A model generated the notes under the pieces. It made no database searches. It was not told the DNA's origin and worked only from the letters and a program-made list of their open reading frames with translations. This document shows, in pieces, positions 1 through 64,000 of a stretch of DNA of 64,000 nt. How positions within the stretch are numbered: the stretch's first letter is position 1; each line of letters starts with the position of its first letter. Location: positions 44,005 through 108,004 of the forward strand of contig ONBB01000004.1 of the NCBI GenBank assembly GCA_900315935.1, in the 5' to 3' direction. The position numbers were made by a program, and so were the translations under genes. The stretch comes from an uncultured Bacteroidales bacterium (GTDB lineage Bacteria; Bacteroidota; Bacteroidia; Bacteroidales; P3).

Positions 1-1
1 T

Positions 2-433
2 CTGAACGGCAAGCGCTGCCTCGTCGGCCACGGCGATGGGCTGGGGCATACGGACCGCTGGTTCGACTTTGTCCGCCTGTTCTTCCGCAGCCGTTTCTGC
101 CAGCGGCTGTTCAAGATGCTGCCCTCGGCCTTCACTTTCGGCATCGCCCACCGCTGGAGCGACGGCAACAAGCGCCGCCACGCGGGGCGCGACATGCTCC
201 GCTACCTGGGCGACGACCGCGAGGGTATCGTCATCCATTGCAAACAACTGCTGGAGACCGAGCATTTCGACTACTGCATCTTCGGCCACCGCCACACGCC
301 GCTCACCCGCGACCTCGGCCACGGGTGCACCTACCTCAACACGGGCGACTGGATGCACAACCGCAACTATGCCGTAATGCATCCCGACGGCTCGTTGGAG
401 CTTCTGGACTGGAACCACGAAAATAAAAAGTAA
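2..433 (+). CDS. lpxH: UDP-2,3-diacylglucosamine diphosphatase-like metallophosphoesterase (3' part)
   Basis: This is the last 143 codons of a calcineurin-like phosphoesterase; the frame is already open at base 2 and the 5' part lies outside the window. Two metal-site motifs are visible: GHGDG near the start of the fragment and GHRHT in the C-terminal third. This pair, with the short C-terminal strand after NTGDW, fits the LpxH-type hydrolases that cleave UDP-2,3-diacylglucosamine to lipid X on the cytoplasmic face of the inner membrane during lipid A synthesis. The stop TAA is followed directly by a perfect palindrome. The specific LpxH assignment rests on family resemblance of a fragment; a generic Bacteroidota phosphoesterase is the alternative. 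Confidence 0.75.
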   Translation: MNGKRCLVGHGDGLGHTDRWFDFVRLFFRSRFCQRLFKMLPSAFTFGIAHRWSDGNKRRHAGRDMLRYLGDDREGIVIHCKQLLETEHFDYCIFGHRHTPLTRDLGHGCTYLNTGDWMHNRNYAVMHPDGSLELLDWNHENKK

Positions 434-463
434 CCCTATTTTCCCATGGATGGGAAAATAGGG
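434..463. terminator. Perfect 14-bp palindrome after the lpxH-like stop
   Basis: The arms CCCTATTTTCCCAT and ATGGGAAAATAGGG are exact reverse complements separated by GG. It begins one base after the TAA stop and lies between two convergent genes, so it probably acts as a transcription terminator. There is no long T-run on either side, so bidirectional termination is inferred from position and symmetry only. Confidence 0.55.
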
Positions 464-467
464 GAAA

Positions 468-512
468 GTGCCTATGTATTCCCCTAGGGAACCCCTACCG
501 TTCCCCTGGGGA
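468..512 (-). repeat. 11-bp repeat/tail element, copy 1 (partial)
   Basis: Read on the minus strand this is three 11-bp units of the type TAGGGGAACGG followed by the start of the conserved tail (AGGGGAATACATAGGCAC). The last part of the tail seen in copies 3-5 is missing. It sits in the spacer between two convergent genes. Other copies lie near 12.83, 18.40, 25.84 and 37.40 kb. Confidence 0.75.
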
Positions 513-517
513 GTGGG

Positions 518-1114
518 TCATTTCTTGCCTTTCACCTGGGCATATTCGGCGTTGAGGCCGTCGAGGATCTCCTGGGTGATGTCCATGGCGGGGTTGACGT
601 AGAGGACGGGAGTGTTTTCGAAGGTCTTACGGAGGATGACGTCGAACTGCTGGTTCTGCTCGTTGTATTCGCGGACAAAGGCGAAGATGGCGTTCAGGAG
701 CTTGGTGTTCTCGGTCATCTGGCGCTCCATGATTTTGGCGGTGAGTTCCTGTTCGAGGGTGGCCATGCGCTCGGCGCGCTGCTTGAGTTCGGCCTCCTTG
801 GCCTGCTGTTGGCTGAGGGTCATGGTGGAGCCGTTCTGGAGGTAGTCCTGGTAGTCTTTCTGGAAGCTTTCCATTTGTTTGCGGCCGGTGGCTTCCTGCT
901 GGTTTTTGTAGGCGAGGAGCTCGGCTTCGAGGTCTTTGGCGTACTGGTAGTGTGCCAGGAGGGTGTCGGTGTCGACGTAGGCGATTTTGAGTCCGCCTTC
1001 GGCCACGACGGGTGCGGTGGCGTTGGGGTTTTCTTTGGTGGCGGGGGCGTTGTTGCAGGCTGCGAGGCCGAGTGTGAGTGCCGCTGCGGCGGCGATGACG
1101 GTGGTTTTGTTCAT
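518..1114 (-). CDS. OmpH/Skp-family periplasmic chaperone, predicted lipoprotein
   Basis: A 198-residue protein with an N-terminal signal and lipobox (LAAC, Cys20), then a long Ala/Glu/Gln-rich coiled-coil stretch (about residues 55-150), as in OmpH/Skp proteins that hold unfolded outer-membrane proteins in the periplasm. I start at the ATG at 1114 (MNKTTVIAAA); a TTG four codons upstream is open but is less likely. The spacer to the gltX stop is about 15 bases and consists of a TTTTCAA-type heptamer tract. It is probably the last gene of the minus-strand group DPP IV, barrel protein, gltX. The lipid anchor is unusual compared with soluble E. coli Skp, but lipoprotein OmpH-like proteins are known in Bacteroidota. 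Confidence 0.82.
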   Translation of the reverse strand: MNKTTVIAAAAALTLGLAACNNAPATKENPNATAPVVAEGGLKIAYVDTDTLLAHYQYAKDLEAELLAYKNQQEATGRKQMESFQKDYQDYLQNGSTMTLSQQQAKEAELKQRAERMATLEQELTAKIMERQMTENTKLLNAIFAFVREYNEQNQQFDVILRKTFENTPVLYVNPAMDITQEILDGLNAEYAQVKGKK

Positions 1115-1129
1115 GTTATTTTTCAATTT

Positions 1130-2641
1130 TCAATTTCCGATTGTTTCGATGGCGCGCTGTATGCGGCGGATGACTTCGTCTTTGCCGAGCATGAGGACGA
1201 GGGTGAGCATGTCAGGTCCCACGGTGCGGCCCACGACGGCGAGGCGGAGGGAGTTCATGATGGCGCCGGTGTTGAGTTGGTTGGCTTTGATGTAGTCTTC
1301 GAGCAGGGCCTGGTGGAGGGCGTCGTACTCGAAGGGGACGGTCTCCAGTATCTCTATGACCTTGGCCATGTGTCCTTCCATTCCAGGTTGCCAGCGTTTA
1401 GCGACATCTTTTTCGTTGTATTCGGTGGGTGCCTGGAAGAAGTAGGAGCAGGTGTCCCAGAGTTCGCCGGGGAAGGTGATGCGTTCCTTCATCATGGAGG
1501 CTACCTTGACCACGTACTCATGTGGTGCCTCAATGCCGTGGCTCTTCACCTGTGTGTCCAGCATGTCGGCCACGGTATCGTCGCTCAGCTGCTGGAAGTA
1601 TTCGTGCTGGAACCAGCGTGCTTTGTCGAGGTTGAACTTGGCGCCGTTCTTGCTGATGTGTTCGATGGAGAAGAGGCGGATGAGCTCGTCCATGGTCATG
1701 AGTTCCTGATCGTTGCCTGGATTCCATCCGAGGAGTGCCAGCATGTTGACCACGGCCTGGGGCAGGTAGCCCTGCTCGCGGTAGCCGTTGGAGGTCTCGC
1801 CGCTTTTGGGGTCGTGCCATTCGAGGGGGAAGACGGGGAATCCGAGGCGGTCGCCGTCGCGTTTGCTGAGTTTGCCGTTGCCGTCGGGTTTGAGGAGCAG
1901 GGGCAGGTGTGCGAACTGCGGCGCCTGCCAGCCGAATGCCTCATACAGCATGATGTGCAGGGGTGCCGAGGGGAGCCATTCTTCGCCGCGGATGACGTGG
2001 GTGATTTCCATGAGGTGGTCGTCGACGATATTGGCCAGGTGGTAGGTGGGCATGCCGTCGGACTTGAAGAGCACTTTATCGTCGAGCAGGCGGGAGTTCA
2101 TGGTTACGTCGCCGCGGATGAGGTCGTGGACGGTGATGTCGGTGTTTTCGGGGAACCTGAAGCGCAGCACGTAAGGATCGCCGCTGTCGAGGCGGCGCTG
2201 CACCTCGTCGGCAGGCAGCGCGAGGCTGTTGCACATGCCGAGGCGGGTGGTGCAGTCGTACTGGAAGGTTTTCTTTTCGGCTTCGTATTCCTTGCGTTTG
2301 GCGTCGAGGGCTTCGGGGGTGTCGAAGGCGTAGTAGGCCCAGCCTCCGGCCAGCAGCTGGTCGGCATACTGGCGGTAGAGCGCCTTGCGGTCGCTCTGGC
2401 GGTAGGGTCCGTAGGGGCCGCCGATGTGGACGCCCTCGTCGAACTCGATGCCGAGCCACTGGAAGGCTTCTATTATGTATTGTTCGGCGCCGGGGACGAA
2501 GCGGGTCTGGTCGGTGTCTTCGATGCGGAGTATCATTTTGCCGCCCTGCTGGCGGGCGAAGAGGTAGTTGTAGAGGGCGGTGCGGACACCGCCGATGTGG
2601 AGGGGACCGGTGGGTGAGGGGGCGAATCTTACTCTAACCAT
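1130..2641 (-). CDS. gltX: Glutamyl-tRNA synthetase
   Basis: A 503-residue class I aminoacyl-tRNA synthetase that charges tRNA(Glu). The HIGH-type motif is [11 protein letters not shown] (about residues 8-18) and the KMSKS loop appears as KLSKRDG (about residues 255-261). The anticodon-binding C-terminal half follows, and the length is normal for bacterial GltX. The start is ATG at 2641, in the classic context [12 protein letters not shown]. It lies 21 bases after the barrel-protein gene and just before the OmpH gene, so co-transcription is likely. Confidence 0.97.
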
Positions 2642-2662
2642 TTCAATTGTTTATTTTGAATT

Positions 2663-3421
2663 TCAATTCAGGAGGTTTCCCAGTTGGTAGCTCAACGAGA
2701 GCATGTAGGCTATGTTGTGTCCGTTGGGTATTTTGACGTCGACGTTGGTGCCTTGCGATTGCATGCTTTGGATGATGCGGAGGATGTCGTCGCCGTCGGA
2801 GGTGGCAAGGAAGCCACGGTCGATGAAGAACGAGAGGGTGAATTTCTGCCGTTCGTAGGTGAGGCCGAAGGTGAGGCCGACATCCAGGCGGTTGATGTGG
2901 TTGAATAGCTGGCGGTCAGCATTGGAGCCGTTGAAGTTGATGTCGTAGTTGGCCGATGGAGAGGCCACGCCCGGGGTGATTTTGCGGTCGCCATAGCCGC
3001 CGAAGAGGCCAAAGCTGACGGTGGGGCCGAGGTATAGGCCGACGATGTGTCCCGACTGGCGGATGGGCAGTTCATAGTGGAGGCCGGCGAGGATGGGTAG
3101 CTGGATGTAGTAGGAGTGGTAGTAGCCGGTGCGGATGCTGATATTGGTCCCGCGGTCGAAGATTTCCTCGAAGTTGCCGCCGCGGCGCACCAGGTTGAGG
3201 CCGGTCTGCAGGTAGAGTACTTCGGCGAACAGGCTTTCGCTGTTTTGGAAGGTGTAGTTGATATAGCCGCCGAGGTTGGCAGCCAGGATGGGCGATTTGC
3301 TTGCCAGGTCGTCGCTGATGGTGGCGGCGCCGAGGCCCGCCTTTACGCCGTATTCGCTGAACTGGCCGTGGGCCATGCTGCCCATCAGGCCGATCAATCC
3401 CAATAAAAGTATCTTCTTCAT
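2663..3421 (-). CDS. Outer-membrane beta-barrel protein (PorT-like family)
   Basis: A 252-residue secreted protein: signal peptide ending near AHGQ (about residue 20), then alternating aromatic and glycine-rich strands ending in an LSYQLGNLLN tail. This matches the small Bacteroidota barrels of the PF13568 type, to which PorT belongs. It starts 6 bases after the DPP IV stop. Its cargo or partner is unknown; I do not claim it is PorT itself, and a second barrel of the same general type lies at 30.5 kb. Confidence 0.75.
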   Translation of the reverse strand: MKKILLLGLIGLMGSMAHGQFSEYGVKAGLGAATISDDLASKSPILAANLGGYINYTFQNSESLFAEVLYLQTGLNLVRRGGNFEEIFDRGTNISIRTGYYHSYYIQLPILAGLHYELPIRQSGHIVGLYLGPTVSFGLFGGYGDRKITPGVASPSANYDINFNGSNADRQLFNHINRLDVGLTFGLTYERQKFTLSFFIDRGFLATSDGDDILRIIQSMQSQGTNVDVKIPNGHNIAYMLSLSYQLGNLLN

Positions 3422-3427
3422 AATCTA

Positions 3428-5680
3428 TTATAATTTTCTGAGGATAAAGTCGGTCATCAATTGGTAGAGGTTGAGGCGGGTCTGACCCGTGTAGTCATAG
3501 ATGGAGTGGTTTTTGTTGGGGTAGATTTGGAACTCGAAGTGCTTGCCGGCCTGCTGCAGTTTGTCGACCATCTCGGCGCTGTTCTGGAAGTGGACGTTGT
3601 CGTCGCCGGTGCCGTGGATGAGGAGGTAGTTGCCCTGCAGGCGGTCGGCGAAGTTCAGTGGCGAGTTGTCGTCGTAGCCCTTGGCGTTGTCTTTGGGCAG
3701 GGCGAGGAAGCGCTCGGTGTATATGTTGTCGTAGTAGCGCCAGTTCATGACGGGAGCCACAGCGATGGCGCTCTTGAAGACGTCGTTGCCCTTGAGGATG
3801 CTGAGTGTTGAGAGGTAGCCGCCGAAGCTCCAGCCCCAGATGCCGATGCGATCTTTGTCGGCCCATTCCTGGCTACCCAGCCAGCGGGCGGCCTCGATGG
3901 CGTCCTCGCATTCCATGCGGCCCAAGTCGCGGTAGGTCTGCTTTTTGAAGTCTGATCCACGTCCACCGGTGCCGCGGCCGTCGAAACAGAAGACCACGTA
4001 TCCCTGCTCGGCCAGCATGTGGTACCAGTAGTAGTCGCTGTAGCCGTAGCTGTTGGTCACCTGCTGGTTGCCGGGGCCGCCGTATACGTAGATGAGCACG
4101 GGGTGTTTTTTAGTGTTGAGTTCTTTCGGTGCGATCATGTAGTAGTTGAGTTCGGTGCCGGTGGAGGTTTTGAAGGTGCCGAATCTTTTCTGCTGGGTGC
4201 CGTAGTCCGCCATCTTCTGTTGCAGCTCGGCGTTGTTCTGCAGCACTTTGAGCAACTTGCCTTGGGCGTTGTGCAGCGTGTAGGCCGGAGGCATATTGGC
4301 GTTGCTAAAGGTGCAGATGTAGTATTTGCAGCCGTTGCTGAAGGTGGCGTTGTAGGTGCCTGTAAAGTAGGGGGCGTAGGTGGTGTAGAAGGATCCTATG
4401 ATGTTGTATATGCTGTTTATTTCGGAAATCTGGTGGTTCAGACACTGCTTCTTGCTGCCATCGAAACCGATGACGAAGAGGCTCTTGTCGATAGCGCCAT
4501 GCTCGCGGCTGGTGTAGTAAAGTTTCTGGTTCTTGAGGTCAATGCCGGGCACGTCGCAGACCTCCCAGTCGCCGCTGGTCACCTGCTTGACGAGGGTGCC
4601 CTGCATGTCGTAGAGGTAGATGTGGCGGTAGCCGTCGCGCTCGCTGGTAATCAGCATCTGCTCCTTGGCCTTCTTCCCTTTTCCCACGGTGATGAACTGC
4701 CAGGTGTCGGGCACGTCGACGTAGGTGCCGCACTGCTCCTCGTAGAGCATCTTGCCGTCGCCGGTCAGTATCTGCATGTGGTTCTGAAGGCGGTTCATGC
4801 GCATGAAGGCCAGTGTGCCGCCGGGTGTCCACTGGAAGCGGGGGATGTATTCCCATGTCTGCTTGTCGGTGGCGGCGCAGCGTTCTTTCTTGCCGCCCTC
4901 AAGGGCGTAGATCCATAGCTCGACCGTGCTGTTGTCCTCGCCGGCCTTGGGGTACTTGAAGCGGTAGTCCTGCGGGTAGAGGCCGCCCCACATCTGCATA
5001 TTGTATTCCTTCACCTGGCTCTCGTCAAAGCGCATGTAGGCAATCCGCTTCGAGTCAGGGCTCCACTGGAAGCCATGCGTGATGGAAAACTCCTCCTCGT
5101 ACACCCAGTCGGTGGTGCCGTTGATTACCTCGTTCAGCTTGCCGTCGGTGGTGATGGCGTGCTCCTCGAGGCTCTCGAGGTCCATCCAGTAGAGGTTGTT
5201 GTCGCGCACAAAGGCCACCTTGGTGCCGTCTGGCGAGAGGGTGGTGAGGCGCTGCTTGCCGTTGTTGCTTATCTTGGTGAATGTCTTCTCTTTGACATCA
5301 TAGATGTAGTAGTCGCTCACGCCGCTGTGGCGGTACAAGGGTTCGAAGCCGCTGCTGAGCAGTATCTTCTGCTCGTCCTGGCTGAACTCGTAGCCCTCCA
5401 TCGGGGGCAGCGGCTTGGCCTTTTTTTGCATGGCAGGGCCGCCGAAGAGGCACACGTCCGCCACCTTCTCGCCCGTGGCATAGCTGTATTTGGCGATGCC
5501 CGTGCGGCTCATCGTGCAGTAGTGCTCGCCGTCCTGCATCGAGCGTAGGGCGCCGATGCCTCGCGGACTGAATGTGCGCTTGGTCCAGATGTCCTCCAGC
5601 GTGATATTCTGCTTTTGTGCACTGGCTCCACCTATGCCCATCATCACTGCAACTGTCATAAATACAAGTAGTTTCTTCAT
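3428..5680 (-). CDS. Dipeptidyl peptidase IV (S9 family serine protease)
   Basis: A 750-residue secreted prolyl peptidase that removes Xaa-Pro dipeptides. A signal peptide ends near GASAQ. The N-terminal beta-propeller (DPPIV_N) occupies about residues 80-480 and the alpha/beta hydrolase the rest. The triad is visible: Ser618 in GWSFGGY, Asp693 in GTGDDNVHF, His725 in NKNHSIYDY. The Asp-His spacing (32) equals that of mammalian DPP4. The double-Glu motif (EEE in WVYEEEFS) expected in the propeller is present. It is the first gene of a four-gene minus-strand group and has a -7 box 35 bases upstream of its ATG. Confidence 0.95.
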   Translation of the reverse strand: MKKLLVFMTVAVMMGIGGASAQKQNITLEDIWTKRTFSPRGIGALRSMQDGEHYCTMSRTGIAKYSYATGEKVADVCLFGGPAMQKKAKPLPPMEGYEFSQDEQKILLSSGFEPLYRHSGVSDYYIYDVKEKTFTKISNNGKQRLTTLSPDGTKVAFVRDNNLYWMDLESLEEHAITTDGKLNEVINGTTDWVYEEEFSITHGFQWSPDSKRIAYMRFDESQVKEYNMQMWGGLYPQDYRFKYPKAGEDNSTVELWIYALEGGKKERCAATDKQTWEYIPRFQWTPGGTLAFMRMNRLQNHMQILTGDGKMLYEEQCGTYVDVPDTWQFITVGKGKKAKEQMLITSERDGYRHIYLYDMQGTLVKQVTSGDWEVCDVPGIDLKNQKLYYTSREHGAIDKSLFVIGFDGSKKQCLNHQISEINSIYNIIGSFYTTYAPYFTGTYNATFSNGCKYYICTFSNANMPPAYTLHNAQGKLLKVLQNNAELQQKMADYGTQQKRFGTFKTSTGTELNYYMIAPKELNTKKHPVLIYVYGGPGNQQVTNSYGYSDYYWYHMLAEQGYVVFCFDGRGTGGRGSDFKKQTYRDLGRMECEDAIEAARWLGSQEWADKDRIGIWGWSFGGYLSTLSILKGNDVFKSAIAVAPVMNWRYYDNIYTERFLALPKDNAKGYDDNSPLNFADRLQGNYLLIHGTGDDNVHFQNSAEMVDKLQQAGKHFEFQIYPNKNHSIYDYTGQTRLNLYQLMTDFILRKL

Positions 5681-5714
5681 GCTCGGTAGTTCGTTTTTAT
5701 ATTAATATAGAAAT

Positions 5715-5723
5715 GCAAATATA
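5715..5723 (-). promoter_or_regulatory. Bacteroidota -7 box upstream of the DPP IV gene
   Basis: The minus strand reads TATATTTGC, an exact TAnnTTTG box, inside an AT-rich 90-bp spacer between priA and the DPP IV gene. It is the probable promoter of the DPP IV-barrel-gltX-ompH group. Confidence 0.65.
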
Positions 5724-5774
5724 CGAAAAATATATATTTGCGGGAATAAAAATGAACGCAATGGTGCAAAAAAA

Positions 5775-8240
5775 TCAATAGGGGTCCACGTCATAGTGGA
5801 TGGAGACGCCAGACCAGCCTTCCTGTTTCACCATATCGTCGCCCACCTGCAGCAGCACGCGTTTGGCGTCGGCGATGGGTTCGGTTCGCTCGAAACGGAG
5901 GGTCAACACCTTGAGGTACAGGGCGCGGACACGGCTCACCAGGGGATATTCCGGCCCCATGACGCGGCCGGCGAAGGTGGCGCGCAGCTGGGCGGCCATC
6001 CAGTCGGCGGCTCCGTCCAGCACATCGGCGTCGCGATGCTTGAGGGTAATCTCTATAAAGCGGTGGTACGGCGGGTAGCGGAAGACGCGGCGCTCCTGTA
6101 TCTGCTCCCGGTAGAGGGCTTCATAGTCGCCATCCACCACGTTCCCAATCACCTGATGGTGAGGGTTGAAGGTCTGTATTATCACCCGTCCGTCGTTGCC
6201 GTGGCGACCGGCGCGCCCACTGACCTGGGTCATCTGCTGGAAAGCGCGTTCGTAGCTGCGGAAACTGGGATAGTTGATGATATTGTCGGCATTGACGATG
6301 CCCACCACGCTCACATGCTCGAAGTCGAGACCCTTGGTAACCATCTGGGTGCCAACGAGTATGTCGATGCGGCGATGCTCGAAGTCGGAGAGCAGCTCCA
6401 GGTATTGGTTCTTCTGCAGGGTGCTGTCCAAATCCATGCGGGCCACACGGGCATCGGGGAACATTATTTGAAGGTCTTCCTCGATGCGCTCAGTACCTAT
6501 ACCGGTCATTTTCAGGTGGGTGGAGTGGCACGCCGGGCATTTGGCAGGCACGGGGATGGAGTAGCCGCAGTAGTGGCAGCGGAGCGAGGCGGTGGCCTTG
6601 TGGTAGACCAGCGACACATCGCAGTGGATGCATTGGGGTATGTGGTGGCAGTCGTCGCACTCCAGCCGCAGGGAGAAGCCGCGGCGGTTCTGGAACAGAA
6701 TGGCCTGTTTGCCAGCCTTCAAGGCGCTGCCGATGGCATCGAGCAGGGCGGGGGAGAAGTGCCCCTTCATGCGGCCGGCGCGGTACTCCTCCTTCATATT
6801 GACTACCTCGACCCGCGGCAGGCTGAATCCGCCGTAGCGCTGGCGCATGGTGGCGAGGGCATACTTGCCCGTCTGGGCGTTGTAATAGCTTTCCACCGAG
6901 GGAGTTGCGCTGCCGAGCACCACCTTGGCATCCCACATCTGCGCCAGCACGATGGCCGAGTCGCGGGCATGGTAGCGCGGCGCAGGGTCGTACTGCTTAT
7001 AGGAGGGGTCGTGTTCCTCGTCCACAATGACCAGGCCGAGGTCGGAAAAAGGGAGGAATGAGGCGCTGCGGGCGCCGAGGAGCACTTGGTAGCGCCCCTC
7101 GCCGGTGGCCATGGTGCGCTGCCACACCTCGATGCGTTGGCTGGTGCTGAAGCGCGAGTGGTAGACACCGACCCGCTCGCCGAAGTAGCGCCGCAGGCGG
7201 TTGATGAGCTGCGCCGTGAGGGCTATCTCGGGCAGCAGGAAGAGTGCCTGTTGACCATCTTGTATAACTTTGTGTATCAGTTTGATATATACCTCTGTTT
7301 TACCTGATGATGTAACACCATGCAGGAGCGAGACAGGGCGGTCGGTAGTGGCGAGGATGTCGTAGGCGGCCTGCTGTTCGGGGTTGAGCTGTATGCTGTC
7401 GGGCGACTGCAACTGGCTGGCGTCAAAGGTCTCCAGCCTGCTTTCGAGGCGTTCCTCCACCACAAGGATGCCGTTTTTGATTAAGGATTGCAGGGGGGAG
7501 CCCTGCGGGAGGTCGCGTTTGGGGAGCAATTCGTGGCCGAAATGCGACCGCTGGAGGTACTGCATCAGCAACTCCACCTGCTTAAAGCGACGCTTTTGCT
7601 CAAGTGTTTCAAATAGCTCTTTTTGAGCATTTTCATTCAGATATTCATCGGCCAGGCGCAGGTAGGCAGTCTTGCGGGGGGTGAAGCGCTCGCGCAGCTC
7701 TTCGTCCATCATCACCACCTGACGCTCAATCATGCCGCGGATGATGGGCATAATCTTCTGGACGCCGATGGCACGGCTGATGTCGACGACACGCATCACG
7801 GGGTGGTCGGACAGGAGCTGGACGATTTGCAGTTCGTGTTTGGAGAGTTCGGAGAGCTCGCCGCTGAAGTCGGGATGGATGGTGAGGGCCGACTCGCTGG
7901 CCAGCTTGAGGCCGGAGGGCAGCGCCACGGCCATCACATCGCCCGGGGTGCACATATAGTAGCGTGCCAGCCACTCCCAGTGCTCCAGCTGGCGCGGGGT
8001 TACGATGGGGGCGACATCGAGAAGGGCGAGGATGTATTTGCACTTGTATGGAGGCTGCACCTGGTGGATGCGGCGCACGATGGCGGAGTACATCTTGGCG
8101 CTTTTCTGCCCGAATTGCACCACCACACGCATGCCCACGGCGACCGTCCCGTTGTACTCCTGCGGCACCCTATAGGTGTAAGTGCCAGGGAGATGCAGCG
8201 GCAGCAGCACGTCGACATAGTATACCTCGGTCTCCTTCAT
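5775..8240 (-). CDS. priA: Primosomal protein N' (replication restart helicase)
   Basis: An 821-residue 3'-5' DNA helicase that reloads the replisome at stalled forks. In order: an N-terminal DNA-binding domain; Walker A in HGVTSSGKTEVY; the DEEH box (VIVDEEHDPSYK); a zinc-binding insertion with paired cysteines (CDDC, CIHC, CHYC, CPAC); and the C-terminal helicase half. I start at ATG 8240 (MKETEVYYVDVLLP). The in-frame TTG upstream is part of the promoter box (TATCTTTGC) and so cannot be the start. Transcription would begin only a few bases before this ATG, so the leader must be very short or absent. Confidence 0.96.
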   Translation of the reverse strand: MKETEVYYVDVLLPLHLPGTYTYRVPQEYNGTVAVGMRVVVQFGQKSAKMYSAIVRRIHQVQPPYKCKYILALLDVAPIVTPRQLEHWEWLARYYMCTPGDVMAVALPSGLKLASESALTIHPDFSGELSELSKHELQIVQLLSDHPVMRVVDISRAIGVQKIMPIIRGMIERQVVMMDEELRERFTPRKTAYLRLADEYLNENAQKELFETLEQKRRFKQVELLMQYLQRSHFGHELLPKRDLPQGSPLQSLIKNGILVVEERLESRLETFDASQLQSPDSIQLNPEQQAAYDILATTDRPVSLLHGVTSSGKTEVYIKLIHKVIQDGQQALFLLPEIALTAQLINRLRRYFGERVGVYHSRFSTSQRIEVWQRTMATGEGRYQVLLGARSASFLPFSDLGLVIVDEEHDPSYKQYDPAPRYHARDSAIVLAQMWDAKVVLGSATPSVESYYNAQTGKYALATMRQRYGGFSLPRVEVVNMKEEYRAGRMKGHFSPALLDAIGSALKAGKQAILFQNRRGFSLRLECDDCHHIPQCIHCDVSLVYHKATASLRCHYCGYSIPVPAKCPACHSTHLKMTGIGTERIEEDLQIMFPDARVARMDLDSTLQKNQYLELLSDFEHRRIDILVGTQMVTKGLDFEHVSVVGIVNADNIINYPSFRSYERAFQQMTQVSGRAGRHGNDGRVIIQTFNPHHQVIGNVVDGDYEALYREQIQERRVFRYPPYHRFIEITLKHRDADVLDGAADWMAAQLRATFAGRVMGPEYPLVSRVRALYLKVLTLRFERTEPIADAKRVLLQVGDDMVKQEGWSGVSIHYDVDPY

Positions 8241-8248
8241 TTCGGACT

Positions 8249-8257
8249 GCAAAGATA
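8249..8257 (-). promoter_or_regulatory. -7 box of priA, almost at the start codon
   Basis: The minus strand reads TATCTTTGC, ending 9 bases before the priA ATG. With a usual spacing, transcription would start within a few bases of the ATG, giving a nearly leaderless mRNA. Confidence 0.7.
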
Positions 8258-8443
8258 CGAAATATTTTCGACACGCCGACGGTCGAAATTCCCCCTGGCA
8301 ACGAGGCTGAAATTTTTGGAAAAAAAGTCAAAAAACGCCCCCAAAATGTCAATTTTCAATAGGCTGATTGTCAGGACTTTCTTGCGCTCCCCTTTTTCTC
8401 CCCTTTTTCTCATCTTCTTACTCTCTTCGGAGGTGGTCGGGGA

Positions 8444-8484
8444 ATAAAAAAAAATCGGGGACACGAATGGTTCGTGCCCCCGAT
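8444..8484 (-). terminator. Intrinsic terminator of the 8.5 kb T9SS-cargo gene
   Basis: Two 14-base arms (8454-8467 and 8471-8484) pair with one mismatch around the loop TGG. On the minus strand the hairpin is followed by a run of nine T. It lies 21 bases beyond the stop of the upstream minus-strand gene. Confidence 0.85.
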
Positions 8485-8505
8485 GGGAGGGATGTGCGCT
8501 ATGGT

Positions 8506-9336
8506 CTAGCGGACGATGATTTTGGCGGAGCCGTGGCGGCAGTCGCCGATGAAGTTGATGCCGGACTGGAGGTTGCGTGCGCTGACTTTCACCTCCTGCT
8601 GGCCTTGGGCTACCGGGATGCGCTGGAGGGTGCGCCCCTGTGCGTCCACCACCTGGAGCTCGGTGGCAGTGGCGCCCTCCTCGAACTGGACGGTGATGTA
8701 GCTGTCGCGGTCGGCTACAGAGGGGAAGACATTGAAGGGCAGCCCCTCGACCCTATCGATGCGCTGCGTCTGGCGGTCGATGCGGTACCATTCAGTTATA
8801 GTTTCTTCTATGTCTAAAGGCATGGATGCCCGAAGATATGCATTTCCACCGATATTAACAAGTGCTATTCGCGGATATCTCCCTTGCATACCATTGTAGT
8901 TGCCAAAGGAGCCGATAACATTCCCGTTGTCGGCGATGATGTCGAAACGAACAACATAGCCGTCCCCGTCACTTACACAGGAAATATATTCAAAACGGTT
9001 GTCGTTGTTGAACAGGGTCTGGGTGAAGGTAATCCAGCCGCCTATTTCGTACATAAAATCCTCATCAAAATTAGTTACGGACATATTTACGAGGTTGTTT
9101 GTCGAGATAGACATAACCTGTTGCAGATTGCTGTTGTATATGGTATATGATGTGGGGCCGTGATACTCATCATAGTCGCCAATTGCAGCAATATATGGCG
9201 CATCGGCAAATGCCTTTGGAATGTAATAGCCTGCCCAGATATCCGAAACTCCTGTCTGCACAGGTACAATTGGGTTCTGCGCGTTGGCTGCGAGGGTGGC
9301 GGCCAAGGCGGTGGCAAAAAGTAGAGTTTTCTTCAT
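8506..9336 (-). CDS. Secreted protein of unknown function with a T9SS type A-like C-terminal tail
   Basis: A 276-residue protein. I start at ATG 9336, where a clear signal peptide begins (MKKTLLFATALAATLAANAQ); the open frame upstream has no plausible signal. The middle part has no family I recognise. The last 75 residues have the T9SS sorting-domain pattern: LQVVDAQGRTLQRIPV, then a GINFI turn, then a basic end AKIIVR. This implies export across the outer membrane by the type IX system and surface attachment or release. A strong terminator follows the stop. The gene is more AT-rich in its middle than its neighbours. Confidence 0.72.
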   Translation of the reverse strand: MKKTLLFATALAATLAANAQNPIVPVQTGVSDIWAGYYIPKAFADAPYIAAIGDYDEYHGPTSYTIYNSNLQQVMSISTNNLVNMSVTNFDEDFMYEIGGWITFTQTLFNNDNRFEYISCVSDGDGYVVRFDIIADNGNVIGSFGNYNGMQGRYPRIALVNIGGNAYLRASMPLDIEETITEWYRIDRQTQRIDRVEGLPFNVFPSVADRDSYITVQFEEGATATELQVVDAQGRTLQRIPVAQGQQEVKVSARNLQSGINFIGDCRHGSAKIIVR

Positions 9337-9667
9337 TTTGTTTGTGCCGGTTATAGAGCATCGGCGCATCGCTGTTAAGGTTGCCATCCCGGCACGGGGA
9401 CGGAAAGTGAAAACAAACAAAGAAAGTGGAGCCATCCATTATTGACCCTATTTTCCATGTGAGGGCTTCGACTCCCTATACTACAAAATAAAGTTTTATG
9501 AGCTGCTCCACACGTGTATGCGATTTGAGGTACAAATACATACTAACAGGAGCATTCAATCCCTTTTATTCCTTGTAGTATATTGTGAAGTGTCGAAGTT
9601 TCACATGGTTGGAATAAGGCGAAAAATGCAACTTTCTCGGCAAACCAAGTCTCGGCGGTTTGCGGGT

Positions 9668-9676
9668 GCAAAAATA
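9668..9676 (-). promoter_or_regulatory. Possible -7 box, minus strand
   Basis: The minus strand reads TATTTTTGC, matching TAnnTTTG. The nearest downstream gene on that strand starts 330 bases away at 9336, so a long 5' leader would be needed. The link to that gene is uncertain. Confidence 0.4.
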
Positions 9677-9706
9677 CGAACTTTTTCTCAAATGGGGAAA
9701 ATAAAT

Positions 9707-9737
9707 TTCCCCGAGGGCTTTTTCCGCGCTCGGGGAA
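9707..9737 (-). terminator. Hairpin after the DUF2442 gene
   Basis: TTCCCCGAG and CTCGGGGAA form a 9-bp stem around a 13-base loop; on the minus strand it is followed by ATTTATTTTC. It lies 32 bases after the stop of the 9.8 kb gene, as expected of an intrinsic terminator, although the T-tract is interrupted. Confidence 0.6.
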
Positions 9738-9769
9738 TGCTGTGTTCCAGAGGATAAGGAGTAGGAATG

Positions 9770-10087
9770 TTATGCGGGATTGCCGTATGGTGCAGGTGGC
9801 TCGGCTGCCATCGATGCAGAAAATTCCTCGCCTTGCGGATAGGGTTTCGCACCATGTTCATAGATGTATTCGGGGGCAATGTCAATGGCTCCGCCATTCC
9901 ATTCCACCGTGTCGGAAACAGAGAAGTTCTTGAACAAGTCAATGTCCTCCAAGGGGGCGAACATGGGGTAGCGGGCTATAAGCGGGGCAAAATCGAATGT
10001 ACGCCGCTCGCCATTGTTGAACGCTACCAACAGCTTGTATCCGTCAAGATGCTCGGCGACAACTACTTCTAAAAACAGGTCTTCCAT
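9770..10087 (-). CDS. DUF2442 domain protein
   Basis: A 105-residue cytoplasmic protein with the DUF2442 pattern: a beta-rich N-terminus (YKLLVAFNNGERRTFDF), then a central DLFKNFSVSDTVEW segment and the WNGGAIDIAPE motif. DUF2442 proteins are often paired with DUF4160 partners in toxin-antitoxin-like couples; no partner is present here, since the neighbours are a T9SS cargo and argS. The C-terminal 25 residues are Pro/Ala-rich and probably disordered. Function unknown. It has its own -7 box (10117-10125) and terminator, so it is a single-gene unit. Confidence 0.8.
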   Translation of the reverse strand: MEDLFLEVVVAEHLDGYKLLVAFNNGERRTFDFAPLIARYPMFAPLEDIDLFKNFSVSDTVEWNGGAIDIAPEYIYEHGAKPYPQGEEFSASMAAEPPAPYGNPA

Positions 10088-10116
10088 TATTTCAAGGGTT
10101 CAATAGGTTTGGCTTG

Positions 10117-10125
10117 CAAAATTAC
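10117..10125 (-). promoter_or_regulatory. -7 box for the DUF2442 gene
   Basis: The minus strand reads TAATTTTGC, a TAnnTTTG match 30 bases upstream of the ATG at 10087, in an AT-rich spacer shared with the divergent argS promoter. Confidence 0.6.
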
Positions 10126-10177
10126 GCAAAAAAAACGACATGGGTGAAAAAAACTGCCGAATGAGGAAAATAAATCG

Positions 10178-10186
10178 TATCTTTGC
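10178..10186 (+). promoter_or_regulatory. -7 box for argS
   Basis: TATCTTTGC, an exact TAnnTTTG box, 33 bases upstream of the argS ATG at 10219 and preceded by A-rich sequence. It overlaps an in-frame TTG, which excludes that TTG as the argS start. Confidence 0.75.
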
Positions 10187-10218
10187 ATTTTAATTTAGAA
10201 TACAATAATATATACTAT

Positions 10219-11997
10219 ATGGTTATTACTGACGCTCTTACACAGGCTGTTGCGGCTGCGCTAAAGTCGCTCTACGGCATCGAACAGGAGGCTGGAAGCA
10301 TCCAGCTGCAGGACACTCGCAAGGAATTCGCCGGCGACTACACGCTGGTGGTGTTCCCCTACGTGAAGCAGGCCCGCAAAAGCCCCGAGGCCGTGGGAAG
10401 CGAGATCGGCGAGGAGGTCAAGAAGAACCTCGCTGAGGTGAGTGGATACAATGTGGTGAAGGGGTTCCTTAACTTCGAGATAGCCGACGCCTACTGGCTG
10501 CGCTTCGTCGGCGAAAGGGCAGGGGAGAGCCGCTTCGGGCTGGTGGATGCCGGCAAGGACGACATTCCAGTGGTGGTTGAATACAGCAGCCCTAACACAA
10601 ATAAACCCTTGCACTTGGGTCATATCCGCAACAACCTCCTCGGATGGTCGGTGAGCCGCCTGCTGGAGGCCACGGGCGCCAACGTGAAGAAGGTGAACCT
10701 GGTGAACGACCGCGGCATCCACATCTGCAAGAGCATGCTGGCCTGGCAGCGCTACGGGGGCGGCGAGACCCCCGAAAGCAGCGGCATGAAGGGCGACCAC
10801 CTGGTGGGCAAGTACTATGTGGAATTCGACAAGCACTACAAGGAAGAGGTCAAACATCTGATGGAGAGTGGGGTAGAGGAGGAGCAGGCCAAGAAGGAGG
10901 CCCCCATCATGCAGGAGGCACAGGCCATGCTCAAGCGCTGGGAAGAGGGCGACGCCGAGGTGCGCGCGCTGTGGGAGAAGATGAACGGCTGGGTATACAA
11001 AGGCTTCGACGAGACCTACGCGCGTTTGGGCGTAGGCTTCGACAAGATATACTATGAATCAAACACTTACCTGCTCGGCAAGGAATTGGTGCAGAAGGGA
11101 TTGGATATGGGCGTGCTGTTCCGCAAGGAGGACGGCTCGGTGTGGTGCGACCTCACGGCCGACGGCCTCGACCAGAAGCTGCTCCTGCGCCGCGACGGCA
11201 CCTCGGTCTACATGACCCAGGACCTCGGCACGGCACTGCTGCGCCACAAGGACTTCGGCGCCGAACGCCTCATTTATGTGGTTGGAAACGAGCAGGATTA
11301 CCACTTCAAGGTGCTGAAACTCATCCTCGGCAAGCTGGGCTTCGAATGGGCCGACAAGGTGTACCACTTGAGCTACGGCATGGTGGAGCTGCCCAGCGGC
11401 AAGATGAAGAGCCGCGAGGGCACTGTGGTCGATGCCGACGACCTCATCGACGAGATGGAGAAGACCGCCGAGGAGATGAGCCGCGAACGCGGAAAGAACG
11501 ACGAACTGACGCCCGAGGAGCAGCAGCACCTGTACCACATCCTGGCCCTCGGCGCACTCAAATACTTCATCCTCAAGGTGGACCCCACCAAGAACATGCT
11601 CTTCAACCCGGCCGAAAGCATCGACTTCAACGGCAACACAGGCCCCTTCATCCAGTACACCCACGCCCGCATCCGCTCCATCGTGCGCAAGGCCGGCGAG
11701 TGGAAGGTGGACAATTGGAATGTGGCGATGAACGAGAAGGAGAGGGGAGTGGTCAAAATCCTGCATGCCCTGCCGGCCACGTTGCAGCAGGCCGCCGCGG
11801 CCTACAGCCCCGCCATGGTGGCCAACTACGCCTACGACCTGGCCAAGGCATTCAACAGCTTCTACCAGGACACCCCCATCCTCAAGGAGGAGAACGCCGA
11901 GGTGAAGCAGATGCGTATCGCGCTGTGCCAGTTTGTGGCCAACGCACTGAAAAACACCATGGATATACTCGGCATCGAGGTGCCGGAGCGCATGTAA
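10219..11997 (+). CDS. argS: Arginyl-tRNA synthetase
   Basis: A 592-residue class I synthetase that charges tRNA(Arg). It has the N-terminal Arg-tRNA additional domain, the HIGH motif in PNTNKPLHLGHIRNN (about residues 120-134), the KMSKS equivalent GKMKSREG, and a C-terminal DALR anticodon-binding domain ending in EVPERM. The start is ATG 10219 (MVITDALTQ); the 12 codons open upstream run through the promoter box. The next gene starts one base after the stop, so the thioesterase is translationally linked. Confidence 0.97.
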   Translation: MVITDALTQAVAAALKSLYGIEQEAGSIQLQDTRKEFAGDYTLVVFPYVKQARKSPEAVGSEIGEEVKKNLAEVSGYNVVKGFLNFEIADAYWLRFVGERAGESRFGLVDAGKDDIPVVVEYSSPNTNKPLHLGHIRNNLLGWSVSRLLEATGANVKKVNLVNDRGIHICKSMLAWQRYGGGETPESSGMKGDHLVGKYYVEFDKHYKEEVKHLMESGVEEEQAKKEAPIMQEAQAMLKRWEEGDAEVRALWEKMNGWVYKGFDETYARLGVGFDKIYYESNTYLLGKELVQKGLDMGVLFRKEDGSVWCDLTADGLDQKLLLRRDGTSVYMTQDLGTALLRHKDFGAERLIYVVGNEQDYHFKVLKLILGKLGFEWADKVYHLSYGMVELPSGKMKSREGTVVDADDLIDEMEKTAEEMSRERGKNDELTPEEQQHLYHILALGALKYFILKVDPTKNMLFNPAESIDFNGNTGPFIQYTHARIRSIVRKAGEWKVDNWNVAMNEKERGVVKILHALPATLQQAAAAYSPAMVANYAYDLAKAFNSFYQDTPILKEENAEVKQMRIALCQFVANALKNTMDILGIEVPERM

Positions 11998-11998
11998 G

Positions 11999-12727
11999 AT
12001 GAAGGTCTATTCGCAAACCATTGAGGTGCCCGACTACCTGTGCGACCGCGACGACCGGCTGCACACCTGGGCGGCCATCCGCCTCTGCCAGGAGGTGTCG
12101 GAACTGCATAGCAAGGCCACCGGCATCGGATACGAAGCCATGCGCGAGCAGAACAGGATATGGATTATCTCGCGCGCGTACTATATAATATATAGACGCG
12201 CGAAGGCATTCGAGAAGGTTATGTTAAGTACGTGGTCGCGTGGCAACGACGGCCTGTTTGCATTCCGCGACTACCGCATGGAGAGCGAGGCGGGCGAGAC
12301 GCTGCTGGTGGGGACGACCTACTGGCCGCTGATTGATTTCGCCACCCACAAGCCCGTGCGCCTCAACGACACACTGGATGGATACGACTACGAAAGCCGT
12401 GCCGCCACAGCCCGCAACACGCTGGACCGCCTGCGGCTGCCCGACATGAGCCAGCCCGACGGCCGTATGGACACCACGGCGAACTATTCGATGATTGACC
12501 ACGTGGGCCACGTGAACAACTCGGAATATGTAAAGCTTGTATTCGACAGCCTGATGCAGACCGGTTACAATCTGGACTGCCCATACAGCCTGGAACTGAA
12601 CTACAACCACGAAACGGCTCCCGGCGACACACTCTCAGTTTTGCGTAAACAGCAAGACGGTGCAGAATGGTTCCAAATAACGAATTCTCGTGGACTTAGC
12701 GTAACGGCCAAAGTATCAGCCCCATAA
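11999..12727 (+). CDS. Acyl-ACP thioesterase (FatA/FatB-like)
   Basis: A 242-residue enzyme with two tandem hot-dog folds that hydrolyses acyl-ACP to free fatty acid (PF01643 type). The second domain carries DHVGHVNNSEYVK, with the Asn/His residues expected for this family; the first carries TWSRGNDGLFAFRDY. The ATG starts one base after the argS stop. A role in setting fatty-acid chain length or recycling acyl-ACP is inferred. It ends in a spacer that holds one copy of the dispersed 11-bp repeat element and then converges on dxs. Confidence 0.88.
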   Translation: MKVYSQTIEVPDYLCDRDDRLHTWAAIRLCQEVSELHSKATGIGYEAMREQNRIWIISRAYYIIYRRAKAFEKVMLSTWSRGNDGLFAFRDYRMESEAGETLLVGTTYWPLIDFATHKPVRLNDTLDGYDYESRAATARNTLDRLRLPDMSQPDGRMDTTANYSMIDHVGHVNNSEYVKLVFDSLMQTGYNLDCPYSLELNYNHETAPGDTLSVLRKQQDGAEWFQITNSRGLSVTAKVSAP

Positions 12728-12827
12728 ATTATTAATATCGGAGTTATGTTAAGTAGAATATTTCTGTAACATGAAATGTTCTATTCCCTGATTGGTCCAT
12801 TTCGGGAAGAAAACGGCAGGTATTCTG

Positions 12828-12892
12828 TAGGGGAACTCTAGGGGATCTCTAGGGAAATACAAAGGCTCTGACCCTCTATGAGCCCATATGGG
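12828..12892 (+). repeat. 11-bp repeat/tail element, copy 2 (diverged)
   Basis: Three 11-bp units (TAGGGGAACTC, TAGGGGATCTC, TAGGGAAATAC) followed by AAAGGCTCTG and a diverged tail ending in TATGGG. It lies between the convergent thioesterase gene and dxs. The tail is the least conserved of the copies that have one. Confidence 0.75.
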
Positions 12893-12920
12893 TTACATTG
12901 GAAAAATGTTACAGTGAGAT

Positions 12921-14801
12921 TTAAATTCTGGCGGCATCGAGTATTGCCTGGCGGTCGATGCGGCAGTCGTGTTTGAGCTGCGGGACGGATCCGTGCGTGA
13001 TAAATTCGTCGGGGATGGCCAGGATGCGGATTTTGTCCACCTCCGCCGGATGTTCCTCCACAAAGTATTCCGCCACGGCCTCGCCGAAGCCGCCTAGGCG
13101 GACACCGTCCTCGACGGTGATGATGCGGCGGTAGCCGGCGGCAGCGATGTGGTCCAGCAGCTGCGTGTCGAGCGGCTTGAGGAAGCGCATGTCGTAGACG
13201 GCGGCGGAAAGGCCGGTGGCCTGCAGCTCGTTGGCAGCGGCCAGGGCATCGTTGGCGGGGTGTCCGAGAGCCAGGATGGCCACGTCGCTCCCCTGCCGCA
13301 GTTGCCGCCCCTTCCCTATTTCGATTGCCTCCAACTTGCACTGCCACTGTGCGTTGACGCTGGCACCGCGGGGATAGCGGATGACCACGGGGCCGTGGCC
13401 GGGCAGCTGGGCGGTGTACATCATGCGGCGCAACTCGTGGTCGCTGCTGGGGGCGCAGATGGTGAGACCCGGGACCGGGCGCAGCGATGCGAGGTCGAAG
13501 GCTCCGTGGTGCGTGGGGCCGTCGTCGCCCACCAGACCGGCGCGGTCGAGGCAGAGCACGACAGGCAGCCCCTGCAGGGCCACGTCGTGGATGACCTGGT
13601 CGTAGGCGCGCTGGGCGAAGGAGGAGTAGATGTTGCAGAACGGTACCATACCCTGCGCGGCCAGTCCGGCGGCGAAGGTAACGGCATGCTGCTCGGCGAT
13701 GCCCACGTCGAAAACGCGTTCGGGCATCTCCTGCTGCATCATGTTGAGCGAACAGCCGGTGAGCATGGCGGGCGTGATGCCGACGATGGCGGGGTTCTGG
13801 TGGGCCAGCTCGATAATGGTGTGGCCGAAGACGTCTTGGTAGCGGAGCGGTTGCCCCTGGGTGGAGTGGGCAATCTGCTCGCCGGTGTGGGCGTCGAAGT
13901 GGCCCGGGGCGTGGTAGGCGATGGGGTTGCGTTCGGCCTGGGTGAGCCCCCTACCCTTTCGGGTAACGACATGTAGCAGCATGGGGCCGCCGAGTTCGCG
14001 CAGCCGGGTGAGGATGTCGACCATGGCGGGGATGTCGTGCCCGTCCACGGGGCCGAAGTAGCGGATGCCCAGCGCCTCGAAGAGGTTGGTGTTGCCGAGG
14101 GCGATGGTTTTTGCGGTGTGGGTGAGCCGCTGGAAGAAAGATATGGAGTGGCGGCGGATGCCGTCGCCGGTGTCGAGTTTCTGCCACACCTGCTCCTTGA
14201 GGCGGTTGTAGCGGCGCGAGGAGGTGATGCGGGTGAGGTTGTTGTTGAGGCCGCCGACGGCGCGGTCGATGGAGATGCCGTTGTCGTTGAGGATGACCAG
14301 GATGTTGGCTTTGGAGAGCCCCACGTTGTTGAGCGCCTCGAAAGCTTGTCCGCCGGTCATGGAGCCGTCGCCGATGACGGCGATGTGGCGGCGCGAGGTG
14401 TTGCCCTGCAGGCGCGAGGCCACAGCCATGCCGAGGGCGGCGGAGATGGAGGTGGAGGAGTGGCCGGTGCCGAAGGCGTCGTACTCGCTCTCGGCCATCT
14501 TGGGAAATCCGCTGATGCCGCCGTAGGTGCGTATGGTGGGGAACTGGTCGTAGCGGCCGGTGAGGATCTTGTGGGAGTAGGCTTGGTGCCCCACGTCCCA
14601 GATGAGGCGGTCGTCGGGCGTGTTGAAGAGGTAGTGGAGTGCCACGGTAAGCTCGACGGTGCCGAGGCTCGATGCCAGATGGCCCGGGTGGGTGGAGAGG
14701 GTCTCTATGATGTAGGAGCGCAGTTCGTCGGCCAGGGGCTGCAGCTGGGATGTAGTGAGGCGCTTGAGGTCGGCGGGCGAGTGTATGTCGGCGAGGGTCA
14801 T
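12921..14801 (-). CDS. dxs: 1-deoxy-D-xylulose-5-phosphate synthase
   Basis: A 626-residue thiamine-diphosphate enzyme that condenses pyruvate and glyceraldehyde 3-phosphate, the first step of the MEP isoprenoid pathway. Visible landmarks: the ThDP/Mg motif [16 protein letters not shown] with NDNGISID, the substrate-loop [10 protein letters not shown] near the N-terminus, and [18 protein letters not shown] in the second domain. The length is typical. The ATG (14801) overlaps the stop of the upstream secreted-protein gene by 4 bases (ATGA), so the two are translationally coupled. Confidence 0.97.
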
Positions 14802-15790
14802 TTAGTATTCTTTTGGTTGTCGAATTGGTAGTTGGGGCTGTTCTTGGGCAGGGGCTCGAACTCTTTGTTGAGCTTCTTGTCGGTCAGGCGGCCCTGGGCA
14901 CCCTTGCGCTGTTCCCACTTGCCGTCGACAAAGGCGTAGGCCAGCTCGGTGCCGGAAGGCATATAATATTGGAAAAGGCCCTCCATGCCTGGCACTTGGG
15001 GCTCCACCTCGTCGAAGATGATGAGCTGTTCCTTGTGTTCGTGGACCTTCTCGACGGTGCGGTGGCGGTTGGTGCCTTTGACCTTTTCGCGCACACGTTC
15101 AATTTCCTGCACGTATTGGGTCTCGTAGGCGAGGTGGACGGAGGCTTCGTTGGCGTATTCGAGCACGATGCGGCGCAGGTTGCGCTCGCGGCGGAAGAGC
15201 GGGCCGCCGAACTGCACCTTGCCGCCGCGGATGGTAACGGGCTCTATCACCTTGCGGTCGGTGAGATTGTCCACCCCGTTCCAGCCGAGGAGCGTATACC
15301 ATGTGCGGTCGGAGGTGGAGACCTGGATGATTTCCTGATAGACGGCGCCGAGCCAGTTGTCGGGCGTCAGCAGCGACTCTTCGCGGTTGAGCAGGTCGTC
15401 CGAGCGGTCGTGGAGTGTGGCGAATTGGTACTCCTCCTCGCGTTCGTTGTAGAATTGGACGATGCCGAAGCACTCGAATTCGCCGTTGTCGCGGATGACG
15501 GCCCAGGTGAAGAGGCGCAGGTGTCCGTCGGGCGAGGTGAGCACAGAGACGTAACCGGGCAGCTGCCAGCGCCAGCGGTGCGAGTCGTCCTCCTGGAGGG
15601 CTTCGGCAAGGGCCTGGACGGTCTGCTCGGAGGCCAGGTAGCGCTCGTTGTCGGTGGGCGCGTTGGCCACATGCTCGATAAGTTCGGCAAGGCGCTGCTG
15701 GTGGCGACCCATAGCGGCCTTGTCCTGCGCCGAGGCGAGGAGCGCCAGCCCTAGGGCGGCAGCGAGGAGTAGGTGCTTGCGGATTAACAT
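14798..15790 (-). CDS. Secreted protein of unknown function, coupled to dxs
   Basis: A 330-residue protein with a clear signal peptide (MLIRKHLLLAAALGLALLASAQ). The mature part is rich in Trp, Tyr and charged residues, with a helical, very basic/acidic stretch around residues 235-260 and no membrane segment. I do not recognise the family. It overlaps dxs by 4 bases. A link to isoprenoid synthesis is not implied; the coupling may be only operonic. The sharply charged C-terminal end (QFDNQKNTK) is probably flexible. Confidence 0.65.
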   Translation of the reverse strand: MLIRKHLLLAAALGLALLASAQDKAAMGRHQQRLAELIEHVANAPTDNERYLASEQTVQALAEALQEDDSHRWRWQLPGYVSVLTSPDGHLRLFTWAVIRDNGEFECFGIVQFYNEREEEYQFATLHDRSDDLLNREESLLTPDNWLGAVYQEIIQVSTSDRTWYTLLGWNGVDNLTDRKVIEPVTIRGGKVQFGGPLFRRERNLRRIVLEYANEASVHLAYETQYVQEIERVREKVKGTNRHRTVEKVHEHKEQLIIFDEVEPQVPGMEGLFQYYMPSGTELAYAFVDGKWEQRKGAQGRLTDKKLNKEFEPLPKNSPNYQFDNQKNTK

Positions 15791-15874
15791 ACTAGACCAC
15801 TAACGCACGCGGGTACAAAATATTGTAGTCTCCACTAAAATTTCATTTATTTTGGCGGTTTGAAGAGAAAAGTG

Positions 15875-15883
15875 TATCTTTGC
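15875..15883 (+). promoter_or_regulatory. -7 box for the histidine kinase-response regulator-adk group
   Basis: TATCTTTGC, an exact box, 60 bases upstream of the histidine kinase ATG. A TTTG about 20 bases further upstream is a candidate -33 element. Confidence 0.7.
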
Positions 15884-15942
15884 AGATGGAAACGGCTAAA
15901 AGCCTGTAAGTATAAGATATTGATAATGAATACTACAAGCCC

Positions 15943-16965
15943 ATGAGCAAGACCCATCGTCGCCACTATCGGATGCCCAACGCCTTCTGGGTGGCACTGG
16001 CGTCGTCGGCCGTGCTGTCGATTGTAATGGTAATCGGTGCCACGTCGCAGACCAACTACGAAATCGAGCCGCAGTTCAACACGCTTTACATCTGTGTGGC
16101 GAACGTGCTGATATTCATGATACTCTATCCGCTGAATTTCTGGATTTTGCGGCTGGGCATGAAGACCATGCACAAGATGCTGCTCTGCCTCGTGGCCTCA
16201 TTGCTGCTGGCAGCCCTGTTCACCAATGCCAGCTACCTGGTCGAGATGGCGATCGACCCCGTAGGGCGCACCTCCAACCCGTTCATACTTAACCTGATAG
16301 TCAACCTTTCGGCGGGACTGATATCCTTCTTTGTATCATTCCTTATCAACGACCTCACGGAACATCAGCACATGATGCTCGAAAACGAGCAGCTGCGCTC
16401 CGAAAACCTGCTGATACGCTACCAGACGCTGCAGCAGCAAGTGTCGCCGCACTTCCTCTTCAACTCGCTCAACACGCTGGACGGCCTCATCACCACCGAC
16501 CCGACATCGGCACACGCCTATGTGCAGCAGCTGGCGGCGACATTCCGCTACTCGACACGCAACCAGAACGAGGTAACGCTGGCCGACGAGCTGGAATTCA
16601 CCCAGTCGTACATATACATGATGCAGATACGCTACGGCGAGAACCTGCACATCCGGCAGGAGATAGCCCCTGCATTGCTCGAGCGCCGCCTGCCACCCAT
16701 CAGCCTCCAGCTGCTTGTCGAGAACGCCATCAAGCACAACGTCGTCTCCTCGCGCAAACCCATGACCATCACCATCCAGAGCACACCCGAGGGCCGGCTG
16801 CGCGTAACCAACCCCATCCAGCCCAAGGCCGACAGCGAACACTCCACAGGACTCGGCCTCGAAAACCTGGCCCAGCGCTACCACCTCCTCTACCAGCAAG
16901 AGATTACAATCCACAACGACAACAACACGTTCACTGTGGAAATCCCACTCATGGACGTACAATAG
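15943..16965 (+). CDS. LytS-type sensor histidine kinase
   Basis: A 340-residue inner-membrane kinase. Four hydrophobic segments (about residues 14-34, 48-69, 79-98 and 114-134) form the sensor part with short loops, followed by a short linker helix and the PF06580 phosphoacceptor motif QQQVSPHFLFNSLN with His170. The C-terminal half is an ATPase domain with the N-box NAIKHN and a glycine motif GLGLENL. It lacks a PAS, HAMP or periplasmic sensor domain, so the signal must be sensed within the membrane. The response regulator follows 12 bases later. The signal is unknown. Confidence 0.92.
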   Translation: MSKTHRRHYRMPNAFWVALASSAVLSIVMVIGATSQTNYEIEPQFNTLYICVANVLIFMILYPLNFWILRLGMKTMHKMLLCLVASLLLAALFTNASYLVEMAIDPVGRTSNPFILNLIVNLSAGLISFFVSFLINDLTEHQHMMLENEQLRSENLLIRYQTLQQQVSPHFLFNSLNTLDGLITTDPTSAHAYVQQLAATFRYSTRNQNEVTLADELEFTQSYIYMMQIRYGENLHIRQEIAPALLERRLPPISLQLLVENAIKHNVVSSRKPMTITIQSTPEGRLRVTNPIQPKADSEHSTGLGLENLAQRYHLLYQQEITIHNDNNTFTVEIPLMDVQ

Positions 16966-16977
16966 CAAGCGACAAAA

Positions 16978-17727
16978 ATGAAGAACCTACTGATTATCGA
17001 AGACGAACACGTAGCCGCACAGCACCTCCAGCACCTGCTCAACCAACTCCTGCCCGACGCCAGAATCGCGGCAGTGCTCGAAAGCATCGAGGAAGCTGTC
17101 GAATACCTCACCCAGCAGCCCGCGCCCGACCTCATACTGTCGGACATACACCTCGCCGACGGTCTCTCATTCCGTATCTTCGACCAGGTGCATCCCCCCT
17201 GCCCCATCATCTTCACCACCGCCTACGACCAGTACGCCCTCGAAGCCTTCAAGGTCAACTCCATCGACTACCTGCTCAAACCCATCAACCGCGACGAACT
17301 GCAACGCGCCCTCGACAAACTAGAGACCCTCCTCTCCCCCACCCACTCCCAGCTTGCAGCCCTCGGAGCCTCCATGCACCACTACCGCACACACTTCCTC
17401 GTCCCCATGCGCGACAAACTCATCCCCGTGCAGGTCGACCAAATCGCCTGCTTCTACCTCGAGGACAAAATCACACGCGCCATCATGATCGACGGACACC
17501 ACCAGACCCTCGACCGTCCGCTCGAAAGCATCATGGAGCACCTCGACCCCGCCCTCTTCTTCCGCGCCAACCGCCAGTACATCGTCTCGCACGCCGCCAT
17601 CAGCGAAATCTCCGTCTGGCCAATATCCAAACTGGCACTCACACTCACCGTCGAAACACCCGACCGCATCATCATCCCCAAGGCACGCGTGGCCGAATTC
17701 AAACAATGGTTCAGCGGCGAAGAATAG
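16978..17727 (+). CDS. LytTR-family response regulator
   Basis: A 249-residue regulator. The receiver domain (about residues 1-120) has the acidic pocket EDE (8-10), phospho-acceptor Asp56 in LSDIHL, a Thr in FTTAYD and Lys in LLKP. The C-terminal LytTR DNA-binding domain (about 135-245) contains FFRANRQYIVSH. It is the partner of the upstream LytS-type kinase. Targets cannot be read from the sequence; adk, 22 bases downstream, may simply be in the same transcript. Confidence 0.93.
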   Translation: MKNLLIIEDEHVAAQHLQHLLNQLLPDARIAAVLESIEEAVEYLTQQPAPDLILSDIHLADGLSFRIFDQVHPPCPIIFTTAYDQYALEAFKVNSIDYLLKPINRDELQRALDKLETLLSPTHSQLAALGASMHHYRTHFLVPMRDKLIPVQVDQIACFYLEDKITRAIMIDGHHQTLDRPLESIMEHLDPALFFRANRQYIVSHAAISEISVWPISKLALTLTVETPDRIIIPKARVAEFKQWFSGEE

Positions 17728-17749
17728 TAATATTAAACCTTAAACCAAA

Positions 17750-18397
17750 ATGATCAACATAGTAATCTTCGGAGCCCCGGGCGCGGGCAAAGGCACCCAG
17801 GCCACCCTGCTGGCCGAGAAATATGACTTCCTGCACATCTCCACCGGCGACCTCCTCCGTCAGGAAGTCAGCCTCCGGACACCCATCGGCCTCCGCGCCA
17901 AAGCCATCATGGACCGAGGCGACTTGGTGGGCGACGACATCGTAGTCCAACTCCTCCACCGCGCGCTCCAGCAACGCAGCACACACCCCGACCCCGACTC
18001 GCAGGAAGACCCCTGGGATGTGGCGCGCAAAGGACACAGCCGCCGGCCGGAAGGCTGCATCGTCGATGGCTTTCCCCGCACAGTGCAGCAGGCGCAGACC
18101 CTCGACTTTGTCGTGCGACGCCTCAAACGCACCCTCGACCTCATCGTAGCCATCGACGTGCCCCGCGACCTCCTCATTCAACGTATCTACGAACGCGCCG
18201 CCGTCAGCGGCCGCAGCGACGACACCGAGGAGGTAATCCGCCACCGCCTCGAACTCTACGACCGGCAGACCCAGCCCGTCCTCGACTACTACCGCCTCTC
18301 CGGCCGCCTCACCACTGTAGACGGCAGCGGCGAAATATCCCAAACCAACAGCCGCATCTGTCAGGTGATCGACCAGATGCTGGCAAAGGAACACTAG
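17750..18397 (+). CDS. adk: Adenylate kinase with an internal insertion
   Basis: A 215-residue nucleotide kinase (ATP + AMP to 2 ADP). The P-loop is GAPGAGKGT (8-16), the AMP-site arginine region is STGDLLR, and DGFPRT is present. The LID is the short form without the zinc cysteines (GRSDDTEEV). Between RALQQR and GCIVDGFPRT there is a hydrophilic insertion of about 20 residues (THPDPDSQEDPWDVARKGHS) not found in ordinary adenylate kinases, next to the AMP-binding helices. The stop TAG is the first triplet of a dispersed 11-bp repeat element, so the repeat defines the C-terminus. Its function as the housekeeping enzyme is likely; no second copy is in the window. Confidence 0.9.
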   Translation: MINIVIFGAPGAGKGTQATLLAEKYDFLHISTGDLLRQEVSLRTPIGLRAKAIMDRGDLVGDDIVVQLLHRALQQRSTHPDPDSQEDPWDVARKGHSRRPEGCIVDGFPRTVQQAQTLDFVVRRLKRTLDLIVAIDVPRDLLIQRIYERAAVSGRSDDTEEVIRHRLELYDRQTQPVLDYYRLSGRLTTVDGSGEISQTNSRICQVIDQMLAKEH

Positions 18398-18461
18398 GGG
18401 AACGGTAGGGGATCTCTAGGGGAATACAAAGGCACTGGAAGGATATGGAAGCTTATGGTAC
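18395..18461 (+). repeat. 11-bp repeat/tail element, copy 3
   Basis: TAGGGGAACGG, TAGGGGATCTC and TAGGGGAATAC, followed by the full conserved tail (AAAGGCACTGGAAGGATATGG and GAAGCTTATGGTAC in part). The first three bases are the adk stop codon. It lies between the convergent adk and glycosyltransferase genes. Confidence 0.85.
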
Positions 18462-18525
18462 GTTGTGCACGGCAGGGTGCATGAGAATGTTGTCTATTTA
18501 TCTCATTTACATTTGGTTACAAACA

Positions 18526-18562
18526 CCCCGAACCCTTCTCTGTACAGGGGAAGGGTTCGGGG
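18526..18562 (-). terminator. Hairpin after the 18.6 kb glycosyltransferase gene
   Basis: CCCCGAACCCTTC pairs perfectly over 13 bp with GAAGGGTTCGGGG around an 11-base loop. It is 19 bases beyond the stop of the minus-strand gene and followed on that strand by TGTTTGT. It may serve both convergent genes. Confidence 0.7.
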
Positions 18563-18580
18563 AGGATATTTCGGGGTGAG

Positions 18581-19654
18581 TTATCGGATGAAGCGGCCGC
18601 GGAGGGCGGTGAAGGTTTTGCGGCGGAGGAGGTAGTATTCCGGCAGGATGTGTCCGCGGTAGAAGGCGGAGACGGTGTGGTGGCGCAGGTGATGGCGCTT
18701 GTCGTGCAGCTGCGGAATCATGGAGCGGAAATCGCTATGGGCCTTGCCTACAGCGCGGAACTCGCCCAGATGGCCCTCGACAAGGAATTTAAGCGCCGCC
18801 ACCCAGTCGAGCACCAGGCGCACGCCGATGACGCGGCGGAGACGCGAGGCCGGGAGGTTCTTGTAGAGCATGGAGAGGTTGTTGCGGAAGTTGAGGTGGG
18901 TCTTGAAGGGCGAGGACTTGGGGAGGGTGCCGCCGCCGACGTGGTAGACGGTGGAGCGGGGGCAGTAGCGCACCAGATAGCCGTGGTTCTTGGCGCGCCA
19001 GCAGAAGTCGATTTCCTCCATGTGGGCGAAGAAGTCGGGGTCGAGGCCGCCCACTTTGTGCCACACCTTGGACTTGACGAACATGGCGGCGCCCGAGGCC
19101 CAGAAAATATCGGCCTCGTCGTCGTACTGGCCGTGGTCGCGCTCGAGGGTGGTGAAAAGGCGTCCGCGGCAGAAGGGATAGCCGAAGGAGTCAATGTACC
19201 CGCCCGCGCCGCCGGCATACTCGAAGGTGTCGCGGCGGTCGTACATGAGGAGTTTGGGCTGGGCGATGGCCACGCGCCAGTCGCGCTCCATCATGGCGAT
19301 GACGGGTTGAATCCAGTGGGGCGTGGGCTCGACGTCGGAGTTGAGCAGCACATAGTAGTCGGCCTCCACCTGCTGCAGGGCGCGGTTGTACCCTTCGGCG
19401 AAGCCATAGTTCTTGTCGAGCAGGATGAGCTGCAGCTGGGGGTAATGCTGCTGAAGGAAGGCAATAGAGTCGTCGGTGGAGCCGTTGTCGGCAATGATGA
19501 CGGAGGTGCTGATTTCCAGCGGTGTGGCGTTGGGCATCTGCCAGCCTGCCTCGGATGGGCTGTCCATGAGGGAGTAGCGCAGCACGGAGGGCAGGAAGCG
19601 CTCGAGCATCGAGCGTCCGTTCCAATTGAGAATTACTATGGCGACGTTAATCAT
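18581..19654 (-). CDS. Glycosyltransferase family 2
   Basis: A 357-residue GT-A fold enzyme. The nucleotide-binding start is VAIVILNWNGRSMLERF, then DNGSTDDS, the acceptor-side NYGFAEGYNRALQ and the DXD-like LNSDVEP. A C-terminal MEEIDFCWRAKNHGY motif is typical of rhamnosyl/GT2 enzymes of cell-surface polysaccharide synthesis. A basic, possibly membrane-associated tail follows. There is a 13-residue extension between strands (SPSEAGWQMPNAT). It follows the LpxL-like gene by 12 bases. Sugar donor and acceptor unknown; an envelope-glycan role is inferred. Confidence 0.9.
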   Translation of the reverse strand: MINVAIVILNWNGRSMLERFLPSVLRYSLMDSPSEAGWQMPNATPLEISTSVIIADNGSTDDSIAFLQQHYPQLQLILLDKNYGFAEGYNRALQQVEADYYVLLNSDVEPTPHWIQPVIAMMERDWRVAIAQPKLLMYDRRDTFEYAGGAGGYIDSFGYPFCRGRLFTTLERDHGQYDDEADIFWASGAAMFVKSKVWHKVGGLDPDFFAHMEEIDFCWRAKNHGYLVRYCPRSTVYHVGGGTLPKSSPFKTHLNFRNNLSMLYKNLPASRLRRVIGVRLVLDWVAALKFLVEGHLGEFRAVGKAHSDFRSMIPQLHDKRHHLRHHTVSAFYRGHILPEYYLLRRKTFTALRGRFIR

Positions 19655-19666
19655 TGATAATCATTT

Positions 19667-20476
19667 TCATTTCTCTTTTTTTAATTTCCACCGCCGGTGG
19701 CTCCAGAGCCAGTACTCGGGCCGGGCGACAATCTGCCGTTCGAGGGTGCGCGCGTACTGTTCCACGATGGAGTATTGCGGCACGGACAGGGGCTCGAGGC
19801 AGAGGGGCTCGAGGCGCACCTCATAGTGAAAGCGGCGTGTCTTTTGGACCGTATAGTAGAAAACAGGAAGGTCGTACTTGCGGGCGAAGTGCTCGGCGCC
19901 GTAGAGGAAGGCCGTCTCCTGATGGAGGAAAGAGGTCCAGTGGCATTTGCGTGGATTGGAGGGCGACTGGTCAGAAAGCATCATCAGGGCGCAGGGCACA
20001 TGGTGGCGGAGGTAGTAGTCGACGGTCTGCCGCACATTGTCCGAGTAGACCACCTGTGTACCGAAGCGAGTGCGCCGACGCAGCACCCACGGCTCCAGGA
20101 GGCGGTTGCTGAGGGCTTTGCCGACACCGATGCCGTGGTGGTGGAACTGAAGGCCGAGCGAGGTAACCATGTATTCCCAGTCGTTGTAGTGGGCCGACAT
20201 GAGGATGACCGACTGGCCGCGGTCGAAATAGGGTGTCAGCACCTCGCGGTTCACCACGCGGTAGCGGCGCAGGATAGACTGCGGCGAAGCGAAAAGGTTG
20301 TGGATTCCCTCGACGAGGAGGTCACAGAGGTGGTGGTAGAAACGGTGTTCGATGGCGCGGAGCTCCTGCGGTCCCTTCTCGGGGAATGCAGCCTGCAGGT
20401 TACGCCGCACCACGGTCTTGCGGTAGCCCGCCAGGCGGTAGGCGAAAAGATAGAGTATGGCGGAGAAGAACCTCAT
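19667..20476 (-). CDS. LpxL/HtrB-family lysophospholipid acyltransferase
   Basis: A 269-residue inner-membrane-associated acyltransferase. An N-terminal hydrophobic segment (about residues 3-17) is followed by GYRKTVVRRNL, typical of the family, and the catalytic block SAHYNDWEYM (the HX4D/E motif read as H-Y-N-D-W-E). It would add a secondary acyl chain to lipid A or acylate an aminolipid. The ATG (20476) overlaps the stop of the upstream GWxTD gene in TGATG; the TTG just before it is not needed. The basic C-terminal tail (RRWKLKKEK) is consistent with membrane contact. Confidence 0.88.
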   Translation of the reverse strand: MRFFSAILYLFAYRLAGYRKTVVRRNLQAAFPEKGPQELRAIEHRFYHHLCDLLVEGIHNLFASPQSILRRYRVVNREVLTPYFDRGQSVILMSAHYNDWEYMVTSLGLQFHHHGIGVGKALSNRLLEPWVLRRRTRFGTQVVYSDNVRQTVDYYLRHHVPCALMMLSDQSPSNPRKCHWTSFLHQETAFLYGAEHFARKYDLPVFYYTVQKTRRFHYEVRLEPLCLEPLSVPQYSIVEQYARTLERQIVARPEYWLWSHRRWKLKKEK

Positions 20477-22050
20477 CAATAGCCGCGCTTGAACTGTTCG
20501 CCCACGGCACCGACCACACCCTCGTCAATCTGCTGGCGGCAGAGGCGGCGCTCCCAGCCCGGCTCCTGCACCTCGCCGCGCGCGTTGGAGTTGAGGAGCT
20601 TGTAGTAGCCCGAGCGGTGCTCGTCCCAGAAGATGAAGACACGGTTGGGGTCGTCGCCCATGGGCTTGTTGTAACGCCAAAGCTGGTACGGGAGGTAGAA
20701 CACATGTCCCTGCGATTCGCTGACGAATCCGCCCTCGCCGGTGCTCCTGTCGCCAATCGAAGCCGCATTGGTCTCGATGCCCGAGGTGATGCCCTGCAAG
20801 GGGGCATTGAGGTCGGGCGTGCCGGAGTGGCCGGCGTTGAGGTGGCGTGCGGAGACAAAATTCTTCTCGTCGCGTACAAAGTCCGGCGGACCGTACTGCA
20901 GGTAGACGCGGCCGCGGTCGGTATTGATGCCCTTGGTGCGGGGATAGCTGAAGGTGGCCTGCACGTAGTCGACGCGCTCCTTGTACTTCAGCCATGCAGC
21001 CTCGGGGCTCAACGCTTCGCGCTTCTGCCAGAAGCGGTAGAGGAAAGCCTGCTTCTCCTCGATGCCGGGGCGTCGGATGAGGTCGGAGAGCACCTCCTTC
21101 TCGTACTCCGAGGCGATGGGATAGAGCGCCTCGATGTAGAGGTCGAGCTGCGGCTCGTCGGTATAGGCACCGGCGAAGGTGGTGGCGAAGTCGCTTATCT
21201 CGGCACCTTTCACATCGGGATTGGAACGCATGAAGGGCAGTTTCTTGTAGAGCATCAGCTGGTTGTCGCTGTTGCGCAACTCGACCACCAGGTTATAATT
21301 GCCCGAAGGCAGCTGGCTGATGTCGAGCGACCCGTAGATGGGCACCGTGGCGGCGCCATATTTGCGCCCCACAGCACGCTGGCCCTCGAAGCGGGTGCCG
21401 GTCTCCTGCTGCTCTATGTAGGCCATGGTGAGGAACGCCTTGCGACCCACCTCGGCGTTGATGTTGTATATCTCGTAGTAGTAGTTGAGTTCTTCCACCT
21501 GCTCGGGGAAATAGTCGCTGACAAAGGGTTCGAAGTCGTATCCGTTGCGCGAGAGGATGTTCTCATGCTGGGTGGGCGTGGCGGAGGAGATGAACTGCAG
21601 GCTCGAAAGCGAGGGACGCGACGAGTCGTAGTTGATTACCACGCGGTCGCTGACCACCGATGCCGGTGCATCGGAATGTTTGTCGCGCAGGGTAACCTCA
21701 AGGGTGTAGAGGCCGTTGCGAACCGAGAAGCGCTGCACATCGATGAAATTGAAGTCCAACTCCTCGAGCGACCCCACCGTGGGGCTGTTGAGGTCGTATT
21801 TTTTGAAGTGGCACACCGAGTCGCCCTGCCGCAGTACGATGGTAACCTCCACCGTGGCACGCCAGGCGCCGGTCTGGAGCTGCTCGAACTGCAACGTCCA
21901 CGCGTCGAACGAGAGGTTGGTCTCGATGTAGGGCATTTGCTGCTTGGCCAGATAGAATGTGTTGTAGCCGAAGAGGGCCTGCATCCGGCCCTGCGCCTGC
22001 GAAATCAGGCTGATGGATGCCAATAGTATGATTGTCAGTATCTTCTTCAT
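20476..22050 (-). CDS. GWxTD domain-containing secreted protein
   Basis: A 524-residue protein with signal peptide MKKILTIILLASISLISQAQ; I start at ATG 22050 for that reason, although the frame is open further upstream. The N-terminal 300 residues are beta-rich with repeated LxVxLRD-type strands. The C-terminal third has the GWxTD-type block KGINTDRGRVYLQYGPPD (about residue 400), with Ile-Asn in place of the eponymous Gly-Trp. These proteins are periplasmic or surface-associated in Bacteroidota; the function is not established. It is translationally coupled to the LpxL-like gene, suggesting an envelope role. Confidence 0.8.
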   Translation of the reverse strand: MKKILTIILLASISLISQAQGRMQALFGYNTFYLAKQQMPYIETNLSFDAWTLQFEQLQTGAWRATVEVTIVLRQGDSVCHFKKYDLNSPTVGSLEELDFNFIDVQRFSVRNGLYTLEVTLRDKHSDAPASVVSDRVVINYDSSRPSLSSLQFISSATPTQHENILSRNGYDFEPFVSDYFPEQVEELNYYYEIYNINAEVGRKAFLTMAYIEQQETGTRFEGQRAVGRKYGAATVPIYGSLDISQLPSGNYNLVVELRNSDNQLMLYKKLPFMRSNPDVKGAEISDFATTFAGAYTDEPQLDLYIEALYPIASEYEKEVLSDLIRRPGIEEKQAFLYRFWQKREALSPEAAWLKYKERVDYVQATFSYPRTKGINTDRGRVYLQYGPPDFVRDEKNFVSARHLNAGHSGTPDLNAPLQGITSGIETNAASIGDRSTGEGGFVSESQGHVFYLPYQLWRYNKPMGDDPNRVFIFWDEHRSGYYKLLNSNARGEVQEPGWERRLCRQQIDEGVVGAVGEQFKRGY

Positions 22051-22096
22051 ATTCTTACATATTAAATACTGACAATGTAACGCGCTCGCGCACGAA

Positions 22097-24172
22097 TTAT
22101 TGCGCGGGGTCGGAAATATTGTAGTCGGCAATGATGTCCAGTATCTCCTTTCCGTACTGCGCGGCCTTTGCCTTGCCGATGCCGGGCACTTCGAGCAACT
22201 CCTTCATTCCCATAGGCTTTATGGATGCCAGCGCGATGAGTGTCTTCTGGTTGAAGATGACGAAGGCGGGCTTGCCGATTTCCTCGGCCCGCATGAGGCG
22301 CCAGCGCCGCAGGGCCTCCATCAGGGCTGCCTCGGGCTCAAGGTCGAGGTTGATTGGTGCGGGTTTGGTTCGCGCCGGTTTCTTGGCGTCGCGGAGCATG
22401 AAGTCGGTCTGCGCCTGCTGCACCGCCGTTACGCTGTAGCCCGCCTTGCAGACGGCTTCCAGACAGGCCAGCTTGGCTCCCAGGCGTTCCATTATGGCAT
22501 CGCCCAACTCTTTGACAATCTTTTTGTTCTCTTTGTTCTCAATCTCCACTTCGAGCAGGGCGGCAAGTGAGGATTGCAGGGGTAGCAGCTGGGCGCGGTA
22601 GTACTCGGCACCCTGCTTGGCGCGCCCGTTCTGGTTGGTCTCGTCGAGGCGGGCCAGCTGCAGGCGGAATTTCTCGCTCACGCCACCCAGGTCGGCCAAT
22701 GTGGAACAGAGCCCCAGCAATGCTTCTACATTCTTGGGATAGAGGCTTTTGAGGCGGCTGGAGTACTGCTCGTGCAACCGTTCGGCATCGCGGATGAGGG
22801 CGTCCATCGAAAAGAGTTCCATCAGTTTCTCCAGGCGGTACTGCTGTTCGTAGCCTGCGGCGGCCTCGGCGGTCTGCTCGTAGGTGGGGCAGGCGGCGGT
22901 GAACGAGGCCACGGACTGGTCGCCGAAGGCCACGCCGGCGGTGAGCGGCGAGGTGAGGGTGAGCCCCTCCAGCGTGCGGCAGCGGCTCAAGGCCACGTAC
23001 ACCTGCCCGAAGGCGAAGGCGTCGGCGGCGTCGATGGCCACGCTGTCGAAGGTGAGCCCCTGCGCCTTGTGGATGGTAACGGCCCAGGCGGCGCGGAAGG
23101 GGTATTGGGCGAAGGTGCCTTCCACTTCCTGGCGTATCTGGTTGGAGTCGGGGTCGATGCTGTATTTGTAGTTCTCCCACTGCTCGCGATTGGCCTCAAT
23201 CACGTCGCCGTCGTCGTCGATGACCTCGATGGTGTTGTCGCCGAAGCCGGTAACGGTGGCCAGCTTTCCGTTGAAGTAGCGGTGTTGGCCGGAGGAGTCG
23301 TTCTTGAGGAACATCACGCGCTCGCCGACCTTGATTTCCAGCCGTTTGTCGGCCGGCATGGCGCTGTCGGCGAAATTGCCGCTGACGATGGCATCGAAGA
23401 AACGGCATTCGCCGTTGAGGGCCTGCATGTGGCGGCGGTTGATGGTGTCGGCCTGGTGGTTGTGGGTGGTGAGGGTGATGGCGCCGCGCGGAGCCTCCCC
23501 CACCCTGCTGTTGAGTGCCTGCAGCGTGGCGGCATCCATGTGGTTGTCGCGCACGCGGTTGAGGAGGTCGACAAAGGCGGCATCCTGCTGGCGATAGACG
23601 GTGGTGAGCTCGATGGTTACGTAGGGGGTGCGCTGCAATGCCTTGCTGTTGAAGAAGTAAGGCGAGGGATAGACCTGCTCCATGTAGGGGCGCTCGCGCT
23701 CGGTTACGACGGGGGCCAGCTGGTGCACGTCGCCAATCATCAGCAGCTGCACGCCGCCGAAGGGTTTCGCGCTGCGGCGGTAGCGGCGGAGGGTCATGTC
23801 GATGGCGTCGAGCAGGTCGGCCCGCACCATCGATATTTCGTCGATGACGAGCAGGTCGAGGGTGCGTATGATGTTGACTTTCTGTTTGCTGAGCGACTTG
23901 TGGCTGTCGGGCAGCTGGTATTCGGTGATGAGCTCCTTGACGTCGGGCAGGTAGGGGTCGAAGGGCAGCTGGAAGAAGCTGTGAATGGTTACGCCGCCGG
24001 CGTTGACGGCGGCCACGCCGGTCGGGGCCACCACCACGTGGCGCTTCGAGCACGAGCCCGCCAGGCTGCGCAGGAAGGTGGTCTTGCCGGTGCCGGCCTT
24101 GCCGGTGAGAAAAAGGCTGACGGAGGTCTGCTCGACGTAGCGCCGAGCCAGTTCTAGCTGCGGGTTGCTCAT
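22097..24172 (-). CDS. PIF1-type helicase with C-terminal HRDC-like domain
   Basis: A 691-residue superfamily 1 helicase. Walker A is LTGKAGTGKTTFL (about residues 22-34), followed by APTGVAAVNAGG, the DEISMV box (LLVIDEISMVRADLLD), GDVHQLAP and, near residue 375, the C-terminal SF1B motif AVTIHKAQGLTFD. A helical region and an HRDC-type module end the protein (VFNQKTLIALA-type block and VPGIGKAKAAQYG helix-hairpin-helix). The start is ATG 24172, overlapping the nadE stop by 4 bases; longer upstream starts would run into nadE. It probably acts in replication-fork or G-quadruplex processing. Confidence 0.92.
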   Translation of the reverse strand: MSNPQLELARRYVEQTSVSLFLTGKAGTGKTTFLRSLAGSCSKRHVVVAPTGVAAVNAGGVTIHSFFQLPFDPYLPDVKELITEYQLPDSHKSLSKQKVNIIRTLDLLVIDEISMVRADLLDAIDMTLRRYRRSAKPFGGVQLLMIGDVHQLAPVVTERERPYMEQVYPSPYFFNSKALQRTPYVTIELTTVYRQQDAAFVDLLNRVRDNHMDAATLQALNSRVGEAPRGAITLTTHNHQADTINRRHMQALNGECRFFDAIVSGNFADSAMPADKRLEIKVGERVMFLKNDSSGQHRYFNGKLATVTGFGDNTIEVIDDDGDVIEANREQWENYKYSIDPDSNQIRQEVEGTFAQYPFRAAWAVTIHKAQGLTFDSVAIDAADAFAFGQVYVALSRCRTLEGLTLTSPLTAGVAFGDQSVASFTAACPTYEQTAEAAAGYEQQYRLEKLMELFSMDALIRDAERLHEQYSSRLKSLYPKNVEALLGLCSTLADLGGVSEKFRLQLARLDETNQNGRAKQGAEYYRAQLLPLQSSLAALLEVEIENKENKKIVKELGDAIMERLGAKLACLEAVCKAGYSVTAVQQAQTDFMLRDAKKPARTKPAPINLDLEPEAALMEALRRWRLMRAEEIGKPAFVIFNQKTLIALASIKPMGMKELLEVPGIGKAKAAQYGKEILDIIADYNISDPAQ

Positions 24173-25755
24173 GAGATGGGCCAGCGGCGGTCGAGGGTGA
24201 AGCTCAAGGGGCTGACTTTGAGCTGCGGGGCGAACTGGAGGCGCTTCCACTCGTTGCGCGCCACCTTGCGGATGGCGGCCTGCACGATGTCGCGGTCGTA
24301 GCCTTCGTCGACGATTTCGTCCTCGCAGAGCGATTCGTCGAGGTAGAGGTTGAGGATGGCGTCGAGGACGGCATAGTCGGGCAGCGAGTCGCTGTCCTTC
24401 TGCCCGGGGCGCAGTTCGGCGCTGGGGGCCTTGGTGATGCTGTTGACGGGGATGCGGTTAGGCGGGTTGTCGGCGGAACCGACACCTCGCCCACCTCGGT
24501 TGATCCACTCGGAAAGCTGGTAGACCTCGGTCTTGTAGAGGTCGCCGATGACGGCCAGGGCGCCGCAGGAGTCGCCGTACAGGGTGCCGTACCCCATGGC
24601 GGCTTCGGAGCGGTTGGTGGTGTTGAGGACCAGGGCGCCGAACTTGTTGGCATAGGCCATCAGGAGGGTGCCGCGCACGCGTGCCTGCAGGTTCTCCTCG
24701 GTTACGTCCTCGGCGCGGTCGCCGAAGAGGGGCTTCAGCGCCTGGCGGAACTGGTCGAACATGGGGCGGATGGGGACGATGTCGTAGGACATGCCCAGGT
24801 TGTGGGCCAGGTCCTCGGCGTCCTTGACGGAGTGGTCGGTGGAGTACTGGCTGGGCATGAGGATGCCGTGTACGTTTTCGGCGCCGAGGGCGTCGACTGC
24901 CAGGACGGCCACCAGGGCGGAGTCGATGCCGCCGCTCAGTCCGAGCACGGCGCGCTGCAGGCCGTTCTTGCGGAAATAGTCGCGCAGGCCCATCACGAGT
25001 GCCTTGTAGACCAGTTCGACGGCTTCGGGCTTCTCGTCCTCGAGGGTGTCGAGCAGCTGCATGTCGACCGTGTGGCAGGCTGCCTCGAAGTAGGGCAGCT
25101 GGCAGAGCAGTCCTCCGGCGGCGTTCATGGCCATCGAGCCGCCGGCGTAGAGGTAGGGACCTTCGCCGCCTATGCGGTTGACATAGAGGAGGCTGGCACC
25201 CAGGGTCTCGACAATCTTGGCCATGCGGTAGCGCGTGCGGTAGGGTTTCTGGTAGTCGAAGACGTTGCATCCGCAGCAGATGACCATGTCGGGCTGCTCC
25301 ACGTGGCCTTTGACCAATTCCTTGAGGTCCTCGTAGAATCCGATGGCGATGCGTTGGTTGTGGAATTCAATCACTTGCACGCCCTCGCCGCGGGTGAAGC
25401 AGCGCTGCTCGTCGGGCAGGAGGTATTTTTTAGTAACCACGGCACGGATGGCGCCGTTCTGGATGAATACGATGGCGTTGCAGAGGCCCTTGTCCTGAAT
25501 CTGGAGGGGCATGCCGACGAGGAAGGCGCGGTGCTCGGAGCGTTCGACCAGCTGCTGGAGGGCGGCCTGGGCGCGCTTCTGGAGGTCGGTGTAGCCGGCG
25601 GCGGCGAAGAGCGGCGCGCCGCAGAGGGTGCAGGCGGGGAAGACGGTGAGGAGGGCCTCGCGCGAGGCGGGAGATTCGAGTTCGGCCAGCATCCACTCGA
25701 GGTTCTCCTCGGGGCGGCCGGTCAGTATGTCGTGCTGAACGATGTGGATATTCAT
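24169..25755 (-). CDS. nadE: NAD+ synthetase with a degenerate glutaminase domain
   Basis: A 528-residue two-domain enzyme for the last step of NAD+ synthesis. The C-terminal ATP-pyrophosphatase domain is intact: P-loop GLSGGIDSALV (about 270-280) and conserved TTNRSE and GDLYKTEVY blocks. The N-terminal nitrilase-fold domain, which should release ammonia from glutamine, has lost two of three catalytic residues: the FPEL glutamate is Ala41 (FPACTLCG) and the ICED cysteine is Tyr141 (GFYEDLK). Only the lysine is kept (Lys110 in KKYLLP). I infer an ammonia-dependent enzyme with a structural N-terminal domain, unless cysteines such as those in CCGC substitute. It is coupled to the downstream helicase gene. 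Confidence 0.9.
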   Translation of the reverse strand: MNIHIVQHDILTGRPEENLEWMLAELESPASREALLTVFPACTLCGAPLFAAAGYTDLQKRAQAALQQLVERSEHRAFLVGMPLQIQDKGLCNAIVFIQNGAIRAVVTKKYLLPDEQRCFTRGEGVQVIEFHNQRIAIGFYEDLKELVKGHVEQPDMVICCGCNVFDYQKPYRTRYRMAKIVETLGASLLYVNRIGGEGPYLYAGGSMAMNAAGGLLCQLPYFEAACHTVDMQLLDTLEDEKPEAVELVYKALVMGLRDYFRKNGLQRAVLGLSGGIDSALVAVLAVDALGAENVHGILMPSQYSTDHSVKDAEDLAHNLGMSYDIVPIRPMFDQFRQALKPLFGDRAEDVTEENLQARVRGTLLMAYANKFGALVLNTTNRSEAAMGYGTLYGDSCGALAVIGDLYKTEVYQLSEWINRGGRGVGSADNPPNRIPVNSITKAPSAELRPGQKDSDSLPDYAVLDAILNLYLDESLCEDEIVDEGYDRDIVQAAIRKVARNEWKRLQFAPQLKVSPLSFTLDRRWPIS

Positions 25756-25835
25756 ATCTCTGTGGGTATTAAATCGTTATGATATTTGATAACGCAGAGC
25801 AGGGTGTTTTAGTATGTTTGTTGAAAAATTAAATG

Positions 25836-25907
25836 GTCCATAAGCTTCCATATCCTTCCAGTGCCTTTGTATTCCCCTACCGTTCCCCTAGCGTTCCCCT
25901 AGCGAAC
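25836..25907 (-). repeat. 11-bp repeat/tail element, copy 4
   Basis: On the minus strand, three 11-bp units (CTAGGGGAACG twice, then GTAGGGGAATA) are followed by the full conserved tail ending in AAGCTTATGG. It lies between the divergent genes nadE and topA, upstream of both. Confidence 0.85.
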
Positions 25908-26003
25908 CCTCCCGGTGGGGAAACTTTTTTTTGTGCGCGTACAATAAATAATATATATATACGTTACGGCATAGAAAAGACAAACAATAAAAAGTACAAA
26001 TAT

Positions 26004-28331
26004 ATGAAGAATCTTGTGATAGTGGAGTCGCCGGCGAAGGCGAAGACAATCGAGAAGTTTCTCGGCAAGGATTACACGGTGAAGTCGTCGTATGGCCATA
26101 TCCGGGACTTGGCGAAGAAGGAGATGAGCATCGACGTGGAGTCGAACTACGAGCCGCAGTACCAGGTGAGCGACGACAAGAAGTCGCTGGTGAGCGAGTT
26201 GCAGAAGGCTGTGAAGGGTGCTGACATGGTGTGGTTGGCGTCCGATGAGGACCGCGAGGGGGAGGCGATTGCGTGGCACCTGCAGGAGACGTTGAAGCTG
26301 GATCCGAAGAAGACGCAGCGCATTGTGTTCAACGAGATTACGAAGACTGCGATACTGAACGCGATAGAGCATCCGCGTCAGGTGGACATGAACCTGGTGG
26401 ATGCGCAGCAGGCGCGGCGGGTGCTGGACCGCCTGGTGGGCTATGAGATAAGTCCTATACTGTGGAGCAAGATTAAGCCTGCGCTGAGTGCTGGGCGGGT
26501 GCAGAGTGTGGCGGTGCGGCTGATTGTGGAGCGGGAGGAGGAGGTGAAGGGTTTCAAGTCGAAGCCTTATTTCCGTGTAACGGCGCAGTTCCACCCGAAG
26601 GATTCGAGCAAGGTGCTGGGGGCGGAGCTGTCGCGTCATTTCGACACGGAGGCGGAGGCGGAGGCCTTCCTGGAGAGCCTGGTTGATTCGAAGTTCAAGG
26701 TGAGCAAGATTGAGACGAAGCCTGGGAAGCGGACGCCTGCGCCGCCGTTCACGACGTCGACACTGCAGCAGGAGGCGAGCCGGAAGCTGGGTTTCTCGGT
26801 GGCGCGGACGATGCAGGTGGCGCAGCAGTTGTATGAGAGCGGATATATTACGTATATGCGTACTGACAGTGTGAACCTGAGCGACCTGGCGCTGAGCCTG
26901 GCGAAGAAGGAGATTGCGGCGCAGTACGGCGAGGAGTATGTGAAGGTGCGCCGTTACCAGACGAAGACGAAGGGTGCGCAGGAGGCACACGAGGCAATCC
27001 GTCCGACGAATATGGAGGTGGAGACGCTGAACCTGGAGAGCGCGCAGCGCCGCCTGTATGAGCTGATTTGGAAGCGGACGATAGCGAGCCAGATGGCTGA
27101 CGCGGAGTTGGAGAAGACGGAGATGGTGATTGGCATCGGCGGCGAGGAGGTGCATTTCCAGTGTTCGGGCGAGCAGGTGAAGTTCGACGGCTTCCTGAAG
27201 GTCTACATGGAGAGCACGGACGAGGAGGAGGAGGATGGCGGCGGCCGCCTGCTGCCGCGGTTGCCTGAGGGGACGCTGCTGACGCTGGACCACTGCGACG
27301 CGGTGGAGCACTGGACGCAGCATCCGGCGCGCTATACGGAGGCGAGCCTGGTGAAGAAGCTGGAAGATTTGGGTATCGGCCGCCCGTCGACCTACGCGCC
27401 GACGATCAGCACTATTTTGAAGAGGGAGTACATCATCAAGGAGGACCGCGAGGGCGAGGTGCGCAAGACGGTGGCCCTGTCGCTGAAGGGCGACCAGGTG
27501 AAGCGCACGGAGAAGACGGAGAAGGGCTATGCGGAGAAGGGGAAGCTGTTCCCGACGGATATCGGATGTGTGGTGAACAGTTTCCTGATGGAGCATTTCG
27601 AGGAGATAATGGATTACAATTTCACGGCGACGGTGGAGAAGGATTTCGACGATATAGCGGACGGGAAGCAGGAGTGGCGGAGGGTGATAGACCGTTTCTA
27701 TGTGCCGTTCCACAAGAATATCCGCCAGACGCAGCAGACGAGCCAGCGGACGACTGGGAGCCGCCTGCTGGGGACGGACCCGAAGAGCGGCAAGAGTGTG
27801 TACGCGAAGATTGGTCGCTACGGGACGCTGGTGCAGATCGGGGAGACGAATACGGACGAGAAGCCGCTGTTTGCGAGTATGAAGAAGGGTCAGAGTATAG
27901 AGACGATTACGCTGGAGGAGGCGTTGGAGCTGTTCTCGCTGCCGCGGACGCTGGGTCAGTTTGAGGAGAAGGATGTTACGGTGAGTATCGGCAAGTTCGG
28001 TCCGTATGTGCGCCACAACGGCAGTTTCTATTCGCTGGGCAAGAGCGACGATCCGTATGAGGTTACGCTGGAGCGCGCGGTGGAGATTATCCGCATCAAG
28101 CGTGAGGCGGAGTTGCAGAAGGAGGAACTTCGAAAAGTGTATCCGCATGAGATCGGTGTGCACGAGGGCGAGGCGATTGTGAGCAATATAGGCCGTTTCG
28201 GCCCGTACCTGACGTACAAGGGTGAGAATTTCCGTCTGGCGAAGGGTGTGGATCCGTTGAAGCTGGGTCTCGAGGAGGCGTTGGGTATCATCGGCGGAGC
28301 GGGCAAGCGGAGGGGTAGGAAGGCGAAATGA
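26004..28331 (+). CDS. topA: DNA topoisomerase I
   Basis: A 775-residue type IA topoisomerase that relaxes negative supercoils. Toprim starts at residue 1 (MKNLVIVESPAKAKTIEKF) with the acidic DEDREGEAIAWH block. The catalytic tyrosine is Tyr284 in ITYMRTDS. Instead of zinc fingers the C-terminus carries TOPRIM_C-type repeats (GKFGPYV and GRFGPYL blocks, about 600-760) and a basic tail (GAGKRRGRKAK). I start at ATG 26004; the 57 codons open upstream read through the dispersed repeat. The stop overlaps the next gene's ATG by 4 bases. Confidence 0.97.
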   Translation: MKNLVIVESPAKAKTIEKFLGKDYTVKSSYGHIRDLAKKEMSIDVESNYEPQYQVSDDKKSLVSELQKAVKGADMVWLASDEDREGEAIAWHLQETLKLDPKKTQRIVFNEITKTAILNAIEHPRQVDMNLVDAQQARRVLDRLVGYEISPILWSKIKPALSAGRVQSVAVRLIVEREEEVKGFKSKPYFRVTAQFHPKDSSKVLGAELSRHFDTEAEAEAFLESLVDSKFKVSKIETKPGKRTPAPPFTTSTLQQEASRKLGFSVARTMQVAQQLYESGYITYMRTDSVNLSDLALSLAKKEIAAQYGEEYVKVRRYQTKTKGAQEAHEAIRPTNMEVETLNLESAQRRLYELIWKRTIASQMADAELEKTEMVIGIGGEEVHFQCSGEQVKFDGFLKVYMESTDEEEEDGGGRLLPRLPEGTLLTLDHCDAVEHWTQHPARYTEASLVKKLEDLGIGRPSTYAPTISTILKREYIIKEDREGEVRKTVALSLKGDQVKRTEKTEKGYAEKGKLFPTDIGCVVNSFLMEHFEEIMDYNFTATVEKDFDDIADGKQEWRRVIDRFYVPFHKNIRQTQQTSQRTTGSRLLGTDPKSGKSVYAKIGRYGTLVQIGETNTDEKPLFASMKKGQSIETITLEEALELFSLPRTLGQFEEKDVTVSIGKFGPYVRHNGSFYSLGKSDDPYEVTLERAVEIIRIKREAELQKEELRKVYPHEIGVHEGEAIVSNIGRFGPYLTYKGENFRLAKGVDPLKLGLEEALGIIGGAGKRRGRKAK

Positions 28332-30379
28332 CGCTGGAGGTCGTCATAGTGAATTATAACGTCAAGTACTTCCTGAGGCAGTGCCTGGCGTCTGTGTTCG
28401 GTTCGGAGCGCCGCCTGGCGGACGGTTCGGAGTTGGGGCTGGAGGTGTGGGTGGTGGACAATGACTCGGTGGATGGGAGTGTGGAGATGGTGCGGAGGGA
28501 TTTTCCGCAGGTGCATTTGATAGAGAACAGGGAGAATGTGGGTTTTGCTCGTGCGAACAATCAGGCGCTGGAGCTAATTTTGAATTCCGAAAGTCGAAAT
28601 TCGAATTCCGACAGCCAAATTCAAAATTCAAAATTCAAAGTTCAAAATTCAGAACTGCTGCTGCTTTTGAATTCCGAAAGTCGAAATTCGAATTCCGACA
28701 GCCAAATTCAAAATTCAAAATTCAAAGTTCAAAATTCAGAACTGCTGCTGCTGCTGAATCCGGACACGATTGTGGAGCGGGACACGTTTGTGAGGTGTGC
28801 CGATTTCATTGCCGGACACCCCGACTGCGGAGGTCTGTGCGTGAAGATGGTTGATGGCGAAGGGAGGTACTTGAGGGAGAGCAAGCGTGGATTTCCGACG
28901 CCGGAGGCTTCGTTCTACAAGGTGAGTGGCCTGGTGCATCTTTTCCCGCGTTCGCGGAGGGTGGCGGCCTATTATATGGGGCATATCGGCGAGGACGAGG
29001 AGGCGGAGGTGGATATCATGTGCGGTGCGTACCTGATGTTCCGAAGGGAGGTGTACGAAAAAATAGGCGGCCTGGATGAGACGTATTTCATGTACGGCGA
29101 GGATGTGGACTTTTCGTGGCGCATTGTGCTGGCTGGCTATAGGAACTATTATCTTCCCACGACGCGCATCGTGCACTATAAGGGTGAAAGCACGCGGAAG
29201 GGTTCGATAAGCTATGTGTACAATTTCTACAACGCGATGTCGATTTTCGTCCGCAAGTATTATGGCGGGCGCGGTGGGAGGATGTTCAGCTGGCTGCTGG
29301 AGATGGCCATTTGGACAAGGGCGATGCTGGCAGGGGTGGTGCGTGTAGGGAAGCGGCTGGCGGTGCCGCTGATTGACTTTACGGTTGCCGTGGGCGGCTT
29401 TGTGTTGCTGAAGCATCTATGGGCGACGCTGGGGAGGGGCGATGCGGGCTATTATCCGCCGCAGTATACGCTGTTTGTCATTCCGCTTTATGTCCTGATA
29501 TTGATGTTGTGCAGCTGGTTGAGCGGTGGGTACGACCGTCCTGTGCGCCTTGGGCGTATAGTGAGGGGTGTGGGAGTGGGAGTGGTGCTGCTGTTGGCTT
29601 TCTATTCGCTCCTGGACGAGGGTCAGCGCTATTCGCGGATGCTGCTGCTGATGGGCAGTGTGTGGACATTGTTGTCGATGCTGCTGGTGCGACTGGGGTT
29701 GAGTGCGGCTGGAGTAAGTGGATACGCGCTGCGCGCCCGCAAGCGCGGGAGAACACTGATTGTGGGAAGCGAGGGGGAGGCGGCCCGGGTGGCGGAGCTG
29801 TGCAGGGAGGCGGGGATTCCGGCAGAGCATCTGCGGAGCGACAGTTCATTCCATGCAGGGAGGCTGCAGGATCTGATCCGCATCGAGCATGTGGAGGAGG
29901 TGGTTTTCTGTGGGGCGGATGTGGACCTGCAGCGTATTATAGCCCTGATGTCAGAACTTCACACGACAGGTGTGGTTTACAAGATAGCCCCTGCGGAGGG
30001 CGACTATATTATCGGTTCGGGCGGTATCCTGTCGCGTGGCGACCTGTATCTCGACGACCTGGACACCCTCGGTACGGGTGCATCGCGTCGCAGCAAGCGT
30101 CTTTTCGATATCGGCGCAGCGACGTTTTTGCTTGTCTTTGCGCCTGTGCTTGTATGGTTGCAACACGACAAGCGCCGATTTTTCAAGCATTGCCTGCAGG
30201 TGCTGTCCGGGCGCCTCACTTGGGTGGGCTATACTGGCCGGGAGGGTGTTTTCTCGCCAGCCGACCTGGCGCCGGAGGCGAATGCAGAGATGCAGAACCG
30301 CCTTATGCTGCGCTATATGCATCGATACAGGGTTATGACGGATGCGGCTATCCTGCTGCGCCGATGGAGATTCATTTAG
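28328..30379 (+). CDS. Fusion of GT2 glycosyltransferase and a truncated polyprenyl-phosphate sugar-transferase-like membrane domain
   Basis: A 683-residue protein coupled to topA (ATGA overlap). The N-terminal GT2 domain (EVVIVNYN, VVDNDSVDGS, NVGFARANN, LLLNPDT, YGEDVDFSWR) is followed by about four membrane segments (350-470), a Rossmann-like region (LIVGSEGEAARVAEL) and a segment like the entry to WcaJ-type sugar transferases (SKRLFDIGAATFLLVFAPVL). The catalytic core that should follow is absent; only a remnant of the terminal helix is seen. Between NQALELI and LLLNPDT the protein carries two exact 29-residue repeats (LNSESRNSNSDSQIQNSKF and on), encoded by heptamer tracts (28578-28757). 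Probably an undecaprenyl-linked glycan enzyme. Confidence 0.8.
   Translation: MTLEVVIVNYNVKYFLRQCLASVFGSERRLADGSELGLEVWVVDNDSVDGSVEMVRRDFPQVHLIENRENVGFARANNQALELILNSESRNSNSDSQIQNSKFKVQNSELLLLLNSESRNSNSDSQIQNSKFKVQNSELLLLLNPDTIVERDTFVRCADFIAGHPDCGGLCVKMVDGEGRYLRESKRGFPTPEASFYKVSGLVHLFPRSRRVAAYYMGHIGEDEEAEVDIMCGAYLMFRREVYEKIGGLDETYFMYGEDVDFSWRIVLAGYRNYYLPTTRIVHYKGESTRKGSISYVYNFYNAMSIFVRKYYGGRGGRMFSWLLEMAIWTRAMLAGVVRVGKRLAVPLIDFTVAVGGFVLLKHLWATLGRGDAGYYPPQYTLFVIPLYVLILMLCSWLSGGYDRPVRLGRIVRGVGVGVVLLLAFYSLLDEGQRYSRMLLLMGSVWTLLSMLLVRLGLSAAGVSGYALRARKRGRTLIVGSEGEAARVAELCREAGIPAEHLRSDSSFHAGRLQDLIRIEHVEEVVFCGADVDLQRIIALMSELHTTGVVYKIAPAEGDYIIGSGGILSRGDLYLDDLDTLGTGASRRSKRLFDIGAATFLLVFAPVLVWLQHDKRRFFKHCLQVLSGRLTWVGYTGREGVFSPADLAPEANAEMQNRLMLRYMHRYRVMTDAAILLRRWRFI
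28578..28757 (+). repeat. Tandem 87-bp duplication made of AATTCAA heptamers, in frame in the GT2 gene
   Basis: Two exact 87-bp copies start at 28581 and 28668; each contains runs such as AATTCAAAATTCAAAATTC. Since 87 is a multiple of three the frame is kept. The tract falls just before the strand that carries the DXD-like NPDT motif. Confidence 0.95.
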
Positions 30380-30514
30380 TGGTTAAGGAGAAAGTAGTTA
30401 AGTAGTTAAGGAGATAGTAGTTAAGGAGTTAAGTAGTTAAGGAGAGAGTAGTTAAGGTGTTAAGTAGTTAAGGAGTTAAGTAGTTAAGTAGTTAAGTAGA
30501 CAAGTAGTTAAGAT
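30378..30514. repeat. Intergenic 8-bp tandem tract (AGTAGTTA/AGGAGTTA)
   Basis: Some 16 imperfect units of AGTAGTTA and AGGAGTTA, with a few 7-bp units, fill the whole spacer between the fusion glycosyltransferase and the barrel-protein gene, ending three bases before the ATG. It belongs to the same class as the heptamer tracts elsewhere in the window. Confidence 0.95.
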
Positions 30515-30516
30515 AT

Positions 30517-31212
30517 ATGAAAAAGATTCTGTTCATATTGTTGATTGCCCTGGTGGGTACGGCTGTGCAGGCGCAGCGTATTCACGGTTTTGTGTCGTCG
30601 GGCGTAAGCCTGTCGCAGGTAGAGGGTGATGAGTTGAAGGGCTTCCGTAAGTGGGGTTATAGTGGCGGCGTGGGTGCCATCTTTGCCTTGGACCGCCACG
30701 AGGACTGGCGCATTTCGGTCGAGGCGCTTTTCACGCAGCGCGGCGCCTACAACCGCTCGGGTGAGCCCTATTCGCTGGACCTTGGGCTTAACTATGTCGA
30801 CATTCCGCTGATGCTGCACTACCGCGACCCCTGGGGCGGCATGCTGTTTGGCGTGGGACTGAATTACGGCCGCCTGGTGGAGCAGCCCGAGGGGCGTATC
30901 CTTTACCCGCCGTCGTTCTATCCCGACACAAACGACATGCAGTTTCTGCGCAATGACCTGGGAGTGGTGGCCGATATACGTTTTTATGTCTGGCGCGGGC
31001 TGATGCTCAATATACGCTGGCAGTATTCGCTTATCGCCATCAAGCAGGATTGGAACTTCTATCAACGCAACGGCGACATGCTGCTGGTCGACGAGGAGGG
31101 CAAGCCCATATTGGACGCGGAGGGCAACACGCAGCTTGTTCCGCGATTCGACAATTGGGTCAACAATTGCTTTAGCAATATGCTTGTTTTCCGACTAATC
31201 TGGGAGTTTTGA
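30517..31212 (+). CDS. Outer-membrane beta-barrel protein (PorT-like family)
   Basis: A 231-residue protein. The signal peptide ends near AVQAQ (residue 21). The mature part alternates strands typical of the PF13568-type small barrels (GYSGGVGAIFALD, WRISVEALFTQRG, LGLNYVDIPLMLHYR) and ends with an aromatic strand (LVFRLIWEF), a good outer-membrane insertion signal. The stop overlaps the open frame of coaD by a few bases. The ATG at 30517 directly follows the tandem tract, so the tract forms the ribosome-binding region. Function unknown. Confidence 0.8.
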   Translation: MKKILFILLIALVGTAVQAQRIHGFVSSGVSLSQVEGDELKGFRKWGYSGGVGAIFALDRHEDWRISVEALFTQRGAYNRSGEPYSLDLGLNYVDIPLMLHYRDPWGGMLFGVGLNYGRLVEQPEGRILYPPSFYPDTNDMQFLRNDLGVVADIRFYVWRGLMLNIRWQYSLIAIKQDWNFYQRNGDMLLVDEEGKPILDAEGNTQLVPRFDNWVNNCFSNMLVFRLIWEF

Positions 31213-31217
31213 CGCGT

Positions 31218-31652
31218 ATGGTTACTGCAGTTTTCCCCGGTTCGTTCGACCCTTTCACCACTGGCCACGAGGCTATCCTGCGACGTGTGCTGCCACTTTT
31301 CGACCGTATCTATGTGGCAGTGGGCGTGAATAGTGAGAAGCAGTATATGTTCACCGTCGACGAGAGGCTGGAGATTATCCGCCGCCTGCTGGCCGACTGT
31401 CCTACGGTCGAGGTTCTCTCTTACAGCGGCATGACTGTCGACCTGTGCCACAGCCTCGGTGCGCAGGCTATTATCCGCGGCATACGCACTGCCCAAGACT
31501 TTGAGTATGAGCAGACCATCGCTGCTGTCAACCGCCTGCAGGACCCCTCCATAGAGACCCTCCTTTTGCTGGCCGACCCGGAGCATGTCAACATATCCTC
31601 CACCCTGGAACGCGAACGCATAGCCCACCAATGCAACTGTCCGACGACATAG
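31218..31652 (+). CDS. coaD: Phosphopantetheine adenylyltransferase (short C-terminus)
   Basis: A 144-residue enzyme for the fourth step of coenzyme A synthesis (4'-phosphopantetheine + ATP). The nucleotidyltransferase motif is GSFDPFTTGH near the N-terminus, with the substrate RGIRTAQDFEYE and the ISST motif (NISSTLERE). I start at ATG 31218; an upstream TTG overlaps the previous stop. Family members are usually 155-165 residues: here the last helix (after ISSxxVR, with GGDVxxFxP) is replaced by RIAHQCNCPTT. The ORF runs 22 bases into recG. It may still be active, but the normal end is missing. Confidence 0.85.
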   Translation: MVTAVFPGSFDPFTTGHEAILRRVLPLFDRIYVAVGVNSEKQYMFTVDERLEIIRRLLADCPTVEVLSYSGMTVDLCHSLGAQAIIRGIRTAQDFEYEQTIAAVNRLQDPSIETLLLLADPEHVNISSTLERERIAHQCNCPTT

Positions 31653-33718
31653 TATATCTCAAGGGTGTGGGTCCGGCACGCGCCAAGGTGCTGGCCGCCG
31701 AGCTGGGGGTGCGCACGGTTGGGCAGCTGCTTGACCACCTGCCTTTCCGCTACATAGACCGATCAGCCCTCGCCACGGTGTCCTCGCTGCGCGACGATGG
31801 GCAGTATGTCGTGCTGCGTGGACAGGTGACCAATCTACAAACTACCGCCACCGGCAAATTCCGTGAGCGACTCACCTGCGACTTCTACGACGGCACAGGC
31901 ACGATGCAGCTGGTATGGTTCGCCGGTACCAAGTGGGTGCGCGAAAAGCTGAAGCCCAACATCACCTACCTCGTTATGGGTCGCCCGACCCTCTTCAACG
32001 GCCAATGGCAACTTTCACACCCCGAGTTGGAGGCTGCCACCTCGCAGGACACCTCGCACACCTCCCCCTTCCTCCCAGTCTACAACACCACCGAGAAGAT
32101 GAAGTCCGCCGGCTTGGGCACCCGGGCGCTGGCACGCATCACTGAGAGCCTAGTAGCCCAGTTGCCACCCATGGAGGAGACGCTCCCCGCCCCTATCCTC
32201 GAGCGTTTCCACCTAATGCCGCTCCGCGAGGCATACATCAACATCCACTACCCCACTTCGCAGCAGGCGCTTGACCAAGCGCGTGCACGGTTGAAGTACG
32301 AGGAGCTATTCTTCCTTCAACTCGACTACCAATACGCCCACCAACAGCGTGTTACCGCCTCCGAAGGGCGCATATTCAGCCGTGTGGGCGAGATGTTCAA
32401 TGGTTTCTACAACCAGCATCTCCCCTTCCCGCTCACCGGTGCGCAGAAGCGTGTCATCCGCGAGGTGCACGACGATATGCGCTCCGGCCGCCAGATGAAC
32501 CGCCTGTTGCAGGGCGACGTGGGCAGCGGGAAGACCCTAGTGGCGCTGATGTGTATGCTGCTGGCACTAGACAACGGTTGCCAGGCATGCCTCATGGCGC
32601 CCACCGAAATCCTAGCGACGCAGCACTACCAGACATTCCTCCGCATGCTGGACGGGATGCCTATCCAGGTGGAACTGCTCACAGGCTCGCTCCGCGCCGC
32701 ACAGAAAAAGAAAGTAAAACAGCGCCTCGCCGAGGGCGAAATACAACTCCTCATCGGAACCCATGCCTTGATTGAGGATGACGTGGACTTCCAAAACCTC
32801 GGCTTGGTGGTTATCGACGAGCAGCACCGCTTCGGTGTGCAACAGCGGTCGCGCCTGTGGACCAAGGCCCAGGTGCCGCCCCATATATTGGTGATGACCG
32901 CCACTCCCATACCGCGCACGTTGGCGATGACCCTCTACGGCGACCTTGACTGCTCCGTTATCGACGAGCTGCCTCCTGGCCGCCAGCCTGTCAGGACCTA
33001 TCACCGCATCGAGGCTAACCGCGTCAAGGTGTTCCACTTCCTCAAGCAGCAGATTGATGCCGGCCGTCAGGTCTACATAGTCTATCCGCTTATCGAGGAG
33101 AGCGAGAAGACGGACCTCAAGAACCTTTACGACGGGTTGGAGATGGTACATTACTTCTTCCCTCGTCCGCAGTACCAGACCTCGATGGTGCACGGCCGCC
33201 TCACCGCCGAAGAGAAAGCTTCGGAGATGGAACGCTTCAAGGCGGGACTGACCCACATCATGGTGGCCACCACGGTAATAGAGGTGGGTGTTGACGTACC
33301 AAATGCCACGGTGATGGTCATTGAAAACGCTGAACGTTTCGGCCTTTCACAGTTGCACCAGTTGCGCGGCCGTGTGGGGCGTGGCGGCGGCGACTCCTAC
33401 TGCATCCTCATGACCAAGGACAACCTCGCAGCCAACTCGAAGGAGCGTATCCGCACCATGTGCGCCACCACCGACGGATTCAAGATTGCCGAAGCGGACC
33501 TGCGCCTGCGCGGCCCGGGCGATATCCAGGGGCTCCAACAGAGCGGCATCCTCGACCTCAAATTGGCCGACATCGTCGACGACGAACCCCTAGTCCGTGC
33601 CACCCGCGACACGGTGCGCGACCTCCTCGCCGCCGACCCCACATTGGCGCACTACCCGCAGCTGCGCCGCCACATTGAACACTCTAAAAACAAACTGCTA
33701 TGGGGGAAGATAAGTTGA
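31631..33718 (+). CDS. recG: ATP-dependent DNA helicase RecG
   Basis: A 695-residue branched-DNA helicase that reverses stalled forks. The N-terminal wedge/OB domain is followed by Walker A LLQGDVGSGKTLVA, the DEQH box (VVIDEQHRFGVQQR), TATPIPRTLAM, and the QLRGRVGRG motif. A TRG-type C-terminal region is present. The ATG (31631) lies inside the end of coaD. The stop lies inside the open frame of the next gene (GNAT), which starts 19 bases upstream of it. Confidence 0.96.
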   Translation: MQLSDDIVYLKGVGPARAKVLAAELGVRTVGQLLDHLPFRYIDRSALATVSSLRDDGQYVVLRGQVTNLQTTATGKFRERLTCDFYDGTGTMQLVWFAGTKWVREKLKPNITYLVMGRPTLFNGQWQLSHPELEAATSQDTSHTSPFLPVYNTTEKMKSAGLGTRALARITESLVAQLPPMEETLPAPILERFHLMPLREAYINIHYPTSQQALDQARARLKYEELFFLQLDYQYAHQQRVTASEGRIFSRVGEMFNGFYNQHLPFPLTGAQKRVIREVHDDMRSGRQMNRLLQGDVGSGKTLVALMCMLLALDNGCQACLMAPTEILATQHYQTFLRMLDGMPIQVELLTGSLRAAQKKKVKQRLAEGEIQLLIGTHALIEDDVDFQNLGLVVIDEQHRFGVQQRSRLWTKAQVPPHILVMTATPIPRTLAMTLYGDLDCSVIDELPPGRQPVRTYHRIEANRVKVFHFLKQQIDAGRQVYIVYPLIEESEKTDLKNLYDGLEMVHYFFPRPQYQTSMVHGRLTAEEKASEMERFKAGLTHIMVATTVIEVGVDVPNATVMVIENAERFGLSQLHQLRGRVGRGGGDSYCILMTKDNLAANSKERIRTMCATTDGFKIAEADLRLRGPGDIQGLQQSGILDLKLADIVDDEPLVRATRDTVRDLLAADPTLAHYPQLRRHIEHSKNKLLWGKIS

Positions 33719-34119
33719 GAGTGGAAAGTGGAAAGAGGAAAGTGGAAAAAAGCATCCTGCAACTGGTTGCGGAAGAGGGAGCCTCCCTCTCCAGCGGCTC
33801 GCTACGGCTGTATGCGTTGCCGTATGGCTGCGTGGATCTGTATGCCTACGACCCTCTGAACCGGCGCTGCGCCGTGGGCATCATGGTGGCCACCGAGTAC
33901 CGTCGGCAGGGCTATGCGCTGGCCATGCTCCAGGAACTTTCAACATTCGCTGTCCAGAACTCACAATTACACACCCTCTACGCCGACATCGCGGCCACCA
34001 ATACCGCCTCCATTGCCCTCTTCCGCAAGGCGGGCTACGTGGAGTGCGGCCGTTTCAAGGAGTGGCTCTACGTCGACGGCCGCTACATTGACACCATACG
34101 CATGCAACTGTTATTATGA
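33700..34119 (+). CDS. GNAT-family N-acetyltransferase
   Basis: A 139-residue acetyl-CoA-dependent transferase. The acetyl-CoA motif A is VGIMVATEYRRQGYALAML, followed by VxNxASIALFRKAGY (motif B: NTASIALFRKAGYVECGRF). The substrate is unknown. The ATG lies inside recG, 16 bases before its stop codon. Residues 5-18 (KLRVESGKRKVEKS) are encoded by a GTGGAAA heptamer tract (33716-33751) and are unlikely to belong to the fold. It overlaps mltG by 4 bases. Confidence 0.85.
   Translation: MGEDKLRVESGKRKVEKSILQLVAEEGASLSSGSLRLYALPYGCVDLYAYDPLNRRCAVGIMVATEYRRQGYALAMLQELSTFAVQNSQLHTLYADIAATNTASIALFRKAGYVECGRFKEWLYVDGRYIDTIRMQLLL
33716..33751. repeat. GTGGAAA heptamer tract at the GNAT gene start
   Basis: About five units of GTGGAAA/GAGGAAA, in frame in the N-terminus of the GNAT gene and at the recG stop. 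Confidence 0.85.
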
Positions 34120-35099
34120 AGAAACACGCCATTGTCCTGCTACTTATCGTCCTCGCCGTAGTGGCGGGATGTTTTGCCGGCGCCTTCGGACTGCGCCAAC
34201 CCACCGCCAACGGCGACACCTGCCGCCTCTACCTGCCCGACGGCACAACCCGCGATGCACTGTGCGACAGCCTGGTGGCCAACCATGTGCTGCACAGCAC
34301 CACGGCCTTCCGCCTCGTAGCACGCCTGTTGCAGCTCAACGACGTGCGCCCCGGCTCCTATGTCGTCGAGCCCCACATGCGCACCCTGACCCTCGTCCGA
34401 AAACTGCGCAACGGCCAGCAGGACCCCATCCGCCTCATCATCGGCAAGTTCCGCACACCCCAGGATCTCAACACCTACCTGAACGCCAAACTGATGCACA
34501 ACGACTTCGACGTGCCGCTCGACAGTTTCCACCTCATCCTGCCCGACACCTACGAATTCTACTGGACCGTAACCCCGCACGCCTTCATGCAGCGCATGGG
34601 AAAGGAGTATCGGAAAGTGGAAAGTGGAAAGTGGAAGGTGGGGAGTGGAGAACCCAACACGCAACACTCAACACTTGACACTTTCAAGGATGTCATCATC
34701 CTGGCCTCCATCGTGGAGGAGGAAAGCAACCACAATCCCGAGAAACCCCTCATCGCCAGCGTCTACCTCAACCGCCTCCGTCGCGGTATGCCGCTGCAGG
34801 CCGACCCGACGGTGAAATACGCCGTGGGCGACTTCACCCTGCGACGCATTCTGCACAAGCACCTCGCCGTCGAAAGCCCCTTCAACACCTACCTCCACAC
34901 CGGCTTGCCGCCCGCCCCCATCTGCCTGCCCTCGAAGTCCAGCATCAATGCTGTATTGAATGCCCCGAAGACGGACTACCTCTACTTCTGCGCCAGCGAC
35001 CAGATGGACGGTACGCACCGCTTCGCCAGCACCCTGGCGCAGCACAACGCCAACGCTGCCGCCTTCCACCGCGCCATGAATGCCCTGGGCATCAAATAG
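34116..35099 (+). CDS. mltG: Endolytic murein transglycosylase MltG
   Basis: A 327-residue inner-membrane protein: an N-terminal transmembrane anchor (about residues 4-24), then a LysM-like part and the YceG domain. The catalytic Glu is in ASIVEEESN (about residue 196); PTVKYAVG and SPFNTYLHTGLPPAPICLPS are typical of the family. It cleaves nascent glycan strands and sets their length. Just before the active-site helix lies a 26-residue insertion (RKVESGKWKVGSGEPNTQH and on), encoded by GTGGAAA and AACACTC heptamers (34611-34683). It starts in the ATGA overlap of the GNAT gene. Confidence 0.93.
   Translation: MKKHAIVLLLIVLAVVAGCFAGAFGLRQPTANGDTCRLYLPDGTTRDALCDSLVANHVLHSTTAFRLVARLLQLNDVRPGSYVVEPHMRTLTLVRKLRNGQQDPIRLIIGKFRTPQDLNTYLNAKLMHNDFDVPLDSFHLILPDTYEFYWTVTPHAFMQRMGKEYRKVESGKWKVGSGEPNTQHSTLDTFKDVIILASIVEEESNHNPEKPLIASVYLNRLRRGMPLQADPTVKYAVGDFTLRRILHKHLAVESPFNTYLHTGLPPAPICLPSKSSINAVLNAPKTDYLYFCASDQMDGTHRFASTLAQHNANAAAFHRAMNALGIK
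34611..34683. repeat. Heptamer tracts (GTGGAAA, then AACACTC) in frame in mltG
   Basis: Four GGAAAGT-type units followed by diverged ones, then AACACGC, AACACTC, AACACTT and GACACTT. They encode an insertion directly before the catalytic motif. Confidence 0.9.
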
Positions 35100-35137
35100 T
35101 TACCTCGCAAAGCCTGTTCGGAAACGTTGGGAAATAA

Positions 35138-35644
35138 TTATTTTGTGTTCAGGTATTCCTTGGCGTAGGCGACATAGTGGGCGGCGTTGTCGGTCTGGCC
35201 GGGGCGGGTGGGTTTGATGTATTTGGCGGGGACGCCACCCCAGATTTCGTTGGGCGGTATCTTGGTGCCTTGCAGCACCAGGGCGCCGGCGGCGACGATG
35301 GAACCCTCCCCTACTTCGCAGTCGTCGAGCAGGGTGGCACCCATGCCGATGAGGGCACCGTCGCGGATGGTGCAGGCGTGGACGGTAACGTTGTGGCCTA
35401 TGGTAACATCGCTGCCGATACGGGTGGGGCCGGTGTCGTGGGTTACGTGTATGCAGGAGCCGTCCTGCACATTGGTGCGGTCGCCGATGGTGATGGGTGC
35501 CACGTCGCCGCGCACCACGGCGTTGAACCACACCGAGCACTCGTCGCCCAGCATCACGTCGCCCACCAGGGTGGCGTTCTCGCTGAAGTAGCAGTCCTTG
35601 CCCCAGCGGGGCGAACGGCCTTTGTATGATTTGATTAATGCCAT
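35138..35644 (-). CDS. Gamma-carbonic anhydrase-like hexapeptide-repeat protein
   Basis: A 168-residue left-handed beta-helix protein, with hexapeptide repeats through about residues 45-140 (IGSDVTIGHNVTVHACTIRDGALIGMGATLLD). The histidine pattern HVTHD, GHNVTVH fits the zinc site of gamma-carbonic anhydrase/YrdA/PaaY proteins, which form trimers. I start at ATG 35644 (MALIKSYKGRSPRWGKDCY). Enzymatic activity is not proven for this subfamily; it may instead be an acyltransferase. A 56-codon membrane-protein gene ends 12 bases upstream. Confidence 0.85.
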   Translation of the reverse strand: MALIKSYKGRSPRWGKDCYFSENATLVGDVMLGDECSVWFNAVVRGDVAPITIGDRTNVQDGSCIHVTHDTGPTRIGSDVTIGHNVTVHACTIRDGALIGMGATLLDDCEVGEGSIVAAGALVLQGTKIPPNEIWGGVPAKYIKPTRPGQTDNAAHYVAYAKEYLNTK

Positions 35645-35655
35645 CGAAGAAAAAA

Positions 35656-35826
35656 CTATTTGAACAGATCTACCCAAAGCCCTTTTGGGAATGCCACCAT
35701 CAGAAGGAACATCAGCCCGACAAGTACGCAGCCGATGATAATGATAATTTCAAAGGCCATCAGTATTGTCTTTAGGGCTTTGTGTTTGCCTTTGTTGGCT
35801 TTGTATTCTTCGTAGTCTCGGGTCAT
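35656..35826 (-). CDS. Small membrane protein (56 residues)
   Basis: An open frame from ATG 35826 to TAG encodes a 56-residue protein: a charged N-terminus (MTRDYEEYKANKGKHKALK), one hydrophobic segment of about 23 residues (ILMAFEIIIIIGCVLVGLMFLLM) split by a glycine, and a short C-terminal tail (FPKGLWVDLFK). The N-in, positive-inside topology is clear. It ends 12 bases before the hexapeptide-repeat protein gene, so the two are probably co-transcribed. I do not recognise the family. Its codons and membrane pattern argue against chance. Confidence 0.65.
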   Translation of the reverse strand: MTRDYEEYKANKGKHKALKTILMAFEIIIIIGCVLVGLMFLLMVAFPKGLWVDLFK

Positions 35827-35841
35827 TGCCGTGTTGTCCGT

Positions 35842-35923
35842 CGCCCCTACGGGGCTCTGATTGTGTTTAAACCGAAGCCGGGGGCTTGCGCCCCCGGCTA
35901 TGGTCTGCAGCCCCGTAGGGGCG
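35842..35923. repeat. REP-like composite palindrome
   Basis: A nested structure: the outer arms GCCCCTACGGGGCT (35843-35856) and AGCCCCGTAGGGGC (35909-35922) are reverse complements, and between them a perfect 10-bp hairpin AGCCGGGGGC TTGC GCCCCCGGCT lies at 35876-35899. It sits between glyA and the small membrane protein gene. Related palindromes with GGGCTTGCGCCC cores recur at 46.7-47.0 kb. Confidence 0.85.
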
Positions 35924-36037
35924 GCAATATTGTCAGGCAGTCCTGCCCTCTAACCGACCCAGTGAGCGGTTGGCAGGCAGGCTGATACCTTTCTTACCGC
36001 TTCGGTTTGCGGTTGTCGGCAGGTGCCGACACCTTTC

Positions 36038-37318
<1,281 letters not shown>

Positions 37319-37358
37319 GTGTGTATGTTATTTGTTTATTTTAATACATTAATGATTT

Positions 37359-37367
37359 GCAAATATA
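37359..37367 (-). promoter_or_regulatory. -7 box for glyA
   Basis: The minus strand reads TATATTTGC, an exact TAnnTTTG match, in an AT-rich leader 41 bases upstream of the glyA ATG. Confidence 0.7.
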
Positions 37368-37402
37368 CGAAAAAAATATAATTCGGAGAAAAAAAGAGTT
37401 TT

Positions 37403-37480
37403 CAGGGGAGCGGTAGGGGAATGGTAGGGGAACGGTAGGGGAATACAAAGGCACTGGAAGGATATGGAAGCTTATGGTAC
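37403..37480 (+). repeat. 11-bp repeat/tail element, copy 5
   Basis: Four 11-bp units (CAGGGGAGCGG, TAGGGGAATGG, TAGGGGAACGG, TAGGGGAATAC) followed by the conserved tail up to AAGCTTATGGTAC. It is in the spacer between divergent glyA and the 37.5 kb gene, just upstream of the latter's promoter. Confidence 0.85.
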
Positions 37481-37531
37481 ATTATACCGGAAAACCGGGA
37501 TTTTTTTTTGCTATGGATGGAAAAAAAATCC

Positions 37532-37540
37532 TATCTTTGC
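37532..37540 (+). promoter_or_regulatory. -7 box for the 37.5 kb barrel gene
   Basis: TATCTTTGC lies 8 bases upstream of the ATG at 37549, so the mRNA is probably almost leaderless. It is preceded by TTTTTTTTTG and GGAAAAAAAA, an inverted pair also seen at other promoters in the window. Confidence 0.7.
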
Positions 37541-37548
37541 ATCTACTT

Positions 37549-38781
37549 ATGAGACGGACGCTACTGATAATGGCGTGCATTATGGCATTGAGTACCAGTG
37601 CCATGGCACAATATATACGCATCAACGGCAAGGATGCGAAAAACGGGCTGTACTTCAACTACGACCGCCTGTGGAGCTACAACCAGTACGAAGCCTCGCG
37701 CTGGGGCGGCGGGTTGCGCTACGACATCAACTTCGCCAAGGAGAGCCGCCTGCAGTGCCTGTCGATGGACGGCTATGTGGGTTACGGCTACACCGACAAA
37801 GGGTGGAAGTGGGGCGTGATGGCCGACCTGCAGCTGCGCCACTCGCGCCGGCCGCACGTCTATGCGGGCTATTTCCACGACCTGCTGCACGACGCCAGCC
37901 TGCGGATGACCAGCCCGAGCGTGAACAACCTCTCGTTCCTCGACGGGCTGATGGCAGGCCGCTTCAGCGCCGTGGACCGCTTCTACGTGGGCGGCGGATG
38001 GAAGGTGGGCAACCGCCTCACGCTGGGCGCCGAGGTGCGCTACTCGAGCGAGCAGCGCCTGTATGACAACCAGTACATCTACTACCACCCCGACGACATC
38101 GCATTCCTGCCGAAGCACAAGCTGCTGGAATGCCGCCTGATGGCGGAGCACAGCAAGGGTCTGCGGGCCGAGCTGCTGGTGGGCAGCGGACACAGCCTCT
38201 GCCAAGGGATACAGACCGACTTCGGCCCCTACGCACGGTTGCTGTTGCAGTACCGCCGCAGCCACAGGATTGCCCTCTTCACCCTCGGCACCTACGCCCA
38301 AGGCGGCATCACTACGCGCGATGTGCCCTACAGCCGCATGTTCGACCTCGGCGGCCACTGGGGCAGCCCGCTGCTGCTCTCGCAGTCGCTGGTGTCGGTG
38401 CGCTCGGGCGAGTTCGCGGCCAACCTCTTCGCCGCCGCCAGCGTCAAATTCGGTTTCACCGAACCGCTCTTCAAATACCACATCAACCTGCTCAACGTCG
38501 GCCTTCGTCCGCGCCCCTTCGTGCAGGCCGGCGCCATGTGGGGCCACCTGTGGGGGCAGGACGAGAACGGCATCGTCTATGACTACGACGAGCTGAGCAT
38601 GCTGTCGCCCTCAAAAGGTATCGCCGAAGTGGGCGCCGGCATCGACGGCCTCGTCCGCTGGGGTGTGGTGGACTGGGGCGTGGCCCTCTTCTACCGCATG
38701 ACACCCCAGTCGGCCATCTACCACTTCCCTGGCCGCGACGGCAACATCTCACTGCTTTTCACCGCAACGCTGACCATTTGA
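37549..38781 (+). CDS. Outer-membrane barrel protein (DUF5686-like)
   Basis: A 410-residue secreted protein, signal peptide MRRTLLIMACIMALSTSAMAQ; this start (37549) is 8 bases after the promoter box, so the 25 codons open upstream are excluded. The mature part is a series of amphipathic strands (FNYDRLWSYNQYEASRWGG, LLLQYRRSHRIALFTLGTY) with a final beta strand SLLFTATLTI. It resembles the barrel of Bacteroidota DUF5686 proteins, without the N-terminal carboxypeptidase-regulatory domain. Assignment to that family is a guess from the pattern. The next gene starts 13 bases after the stop. Confidence 0.65.
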   Translation: MRRTLLIMACIMALSTSAMAQYIRINGKDAKNGLYFNYDRLWSYNQYEASRWGGGLRYDINFAKESRLQCLSMDGYVGYGYTDKGWKWGVMADLQLRHSRRPHVYAGYFHDLLHDASLRMTSPSVNNLSFLDGLMAGRFSAVDRFYVGGGWKVGNRLTLGAEVRYSSEQRLYDNQYIYYHPDDIAFLPKHKLLECRLMAEHSKGLRAELLVGSGHSLCQGIQTDFGPYARLLLQYRRSHRIALFTLGTYAQGGITTRDVPYSRMFDLGGHWGSPLLLSQSLVSVRSGEFAANLFAAASVKFGFTEPLFKYHINLLNVGLRPRPFVQAGAMWGHLWGQDENGIVYDYDELSMLSPSKGIAEVGAGIDGLVRWGVVDWGVALFYRMTPQSAIYHFPGRDGNISLLFTATLTI

Positions 38782-38794
38782 AAACGAATCAAAG

Positions 38795-40228
38795 ATGAAG
38801 AAAATACTCGCTATAGCCACCCTGCTGGCAGCCTTCCTCACCCTGCAGGCGCAGAGTTACGACATGACCTTCCGGCTGGAGGGCGTGGCGGACAGCCTGC
38901 TGTACATCGCCCGCCACCACCGCGACCAGCTGCAGCCGATGGACTCGGCGCAGCGTGCCAAGGACGGCTCCTACCGCTTCCGCGGCAAGCGCAACTGGCC
39001 GCGCGGCATCTACGCCCTGGTGCACCAGGACGGCAAGAAGGCCATTGGCGACTTCACCATCGACGGCAGCCAGCGATTCACCCTCACAGCCGATGACAAA
39101 CTCACCCCCTCCACCGTACACGTGAAAGGCTGCCAGGCCAACAGCCGCATGTTCGGCTACCTGGCCGTTGTGGCCGACGCGCAACAAAAACAGAAACAGC
39201 TGCGCGAACTCCAAAAAGACCCTTCGCAACGCCCACAGGCCGAGGCCGAGGAGGCGGCCCTGATTGAACAGATGAAACAGACGGAAAAAGGGACCCTCTA
39301 CGGCTACTCCCCCACCCTCTTCTTCCGCATGGTGGCGGCCTGCCGCGAGGGCGACGTGCCCGACAGCGTGGAGGACAAGGCGTTCCACTACCGTGCCCAC
39401 TATTGGGACAACCTCTTTAGCTCGGAGTTCGGAGTTCAGGGTCCGGAGGCTGGCGACCTGCACTCGGCACTGCTCTACAGCCCCAACCTGTACAACAAGG
39501 TGAACTACTTCTTCTTTGGCCAGCTCTATCGCGCCCACAGCGACACCATCTGCCGCGAAATCGACCGCCTGGCCGCCCGCATCGGCGACGACACCGCCCT
39601 GCTGCGCTACGTCTTCGACCACATCGAGCCGCGCTACTTCCGCTCCACCCGCAACATCGGCTGGGACGCCGTATGGTGCCACCTCGCCTCCGAGTACTAC
39701 CTCAAAGGGCGCTGCCCCTGGGCCACCGAAGGCACCCTGCACAACATGCGCTACAACTACAACCGCATCCGCCAAAGCCTCATCGGCGCCCACGGACAGG
39801 AGCTGTGGATGGCCGACACCAACCAAAGCGCCGACACCAAGGACTGGATCAGCAGCCACCGCTTCCCCACCCGCTACGTCATCCTCTGGTTCTGGGACCC
39901 CGACTGCCACCACTGCCAGGAGCAGAGCACCGAGCTGGCCGCCCTCTGCGACTCGCTGCGCGCCGCCAACAACCCCCGTTTCACGGTCTATGCCGTAGGC
40001 TACGAAAGCGATGTGGACAAGTGGAAGAAATACCTCCGCGAGCACCACATGCCCTTCGTCAACGTGGGCGGCCCCAACGTCAACGTCGACTACCAGGAAG
40101 CCTACAACGTGCACGGCGCACCCACCATGATCATCCTCAACGAGCGGCGCGACATCATCATGAACAAGACGCTGCCGGTGAAAAGCATACTGCCCTTCCT
40201 GGACAACTACGAGAAACAAAAGCCATGA
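38795..40228 (+). CDS. TlpA-like periplasmic thioredoxin with N-terminal DUF4369/DUF5106-type region
   Basis: A 477-residue secreted protein: signal peptide MKKILAIATLLAAFLTLQAQ, an N-terminal beta-sandwich (DUF4369-like, about 25-110), a helical DUF5106-like region (120-340) and a C-terminal thioredoxin fold with the redox motif CHHC in WFWDPDCHHCQEQ (about residue 372) and a cis-Pro loop GAPTMIIL. Likely a thiol-disulfide oxidoreductase of the periplasm. A short heptamer tract (CGGAGTT, 39421-39445) encodes SSEFGVQGPE in the helical part. The stop overlaps the mutL ATG by 4 bases. Confidence 0.85.
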   Translation: MKKILAIATLLAAFLTLQAQSYDMTFRLEGVADSLLYIARHHRDQLQPMDSAQRAKDGSYRFRGKRNWPRGIYALVHQDGKKAIGDFTIDGSQRFTLTADDKLTPSTVHVKGCQANSRMFGYLAVVADAQQKQKQLRELQKDPSQRPQAEAEEAALIEQMKQTEKGTLYGYSPTLFFRMVAACREGDVPDSVEDKAFHYRAHYWDNLFSSEFGVQGPEAGDLHSALLYSPNLYNKVNYFFFGQLYRAHSDTICREIDRLAARIGDDTALLRYVFDHIEPRYFRSTRNIGWDAVWCHLASEYYLKGRCPWATEGTLHNMRYNYNRIRQSLIGAHGQELWMADTNQSADTKDWISSHRFPTRYVILWFWDPDCHHCQEQSTELAALCDSLRAANNPRFTVYAVGYESDVDKWKKYLREHHMPFVNVGGPNVNVDYQEAYNVHGAPTMIILNERRDIIMNKTLPVKSILPFLDNYEKQKP

Positions 40229-42006
40229 GCGACATCACCAACATCATCAACATATTGCCCGACAGCGTGGCCAACCAGATAGCCGCCGGCGAGGTGGTGG
40301 ACCGCCCTGCCAGCGCCGTCAAGGAGCTGCTGGAGAACTCGATGGATGCCGGCGCCACGCAAATCGACCTCATCCTCAAGGATGCCGGCCGCACCCTCAT
40401 CCAGGTCATCGACAACGGCTGCGGCATGAGCGACAGCGACGCGCGACTCTGCTTCGAGCGCCACGCCACCAGCAAGATACACCAGGCCGACGACCTCTTC
40501 GCCATCCACACCATGGGCTTCCGTGGCGAGGCGCTGGCCTCCATCGCAGCCATCGCGCAGGTGGAACTCCGCACCCGCCTGCACGACGCCGAGTTGGGCA
40601 CCAGCATCCTCATCGAGGGGTCGCGCATCGTCAGCCAGCAGCCGCAGGCTTGCCCGCCCGGCACCTCGCTGGCCGTGAAGAACCTCTTCTACAACGTGCC
40701 CGCCCGCCGCAACTTCCTCAAAAAAGACGGCGTCGAATTGAGCCACATCGAGGAGGTCTTCCGCCGCATCACCCTCGTGCACCACGACCTGGGCTTCAGC
40801 CTGCAGCACAACGGCAAGACGCTCTACGACCTCAAGGCCGGAAGCATGCTGCAGCGCATCTCGCAGCTCTATGCCAACTACTACAAGGAGCGCCTGCTTC
40901 CCATCGAGGAGGAGACCGACCTGGTGCGCATCAAGGGCTTCGTGGGCAAACCCGAGCACGCCCGCAAGACGCGCGGCGAGCAGTACCTCTTCGTCAACGG
41001 GCGCTACATCAAGCACGCCGCCCTCAATACGGCTGTGGAACGCGCCTACGACGACCTGCTGCCCGACCGCAGCCACCCCTCCTACTTCATCGCCCTGCAG
41101 GTCGACCCCGCACGCATCGACATCAACATACACCCCAACAAGACCGAGGTGCGCTTCGTGGACGACCACGCCCTGTTCGCCATCCTGCGGTCGGCCGTCA
41201 AGAAAGCGCTGGGGCAGTTCACCCTGGCCACGGAACTCAGCTTCGACACCCCGCCCGAATTCAACCTCGCCCCCGCCCCCAGCGGCTACATACCCCAGCA
41301 GCCCAAGATAAGCTACAACCCCGACTACAACCCCTTCCGCCCCTCCCCCACCCAGACCCGCATAAAACTGGACACCCCCAATACCCTGCCCGACCTAAAC
41401 GACCCACTCCTCACTCCTCACTCCACACTCCTCACCCCTCACTCCTCGCTCCCCACCACTCCCTGCCTGCAGCTGCAGGACCGCTACATCGCCACCGCCC
41501 TCTCCTCCGGCCTGGCGCTGATCGACCGCCAGCGCGCCCTCGAGCGCATCCTTTACGACCGACTGACTCCGAACTCCGAACTCCGAACCCCGAACTCACA
41601 GACGCTGCTTTTCCCCATCAACTGCCAGTTCTCGGCCGCCGACGCCGAGCTGATGGGCGAGCTGCTGCCCGACCTGCAGGACTACGGCTTCGCCCTCGAG
41701 GCCGTGGGGCAGACCACCTTCGTGGTAACCGCCACGCCCGCTGACGTGCAGGAGGCCAACCTGCAGCCTTTCTTCGAGCAGCTGCTGGCCGACTACAAAG
41801 CCTCGACCCTGCAGAAGTTCTGCGACCGCGGCCAGAGCCTGCGTGCCGCGCTGGCGCGCCAGATGGCCGCCCGCGCCACCTCGCCCCTCTCGCAGGAAGA
41901 GATGCAGCAGCTGGTGGCCGACCTCTTCGCCTGCCCCATGGCCGACACCACCCCCGGCGGAAAACGCATCATCACCATCGTAAAACCCGAGGAAATATTC
42001 AAGTAG
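40225..42006 (+). CDS. mutL: DNA mismatch repair protein MutL
   Basis: A 593-residue GHKL ATPase that couples MutS to downstream repair. The ATP-site motifs are ELLENSMDAG, DNGCGM and GFRGEALASI, followed by the transducer domain and a C-terminal dimerisation domain. The start is ATG 40225; the upstream open frame is an antisense/out-of-frame extension. In the C-terminal domain the endonuclease motif expected as DQHA..E reads IDRQRALERILYD, so the key histidine is not aligned, although QTLLFPI and a CPMADTTPGGKR motif are present. Two in-frame heptamer tracts (41403-41458 ACTCCTC; 41568-41600 ACTCCGA) fill the linker and the N-side of the C-terminal domain. Confidence 0.95.
   Translation: MSDITNIINILPDSVANQIAAGEVVDRPASAVKELLENSMDAGATQIDLILKDAGRTLIQVIDNGCGMSDSDARLCFERHATSKIHQADDLFAIHTMGFRGEALASIAAIAQVELRTRLHDAELGTSILIEGSRIVSQQPQACPPGTSLAVKNLFYNVPARRNFLKKDGVELSHIEEVFRRITLVHHDLGFSLQHNGKTLYDLKAGSMLQRISQLYANYYKERLLPIEEETDLVRIKGFVGKPEHARKTRGEQYLFVNGRYIKHAALNTAVERAYDDLLPDRSHPSYFIALQVDPARIDINIHPNKTEVRFVDDHALFAILRSAVKKALGQFTLATELSFDTPPEFNLAPAPSGYIPQQPKISYNPDYNPFRPSPTQTRIKLDTPNTLPDLNDPLLTPHSTLLTPHSSLPTTPCLQLQDRYIATALSSGLALIDRQRALERILYDRLTPNSELRTPNSQTLLFPINCQFSAADAELMGELLPDLQDYGFALEAVGQTTFVVTATPADVQEANLQPFFEQLLADYKASTLQKFCDRGQSLRAALARQMAARATSPLSQEEMQQLVADLFACPMADTTPGGKRIITIVKPEEIFK
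41403..41458. repeat. ACTCCTC heptamer tract in the mutL linker
   Basis: Seven near-identical 7-bp units (ACTCCTC, ACTCCAC, ACCCCTC and so on) encode LLTPHSTLLTPHSSLPTTP in the linker before the C-terminal domain. A second tract, ACTCCGA, follows at 41568-41600 (RLTPNSELRTPNSQ). Confidence 0.95.
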
Positions 42007-42136
42007 TGGAAACTCACAACTCATAATTCATAACTCTTAACTCTTAACTCATAATTCATAACTCTTAACTCAAAACTCACAACTCATAACTCATAATTCA
42101 TAACTCATAATTCATAACTCAAAACTCATAACTAAA
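42007..42136. repeat. AACTCAT heptamer tract between mutL and rhomboid
   Basis: About seventeen 7-bp units (AACTCAT, AATTCAT, AACTCTT, AACTCAA, AACTCAC) fill nearly the whole spacer between the mutL stop and the rhomboid ATG. Confidence 0.95.
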
Positions 42137-42766
42137 ATGGCACAGTACCAACCCCAAGGCTTCAGCATCCTGCCTCCAGCAGTCAAGCACCTCCTTATCG
42201 TCAACGCACTGGCCTACCTGGCCTACTACGTCTGCTACTCGCAGCGCATCATCGACCTCAACGCCCTCCTCGGCCTCTGGAACCCGAACACCGGCTACTT
42301 CCGTGTGTGGCAGCCCTTGACATATATGTTCATGCACGCCAACTTCACCCACCTGTTCTTCAATATGTTCGCCCTCTGGATGTTCGGCAACACGATGGAG
42401 AACTTCTGGGGCACCAAGCGCTTCCTCACCTACTACCTGGCCTGCGGCCTGGGCGCCGGACTGCTCACCATGCTCTTCCCCGGCAGCCTCACCGTCGGCG
42501 CCTCGGGCGCCGTCTACGGCCTGCTGCTGGCCTTCGGCATGACCTTCCCCAACGAATACATCTACCTCTACTTCCTCATGCCCATCAAGGCCAAGTGGTT
42601 CGTCATCGGCTATGCCGCACTGGAACTCATCCAGGGCCTTTTCTACTCCTACGACGGCGTGGCCCACTTCGCCCACCTGGGCGGCATGCTCGTCGGCCTG
42701 CTGCTCATCCTCTGGTGGCGCCGCAACCCCTTCGGCCGCAACCCGTTCCAGCATTTCCGCAATTAA
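42137..42766 (+). CDS. Rhomboid-family intramembrane serine protease
   Basis: A 209-residue, six-helix inner-membrane protease. Catalytic Ser123 is in the GxSG motif (GASGAVYG) and His180 in HFAHLGGMLVG; MHANFTHLFFNMFALW carries the conserved N-terminal HxxxHxxxN element. It starts with ATG at 42137 directly after the heptamer tract, on the same strand as mutL. Substrates are unknown. Confidence 0.93.
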   Translation: MAQYQPQGFSILPPAVKHLLIVNALAYLAYYVCYSQRIIDLNALLGLWNPNTGYFRVWQPLTYMFMHANFTHLFFNMFALWMFGNTMENFWGTKRFLTYYLACGLGAGLLTMLFPGSLTVGASGAVYGLLLAFGMTFPNEYIYLYFLMPIKAKWFVIGYAALELIQGLFYSYDGVAHFAHLGGMLVGLLLILWWRRNPFGRNPFQHFRN

Positions 42767-42952
42767 ACACTTCGCCGCTGAAAAACAAACACGAATTACC
42801 ACGAAATTGTCCAATTAACAGGCGCAGTTGATTTGTAGGGTGCTATCGTCTAATAGTATTCCGGCAATCAGCCTTGGCCATACGACAGAGGTGTTCCCGC
42901 TTGTTTCCCCTACCTCAGGTAAATTATTTTTTTCCAATTCGGAAAAAGTTTG

Positions 42953-42961
42953 TATTTTTGC
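42953..42961 (+). promoter_or_regulatory. -7 box of the RNA candidate
   Basis: TATTTTTGC, a TAnnTTTG match, preceded by TTTCCAATTCGGAAA, the same layout as at the valS promoter. No ORF with a clear start follows for 300 bases, so a non-coding transcript is the likely product. Confidence 0.65.
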
Positions 42962-42967
42962 ATCGTC

Positions 42968-43306
42968 GTTTCCGCACCGCCGAAGCCCTTCGAGAGAGAG
43001 GATGCCCAGTGGGCATCCGAGGGGATAAAGCGGGTGGGATATAATGGCCAACCCATTGTTCCACAGGGAATGGCGACATATAGAAAAGACGTTGTAACGG
43101 CGTTTATCTGCGGCTCATGAATCTCGCAAATTCACCTAGTTATCCGCAAGGTAAAAGCAAATGTCAACGTCCATGGTATGGCGTGCAGTGGTCTCATTGT
43201 GCGTCTTCAGCGTGGGCTTCGGCATTGCTTATCCTCGGATAACAGGCAATGCGAGAGCCTCATGAGCGGGATAAGCAAAGAAAGCAGATTCCCGCGCTCT
43301 TTTTTA
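42968..43306 (+). ncRNA. Structured RNA candidate of about 340 nt, family unknown
   Basis: The 5' end is inferred from the -7 box, the 3' end from an intrinsic terminator. Pairings visible by eye: GGATGCCC AGT GGGCATCC (43000-43018); CCATT/AATGG around 43052-43074; a long-range stem GCTCATGA-A-TCTCGC (43113-43127) with GCGAGA-GCC-TCATGAGC (43251-43267); and inside it GCATTGCTTATCC/GGATAA..GCAATGC (43222-43252). The 3' strand of the long-range stem shares GAGC with the terminator stem, so the two structures are mutually exclusive. It is not RNase P RNA, tmRNA or SRP RNA: their diagnostic blocks are absent. A 34-codon frame (43161-43265) overlaps it; I treat it as accidental. Confidence 0.55.
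43264..43306 (+). terminator. Intrinsic terminator of the RNA candidate
   Basis: GAGC-GGGA (43264-43271) pairs with TCCC-GC-GCTC (43290-43299) with a two-base bulge, and is followed by seven or so T residues (from 43300). It ends just before an ATG (43308) that would otherwise start the SIR2 gene. Confidence 0.7.
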
Positions 43307-43379
43307 TATGCCCATACGTGAAATAACAATATTGTATATCGGTTTGGGAGTCGCCGAGAGATGGTATGATATTACAACA

Positions 43380-44483
43380 ATGCAAGAAACGAATAGTCAA
43401 AAACAAAAATCTATTTCCATCCTTTTGGGTGCAGGCTTCTCTGCACCAGCAGGATTTCCCCTTGGCAGTGATGTAAATGATTATATAAAGCATTTTGATT
43501 TTGATGCATTTTCTGTAGATAGATTTGGGTGTTTGTTGAAAAGGTCGGAATCGTGTGATCCCAACGGCATGGAAAGAGGATTCCAATTATGCAAGAAAGG
43601 ACGGGATCAATACCTCTCATATAATGATGGTAATTTTAACTATGAGTGTTTTTTTGATTTTCTTTATGATAAAGATGGAGTTGTGGCTATGACGGGAGTA
43701 GACTATGGCGATAATATCCTAGAAGCAGTAGGTGAAGCGCAAAGAGTCTATAAAAAAATCGTCCAACGTGCTCTTGGAATAAGGGAAAATCTATTTGAAA
43801 AAGATATAGAGAAAGTCTACCAAAACTTTTTAAGTACTCTCAAGGTATGGAGTCAAGATGCAATTATTAACGTCCATACTTTAAACCATGACTCTCTTTT
43901 CGAGTCTTTTGGGAATCTAGATAGTTTAAATGGTCTGATTTCAGATGGGTTTAGCAGTCACTTATCACCATTCCGCGATAATATGGAAAGATCTATAGAA
44001 GAATATGTTGGCATATATGATAAACCGATTAGGTTATTCAAATTGCATGGTAGTTTTGATTATGCGCGATGCTCTAGCCTGTGTGGGTCTCAAATAAATC
44101 CTAGAATTGTTAAATTGCCTCATGGAAAATCTAGCGATAGTATTTATATGATATCTGAAGACAATAAAAAAGAGTATCCTTCTATAGAAAGCGCATATGT
44201 CCTAACAGGGAATCTTGTCAAAAGAGTGCAGTACGAAGAACCATTCCCTAGTGATTTGATGAAAAGATTTGGAGATAATATACAGACCTCAAGTCGGCTT
44301 ATCATTATTGGATATGGAGCAAACGACAAAGGTATAAATGATATATTGAAACAATTTGACCATGTTAATAAGTCGGTTGCGTATATTGGCATGAATCCGA
44401 CAAATGCCATGCATGAACTAGCAACCCAACTAGGGACAAATGTTCGTGACATGGACATAACTAATGTGCAACAACTAGATTAA
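43380..44483 (+). CDS. SIR2-like domain protein (putative NAD-consuming defence effector)
   Basis: A 367-residue protein. Rossmann motif GAGFSAPAGFP (17-27), TLNHD (167-171) in the place of the NAD-site TxNxD, His223 in KLHGS and a second Rossmann strand LIIIGYGANDKGINDIL (about 310). These match the SIR2_2-type domain found in Thoeris, DSR and other anti-phage NADases; there is no fused domain. The gene is far more AT-rich than its neighbours and uses different codons, so it was probably acquired recently. I start at ATG 43380; the earlier ATG at 43308 follows the RNA terminator by only two bases. No second defence gene adjoins it. A defence role is inferred. Confidence 0.8.
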   Translation: MQETNSQKQKSISILLGAGFSAPAGFPLGSDVNDYIKHFDFDAFSVDRFGCLLKRSESCDPNGMERGFQLCKKGRDQYLSYNDGNFNYECFFDFLYDKDGVVAMTGVDYGDNILEAVGEAQRVYKKIVQRALGIRENLFEKDIEKVYQNFLSTLKVWSQDAIINVHTLNHDSLFESFGNLDSLNGLISDGFSSHLSPFRDNMERSIEEYVGIYDKPIRLFKLHGSFDYARCSSLCGSQINPRIVKLPHGKSSDSIYMISEDNKKEYPSIESAYVLTGNLVKRVQYEEPFPSDLMKRFGDNIQTSSRLIIIGYGANDKGINDILKQFDHVNKSVAYIGMNPTNAMHELATQLGTNVRDMDITNVQQLD

Positions 44484-44518
44484 AAAATAAAAACAAAACA
44501 AATTAAATTATAGCAATT

Positions 44519-46702
44519 ATGAAACGTTTACTATTTGTATTATTCTTTATGTCATTGTGGCAAAGTGTTTTTGCCTATAATTACCCTGCTGTGGCACCTA
44601 GTGGCCAGACGCTGTATTACAATATTGGTGACGGCGGAGTTACCGTTACTTATCCTAGCTCCAGTTCCTATTGGAATGGTTATAGCAAACCCACAGGAGA
44701 CTTGACAATCCCTGACAGTGTAACCTTTGGCGGCACCACCTATGCGGTAACCTCCATCGGAAACGAGGCATTCAAAAATTGCATCGGCCTGACGTCGGTA
44801 ACCATCCCCAACTCGGTAACCTCCATCGGGAGTGGCGCGTTCTCTGGTTGCAGCGGCTTGACATCGGTAACCATCCCCAACTCGGTAACCTCCATCGGGA
44901 GTGGCGTGTTCTCGGGTTGCAGCGGCTTGACGTCGGTAACCATCCCCAATTCGGTAACCTCCATTGGGGCAGATGCGTTCGAGAATTGCAGCGGCCTGAC
45001 CACCGTCCATTTCAATGCCGACAGCTGCACGTACGCAGGCGGCTCCGATAGAGCCTTTTATAATTGCCCCAATATTACCACTTTCACGTTTGGCAACAAT
45101 GTCAAGATTATCCCTGACTATCTATGCTATGATATGGATAGCTTGACCTCGGTAACCATCCCCAACTCTGTAATCTCCATCGGTCATAATTTCCAGTCTT
45201 GTGATAGCTTAACATCAATCATTGTTGACAGTGAAAACGGCGTATACGACAGTCGCAATAACTGCAACGCCATAATTGAGACTGCAACAAATACGCTTCT
45301 TACAGGTTGCAGAAACACGACAATTCCCAACACTGTTACCCACATCGGAAACTTTGCATTCGCTGGTTGCAGCGGCCTGATGTCGGTAACCATACCAAAC
45401 TCCGTAACCTCCATCGGGGAGAGCGCGTTCGCTGGTTGCAGCGGCCTAGCGTCGGTAACCATACCCAACACTGTTACCCACATCGGAAACTTTGCATTCT
45501 CTGGTTGCAGCGGCCTGACGTCGGTAACCATCCCCAACTCCGTAACCTCCATCGGACGCGAGGCATTAAAAAATTGCAGCGGCCTGACCACCGTCCATTT
45601 CAATGCCGACAGCTGCACGTACGCAGGCTACTCCTACCCCAACACCTATAGTGCCTTTTCTGGTTGCCACAATATTACCACTTTCATATTTGGCAACAAT
45701 GTCATGATTATCCCAAACTATCTATGCTATGATATGGATGGCTTGACGTCGGTAACCATCCCCAACTCCGTAACCTCCATCGGGGAGCGCGCGTTCGAGA
45801 ATTGCAGCGGCCTGATGTCGGTAACCATCCCCAACTCGGTAACCTCCATCGGGTCATATGCGTTCTCTAGTTGCAGCGGCCTGACATCGGTAACGATAGG
45901 TAACTCCGTAAGCTCTATAGGATCTGATGCATTCAAAAATTGCAGCGGCCTGACGTCGGTAACCATTCCCAACTCGGTAATGTACATTGAAGGATTTGCA
46001 TTCAGAGATTGCAGCGGCCTGACGTCAGTAACGCTTGGCAGCGGTGTGGACCATATAGGGGATGATGCTTTCGCTGGATGCATCCACCTTCGTAGTATAG
46101 TATCAAAGGCCACATATCCACCGATTTGTTTCAGTGGTACGTTTGTGGGAGTTCCTTCGTATTGCACGCTGACAGTCCCATGCGGGTCTTTGCCTTACTA
46201 TAGTGTGCAATCACCATGGGATACACAGTTCCCCCTAAAGCAGGAAGACTGCCGCACGGAATACACCCTCATTGTGGAGAGTGCGGACCCGACGATGGGG
46301 TATGTTGTCGGCGGGGGCACAGCCCGGAACGGAGACACCGTTGTCATCTGCGCCGTCGGCAATCCCGGCTACCGTTTCCAGCGGTGGCAGGACGGCAATA
46401 CGGATAGCGTGCGCACGGTAACGGTTACCGGTAACGCCACCTATACGGCCTACTTTGCCGAGACGGTGGGGGTCGAAGATGTGGCTGATGGCGAGGGTGT
46501 CCGCGTGTGGTCCTACGACAGCCGCATCCATGTTGTGGGTGCCGAGGGGATGGATGTGAACGTGTACGACATGCTCGGCCGCCGTGTAAATGGAAAGCGG
46601 AAGGTGGAGAGTGGAAAGCTGGAGTTGACGGTGCCTGCCGGGGTGTACCTGGTGCGCATCGGCGACCTGCCGGCACGGAAGGTGGTGGTGATCAGGAGTT
46701 AA
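44519..46702 (+). CDS. BspA-like leucine-rich-repeat surface protein with T9SS sorting tail
   Basis: A 727-residue protein. Signal peptide MKRLLFVLFFMSLWQSVFA; then about 18 LRR_5-type repeats of 23 residues (consensus LTSVTIPNSVTSIGxxAFxGCSG) through about residue 560; an InlB-like beta repeat (YTLIVESADPTMGYVVGGG, about 595-650); and a T9SS type A tail (residues 660-727, VNVYDMLGRRV, PAGVYLVRIGD). BspA-like proteins bind host proteins or co-aggregate. Repeat units are nearly identical at DNA level, so copy number can change by recombination. A heptamer tract (46590-46620) encodes GKRKVESGKLEL in the sorting domain. Intermediate GC; starts 35 bases after the SIR2 gene. Confidence 0.92.
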   Translation: MKRLLFVLFFMSLWQSVFAYNYPAVAPSGQTLYYNIGDGGVTVTYPSSSSYWNGYSKPTGDLTIPDSVTFGGTTYAVTSIGNEAFKNCIGLTSVTIPNSVTSIGSGAFSGCSGLTSVTIPNSVTSIGSGVFSGCSGLTSVTIPNSVTSIGADAFENCSGLTTVHFNADSCTYAGGSDRAFYNCPNITTFTFGNNVKIIPDYLCYDMDSLTSVTIPNSVISIGHNFQSCDSLTSIIVDSENGVYDSRNNCNAIIETATNTLLTGCRNTTIPNTVTHIGNFAFAGCSGLMSVTIPNSVTSIGESAFAGCSGLASVTIPNTVTHIGNFAFSGCSGLTSVTIPNSVTSIGREALKNCSGLTTVHFNADSCTYAGYSYPNTYSAFSGCHNITTFIFGNNVMIIPNYLCYDMDGLTSVTIPNSVTSIGERAFENCSGLMSVTIPNSVTSIGSYAFSSCSGLTSVTIGNSVSSIGSDAFKNCSGLTSVTIPNSVMYIEGFAFRDCSGLTSVTLGSGVDHIGDDAFAGCIHLRSIVSKATYPPICFSGTFVGVPSYCTLTVPCGSLPYYSVQSPWDTQFPLKQEDCRTEYTLIVESADPTMGYVVGGGTARNGDTVVICAVGNPGYRFQRWQDGNTDSVRTVTVTGNATYTAYFAETVGVEDVADGEGVRVWSYDSRIHVVGAEGMDVNVYDMLGRRVNGKRKVESGKLELTVPAGVYLVRIGDLPARKVVVIRS

Positions 46703-46712
46703 AAACAATTCG

Positions 46713-46775
46713 GGAGCCCCGAAGGGGCGGCACGATAACCGGCAGCCACGTGTCGCCCCTTCGGGGCTCCTTTTT
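46713..46775 (+). terminator. Long hairpin terminator after the leucine-rich-repeat gene (copy 1)
   Basis: A 22-bp stem (46713-46734 with 46749-46770, one G-U pair) followed by TTTTT. An almost exact second copy lies 204 bases downstream, so the element is also part of the repeat cluster. Confidence 0.8.
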
Positions 46776-46873
46776 CCATGCTCGTCTCCTACCTACCGTG
46801 GGCTTGCGCCCACGGCTAAATTCCGTCGCCGCTACGCGGCTCCCCACAGTCCCCAGCGGGGACGATGGATAGT

Positions 46874-46979
46874 AGCCGTGGGCGCAAGCCCACGGTGGAA
46901 TGATCCAAACAACTCGGGAGCCCCGAAGGGGCGGCACGGTAACCGGCAGCCACGTGTCGCCCCTTCGGGGCTCCTTTTT
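46874..46979. repeat. Second copy of the hairpin element and inverted GGGCTTGCGCCC palindrome
   Basis: A palindrome ACCGTGGGCTTGCGCCCACG (46795-46817 on the plus strand) reappears inverted at 46874-46896. The long hairpin repeats at 46917-46974, followed again by TTTTT. Together they form a 204-bp near-direct repeat unit with the first copy. Confidence 0.85.
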
Positions 46980-47030
46980 CCATGCCCGTCTCCTACCTAC
47001 CGTGGGCTTGCGCCCACGGCTAAATTCCAT

Positions 47031-47260
47031 TGCCGCTACGCGGCTTCCCAACCGCGAATGGTTCCCCCCCATGGACTGCACCCACGGCCAATTTCCATCG
47101 CCGCTACGCGGCTCCCTAACCGCGAACGGTTCCCCTCATGGACAGCGCCCACGGCCACGCCCCGTCGCCGCTACGCGGCTCCCCAACCGCGAACGGTTCC
47201 CCCTCATGGACTGCGCCCACGGCTAATTTCCGTCGCCGCTACGCGGCTCTACCGGCGCGA
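47031..47260. repeat. 67-bp tandem repeat (GCCGCTACGCGGCT)
   Basis: Units starting at 47031, 47098, 47165 and 47233 share GCCGCTACGCGGCTCCC, then AACCGCGAACGGTTCCCC, then CCCACGGC; the last is partial. Each unit carries two palindromes. A related GCCGCTACGCGGCT block also sits at 46826. Confidence 0.9.
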
Positions 47261-47535
47261 TGCCCTCCGGTTCTCCAGCGCGTACTCTTTTCTCAACCAT
47301 ACAAGCCCCCTTTTCCACCCTCCGATTCGGACAGCCCCTACAGCGGCCTAACCAAGGAAGAAGAGAGGAAGAAGAGGGTGGTATTAATTCATTGGAAAAC
47401 AACCTGTTGCATTCGGGCGATTTTGCCTTGTTTTCCGACTTTTTTCCCAAAAATACACCACTTTTCCGAAAGCATGGCAGTGTGCTGTATTTCAGCGCAT
47501 TGACACTTTTTTTCATCAGTATGGGAAAAAAGTCG

Positions 47536-47544
47536 TATCTTTGC
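47536..47544 (+). promoter_or_regulatory. -7 box for the 47.6 kb lipoprotein gene
   Basis: TATCTTTGC, 25 bases upstream of the ATG at 47570, preceded by a TTTTTTTCATC..GGGAAAAAA arrangement as at other promoters in the window. Confidence 0.7.
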
Positions 47545-47569
47545 ACCTTGAAAAACGAAATGAACCTAT

Positions 47570-47983
47570 ATGAAAACGTATCGAATCCTACTTTTTTTTG
47601 CGGCTTTGACGCTGCTGGGCTCGTGTGGGCGCACCTACGACGAGTATGTCTACCGCGGCTATCTCTACTCCGACAGCACGCTGACCTCACCCCTGGCTGG
47701 CGACACGCTGGCTTTCTATCAATCATACGGCAGGTACCTGGGCCAATCCATCACCGACACCCTGGGGCGCTGGGCCTTCCTATGGGTGGAGAATTTCGAC
47801 AACCCTTACCAAAACAAGATGAAGATGGATGTGGAACCATCCTTTCTTCTAATACGCCATAAAGGAGACACGCTCTATTTCAACCATGCCTCATTTAGCA
47901 ACCTACTGACTCTCTACCCTGGTTGCTGGAGCACACGCAATCACCCCTATTACCCCTACAACAAGGAAGGAGGTGCCGAATGA
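47570..47983 (+). CDS. Small lipoprotein of unknown function
   Basis: A 137-residue protein with a type II signal peptide: MKTYRILLFFAALTLLGSC, lipobox LGSC at Cys19. The mature part contains repeated Tyr/Asp-rich strands and a GDTLAFYQSYGRYLGQSI segment, like a carboxypeptidase-regulatory or transthyretin-like fold, but I cannot assign a family. The stop overlaps the next gene's ATG by 4 bases, so it is coupled to the outer-membrane barrel gene behind it. Probably envelope-located. Confidence 0.7.
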   Translation: MKTYRILLFFAALTLLGSCGRTYDEYVYRGYLYSDSTLTSPLAGDTLAFYQSYGRYLGQSITDTLGRWAFLWVENFDNPYQNKMKMDVEPSFLLIRHKGDTLYFNHASFSNLLTLYPGCWSTRNHPYYPYNKEGGAE

Positions 47984-48549
47984 GACGCCTGTTTTCGATT
48001 GTAGCCCTTGTCGCCGCATGGATGCTGGCCTCTCCGCTAGCGGCACAACAGGACACCCTGCGCCACCGCCATGCCGTCAAGGTCAACCTCATCTCCCCTT
48101 TCCTCAAGGCACCCTCGGTTAGTTATGAATACAACCTTTCCTACCATTCTTCGCTGCAGCTGGACCTGTCGTACATCGTCCCCAATGCTTCCGATATTGA
48201 TGCCCATGCAATGGTTTCCCAACTGCAATACCGCCTGTACCCCTACCGCGGAGAGGTCAGCAGCTTCTTCTTCGCCTATGGCATCAACTTCACCCAGGTG
48301 TGGTCCACGCTCAACTGCTTCATCCGCAACGACGGGTGGGACATCATCAGTCGCCGCCAAACAGAGTATGCCAAGCACCTCACCGCATCGGGTGCCATCG
48401 GTTTTAGCCTTCACAGCCGCGTAGGACTCTTCCTCGAGGCTTCGCTAGGCTTCCTCTTCCCGACGGGGGCCGAAGTGGGTGTCTCCCCTGCCATGGTGCA
48501 GAACCACCTTTCCACCCTCTGGACCATGCGCCTCGGCTACGCTTTCTGA
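47980..48549 (+). CDS. Outer-membrane beta-barrel protein (DUF3575-like)
   Basis: A 189-residue protein. Signal peptide MRRLFSIVALVAAWMLASPLAAQ; start ATG 47980 in the ATGA overlap of the lipoprotein gene. The mature part has eight amphipathic strands (VKVNLISPFLKAPSVSYEYN, LQLDLSYIVPN, LQYRLYPY) and a C-terminal aromatic strand (TMRLGYAF), typical of small outer-membrane barrels. The DUF3575 match is tentative. Together with the lipoprotein it may form a small envelope unit. Confidence 0.7.
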   Translation: MRRLFSIVALVAAWMLASPLAAQQDTLRHRHAVKVNLISPFLKAPSVSYEYNLSYHSSLQLDLSYIVPNASDIDAHAMVSQLQYRLYPYRGEVSSFFFAYGINFTQVWSTLNCFIRNDGWDIISRRQTEYAKHLTASGAIGFSLHSRVGLFLEASLGFLFPTGAEVGVSPAMVQNHLSTLWTMRLGYAF

Positions 48550-48580
48550 ACTTTTTTTCCGCCGTTTCGGAAAAAGTGTG

Positions 48581-48589
48581 TATCTTTGC
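48581..48589 (+). promoter_or_regulatory. -7 box for valS
   Basis: TATCTTTGC, 26 bases upstream of the valS ATG. Just before it, TTTTTTTCC(GCCGTTT)CGGAAAAAG forms a dyad whose right arm abuts the box. Confidence 0.75.
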
Positions 48590-48615
48590 ACCCTTAATTA
48601 TTATAGATTACACTA

Positions 48616-51333
48616 ATGGAAATCGCTTCAAAATACGACCCTCGCGCTGTCGAGGAGAAATGGTACCAATTCTGGATTGACAAAAAACTCTTCCACTCGG
48701 AGCCCGACAACCGCGTGCCCTACACGGTGGTGATACCGCCACCCAACGTAACCGGTGTGCTCCACATGGGCCACATGCTCAACAACACCATCCAGGACGT
48801 CCTCGTCCGCCGTGCCCGCATGCAGGGCAAGAACGCCTGCTGGGTGCCCGGCACCGACCACGCCTCCATCGCCACCGAGGCCAAGGTGGTCAAGATGCTG
48901 GCAGAAAAGGGCATCGACAAGCGCTCGCTCAGTCGCGAAGACTTCCTGAAACACGCCTGGCAGTGGAAAGAGGAGTACGGCGGCATCATCCTCAAGCAGC
49001 TGCGCCGCCTCGGTGCCTCCTGCGACTGGGACCGCACCGCCTTCACCATGGACGAGGTGCGCTACGAGAGCGTCATCCGCGTCTTCGTCGACCTCTACAA
49101 CAAGGGGCTCATCTACCGCGGCGTGCGCATGGTCAACTGGGACCCCCAGGCGCTGACCGCCGTCAGCGACGAGGAGGTCATCTACAAGGAGAGCCGCGGC
49201 AAACTGTTCTACCTCCGCTACTTTGTGGAGGGTGAAGACAAATACATCGTGGTCGCCACCACCCGCCCCGAGACCATCATGGGCGACACCGCCGTCTGTG
49301 TGCACCCCGAGGACGAGCGCTACCAGTGGCTTAAAGGCAAGAAAGTCGTGGTCCCCGGCGTGGGACGCGCTGTCCCTGTCATCATGGACGAGTACGTCGA
49401 CCGCGAGTTCGGTACCGGTGCCCTCAAGATTACCCCTGCCCACGATATCAACGACTACAACCTGGGCATGAAGTACAACCTCGAGAGTATCGACATTTTT
49501 AACGACAACGGTACCCTGAAAGATGTTGATAAGTTAAAAGTTGATAAGTTGTCATGCCCGTATCAACGTATCAACGTATCAACCTACTGCGGCCTCGACC
49601 GCTTCGCCTGCCGCAAGCAGATAGTGAAGGACCTCGAGGCTGCCGGCCTCATCGAGAAAATAGAGGACTACACCAACAAGGTGGGCCACAGCGAGCGCAC
49701 CGATGCGGTGATAGAGCCCAAGCTCTCCGCCCAGTGGTTCCTCAAGATGGACGGCATCTCCAAGCAGGCCCTCGAGGTGGTGGAGAACGACACTGTCCGC
49801 TTCCACCCCGCCAAGTTCAAGAACACCTACCGCCACTGGCTGGAGAACATCAAGGACTGGTGCATCAGCCGCCAACTGTGGTGGGGCCAGCGCATACCGG
49901 CTTGGTACCTTGATGTGGACGGCCGCGTAGAGACCGTCGTGGCCCTCAACGAAGAAGAGGCCAGAAAGATTGCCGCCGAGAAGTATGGCTACACCGGCAC
50001 CCTCCGCCAGGACGAGGACGTGCTCGACACATGGTTCAGCTCCTGGCTGTGGCCCATCTCCCTCTTCGATGGCATCCGCAACCCGGGCAATCCCGAAATC
50101 AGCTACTACTACCCCACCGCCGACCTCATCACCGGCCCCGATATCATCTTCTTCTGGGTGGCCCGCATGATTATGGCCGGCCTGGAATACCCCCACGACA
50201 TACCCTTCCGCAACGTATACTTCACCGGCATCGTGCGCGACAAGCTAGGCCGCAAGATGTCCAAGCAGCTCGGCAACAGCCCCGACCCCATCGAGCTCAT
50301 CGAGAAATACGGTGCCGACGGCGTCCGCATGGGCATGCTCCTCACTGCCCCTGCCGGCAACGACCTGCCCTTCGACGAAGCCATCTGCGAACAGGGCCGC
50401 AACTTCTCCAACAAGCTGTGGAATGCCCTTAGACTGATTAGTGGCTGGCAGGTCTCCAGTGATTCCGAAATCTCCGGTGAATCCGAGAAGAACAACGCCG
50501 TAGCCGTCCAATGGATGGAGCAGCGCATGGCCCAGGTGCTGGAGGAGATTGAGAAGGACTTCGACCAGTACCGCCTCAGCGAAGCCCTCATGGCTGCCTA
50601 CAAACTGGCCTGGGATGACTTCTGCTCGTGGTACCTCGAAATGGTCAAGCCCGCCCACGGCACCCCCATCGACCACGAAACCTACAATGCCACCATCAGC
50701 ATCTTCTCGCGCCTGATGCTCATCCTGCACCCCTTCATGCCCTTCGTTACCGAAGAGATATGGCATGCCCTGCAGACCATCGGCAAGGAGGACGAAAAGG
50801 CTGCATTCATCAATGCCAACTACAGCATCATGAACCAACACATGCCCACCTCCGTCTTCTACGACCAGCGCCTGCTGGATGAGTTCGACACCGCTCGCGA
50901 GGTCATCGCCGGCGTGCGCAACATACGCAACACCCGCGGCCTCTCGCCCAAGGAACCCCTGGCTGTGAGCTATATCGCCAAGGACGACCGCTTCCAAGTG
51001 GACCGCTTCGCAGGCATCATCCGCAAGCTGGGCAACGTAACCGACATCGCCGCCGTCAGCGAGCAGCCTGCCGGCGCACTGCAGTTCATGGTCGGCACAG
51101 CCGAGTGCTACGTCCCCATGAGCCAGAATGTCAACAAGGAAGAAGAACTCAAGAAGTTGCAGGAGGACCTAAAATACTACGAAGGCTTCCTCCGCAGCGT
51201 GATGGGAAAACTGTCTAACGAGAAGTTCGTCAACGGAGCCCCCGCCCCCGTCATCGAGAAGGAGCGCAACAAGCAACGCGACGCCGAAAGCAAGATAGCA
51301 GCCATCAAGGCACAAATCGAAGCCCTCGGATAA
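48616..51333 (+). CDS. valS: Valyl-tRNA synthetase
   Basis: A 905-residue class I synthetase. HIGH motif [17 protein letters not shown] (about residues 38-54), editing domain ([13 protein letters not shown]), the Lys-loop [14 protein letters not shown] (about 550), anticodon domain and a C-terminal coiled coil ([17 protein letters not shown] and on). In the editing domain a GATAAGTT/GTATCAAC short-period tract (49522-49583) encodes [20 protein letters not shown] in a loop after FNDNGTLKD. Length otherwise normal. Confidence 0.97.
49522..49583. repeat. Short-period tract in frame in valS
   Basis: GTTGATAA/GTTAAAA units are followed by GTATCAAC three times, in frame inside the editing domain. 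Confidence 0.85.
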
Positions 51334-51365
51334 CGTATACCCTTATATATTAAAACAACCCAGCC

Positions 51366-51773
51366 ATGAGAAAAGCACTACTCTTCGCCCTGCTGATTGC
51401 CATTGCCGGCGGTGTTAAAGCCCAAACAGCCGACACGGCCTATGCCCCTATTAATACCGAAATCTATACCGTAGTCGAAAAGTCGCCCGAGTTCCCGGGC
51501 GGGTATGAGGGACTGATCCAGTACCTCGCCGTCTCGATACAGTACCCCGAGCAGGCCAAAGCTGATGGCATTGAGGGCACGGTGAGTGTAACCTTTGTCA
51601 TCGAGCCCGACGGCACCACGTCGAGCCGCAGGGTGCTGCGCAGCCCGCATGAGGCACTTTCGCAGGAAGCCCTGCGTGTGGTGCGCGAGATGCCGCGCTG
51701 GAAGCCAGGCCGCCAACGCGGCAAGAAAGTACGCGTGCAATACACGCTCCCCATCAACTTCCAACTCCACTAG
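51366..51773 (+). CDS. TonB C-terminal domain protein, secreted form
   Basis: A 135-residue protein with a cleavable-type signal (MRKALLFALLIAIAGGVKAQ) and a TonB C-terminal domain: YPEQAKADGIEGTVSVTF, WKPGRQRGKKVRVQYTLPINF. Instead of the N-terminal membrane anchor and Pro-rich arm of real TonB it is released to the periplasm. Such single-domain proteins are common in Bacteroidota; the role is unknown. It starts 33 bases after valS and ends 3 bases before the next gene's GTG. Confidence 0.85.
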   Translation: MRKALLFALLIAIAGGVKAQTADTAYAPINTEIYTVVEKSPEFPGGYEGLIQYLAVSIQYPEQAKADGIEGTVSVTFVIEPDGTTSSRRVLRSPHEALSQEALRVVREMPRWKPGRQRGKKVRVQYTLPINFQLH

Positions 51774-51776
51774 GCC

Positions 51777-52898
51777 GTGAAAGTCATCATCCTGGGCACC
51801 GCCTACCCTTACCGCGGCGGACTCTCGGCATTCAACGAGCGGTTGGCACGGCAGTATATGGCCGAAGGACACGAGGTGGAAATCATCACCTTCACCCTCC
51901 AGTACCCCAAACTGCTCTTCCCCGGCAAGACGCAATACAGCGACGAACCCGCCCCCACGGACCTGAATATCAAGCGGATGCTCAACGCCATCAACCCCTT
52001 CTCATGGATTAAAACCGGTCTTTACATCCGCCGCCAACGACCTGACCTGCTCATCACCAAGTTCTGGCTCCCCTTCATGGCACCAGCCCTGGGCACTACG
52101 CTACGTTGCGCCAAGCGCAAACACACGAAGCGTATCGCCATCCTCGACAACCTTGTGCCCCACGAGAAACGTCCAGGAGACAAACTGTTTGCGCGCTACT
52201 TTGTGAAGTCGGTAGATGGCATGGTGGCCATGAGCCGTTCAGTACTGGCCGATGCCGACCTCTTCGACCCTAAGCACCGTCGCCCGCGCACCTTCTGTCC
52301 CCACCCCCTCTACGACCACTACGGAGATACCCTCTCCCGCCAGCAAGCCCTCGAGCTGCTCGGTTTGCGCGAAAACCAACGCTACGTGCTCTTCTTCGGC
52401 TTCATTCGCGACTACAAGGGGCTCGACCTCCTGCTGCAAGCCATGGCCGACGAGCGTATGGATACACTGGGAGTCAAGCTTATCGTCGCCGGCGAATTCT
52501 ATGGCGACCCTAAGCCCTACCACGACCTTATCGCACGGCTTGACCTCAGCGCACGCGTGGCCATGCACACCGACTTCATCCCCGACCATGAAGTCAACCG
52601 CTACTTCTGCGCCGCCGACCTCGTGGCACAGCCTTACAAGACGGCCACCCAGAGCGGAGTTACCCAGATTGCATTCCACTTCGAGCGCCCAATGCTGGTA
52701 ACCAACGTCGGCGGACTGCCCGAGATAGTACCCGACCAACGCGTGGGATTCGTCGTCGAACCTCAAGCACAGCAAATAGCCGACGCCATTGTGCGCTACT
52801 TCCAGGAAGACTGGCAACAGCGCCTCGCAGAAGGCGTGCGCCAAGAGAAACAGAAATACCTCTGGCCCAATATGACACGGGCCATCAACAACCTATAA
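51777..52898 (+). CDS. Glycosyltransferase family 4
   Basis: A 373-residue GT-B enzyme. N-terminal domain starts VKVIILGTAYPYRGGLSAF; the C-terminal donor-binding half has VLFFGFIRDYKGLDLLLQA and the EVNRYFCAADLVAQPYK / GLPEIV motifs. The start is GTG 51777, the only reasonable start because it directly follows the TonB-like stop (3 bases). As first gene before hddA-gmhA-hddC-gmhB it may transfer the heptose made by them. Donor specificity is inferred from context. Confidence 0.88.
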   Translation: MKVIILGTAYPYRGGLSAFNERLARQYMAEGHEVEIITFTLQYPKLLFPGKTQYSDEPAPTDLNIKRMLNAINPFSWIKTGLYIRRQRPDLLITKFWLPFMAPALGTTLRCAKRKHTKRIAILDNLVPHEKRPGDKLFARYFVKSVDGMVAMSRSVLADADLFDPKHRRPRTFCPHPLYDHYGDTLSRQQALELLGLRENQRYVLFFGFIRDYKGLDLLLQAMADERMDTLGVKLIVAGEFYGDPKPYHDLIARLDLSARVAMHTDFIPDHEVNRYFCAADLVAQPYKTATQSGVTQIAFHFERPMLVTNVGGLPEIVPDQRVGFVVEPQAQQIADAIVRYFQEDWQQRLAEGVRQEKQKYLWPNMTRAINNL

Positions 52899-52903
52899 TC
52901 GAC

Positions 52904-53923
52904 ATGACCATCCGAAGCAAAGCCCCCCTGCGACTGGGTCTGGCCGGAGGCGGCACCGACGTCTCCCCCTACAGCGACCTCTACGGTGGCGCTATCCTCA
53001 ACGCCACCATCAGCCTCTACGCCTACACAACCATCGAACCCACCGACGATGGAAAAGTTGTGTTCTTGGCGCCCGACCGTGGCCTCTGCGAGACCTACGA
53101 CAATGCCACCGAGGTGGATACCGACGGCTACTTCATTCTCCATAAAGGAGTCTACAACCGCATTGTGCGCCAGTTCACCCACCGGCCGCTCTCGCTACGC
53201 ATCGCCTCGTTCGTCGATGCCCCGGCTGGCAGTGGACTGGGCACCTCGTCAACCCTTGTCGTCTCCATCCTGGGTGCTTACGTCGAGTGGCTCAAACTGC
53301 CCCTGGGAGAATACGACATAGCACGCCTGGCCTACGAGATTGAACGCGAAGACTTGGCCCTCGCCGGTGGCAAGCAGGACCAATATGCCGCCACCTTTGG
53401 CGGATTCAACTACATGGAATTCAATGGGGACAATGTGATAGTGAACCCCCTGCGCGTCCGGCAGCGCTACATCGACGAGCTGAACCACAACCTGTTGCTT
53501 TACTACACCGACACCTCGCACGTCAGTGCCGACATCATCCGCGAACAGCAGCAAAACGTCAAAGGCGGCAAAACCTCAAGCATCGAAAGCATGCACAAAC
53601 TGAAAGAGCAGGCTCAGCAGATGAAGGAGGCCCTTCTTAAGGGCAACGTGGGCGACATCGGCACCATCCTCAACTTCGGCTGGGAGCACAAGAAACAGAT
53701 GGCCCAAAGCGTAAGCAATCCCCGCATCGATGCCATCTATGAGGCTGCTATCGCTGCCGGTGCTTCGGGCGGCAAAATCAGCGGCGCCGGTGGCGGCGGA
53801 TTCATGTTCTTCTACTGCCCCGGGCTGACCCGCTTTGCAGTACGCGAGGCGTTGGGACAGTTCGGCGGTGAGACCAAGCGCTATGACTTCACCACCGAAG
53901 GGCTCAAAACCTGGACACTGTAG
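52904..53923 (+). CDS. hddA: D-glycero-alpha-D-manno-heptose 7-phosphate kinase (GHMP family)
   Basis: A 339-residue GHMP kinase. Motif 1 APLRLGLAGGGTDVSPY near the N-terminus; the ATP-binding motif APAGSGLGTSST (about 105-116) and the C-terminal GASGGKISGAGGGGF motif are intact. It phosphorylates heptose 7-phosphate to the 1,7-bisphosphate. It starts 5 bases after the GT4 stop. Identity rests on the three following heptose genes. Confidence 0.88.
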   Translation: MTIRSKAPLRLGLAGGGTDVSPYSDLYGGAILNATISLYAYTTIEPTDDGKVVFLAPDRGLCETYDNATEVDTDGYFILHKGVYNRIVRQFTHRPLSLRIASFVDAPAGSGLGTSSTLVVSILGAYVEWLKLPLGEYDIARLAYEIEREDLALAGGKQDQYAATFGGFNYMEFNGDNVIVNPLRVRQRYIDELNHNLLLYYTDTSHVSADIIREQQQNVKGGKTSSIESMHKLKEQAQQMKEALLKGNVGDIGTILNFGWEHKKQMAQSVSNPRIDAIYEAAIAAGASGGKISGAGGGGFMFFYCPGLTRFAVREALGQFGGETKRYDFTTEGLKTWTL

Positions 53924-53961
53924 TTTAAATAGAAGTTGTTTTCTAATATATATATTGTATT

Positions 53962-54546
53962 ATGACACGCATAGAAGAATCCATCCATCAAAGCATCGCC
54001 GTCAAACAGCAGATACTGTCCGACACCGCGCTGATGCAGCGTGTGGCCGAGGCTGCACAGATGATAGAGCAGAGCCTGCGCAATGGTGGCAAGATACACT
54101 TCTGCGGCAACGGAGGCAGCGCCGCCGACGCGCAGCATCTGGCTGCCGAACTCAGCGGGCGCTTCTACTTCGACCGCCCGCCCCTCAACGCCGAGGCCCT
54201 GCATTGCAACACCAGCTACCTCACCGCCGTAGGCAACGACTACGGTTACGACTACGTCTTCGCCCGCCTGCTGCGCGGCACCGGCCACCGAGGCGATGTG
54301 CTGGTGGGCATCAGCACCAGCGGCAACAGCCGCAACATACTGGAAGCCTACCGTGTGGCACAGGAGTTAGGCATCAGCATCATCTCGATGACCGGCGAGA
54401 CCGGTGGCAAGATGCGCGACTGCGGCGGTCTGCTGCTCAACGTGCCCAGCACCGATACCCCCCGCATACAGGAGAGCCACATCATGCTCGGACACATCAT
54501 CTGCGAGCTGGTCGAAACGGCAATGTTCGGGGAGGGGATGAAGTAG
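53962..54546 (+). CDS. gmhA: Sedoheptulose 7-phosphate isomerase
   Basis: A 194-residue SIS-domain enzyme that makes D-glycero-D-manno-heptose 7-phosphate, the first heptose step. Motif FCGNGGSAADAQHLAAEL (about 52-69), VGISTSGNSRNILEA and IQESHIMLGHIICELVE with the Glu/His of the active site are present. It is 38 bases after hddA. The stop is followed by a 7-bp tract of AGTAGGA units (54543-54580). Confidence 0.95.
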   Translation: MTRIEESIHQSIAVKQQILSDTALMQRVAEAAQMIEQSLRNGGKIHFCGNGGSAADAQHLAAELSGRFYFDRPPLNAEALHCNTSYLTAVGNDYGYDYVFARLLRGTGHRGDVLVGISTSGNSRNILEAYRVAQELGISIISMTGETGGKMRDCGGLLLNVPSTDTPRIQESHIMLGHIICELVETAMFGEGMK

Positions 54547-54580
54547 GAAGTAAGAGGTAAGAAGTTAGAAGTAGGAAGAA
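54543..54580. repeat. AGTAGGA heptamer tract between gmhA and hddC
   Basis: Units AGTAGGA, AGTAAGA, GGTAAGA, AGTTAGA and AGTAGGA span the gmhA stop and the hddC ATG. Confidence 0.85.
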
Positions 54581-55341
54581 TGAGTGGAATAACACAAGGA
54601 GCAATCCACTCCCCTTTCATGCAAGGAGAGGGGACGGGGGGGAGGCCGGAAGCCATCGTCCTCGCCGGCGGCTTCGGTACCAGGCTGCAGAGCGTGGTGA
54701 GCGATGTGCCCAAACCCATGGCGCCTGTGGCCGGACGGCCCTTCCTGTGCTACCTGCTCGACAGCCTGCTGCGCCAAGGCTACACACGCGCCGTGCTGGC
54801 CACCGGCTACCTGCACGAGAAGGTTGAATCCTACTTTGGCACCGATTATCACGGCCTCGCATTAGCCTATGCCCGCGAGACCGAGCCCCTCGGCACCGGC
54901 GGCGCCATGGTGAACGCACTGCAACACTGCCACTCCGAAAGCGTTACCGTACTCAACGGCGATACACTCCTGCTGGCTGACCTGCGGGATTTCCAACAAT
55001 TCTATTTGCAACAGCGCACCCCGCTGGCCGTAGTGCTGCGGACGGTGGAGGATGCCGGACGCTATGGCGCGGTGGACATCGATGCCGACGGCCGCATCAC
55101 CTCCTTCCACGAGAAAGACCCACAACATGGACCCGGCTTGATAAACGGAGGCATCTACCAGATATCCAGGTCGCTGCTCGACGCCTATGCCGTGGGAGAA
55201 CCCTTCTCATTCGAGCGCGAGGTGCTACAGCGGCGCTACCGCGACGAAGCCTTCTACGGCTACCGCACCGAGGGCTACTTCATCGACATCGGCGTGCCCG
55301 ACGACTACCGCCGCGCCCAAAGCGAACTACCATTGTTATGA
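54580..55341 (+). CDS. hddC: D-glycero-alpha-D-manno-heptose 1-phosphate guanylyltransferase
   Basis: A 253-residue nucleotidyltransferase that makes GDP-heptose. The domain begins at IVLAGGFGTRL (about residue 26), followed by KPMAPVAGRPFL and GTGGAMVNAL, LNGDT and a C-terminal DIGVPDDYRRA. The first 22 residues (MSGITQGAIHSPFMQGEGTGG) precede the normal start of the fold and look like translated spacer. The start could also be Met14 (MQGEGTGGRPEA). It overlaps gmhB by 4 bases. Confidence 0.88.
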   Translation: MSGITQGAIHSPFMQGEGTGGRPEAIVLAGGFGTRLQSVVSDVPKPMAPVAGRPFLCYLLDSLLRQGYTRAVLATGYLHEKVESYFGTDYHGLALAYARETEPLGTGGAMVNALQHCHSESVTVLNGDTLLLADLRDFQQFYLQQRTPLAVVLRTVEDAGRYGAVDIDADGRITSFHEKDPQHGPGLINGGIYQISRSLLDAYAVGEPFSFEREVLQRRYRDEAFYGYRTEGYFIDIGVPDDYRRAQSELPLL

Positions 55342-55853
55342 ACGCACTTTTTTTAGACCGCGACGGCGTGCTCAATGTGCTGCGCCGCAACGACTATGTG
55401 AAATGTCCCGACGAGCTGGAGCTGCTGCCCGGTGTTGCCGAGGCGTTGCAGCTGCTGCGCCCGCACTACGACCTCCTCCTGGTGGCCACCAACCAGCAGG
55501 GCATCGGCAAAGGGCTGATGACCGAGGAGGACCTGGCGGCCGTGCACCGCAAGCTGCAGGAAGAGACCCGCGGCCTGATCGACCGCATATACCACTGCCC
55601 CGAGCTCGAGGCCGCCGGCAGCTACTACCGCAAACCCAACATCGGCATGGCGCTGCGGGCGCGTAAAGACTTTCCCGGCCTGCGGCTGAAGAGTTGCACC
55701 ATGGTGGGCGACTCGATGACCGACATGCTTTTCGGACGCCGATGCGGCATGCGAACCGTACTGATTGGCTACAATTCCGATGTGGCCACCACGCGGCCGC
55801 GCCTGGTGGACCTGCACTACCCCACCCTGCTCGACTTCGCCAAGACCCACTAA
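55338..55853 (+). CDS. gmhB: D-glycero-D-manno-heptose 1,7-bisphosphate 7-phosphatase
   Basis: A 171-residue HAD phosphatase. The DXD nucleophile motif is FLDRDGVLN near the N-terminus, followed by ATNQQGIGKG and the C-terminal MVGDSMTDMLFGRRCG. It removes the 7-phosphate before guanylylation by hddC. The usual zinc-binding CxHxxxxxCxC cluster is reduced to YHCPELEAAG, so the metal site of the GmhB type is not fully present. It converges on the permease gene, whose stop overlaps its end by 4 bases. Confidence 0.88.
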   Translation: MNALFLDRDGVLNVLRRNDYVKCPDELELLPGVAEALQLLRPHYDLLLVATNQQGIGKGLMTEEDLAAVHRKLQEETRGLIDRIYHCPELEAAGSYYRKPNIGMALRARKDFPGLRLKSCTMVGDSMTDMLFGRRCGMRTVLIGYNSDVATTRPRLVDLHYPTLLDFAKTH

Positions 55854-56929
55854 CTGGCCAGGCGCACGCGCGGGTCGAGGACAGCGTAAAGGAGGTCGGT
55901 CAGGATGTTGATGACCACCAACAAAACACAAATGAAAAGGATGGCACCCATGACGACGGGGAAGTCGTAGGTGTCCAAGGCGTCGACGATGACAACGCCC
56001 ATACCCTTCCAGTCGAATACATATTCAACAAAGACGGCACCTGCCAGCAGCGAGGCCAGCCAGCCGGAGGCCGAGGTAACCACAGGGTTGAGCGCATTGC
56101 GCAATGCATGGTGCACCACCACACGGCGGTGCGACAGCCCCTTCGCGCGCGCGGTACGTATATAGTCCTGCGAGAGGGCTTCGAGCATGGAGTTCTTGGT
56201 GAGCTGCGTGAGGGTGGCCAGGGGGCGGATACCGAGGGTCAAGGCCGGGAGGATGAGGTTTTTGAGGTCGAGATACTCGCCCTCGCCATAGTCGTCGACC
56301 GAATAGAGGTTGCCGAACATGTTGAGCCCCGTCCAGTCGGCCAGCACATAGGCGAAGAGCCAGGCGATGAGTATGGCGGCGAAGAAACTGGGGAGCGACA
56401 TGCCGAGGGTGCTGATAACTAGGGTGGTGCGGTCAATCCAAGAGTCTTTGTGGAGCGCCGACACTACCCCCAGCGTGATACCCACAGCGAGGGCGAAGAG
56501 CATGGCCACGACGGCCAGCAGGGCCGTCTGGGGGAAGGCGGCGCCGATGACTTCGGACACCTTGCGCTGGCTCTGGTAGGAGCGGCGCAGGTAAGGCTTC
56601 TTCAGCACGACCGAAGTGGAGGAGAGGCGCAGGAGGGTGGAGTAGTCGTACTTGTCGGCGGAAAGGTAGAAGAAGCTTTCGGGGTCGCTATTGTTGTGGA
56701 ACGATATGGGGATGAGGTCGTTGAGGTAGCCGGCGAACTGGACCATGACGGGGCGGTCGCGGCCGAGGTCGCGGTTGATGAGGGCGATGCTCTCCTCGTC
56801 GGCGCGCTGACCGAGCATCATGCGGGCCGGGTCGCCGGGGAGGATGTTGAAGAGGAAAAAGACCAGCGTTACCACTCCCAGCAGCACCAGGAGACCGTAC
56901 AGGAGGCGTTTTCCGACATATCGCAGCAT
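55850..56929 (-). CDS. ABC transporter permease (DppB/OppB-like)
   Basis: A 359-residue inner-membrane permease. A first membrane helix (about residues 9-28) with the FNILPGDPARMMLG motif is followed by a periplasmic loop of about 110 residues, longer than in E. coli DppB. Five more helices and the EAA loop (SMLEALSQDYIRTARAKGLSHRRV) follow. Partner permease, ATPases and binding protein are not in the window. It is the last gene of the folE-lolA-tsaB group; the tsaB stop is 3 bases upstream. Substrate probably peptides. Confidence 0.88.
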   Translation of the reverse strand: MLRYVGKRLLYGLLVLLGVVTLVFFLFNILPGDPARMMLGQRADEESIALINRDLGRDRPVMVQFAGYLNDLIPISFHNNSDPESFFYLSADKYDYSTLLRLSSTSVVLKKPYLRRSYQSQRKVSEVIGAAFPQTALLAVVAMLFALAVGITLGVVSALHKDSWIDRTTLVISTLGMSLPSFFAAILIAWLFAYVLADWTGLNMFGNLYSVDDYGEGEYLDLKNLILPALTLGIRPLATLTQLTKNSMLEALSQDYIRTARAKGLSHRRVVVHHALRNALNPVVTSASGWLASLLAGAVFVEYVFDWKGMGVVIVDALDTYDFPVVMGAILFICVLLVVINILTDLLYAVLDPRVRLAS

Positions 56930-56932
56930 ACC

Positions 56933-57625
56933 CTATCGCAATCCGTGAACAACACTTTTCTTGGCGACGAAGTCTTTCAGGTAGAAGGGCTCGAAGTAGG
57001 CCACATCCTCCACCTGGCCGCGCTGCAGCCTGTCGAGGGCGATGTCGAGGAGACCCTCGGCCGAGGGACGGAAGGTGTCGTCGTACCGGGCGTTGGGGTG
57101 GGTGCCTAGCAGGTCGATGGTCTTGGCGGCGCCGTCGCCGATGAAGAGCACCTCGCCTCTGTCGAGGTAGGTGTCGTAGAGGCCGGCCTCGATGATGTCG
57201 GCCTGGGTGTGGCGCAGCACCTCCAGCGCGGGATTGACCACCATGGTGTAGCACTCCATGCGGCGGGCGTCAATCATGGGGCATATCAGGCCCTGGTATT
57301 CGGGATGACGGCGATAGTAGAGGGCGGCCATGGAGAGGAGCGTGGGGGCCGAGAGGAGGGGGATGGAGAGGGCGTAGCAGAAGCCCTTGGCGGCGGAGAC
57401 GCCGATGCGGAGGCCGGTGTAGCTGCCCGGGCCGGCGGAGACGCAGACGGCGCCGAGGTCGCGCGGCGACAGGGAGCACTCCTTCAGCACCTCGTCGATG
57501 AAGACCTGCAACTGTGTGGAGTGGGCGTTGGGGGTGTCGCTCTCGCGGCGGGCGGCGATGCGGCCGTCGGCGGCGAGGGCTACGGAGCAGACCTGGGTGG
57601 CGGTTTCGATGAGCAGCAGGTTCAT
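56933..57625 (-). CDS. tsaB: tRNA threonylcarbamoyladenosine biosynthesis protein TsaB
   Basis: A 230-residue ASKHA-fold partner of TsaD in N6-threonylcarbamoyladenosine (t6A) formation on ANN-decoding tRNAs. N-terminal LLLIETATQVCSVAL, GPGSYTGLRIGVSAAKGF (about 73-90) and IDARRMECY are diagnostic. I start at ATG 57625; the longer frame upstream is inside the LolA-like gene. It starts 1 base after that gene's stop. Confidence 0.93.
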   Translation of the reverse strand: MNLLLIETATQVCSVALAADGRIAARRESDTPNAHSTQLQVFIDEVLKECSLSPRDLGAVCVSAGPGSYTGLRIGVSAAKGFCYALSIPLLSAPTLLSMAALYYRRHPEYQGLICPMIDARRMECYTMVVNPALEVLRHTQADIIEAGLYDTYLDRGEVLFIGDGAAKTIDLLGTHPNARYDDTFRPSAEGLLDIALDRLQRGQVEDVAYFEPFYLKDFVAKKSVVHGLR

Positions 57626-57626
57626 A

Positions 57627-58280
57627 TCAGCGCATGTCGATGACCTCCACCTCGGGATGGGCCTTGGGGTCGAAGGTGAATGAGGCGGTGGGGAGTGAGA
57701 ATTTGTGGCCGCTGAAGTCGTATATTTCGCGGCCGGAGTCGTACTTGTGCATCTCGATGCGGCGCAGGGTGCCGTCCTTCTCGGCGATGAAGAGGCGCAG
57801 CTTGTGGTAGCTCTGTGCCGAGCGGGGCTGGAGGTCGATGACGGCACTGCCGTCGTCGTCGGTGCGTATATATTTGGCCTTGAAGTTTTTGGCGTGGTTT
57901 GCCACGAGGCGCCCGGGATTCAGGAGATCCATATCGTCGTCGCTCGCGGCGGTGATGGTTACCTCTTTGGCCTGCTTGTTCCAGTGCCAGATGGTGGTGC
58001 CGTCGGAGATGACCTCCTGGCCGGCCACCTCGAGGCGGTACTTGCCGTGGTGGTAGCGCACGGTGGCGGTGTGCTTGGCCTGCTGCTGCTTCTGGCCGTC
58101 GAGGACGGTGCGGGTAACGGTGCAGCGCATGTTGTCCATCCGCTTGGCGGCCTTCTGGAGAGCCGCGGTGGCGTTCTCGTCCAACTGTCCCTGCGAGGCG
58201 TGGGTGATCTGCGCCTGCAAAATTGAAGATTGGAGATTGAAAATTGAAAAAAGCGCCGCTATCAGGAGTATCTTTTTCAT
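57627..58280 (-). CDS. LolA-like outer-membrane lipoprotein carrier protein
   Basis: A 217-residue periplasmic protein with the LolA-like half-barrel: RMDNMRCTVTRTVL, repeated KYRLEVAGQEVISDGTTIW and a C-terminal FSLPTASFTFDPKAHPEVEVIDM. It would carry lipoproteins from the Lol ABC machine to the outer membrane. The signal peptide h-region and cleavage area (residues 11-22, FSIFNLQSSILQ) are encoded by a 7-bp repeat tract (58217-58253). A Bacteroidota LolA relative, not necessarily the main LolA. Confidence 0.85.
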   Translation of the reverse strand: MKKILLIAALFSIFNLQSSILQAQITHASQGQLDENATAALQKAAKRMDNMRCTVTRTVLDGQKQQQAKHTATVRYHHGKYRLEVAGQEVISDGTTIWHWNKQAKEVTITAASDDDMDLLNPGRLVANHAKNFKAKYIRTDDDGSAVIDLQPRSAQSYHKLRLFIAEKDGTLRRIEMHKYDSGREIYDFSGHKFSLPTASFTFDPKAHPEVEVIDMR

Positions 58281-58283
58281 ATA

Positions 58284-58895
58284 TCAGTGCAGTTTTATAC
58301 CGATGATGTTCATGAACTCCTCGCGGGTCTTGGGGTCCTTCATGAAGGCGCCGGTGAAGTCGCTGGTGGTGGTTACAGAGTTCTGCTTCTGCACGCCGCG
58401 CATGGACATGCACATGTGCTGAGCCTCGATGACGACGGCCACGCCGAGGGGGTTGAGGGTTTCCTGGATGCAGTCCTTGATTTGCTTGGTGAGGCGCTCC
58501 TGCACCTGCAGGCGGCGGGCGAAGGCATCGACCACACGCGGTATCTTGCTCAGCCCCACGATGGTGCCGTTGGGGATGTAGGCCACGTGGGCTTTGCCTA
58601 CGAAGGGTACCATGTGGTGCTCGCAGAGGGAGTAGAGCTCGATGTCCTTGACGACCACCATCTGCTTGTAGTCCTCGTGGAACATGGCCGAGCGGAGGAT
58701 GTCCTCGGGGTTGAGGTCATAGCCGTTGGTGAAGAAGAGCATGGCCTTGGCGATGCGTTCGGGGCTCTTTTCCAGCCCCTCGCGCGACGGGTCCTCGCCC
58801 AGCAGGCGGAGGATTTCCTTGTAATGCGCCGCCATCTCGGCCACACATGCATCGTCGTACTTGTCTATCTTTTGGTATCCGGGTTCCATATTCAT
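58284..58895 (-). CDS. folE: GTP cyclohydrolase I
   Basis: A 203-residue enzyme that opens GTP to dihydroneopterin triphosphate for folate synthesis. The zinc/active site is visible in [11 protein letters not shown] (about 95-105) and the second Cys in [11 protein letters not shown]. The C-terminal [17 protein letters not shown] is typical. Start ATG 58895 or the third codon (58889). First gene of the minus-strand group folE-lolA-tsaB-permease with 1-3 base spacers. Confidence 0.95.
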
Positions 58896-59477
58896 ATATA
58901 TTTAGTAGTAGGTAACGTGGAAAAATTGTGCAAAGTATGTGGCAAAATGAAAAAAAATAGCCGCACACAAACGGGTGAAAACCAGCATATTGATAGTATC
59001 CTCTTCTTCCCCTCTTCTTCTTTGGTAGGTGAAGGGGAACAATAAATCGGGGAAACTGGCGTTAGATGGATATAAACGACAACTTGGAAAAGAATACTGG
59101 GGTGTAAGGAACGACAACACTGACAACAACGACAACATTGGCTGCGCAACATGCGCAGCCCTGGCAGACAGCAAGATATAATTGAACGACAACAGCGACA
59201 ACATTGGCTGCGCAACATGCGCAGCCCTGGCTGACAGCAAGATATATTGAACGACAACAGCGACAACATTGGCTGCGCAACATGCGCAGCCCTGACTGAC
59301 AAAGAGATAGATGAATATGGGCACTGATAACTCACTGCGGCAAGGCAAGCGCATGTTGCGCTTGCCAAAGTTGTCTGTGTTGTCAGAGTTGTCGTAAAAT
59401 TCATAGGCTGCGCATGTTGCGCTTGCCAAAGTTGTCTGTGTTGTCAGTGTTGTCGTAAAACATTAAAACACAATGAT
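58896..59477. other. 582-bp gene-free spacer with palindromic repeat array
   Basis: The first 230 bases are AT-rich (folE leader; no exact TAnnTTTG box). The rest, 59110-59460, is the palindromic array described separately. No RNA gene or ORF was found; small frames across it repeat the same peptide and are not genes. Confidence 0.7.
59110..59460. repeat. Array of five palindromic units with GACAAC-rich spacers
   Basis: Cores GGCTGCGCAACATGCGCAGCC at 59140, 59206 and 59271 (spacing 66 and 65) are separated by conserved spacers containing CGACAACA repeats. Two more cores in inverted orientation (GGCAAGCGCATGTTGCGCTT at 59344, GGCTGCGCATGTTGCGCTTG at 59406) have spacers rich in GTTGTC, the complement. 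The spacers are themselves repeats, so this is not a CRISPR. Confidence 0.9.
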
Positions 59478-60557
59478 ATGGCAAAGTTAGAGCAGGGCAT
59501 CCTCGGGCCGTTCCGGGGAAAGGTGGGCACCGTCGTGGGTTACCTGTGGCGGGGCAGGCATGTGGTGCGGGCTTACCGCCGCGAGGTCAACTATCCGAAC
59601 ACGGACAGGCAACAGGCTGAAAGGGCGTGGTTTGTGGAGATGGTACGCTTCGCCGCCACGGCGCGGCAGGCGTTGCTGCTGGGGTTGCGCGAAAGGGCTT
59701 CCGCATGGCAGATGACGGAGGGGAACGCGTTTGTTAAAATGAATAAAGATTGCTTCGGCCGTACACACGCCCCCGTCGCCGCCTGCGGCGGCGCCACCCC
59801 CTCTAACTTAGAGGGGGAGTTGAAATGTAGGGACGCGGCGTGCCGCGTCCGCAATGCGTCAGCCGACAATCCTATCCGCAGCGCGTCAGCCGTCAATCCC
59901 GAGCGCAGGGCGGTTGCGGACGCAGCACGCTGCGTCCCTACAAAGTACGAGCGCAATTCGGTTGCGGACGCAGCGCGCTGCGTCCCTACAGAGTACGAGC
60001 GCGATTCGGTTGCGGACGCAGCACGCTGCGTCCCTACAGAGTATGAGCGTATTCGCATATCCGAAGGGGCCGCCGCACCCGTGTTTTTCCGCCAAGCGAA
60101 TATCAGCGATAACGGCATCCTGCGCGTTGATTTCGAGAAGAATAGCGGCATGAGCCGCGCCAAGGGCAGCGACCGCGTGTATGTCTATCTATATAATTGT
60201 GATACGCGCGAAGGACTCCTCTCCCACCCTGCCGAGCGGCGCAGCGGCCACCTCAAGATGCAGCTGCCCGACGGCTGGAATATGCTGAATATCAAAATGT
60301 GGGGTTTCGTGGTGGACTCCGAAGGCCGCGCCAGCACGTCGGCTTTCATCGCCTGGACGGATGATGATGGGGTGAGCGAATGTGCTGACAGGCCAGAATT
60401 ACTCCACCTGGAGGAGCAGCCCTTTGAGGTACTCGCCCTCGGGGTGGTGGATGGAGACGGGGTGGTCCATGGCGTGGGGCAGGCGGCGGACGATGCGGAC
60501 ACGGCGGCCGGCATTCATGGCGGCGGTGAAGAGCATCGTTTGGAAGTCGTCCCGTGA
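59478..60557 (+). CDS. DUF6266-family protein with internal repeat invasion
   Basis: A 359-codon frame. The N-terminal 95 residues (MAKLEQGILGPFRGKVGTVV, WRGRHVVRAYRREVNYPNTD) fit the DUF6266 family, small Bacteroidota proteins of unknown function. Residues 115-200 are encoded by a REP-like tandem repeat (48-bp units at 59911, 59959 and 60007, giving VADAARCVPTEYERDS three times), a clear intruder. Residues 200-300 resume a plausible fold (GILRVDFEKNSG). After IAWTDDDGVSE the frame continues 60 codons antisense into rlmI, overlapping it by 159 bp; a normal stop was probably lost. It may be a decaying gene. Confidence 0.55.
   Translation: MAKLEQGILGPFRGKVGTVVGYLWRGRHVVRAYRREVNYPNTDRQQAERAWFVEMVRFAATARQALLLGLRERASAWQMTEGNAFVKMNKDCFGRTHAPVAACGGATPSNLEGELKCRDAACRVRNASADNPIRSASAVNPERRAVADAARCVPTKYERNSVADAARCVPTEYERDSVADAARCVPTEYERIRISEGAAAPVFFRQANISDNGILRVDFEKNSGMSRAKGSDRVYVYLYNCDTREGLLSHPAERRSGHLKMQLPDGWNMLNIKMWGFVVDSEGRASTSAFIAWTDDDGVSECADRPELLHLEEQPFEVLALGVVDGDGVVHGVGQAADDADTAAGIHGGGEEHRLEVVP
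59825..60055. repeat. GGACGCAGCACGCTGCGTCC palindromic repeats in the DUF6266 gene
   Basis: Three 48-bp direct units (59911, 59959, 60007), each with a GGACGCAG/CTGCGTCC palindrome and the linker CCCTACAGAGTACGAGCG, preceded by a diverged block GGGACGCGGCGTGCCGCGTC at about 59832. Units are 16 codons, so the frame is preserved. Confidence 0.9.
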
Positions 60558-61592
60558 GACGGCCTGCGAGCAGCTGAAGGTCATCAGCAGTCCGCCACTG
60601 GGCAAAGCCTCCATAGCGCGCTGGTTGATAGCGCGGTAGCCTTTCAACCCCTGCTGCAGCGATCGGTGGTTCTTGGCGAAGGCCGGCGGGTCGAGGATAA
60701 TAAAGTCGAATTTTGAATTTTGAAATTCGAACTTGGCAAGATATTGCAGCACATCGGCCACGGTGCCGCGGTGCGGTGCGTCGGAGCCGAAGTTGAGCTG
60801 CACGTTGCGGTTGCAGAGCTCGATGGCTTTCTTGCTGATATCCACCGTCTCCACGTATGCGGCACCGCCACGCAGGGCGGCAAGGGAAAAGCCGCCGGTG
60901 TAGCCGAAACAGTTGAGCACGCGGTGCCCCCGGGCTAGCTGCGAGACGAGCTCGCGATTTTCGCGCTGGTCGATGAAGAAGCCTGTCTTCTGACCCTCGA
61001 AGAAGTTGATTAGCAACTGGTTGCCGTGTTCGGAGATTTGGTGCTCCTGCGGTTCGATGCCCCAGAGGTAGCCATCGGTGGCACCGCCGGGGACGGTGGT
61101 GGCGCTCTTGTCGAAGACGGCCAGCAGGCGGTCGCCCAGCAGCTGGCGGAAGAGGTCGGTGAAGAGGGGGAAGAGGCGGTGCATGCCGACGCTATGGGCC
61201 TGAAGGACAAGGACACCGTTGTACCAGTCAGCCACAAGGCCGGGCAGGTAGTCGCCCTCGGCGTGGATGAGGCGGAAGACGTTGGTGAGTTCTGAGTTCT
61301 GACTATCAAAGAATCCCAGCCGCTCGCGGTAGGCGATGGCGGAGTGGAAGCGCTGCTTGAAGAAGTTGCTGTCAACCTGCTGAGTGTCAAACGAAAGCAC
61401 CTTGCAGAGGATAGAGTCGTCCTGGTAGTGGCCGGTGGCCATCCAGCGTCCGTCGGAGGCATGGATGTCGACGAGATCCCCTTCCTGTGGAGTGCCTTCG
61501 ATGCGCTTCACCGCGCCGGAGAAGACCCAGGGATGGCGGCGCAGGAGGGCTTTGTCCCTGCCGTGGGCGATGATTAGTTTGGGACGCGTCAT
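60399..61592 (-). CDS. rlmI: 23S rRNA (cytosine-5-)-methyltransferase RlmI-like
   Basis: A 397-residue class I SAM methyltransferase with an N-terminal PUA domain (PWVFSGAVKRIEGTPQEGD). The SAM-binding motif is VLNCFGYTGGFSLAAL, and the catalytic LDPPAFAK (about 300-307) and TFSCSQAVS (Cys) blocks are present. I start at ATG 61592; the frame upstream is shadow. It overlaps rpe by 4 bases. Two heptamer tracts are in frame (GAATTTT at 60710-60735; GAGTTCT at 61288-61310). The exact target position (C1962 in E. coli) is assumed by homology. Confidence 0.9.
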   Translation of the reverse strand: MTRPKLIIAHGRDKALLRRHPWVFSGAVKRIEGTPQEGDLVDIHASDGRWMATGHYQDDSILCKVLSFDTQQVDSNFFKQRFHSAIAYRERLGFFDSQNSELTNVFRLIHAEGDYLPGLVADWYNGVLVLQAHSVGMHRLFPLFTDLFRQLLGDRLLAVFDKSATTVPGGATDGYLWGIEPQEHQISEHGNQLLINFFEGQKTGFFIDQRENRELVSQLARGHRVLNCFGYTGGFSLAALRGGAAYVETVDISKKAIELCNRNVQLNFGSDAPHRGTVADVLQYLAKFEFQNSKFDFIILDPPAFAKNHRSLQQGLKGYRAINQRAMEALPSGGLLMTFSCSQAVSRDDFQTMLFTAAMNAGRRVRIVRRLPHAMDHPVSIHHPEGEYLKGLLLQVE

Positions 61593-62233
61593 TGCTTGAG
61601 GGCGAGGATGGTGGCCGCGGGGTCGGGCGATTTGAAGACAGCGTTGCCGGCCACCAGCACATCGGCGCCGGCTTCGAAGAGCAGGGGTGCGTTCTGGAGG
61701 TTGACGCCGCCGTCGACCTCGATGAGGCACGAGGGGTTCTTCCTGAGGCACAGCTGCTTGAGCTGGCGCACCTTGTCGTATGTGTTCTCAATGAACTTCT
61801 GTCCGCCGAACCCGGGGTTGACGCTCATGAGTAGGACGAGGTCGCAGAGCTGGACGCTGTCCTCGAGGAGTGCAACGGGGCTGTGCGGGTTGAGCACCAC
61901 GCCGGCCTGCATGCCGTGGTCGTGGATGCTGTGCAGGGTGCGGTCCAGGTGGGTGCAAGCCTCGTAGTGCACCGTGAGGATGTCGGCACCGGCCTCCTTG
62001 AAATCAGCCACATAGCGCCCCGGGTCCATAATCATCAGATGCACGTCGAGGGGTTTCTTCGCGTGGCGTTTGATATGCTTGACGACGGGTTGTCCGAAGG
62101 AGATATTGGGTACGAAGAGGCCGTCCATGACGTCGACATGGAGCCAGTCGCAGGCGGAGGCGTTGAGCATCTCGATGTCGCGCTGCAGGTTGCCGAAGTC
62201 GGCGCTCAACAAAGAGGGTGATATCATTTTCAT
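61589..62233 (-). CDS. rpe: Ribulose-phosphate 3-epimerase
   Basis: A 214-residue TIM barrel that interconverts ribulose 5-phosphate and xylulose 5-phosphate. SPSLLSADFGNLQRDIEML, HVDVMDGLFVPNISFG and the HLMIMDPGRY motif give the metal-binding His/Asp residues; VNPGFGGQKF and IEVDGGVN bind phosphate. Start ATG 62233 (or the third codon). It overlaps YitT by 4 bases and rlmI by 4 bases. Confidence 0.96.
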   Translation of the reverse strand: MKMISPSLLSADFGNLQRDIEMLNASACDWLHVDVMDGLFVPNISFGQPVVKHIKRHAKKPLDVHLMIMDPGRYVADFKEAGADILTVHYEACTHLDRTLHSIHDHGMQAGVVLNPHSPVALLEDSVQLCDLVLLMSVNPGFGGQKFIENTYDKVRQLKQLCLRKNPSCLIEVDGGVNLQNAPLLFEAGADVLVAGNAVFKSPDPAATILALKQ

Positions 62234-63126
62234 AACTTGAGCTTTTCAAAATTCTTGCCATAGACGCCCTGGGTCTTGTTGACCGAGATGAAGGCGTTCT
62301 CGTCGATGCGGTTGATGATCTGCATCACGTGCGACTTGTCGGTGCGGTGCACCATCATGAGGAGCACCTTCTGCTGCTGGCGGGAGTAGCTGCCCTCGGC
62401 GTCGAGGAGCGTGGCGCCGCGGCCCACCTCGCGGGTTACGGCGTCGGCAATCTCCTCGTTCTTGAGCGAGAAGACCATAATCTGGTAGGACTGCTTGTTG
62501 CCGTCGAGCACCATGTCGAGCACGTAGGTCATGACGCCCATGACGACATAGCCGTAGACGACGTTGCCGATTTTGTGCGAGACGAAGTAGGAGCAGCCGA
62601 CGATGACGATGTCGAGCAGCATGATGACGCGGCCGGGCGAGATGTTGTAGTACTTGGTAACGATGAGCGCGATGATGTCGGTGCCGCCGGTGTTGCCGCC
62701 CATGATGAACGAGAGGCCGATGCCGAGGCCGCAGAGGGCGCCGCCGATGATGGCGCACATGAAGGGGTCGAACTGCATGGTGCCGTCGGGGTTGCGGAAG
62801 AGGTTCTCCACGTGGAGCCCCTGCTGCCACATGATGAAGAAGACGGACGACATGGCGATGCCGTAGATGGTGTTGGCTCCGAACTTGGAACCCAGCATCT
62901 TGAATCCGATGGCGACCAGGATGCCGTTGAACACCAGGTTCAGGACACCGATGGGCACGTGGATGCCGACGGCGTAGTAGAGGATGGCCGAGAGGCCGCT
63001 GACACCGCCACCCACAATCTGCGCCGGCAGCATAAAGGCCGACCAGCCGAAGGTGTAGGTCAACAGTCCGAGGGTGATGACCACGTAGGAGATGACGATG
63101 TTCTTGCTTTTCTTGAATATCTGCAT
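62230..63126 (-). CDS. YitT family membrane protein
   Basis: A 298-residue inner-membrane protein. Six hydrophobic segments lie in residues 10-200 with the family motif QIVGGGVSGLSAILYY and NLVFNGILVAIGFKMLGSKF. The C-terminal DUF2179-like domain (about 215-290) carries GRGATLLDAEGSYS and a HRTDKSHVMQIINRID segment. The function is unknown; YitT proteins have been suggested as transporters. It starts 5 bases after the yggS stop. Confidence 0.88.
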   Translation of the reverse strand: MQIFKKSKNIVISYVVITLGLLTYTFGWSAFMLPAQIVGGGVSGLSAILYYAVGIHVPIGVLNLVFNGILVAIGFKMLGSKFGANTIYGIAMSSVFFIMWQQGLHVENLFRNPDGTMQFDPFMCAIIGGALCGLGIGLSFIMGGNTGGTDIIALIVTKYYNISPGRVIMLLDIVIVGCSYFVSHKIGNVVYGYVVMGVMTYVLDMVLDGNKQSYQIMVFSLKNEEIADAVTREVGRGATLLDAEGSYSRQQQKVLLMMVHRTDKSHVMQIINRIDENAFISVNKTQGVYGKNFEKLKL

Positions 63127-63131
63127 AATGG

Positions 63132-63812
63132 TTAGTTTTTCTTGCTGTAATCGCGTGCACCGAAGATGCTGCTGCCAATGCGGACGAGGGTGGCGCCTTC
63201 GGCCAGGGCGAGGGGGTAGTCGTGGCTCATGCCCATGGAGAGCTCGCGGAAGTGGGGCGCCTGGGCGAAGGGGCCGGCCTTGAGGCGGTCGAAGAGCTGG
63301 CGCGCGGCGTGGAAGTCGGCTCGCACACGGGCCTCGTCGTCAGTGTTGCTGGCCATGGCCATGAGGCCGCAGATGCGGACATGTGCCAACTCGCTCTCCA
63401 CCTTCCACTTTCCACTCTCCACTTCCAGCTCCCCGGGGAGGAAGCCGAACTTGGTTTCTTCCTGGGCCACATGCACCTGCAAGAGCACGTCGACGGTGCG
63501 CCCCACCTTGGCGGCGGCGGCCTCCACGTCGTGGAGGTGCTCCAGGGAGTCGACCCCGTGAATCATGCTGACGAAGGGGATGTAGTACTTGAGCTGCTTG
63601 GACTGGAGGTGGCCTATGAAGTGCCACTCGATGTCGTCAGGCAGCTGGGCAGCCTTGTCGCGCAGCTCGGTGGCATAGTTCTCGCCGAAGAGGCGCTGGC
63701 CAGCGTGGTAGGCTTCCAGGATGTCCTCCACGGGCTTGAGTTTGGATACGGCCACCAGGCGCGCCGAGGGCGGCAGGGTGGACTGGATGCGGGATAGGTT
63801 GTCGGCAATCAT
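63132..63812 (-). CDS. YggS-family PLP-binding protein
   Basis: A 226-residue single-domain PLP protein (PLPBP/YggS), a TIM-barrel that buffers PLP. The PLP lysine is Lys24 in AVSKLKPVED; GENYATELRDKA, WHFIGHLQSKQ and SMGMSHDYPLAL are diagnostic. A GTGGAAA-type heptamer tract (63392-63435) encodes LEVESGKWKVESELAH, inserted between GFLPGE and VRICGLMAM. First gene of the group yggS-YitT-rpe-rlmI. Confidence 0.93.
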   Translation of the reverse strand: MIADNLSRIQSTLPPSARLVAVSKLKPVEDILEAYHAGQRLFGENYATELRDKAAQLPDDIEWHFIGHLQSKQLKYYIPFVSMIHGVDSLEHLHDVEAAAAKVGRTVDVLLQVHVAQEETKFGFLPGELEVESGKWKVESELAHVRICGLMAMASNTDDEARVRADFHAARQLFDRLKAGPFAQAPHFRELSMGMSHDYPLALAEGATLVRIGSSIFGARDYSKKN

Positions 63813-63859
63813 ACGCTAGTCTAAACGACGTGCCCAACAAATTATTATATAGTAGAATA

Positions 63860-63899
63860 AAAAAAAAAACGCGGCCCCGAGCGTTTGCTCGGGGCCGCG
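63860..63899 (-). terminator. Intrinsic terminator of the T9SS-cargo gene at the window end
   Basis: CGCGGCCCCGAGC and GCTCGGGGCCGCG form a perfect 13-bp stem around GTTT; on the minus strand a run of ten or more T follows. It is 24 bases beyond the stop at 63923. Confidence 0.9.
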
Positions 63900-63922
63900 G
63901 AAGTAGAGTTACCGTCGAAAGA

Positions 63923-64000
63923 CTACTTGACAATCAGTTTGCGGATGGCGTTCTGGCGCTCGCCGACGATGCGGACGAAGTAGGCGCCCTGGGCCAGGTC
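63923..64000 (-). CDS. T9SS cargo, C-terminal end (partial)
   Basis: The last 25 codons of a minus-strand gene that continues past the window edge, ending in TAG. The residues GAYFVRIVGERQNAIRK and then LIVK are a typical end of a type A T9SS sorting domain. Nothing more can be said of the product. Confidence 0.75.
   Translation of the reverse strand, partial: DLAQGAYFVRIVGERQNAIRKLIVK

What the first reader, a model, noticed from the sequence alone, without database searches (positions are those of the whole stretch)
1115..63435. A class of 7-bp-period degenerate tracts in spacers and, in frame, inside housekeeping genes
Imperfect tandem tracts with a 7-bp (occasionally 8-bp) unit occur at more than fifteen places: 1117-1140, 28578-28757, 30378-30514, 33716-33751, 34611-34683, 39421-39445, 41403-41458, 41568-41600, 42007-42136, 46590-46620, 49522-49583, 54543-54580, 58217-58253, 60710-60735, 61288-61310 and 63392-63435. 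Units differ (AATTCAA, AACTCAT, GTGGAAA, ACTCCTC, AGTAGGA, GGAGTTC), but most fit a GA-R-TT-like skeleton on one strand. Many lie in frame in essential genes (valS, mutL, mltG, coding of a LolA-like signal peptide), always at a loop or domain edge. Since 7 is not a multiple of 3, selection must have kept only frame-compatible lengths. Similar short tandem repeats are known in cyanobacteria; a shared mechanism here would be new to me.
Basis: partly seen in the sequence, partly recalled or inferred. Interest (0 to 1): 0.8.

Follow-up and report, generated by a model that had tools for sequence, protein, structure and literature searches.

The report
Heptad-repeat palindromes inserted in bacterial genes
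A group of uncultured gut Bacteroidales is littered with short 7-base repeats, a part of which are the two arms of small hairpin-shaped DNA inserts that have landed, in frame, inside essential genes, which would tie two unexplained kinds of bacterial repeat together.

Summary
The 7-bp tracts are real. In 442 kb sampled from the genome (window included), lag-7 segments (score >=14) number 38, against 0 in codon-shuffled sequence and 0-4 at other periods up to 13 except 8, 9 and 11. They are insertions that sister species lack: 16 residues in ValS, 51 codons in a glycosyltransferase. Units share a skeleton, [AG][AG][AG]T[TG]NN on a C-poor strand.

When neighbouring tracts within 150 bp lie on opposite strands, the C-poor strand comes first in 32 of 32 pairs; beyond 150 bp the order is 25 to 36. 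Some pairs enclose a conserved core (ATCCGGGTGCGGCAGCC), recur at unlinked sites, sit in frame in housekeeping genes, and are missing, core included, from nearly all orthologues of the two genes checked. They resemble Rickettsia palindromic elements, but their arms are heptad arrays of changeable sequence. I read the tracts as arms, whole or halved, of such elements, reshaped by 7-bp slippage: supported for about a quarter of tracts, inferred for the rest. The mobilising enzyme was not found.

The parts
1117..1140 (-). short TTTTCAA tract at the 1126/1130 gene boundary (OmpH-like gene and Glu/Gln-tRNA synthetase gene)
   Evidence: lag-7 score 11; Pfam hosts
28578..28757 (+). two 87-bp copies of an AAATTCA / AATTCCGAAAG heptad block inside a glycosyltransferase gene; net +153 bp against G023 and G008; G007 has a different repeat-bearing insert (+51 bp) at the same spot
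   Evidence: TRF, Pfam, orthologue spans
30378..30514 (+). 8-bp tract AAGTAGTT/AAGGAGTT filling the spacer before an outer-membrane beta-barrel gene
33713..33751 (+). AAGTGGA tract at the recG / acetyltransferase boundary; G023, G008 and G007 carry other tandem units at this spot
34611..34683 (+). inverted pair inside mltG: GGAAAGT array (C-poor strand first), spacer, CAACACT array; translated EYRKVESGKWKVGSGEPNTQHSTLDTFKD
39421..39445 (+). short GGAGTTC tract in a thioredoxin-like gene
   Evidence: (score 9.5)
41403..41458 (+). CACTCCT tract in the variable linker of mutL
41568..41600 (+). ACTCCGA tract inside the MutL C-terminal domain (TPNSELRTPNSQ); L012 has a CTCAACT-type heptad array at the same place
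42007..42136 (+). longest tract, about 17.6 AACTCAT units, filling the mutL / rhomboid spacer; absent from G007, G008, L009, L011 and L012, replaced by short ACACTGA-type heptads in L013 and G023
46590..46620 (+). weak degenerate GGAAAGT-like tract near the 3' end of a BspA-type LRR gene
   Evidence: lag-7 identity 0.62; Pfam
49522..49583 (+). inverted pair of 8-bp arrays inside valS: GTTGATAA units (C-poor strand first), spacer, CGTATCAA units; 16 extra residues absent from six same-genus ValS
   Evidence: RNA fold z -3.5, 2 of 200 shuffles fold as well
54540..54580 (+). GAAGTAA tract ending at the start codon of a nucleotidyltransferase gene
58217..58253 (-). AAAATTG tract encoding part of the signal peptide of a LolA-like protein
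60708..60735 (-). GAATTTT tract inside a SAM-methyltransferase gene (FEFQNSKFDFIILDPP); L069 has an inverted AGTGGGT palindrome at the orthologous spot
61286..61310 (-). short TGAGTTC tract in the same methyltransferase gene
   Evidence: score 10
63392..63435 (-). TCCACTT tract in an Ala_racemase_N gene, peptide LEVESGKWKVESE

Best explanation
The heptad tracts are the arms, complete or reduced to one, of small dispersed palindromic insertion elements of this Bacteroidales genus. A complete element is [heptad array, C-poor strand] - short core - [heptad array, opposite strand], roughly 60-110 bp, and folds as a hairpin. Elements insert in spacers and in permissive turns of genes. In genes only copies that are stop-free and of frame-keeping length survive, so they become translated peptides such as IENGKLKIENYPGAAANSQFSILNSQF. 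After insertion the arms gain, lose and homogenise 7-bp units by replication slippage, so the unit turns over while the 7-bp phase and the RRRTK skeleton persist. The core decays, leaving single tracts. Shown: excess, insertion, skeleton, polarity, core, dispersal, in-frame position. Inferred: translation, that most single tracts descend from such elements, that slippage drives unit turnover, and that an enzyme moves the elements.
For: Polarity: all 32 opposite-strand neighbour pairs (gap <=150) are C-poor strand first: 21 of 21 in the first set (15 loci), 11 of 11 in a second set (9 loci; 7 from G007, 2 each from G002 and G006). By distance: <=50 nt 27:0, 51-150 nt 2:0, beyond 150 nt 25:36. 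The core RGCTG[ACG]CGC or its complement lies within 35 nt 3' of 26 of 327 seven-bp tracts, at 16 sites (expected 0.74 tracts per orientation), and 5' of none; the arms next to it are of many unit types. Ten of 29 such pairs are inside genes, among them MurD, PurH, NqrA, MnmA and ValS. Empty sites, judged on protein alignments: MnmA has the element in G006 alone of 27, NqrA in G002 and G008 of 29; no other row has its core peptide. 25 of 25 copies looked at align as arm-core-arm, at 22 distinct sites, with the core recognisable in about 20. G053 has 56 core hits against 2 for the reversed control; 11 of 11 fetched copies have AAATTGA-type left arms and right arms of at least two unit types. 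In-gene units are stop-free. Tracts with no neighbour show weak inverted arms more often 3' than 5': 15 vs 2 of 204 at score >=12.
Against: Only about a quarter of tracts show a partner: 29 C-poor-first pairs, 58 of 304 tracts, plus 15-21 of the 204 neighbourless tracts with a weak 3' arm. Only 26 of 327 have the core. The 16-base core shows no excess in the window's own genome (5 hits vs 6 control), and no window tract has the core motif (elsewhere in that genome L120 and L121 do). Arms of one element are usually not the same unit (mean 5.33 of 7 identical, 2 of 21 pairs identical). The MurD pairs are separated by 50 and 140 nt of conserved coding sequence, so they are not single inserts. Inserts replace a few residues rather than being clean, and no target-site duplication was established. 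Y1_Tnp is absent from tract-rich G008; no other mobilising enzyme was looked for. Other Bacteroidales families and a cyanobacterial plasmid have heptads with no, or one, inverted pair. None of the 11 G053 copies lies in an open frame.
Confidence: 0.58

Rival explanations
1. Ordinary heptanucleotide simple-sequence repeats made by polymerase slippage, with no element behind them; spacers and loops are simply where they are tolerated. The inverted pairs are then a separate, smaller phenomenon.
For: Heptanucleotides were the commonest class of long repeats in most genomes surveyed, and slippage over a 7-nt polymerase contact was proposed (Mrazek 2007, as described in PMC4679880, and PMC4692102). 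The same site carries different units in sister species. About three quarters of tracts show no partner arm. Heptads occur in 116 of 395 sampled Bacteroidota genomes and period 7 dominates on a cyanobacterial plasmid.
Against: Slippage alone predicts no order between neighbouring strands, no shared core and no shared skeleton beyond composition.
Confidence: 0.3
2. The tracts are made by directional synthesis from DNA 3' ends: a broken or nicked end is extended with the C-poor strand (by a telomerase-like or template-switching polymerase) and joined. Two extended ends give the C-poor-first inverted pair, one extended end gives a single tract.
For: Explains the 32:0 order, the separate unit in each arm, the loss of a few residues at insertion sites and C-free units that resemble telomere G strands (resemblance recalled).
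Against: Does not explain the conserved core in unlinked copies or the repeated left arm plus core in 11 G053 copies. No candidate enzyme was sought.
Confidence: 0.08
3. Functional regulatory elements: terminators, ribosome-binding or protein-binding sites upstream of genes, as proposed for TAACTGA repeats in Beggiatoaceae.
For: 145 of 303 tracts lie in spacers between co-oriented genes; downstream of gene ends the C-poor strand is more often the coding strand (55 vs 27 in tandem spacers); MacGregor 2015 suggests translational regulation (abstract).
Against: 10 of 29 inverted pairs are inside genes and only 2 in convergent spacers. Non-periodic palindromes, which should include ordinary terminators, show no polarity (55 vs 56). 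Units and presence change between sister species at the same spacer.
Confidence: 0.04

Closest known systems
Rickettsia palindromic elements (RPE; Ogata 2000, 2002) and Wolbachia palindromic repeats (Ogata 2005, seen only in a reference list)
   Same: Small palindromic repeats dispersed in spacers and inserted in frame in conserved protein genes; one such protein shown to be translated and active (passages in PMC10969869, and PMC2229807).
   Different: RPEs are described as 105-146 bp or about 150 bp repeats in sequence families. Here only a short core is conserved; the arms are 7-bp tandem arrays whose unit differs between copies. Different phylum.
Heptanucleotide long simple sequence repeats (Mrazek 2007), cyanobacterial STRRs, TAACTGA repeats (MacGregor 2015), GGGNATC repeats (Rehm 2015)
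   Same: 7-bp units, scattered over the genome, lineage-patchy, mostly intergenic; TAACTGA repeats occur in five Bacteroidetes including Paludibacter.
   Different: The passages read describe one or a few units, mainly in spacers. Here dozens of units share a skeleton, many lie in frame in housekeeping genes, and a subset is arranged as polar palindromes with a core.
MITEs and REP/BIME elements
   Same: Short, palindromic, without a transposase gene of their own, sometimes in genes.
   Different: No transposase partner or target-site duplication established; Y1_Tnp is not required.
Coding palindromes of Nematomorpha mitochondria (PMC6649704)
   Same: Inverted repeats inside functional protein genes (abstract).
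   Different: There the arms encode conserved protein regions; here the arms are additions in variable turns.

Membership tests
Rickettsia palindromic elements (RPE-like coding palindromes) | palindromic, folds as a long hairpin | tested here: met
   palindrome scan, 29 with period-7 arms; RNA folds of three elements z -5.6, -3.6, -3.5
Rickettsia palindromic elements (RPE-like coding palindromes) | inserted in frame in unrelated conserved genes, with empty sites in relatives | tested here: met
Rickettsia palindromic elements (RPE-like coding palindromes) | copies homologous over the whole element | tested here: not met
   core conserved, arms differ in unit between copies; so not filed as an RPE, only as RPE-like
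Rickettsia palindromic elements (RPE-like coding palindromes) | translated and tolerated in the protein | not testable with these tools
   indirect only: units stop-free in sense in 82 of 95 in-gene tracts
Heptanucleotide simple sequence repeats / STRR | 7-bp tandem units in clear excess over other unit lengths | tested here: met
   in 80 related loci period 11 is as frequent (85 and 85), and 8 and 9 are enriched too
Heptanucleotide simple sequence repeats / STRR | copy number changes by slippage | not testable with these tools
   no strain series; between species length and unit differ
MITE | terminal inverted repeats with target-site duplication and a related transposase | tested here: inconclusive
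   inverted arms yes; no duplication noted in the alignments inspected, but no dedicated test was made; Y1_Tnp not required; other transposases not tested
Intrinsic terminator | lies downstream of genes, mostly between convergent genes | tested here: not met
   2 of 29 inverted pairs in convergent spacers, 10 of 29 inside genes

The most novel reading that the evidence does not exclude
Heptanucleotide repeats across Bacteroidota, and perhaps cyanobacteria, are the weathered arms of a class of protein-coding, hairpin-shaped selfish elements whose arms are copied in one direction only, the C-poor strand 3' ends facing inward, so that a long-known unexplained repeat class and the coding palindromes of Rickettsia are one phenomenon.
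Probability: 0.13. Interest if true: 0.85.

Novelty: new variant of a known kind. Interest (0 to 1): 0.62.

Why it matters
Heptanucleotide repeats have long been listed in bacterial genomes with no agreed origin. This genus has dozens of sequenced species that differ in presence and unit at the same site of orthologous genes, and an order rule that separates mechanisms. It also adds Bacteroidales to the few lineages in which palindromic DNA sits in frame in housekeeping proteins, with an arm design not described in the passages I read. It bears on annotation too: species-specific peptides in ValS, MurD, NqrA or MnmA are insertions, not domains.

Tried and rejected
Terminator or other regulatory hairpin: rejected for the palindromes by location and by the absence of polarity in non-periodic palindromes.

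Core as a pre-existing target site: rejected for the two genes checked, because orthologues of NqrA and MnmA without the element show no core peptide.

REP-type mobilisation by Y1 transposase: 22 of 31 genomes have it, but tract-rich G008 does not (G008 is 88% complete).

Species-specific unit 'dialects' (dispersal within a genome): same-genome minus different-genome similarity 0.13 against null 0.033 +- 0.061, maximum 0.295, not significant.

Mirror copying of one arm from the other: the unit is identical in only 2 of 21 pairs, though arms are more alike (5.33 of 7) than other C-strand tracts of the same genome (4.46).

MutL 'N-terminal extension' in the ORF 39673-42006: I take it as overlap with the upstream thioredoxin-like gene.

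Other lineages: 33 tracts in four other Bacteroidales families, no inverted pairs (these contigs were picked because they bore tracts). Cyanobacterial plasmid NC_007410, 300 of 366 kb: 10 lag-7 segments >=14, skeleton fit 9 of 15 against null 6.1, one inverted pair, C-poor first: inconclusive. BLAST of the longest tract against plasmids gave no match, as its low-complexity filter would make likely.

Literature: searches; their listings (9 to 20 papers each, out of up to 37,609) showed no paper on heptad-armed or coding palindromes in Bacteroidales; most subscription journals are not held.

Biases: the G023 and G008 stretches and the G007 stretches lie on contigs that earlier searches had listed, mostly for tract matches, so their densities are inflated. 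L070 and L165 turned out to be largely the same DNA; neither holds an inverted pair. Gene context rests on a simple codon-usage caller of my own.

Odds were lowered slightly, from 0.60 to 0.58 and from 0.14 to 0.13; the slippage rival rose from 0.28 to 0.30.
Full report
WHAT THE WINDOW IS. The window is G000:C18:44005-108004 of a 2.29-Mb, 31-contig genome, G+C 0.585. The nearest named relatives by MutL are uncultured Bacteroidales/Bacteroidetes MAGs, many with rumen or other gut sample names; the most similar is RUG10805, 78%. Matching contig lengths suggest that G023 is RUG061, G008 is RUG377 and G007 is UBA3684.

Autocorrelation in the window peaks at lag 7, and 15 of the 16 listed intervals contain a lag-7 or lag-8 segment. 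In a 442-kb sample of the same genome, window included, lag 7 gives 49/38/26 segments at score 10/14/18; a codon-shuffled null gives 0.2 and 0 at the first two. In 80 related loci (1.42 Mb) lag 7 gives 85, lag 11 also 85, lags 8 and 9 give 29 each, and lags 4, 5, 6, 10, 12 and 13 give 0-7. Density per 100 kb varies within the genus from 0 (G009, G016, G018, G019; samples of only 11-40 kb) to 36 (G007, contigs known to bear tracts). The pattern GARTTNN x4 occurs in 25 of 41 genomes, own included, and in 116 of 395 drawn from the phylum; in many rows the reversed control is lower (G687 46 vs 0, G456 50 vs 1), with exceptions (G725 15 vs 50).

THE TRACTS ARE INSERTIONS. ValS of the window has [22 protein letters not shown] where six same-genus ValS have a turn 16 residues shorter; G016 has another insert of 12 residues there. 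The glycosyltransferase has 153 extra bp against G023 and G008, and G007 has a different insert at the same place. Spacers behave alike: downstream of mutL the window has AACTCAT heptads, G008 and G007 have none, L013 and G023 have ACACTGA-type heptads. In MurD (28 same-genus loci aligned; for the last block 14 rows were displayed) the loop before the E(D/N)DY motif carries a different heptad-coded peptide in different species (SSLLTPHSSL, FSIFNFQFSIL, LSPFTSHLSPL): the site persists and the unit changes. In genes, 82 of 95 tracts have units that are stop-free in the sense strand; in tandem spacers 29 of 145. So in-gene tracts are most likely read as protein and filtered by selection.

THE UNITS FOLLOW A SKELETON. 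Of 163 units with at least two G/C positions, 128 have G or C but not both on a strand (57 expected). 66% of tracts have under 10% of the minor base, against 1.1% of random windows, 45% of 8-bp, 10% of 9-bp and 18% of 11-bp arrays. Registered on the C-poor strand, units are [AG][AG][AG]T[TG]NN: log-likelihood -1102 against -1305 +- 13 for letter-shuffled units. 186 of 203 tracts, and 63 of 77 distinct units, fit NRRTKNN (shuffled 125 and 42 +- 3.5). The tracts come from related genomes, so they are not fully independent. Variants inside tracts fall preferentially on positions 1, 6 and 7.

PALINDROMES WITH POLARITY. Of 42 neighbouring tract pairs within 150 bp, 20 have the same strand, 21 opposite strands and one is neutral; all 21 are C-poor strand first. 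I then took 665 kb from ten same-genus genomes: 11 more opposite pairs, again all C-poor first, 7 of them from G007. By distance the ratio is 27:0 up to 50 nt, 2:0 to 150 nt and 25:36 beyond, a built-in control. A separate palindrome scan gives 26 C-poor-first, 2 reverse and 1 neutral among palindromes with period-7 arms; 55 to 56 (16 neutral) among non-periodic ones; and the opposite sign, 4 to 36 (2 neutral), for period-11 arms. Of 29 inverted pairs with gene context, 16 are in tandem spacers, 10 inside genes, 2 convergent, 1 at an edge. The host genes are MurD (two pairs), PurH, NqrA, MnmA, a TsaD-family (TsaB-like) gene, a helicase with an HRDC domain, a thioredoxin-like gene, ValS and one without a Pfam match. 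In MurD the two arms flank conserved coding sequence, so they are two inserts facing each other rather than one. In the window the ValS (8-bp) and MltG inserts have the C-poor-first design.

A CORE AND DISPERSED COPIES. RGCTG[ACG]CGC or its complement occurs within 35 nt 3' of 26 of 327 seven-bp tracts (16 sites; 0.74 tracts expected per orientation) and 5' of none; for 8-bp tracts 5 of 121 and none. Searching with MnmA of G006 returned 38 rows elsewhere in the genus that match only the element, some being two strands of one site. I looked at 23 of them, and with NqrA and MnmA all 25 align as arm - core - arm; three pairs are orthologous, so 22 sites. The core is ATCCGGGTGCGGCAGCC-like in most, CGGCTGACGC-like in a few, and diverged in about five. 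In 16 of the 25 a frame is open through the element and 90 nt on each side, in nine not (two of the 25 were chosen because they lie in genes, and a protein query favours such frames). MnmA has the element only in G006 of 27 aligned orthologues; G008 and G023 show a one-arm-like VDSGQWTVDSG at the same turn. NqrA has it in G002 and G008 of 29, and G006 has a different paired insert there. G053 has 56 core hits (up to 2 mismatches) against 2 for the control, most other genomes are near background, and the window's genome shows no excess. The exact core is found in 1 of 395 genomes drawn from the class, so this core looks close to genus-specific. In 11 G053 copies the left arm is AAATTGA-type and the core identical while the right arm takes at least two unit types; none of the 11 is in an open frame. 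A possible second core, CATTTGWCCWCGWGTG with AGTGGGT arms, appears at two loci (L069, L024), with a looser third in L016.

MECHANISM. The simplest account that covers polarity, core, skeleton, dispersal and in-frame position is descent from small palindromic insertion elements, followed by 7-bp slippage in the arms and decay of the core. The skeleton is then an inheritance, not necessarily a physical need. Among 204 tracts with no neighbour, inverted-arm remnants are commoner on the 3' side (15 vs 2 at score 12; 21 vs 4 at score 8), which fits half-decayed elements, but most single tracts show nothing. Plain slippage remains possible for those. What moves the elements is unknown; only one transposase family was looked for.

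KNOWN AND NEW. Heptanucleotide repeats are known (PMC4679880: abstract and passages; PMC4692102: introduction and passages) and so are coding palindromes (PMC10969869 and PMC2229807: passages; PMC6649704: abstract). New here, as far as the listings of seven literature searches show, is a palindrome whose arms are heptad arrays, with one polarity, in frame in housekeeping genes of Bacteroidales.

Noticed in passing
window 12825-12854, 18388-18424, 25872-25904, 37404-37443: A second class: 11-bp arrays of an AGGGGAACGCT-like unit; two of them are followed by a TGGAAGCATA-like 10-bp repeat. Near one helical turn per unit, perhaps a regulator site.
   Followed up: partly
L137, L138, L140, L148, L149, L151, L156 (e.g. 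L138:14286-14353): Dispersed near-identical palindromes of about three 11-bp units on each arm (TTCTTCAGTAG units - GCCGC-like loop - ACTGAAGAACT units) in G023 and G008; period-11 palindromes are often in divergent spacers and have the opposite polarity to the heptads.
   Followed up: partly
L195:59-132, L115:155-278 and NqrA of G001 and G012: Other palindromes in coding sequence (CCCCTCT..AGAGGGG, peptides like TPCPSPIGEG) recur in the genus, perhaps a further family of in-frame inserts.
   Followed up: no
L357:3742-3972: Four heptad arms at a 68-bp spacing in G053, with a core at the last, as if arm plus core had been duplicated in tandem.
   Followed up: no
window 44745-46059, 47009-47249, 59122-59301, 59900-60049: 69-bp repeats of a BspA-type LRR gene, and 68-, 66- and 48-bp tandem repeats.
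   Followed up: no
L149:6492-6881, L120:6402-9088: Hot spots with several heptad or octad tracts of different units within 3 kb.
   Followed up: no
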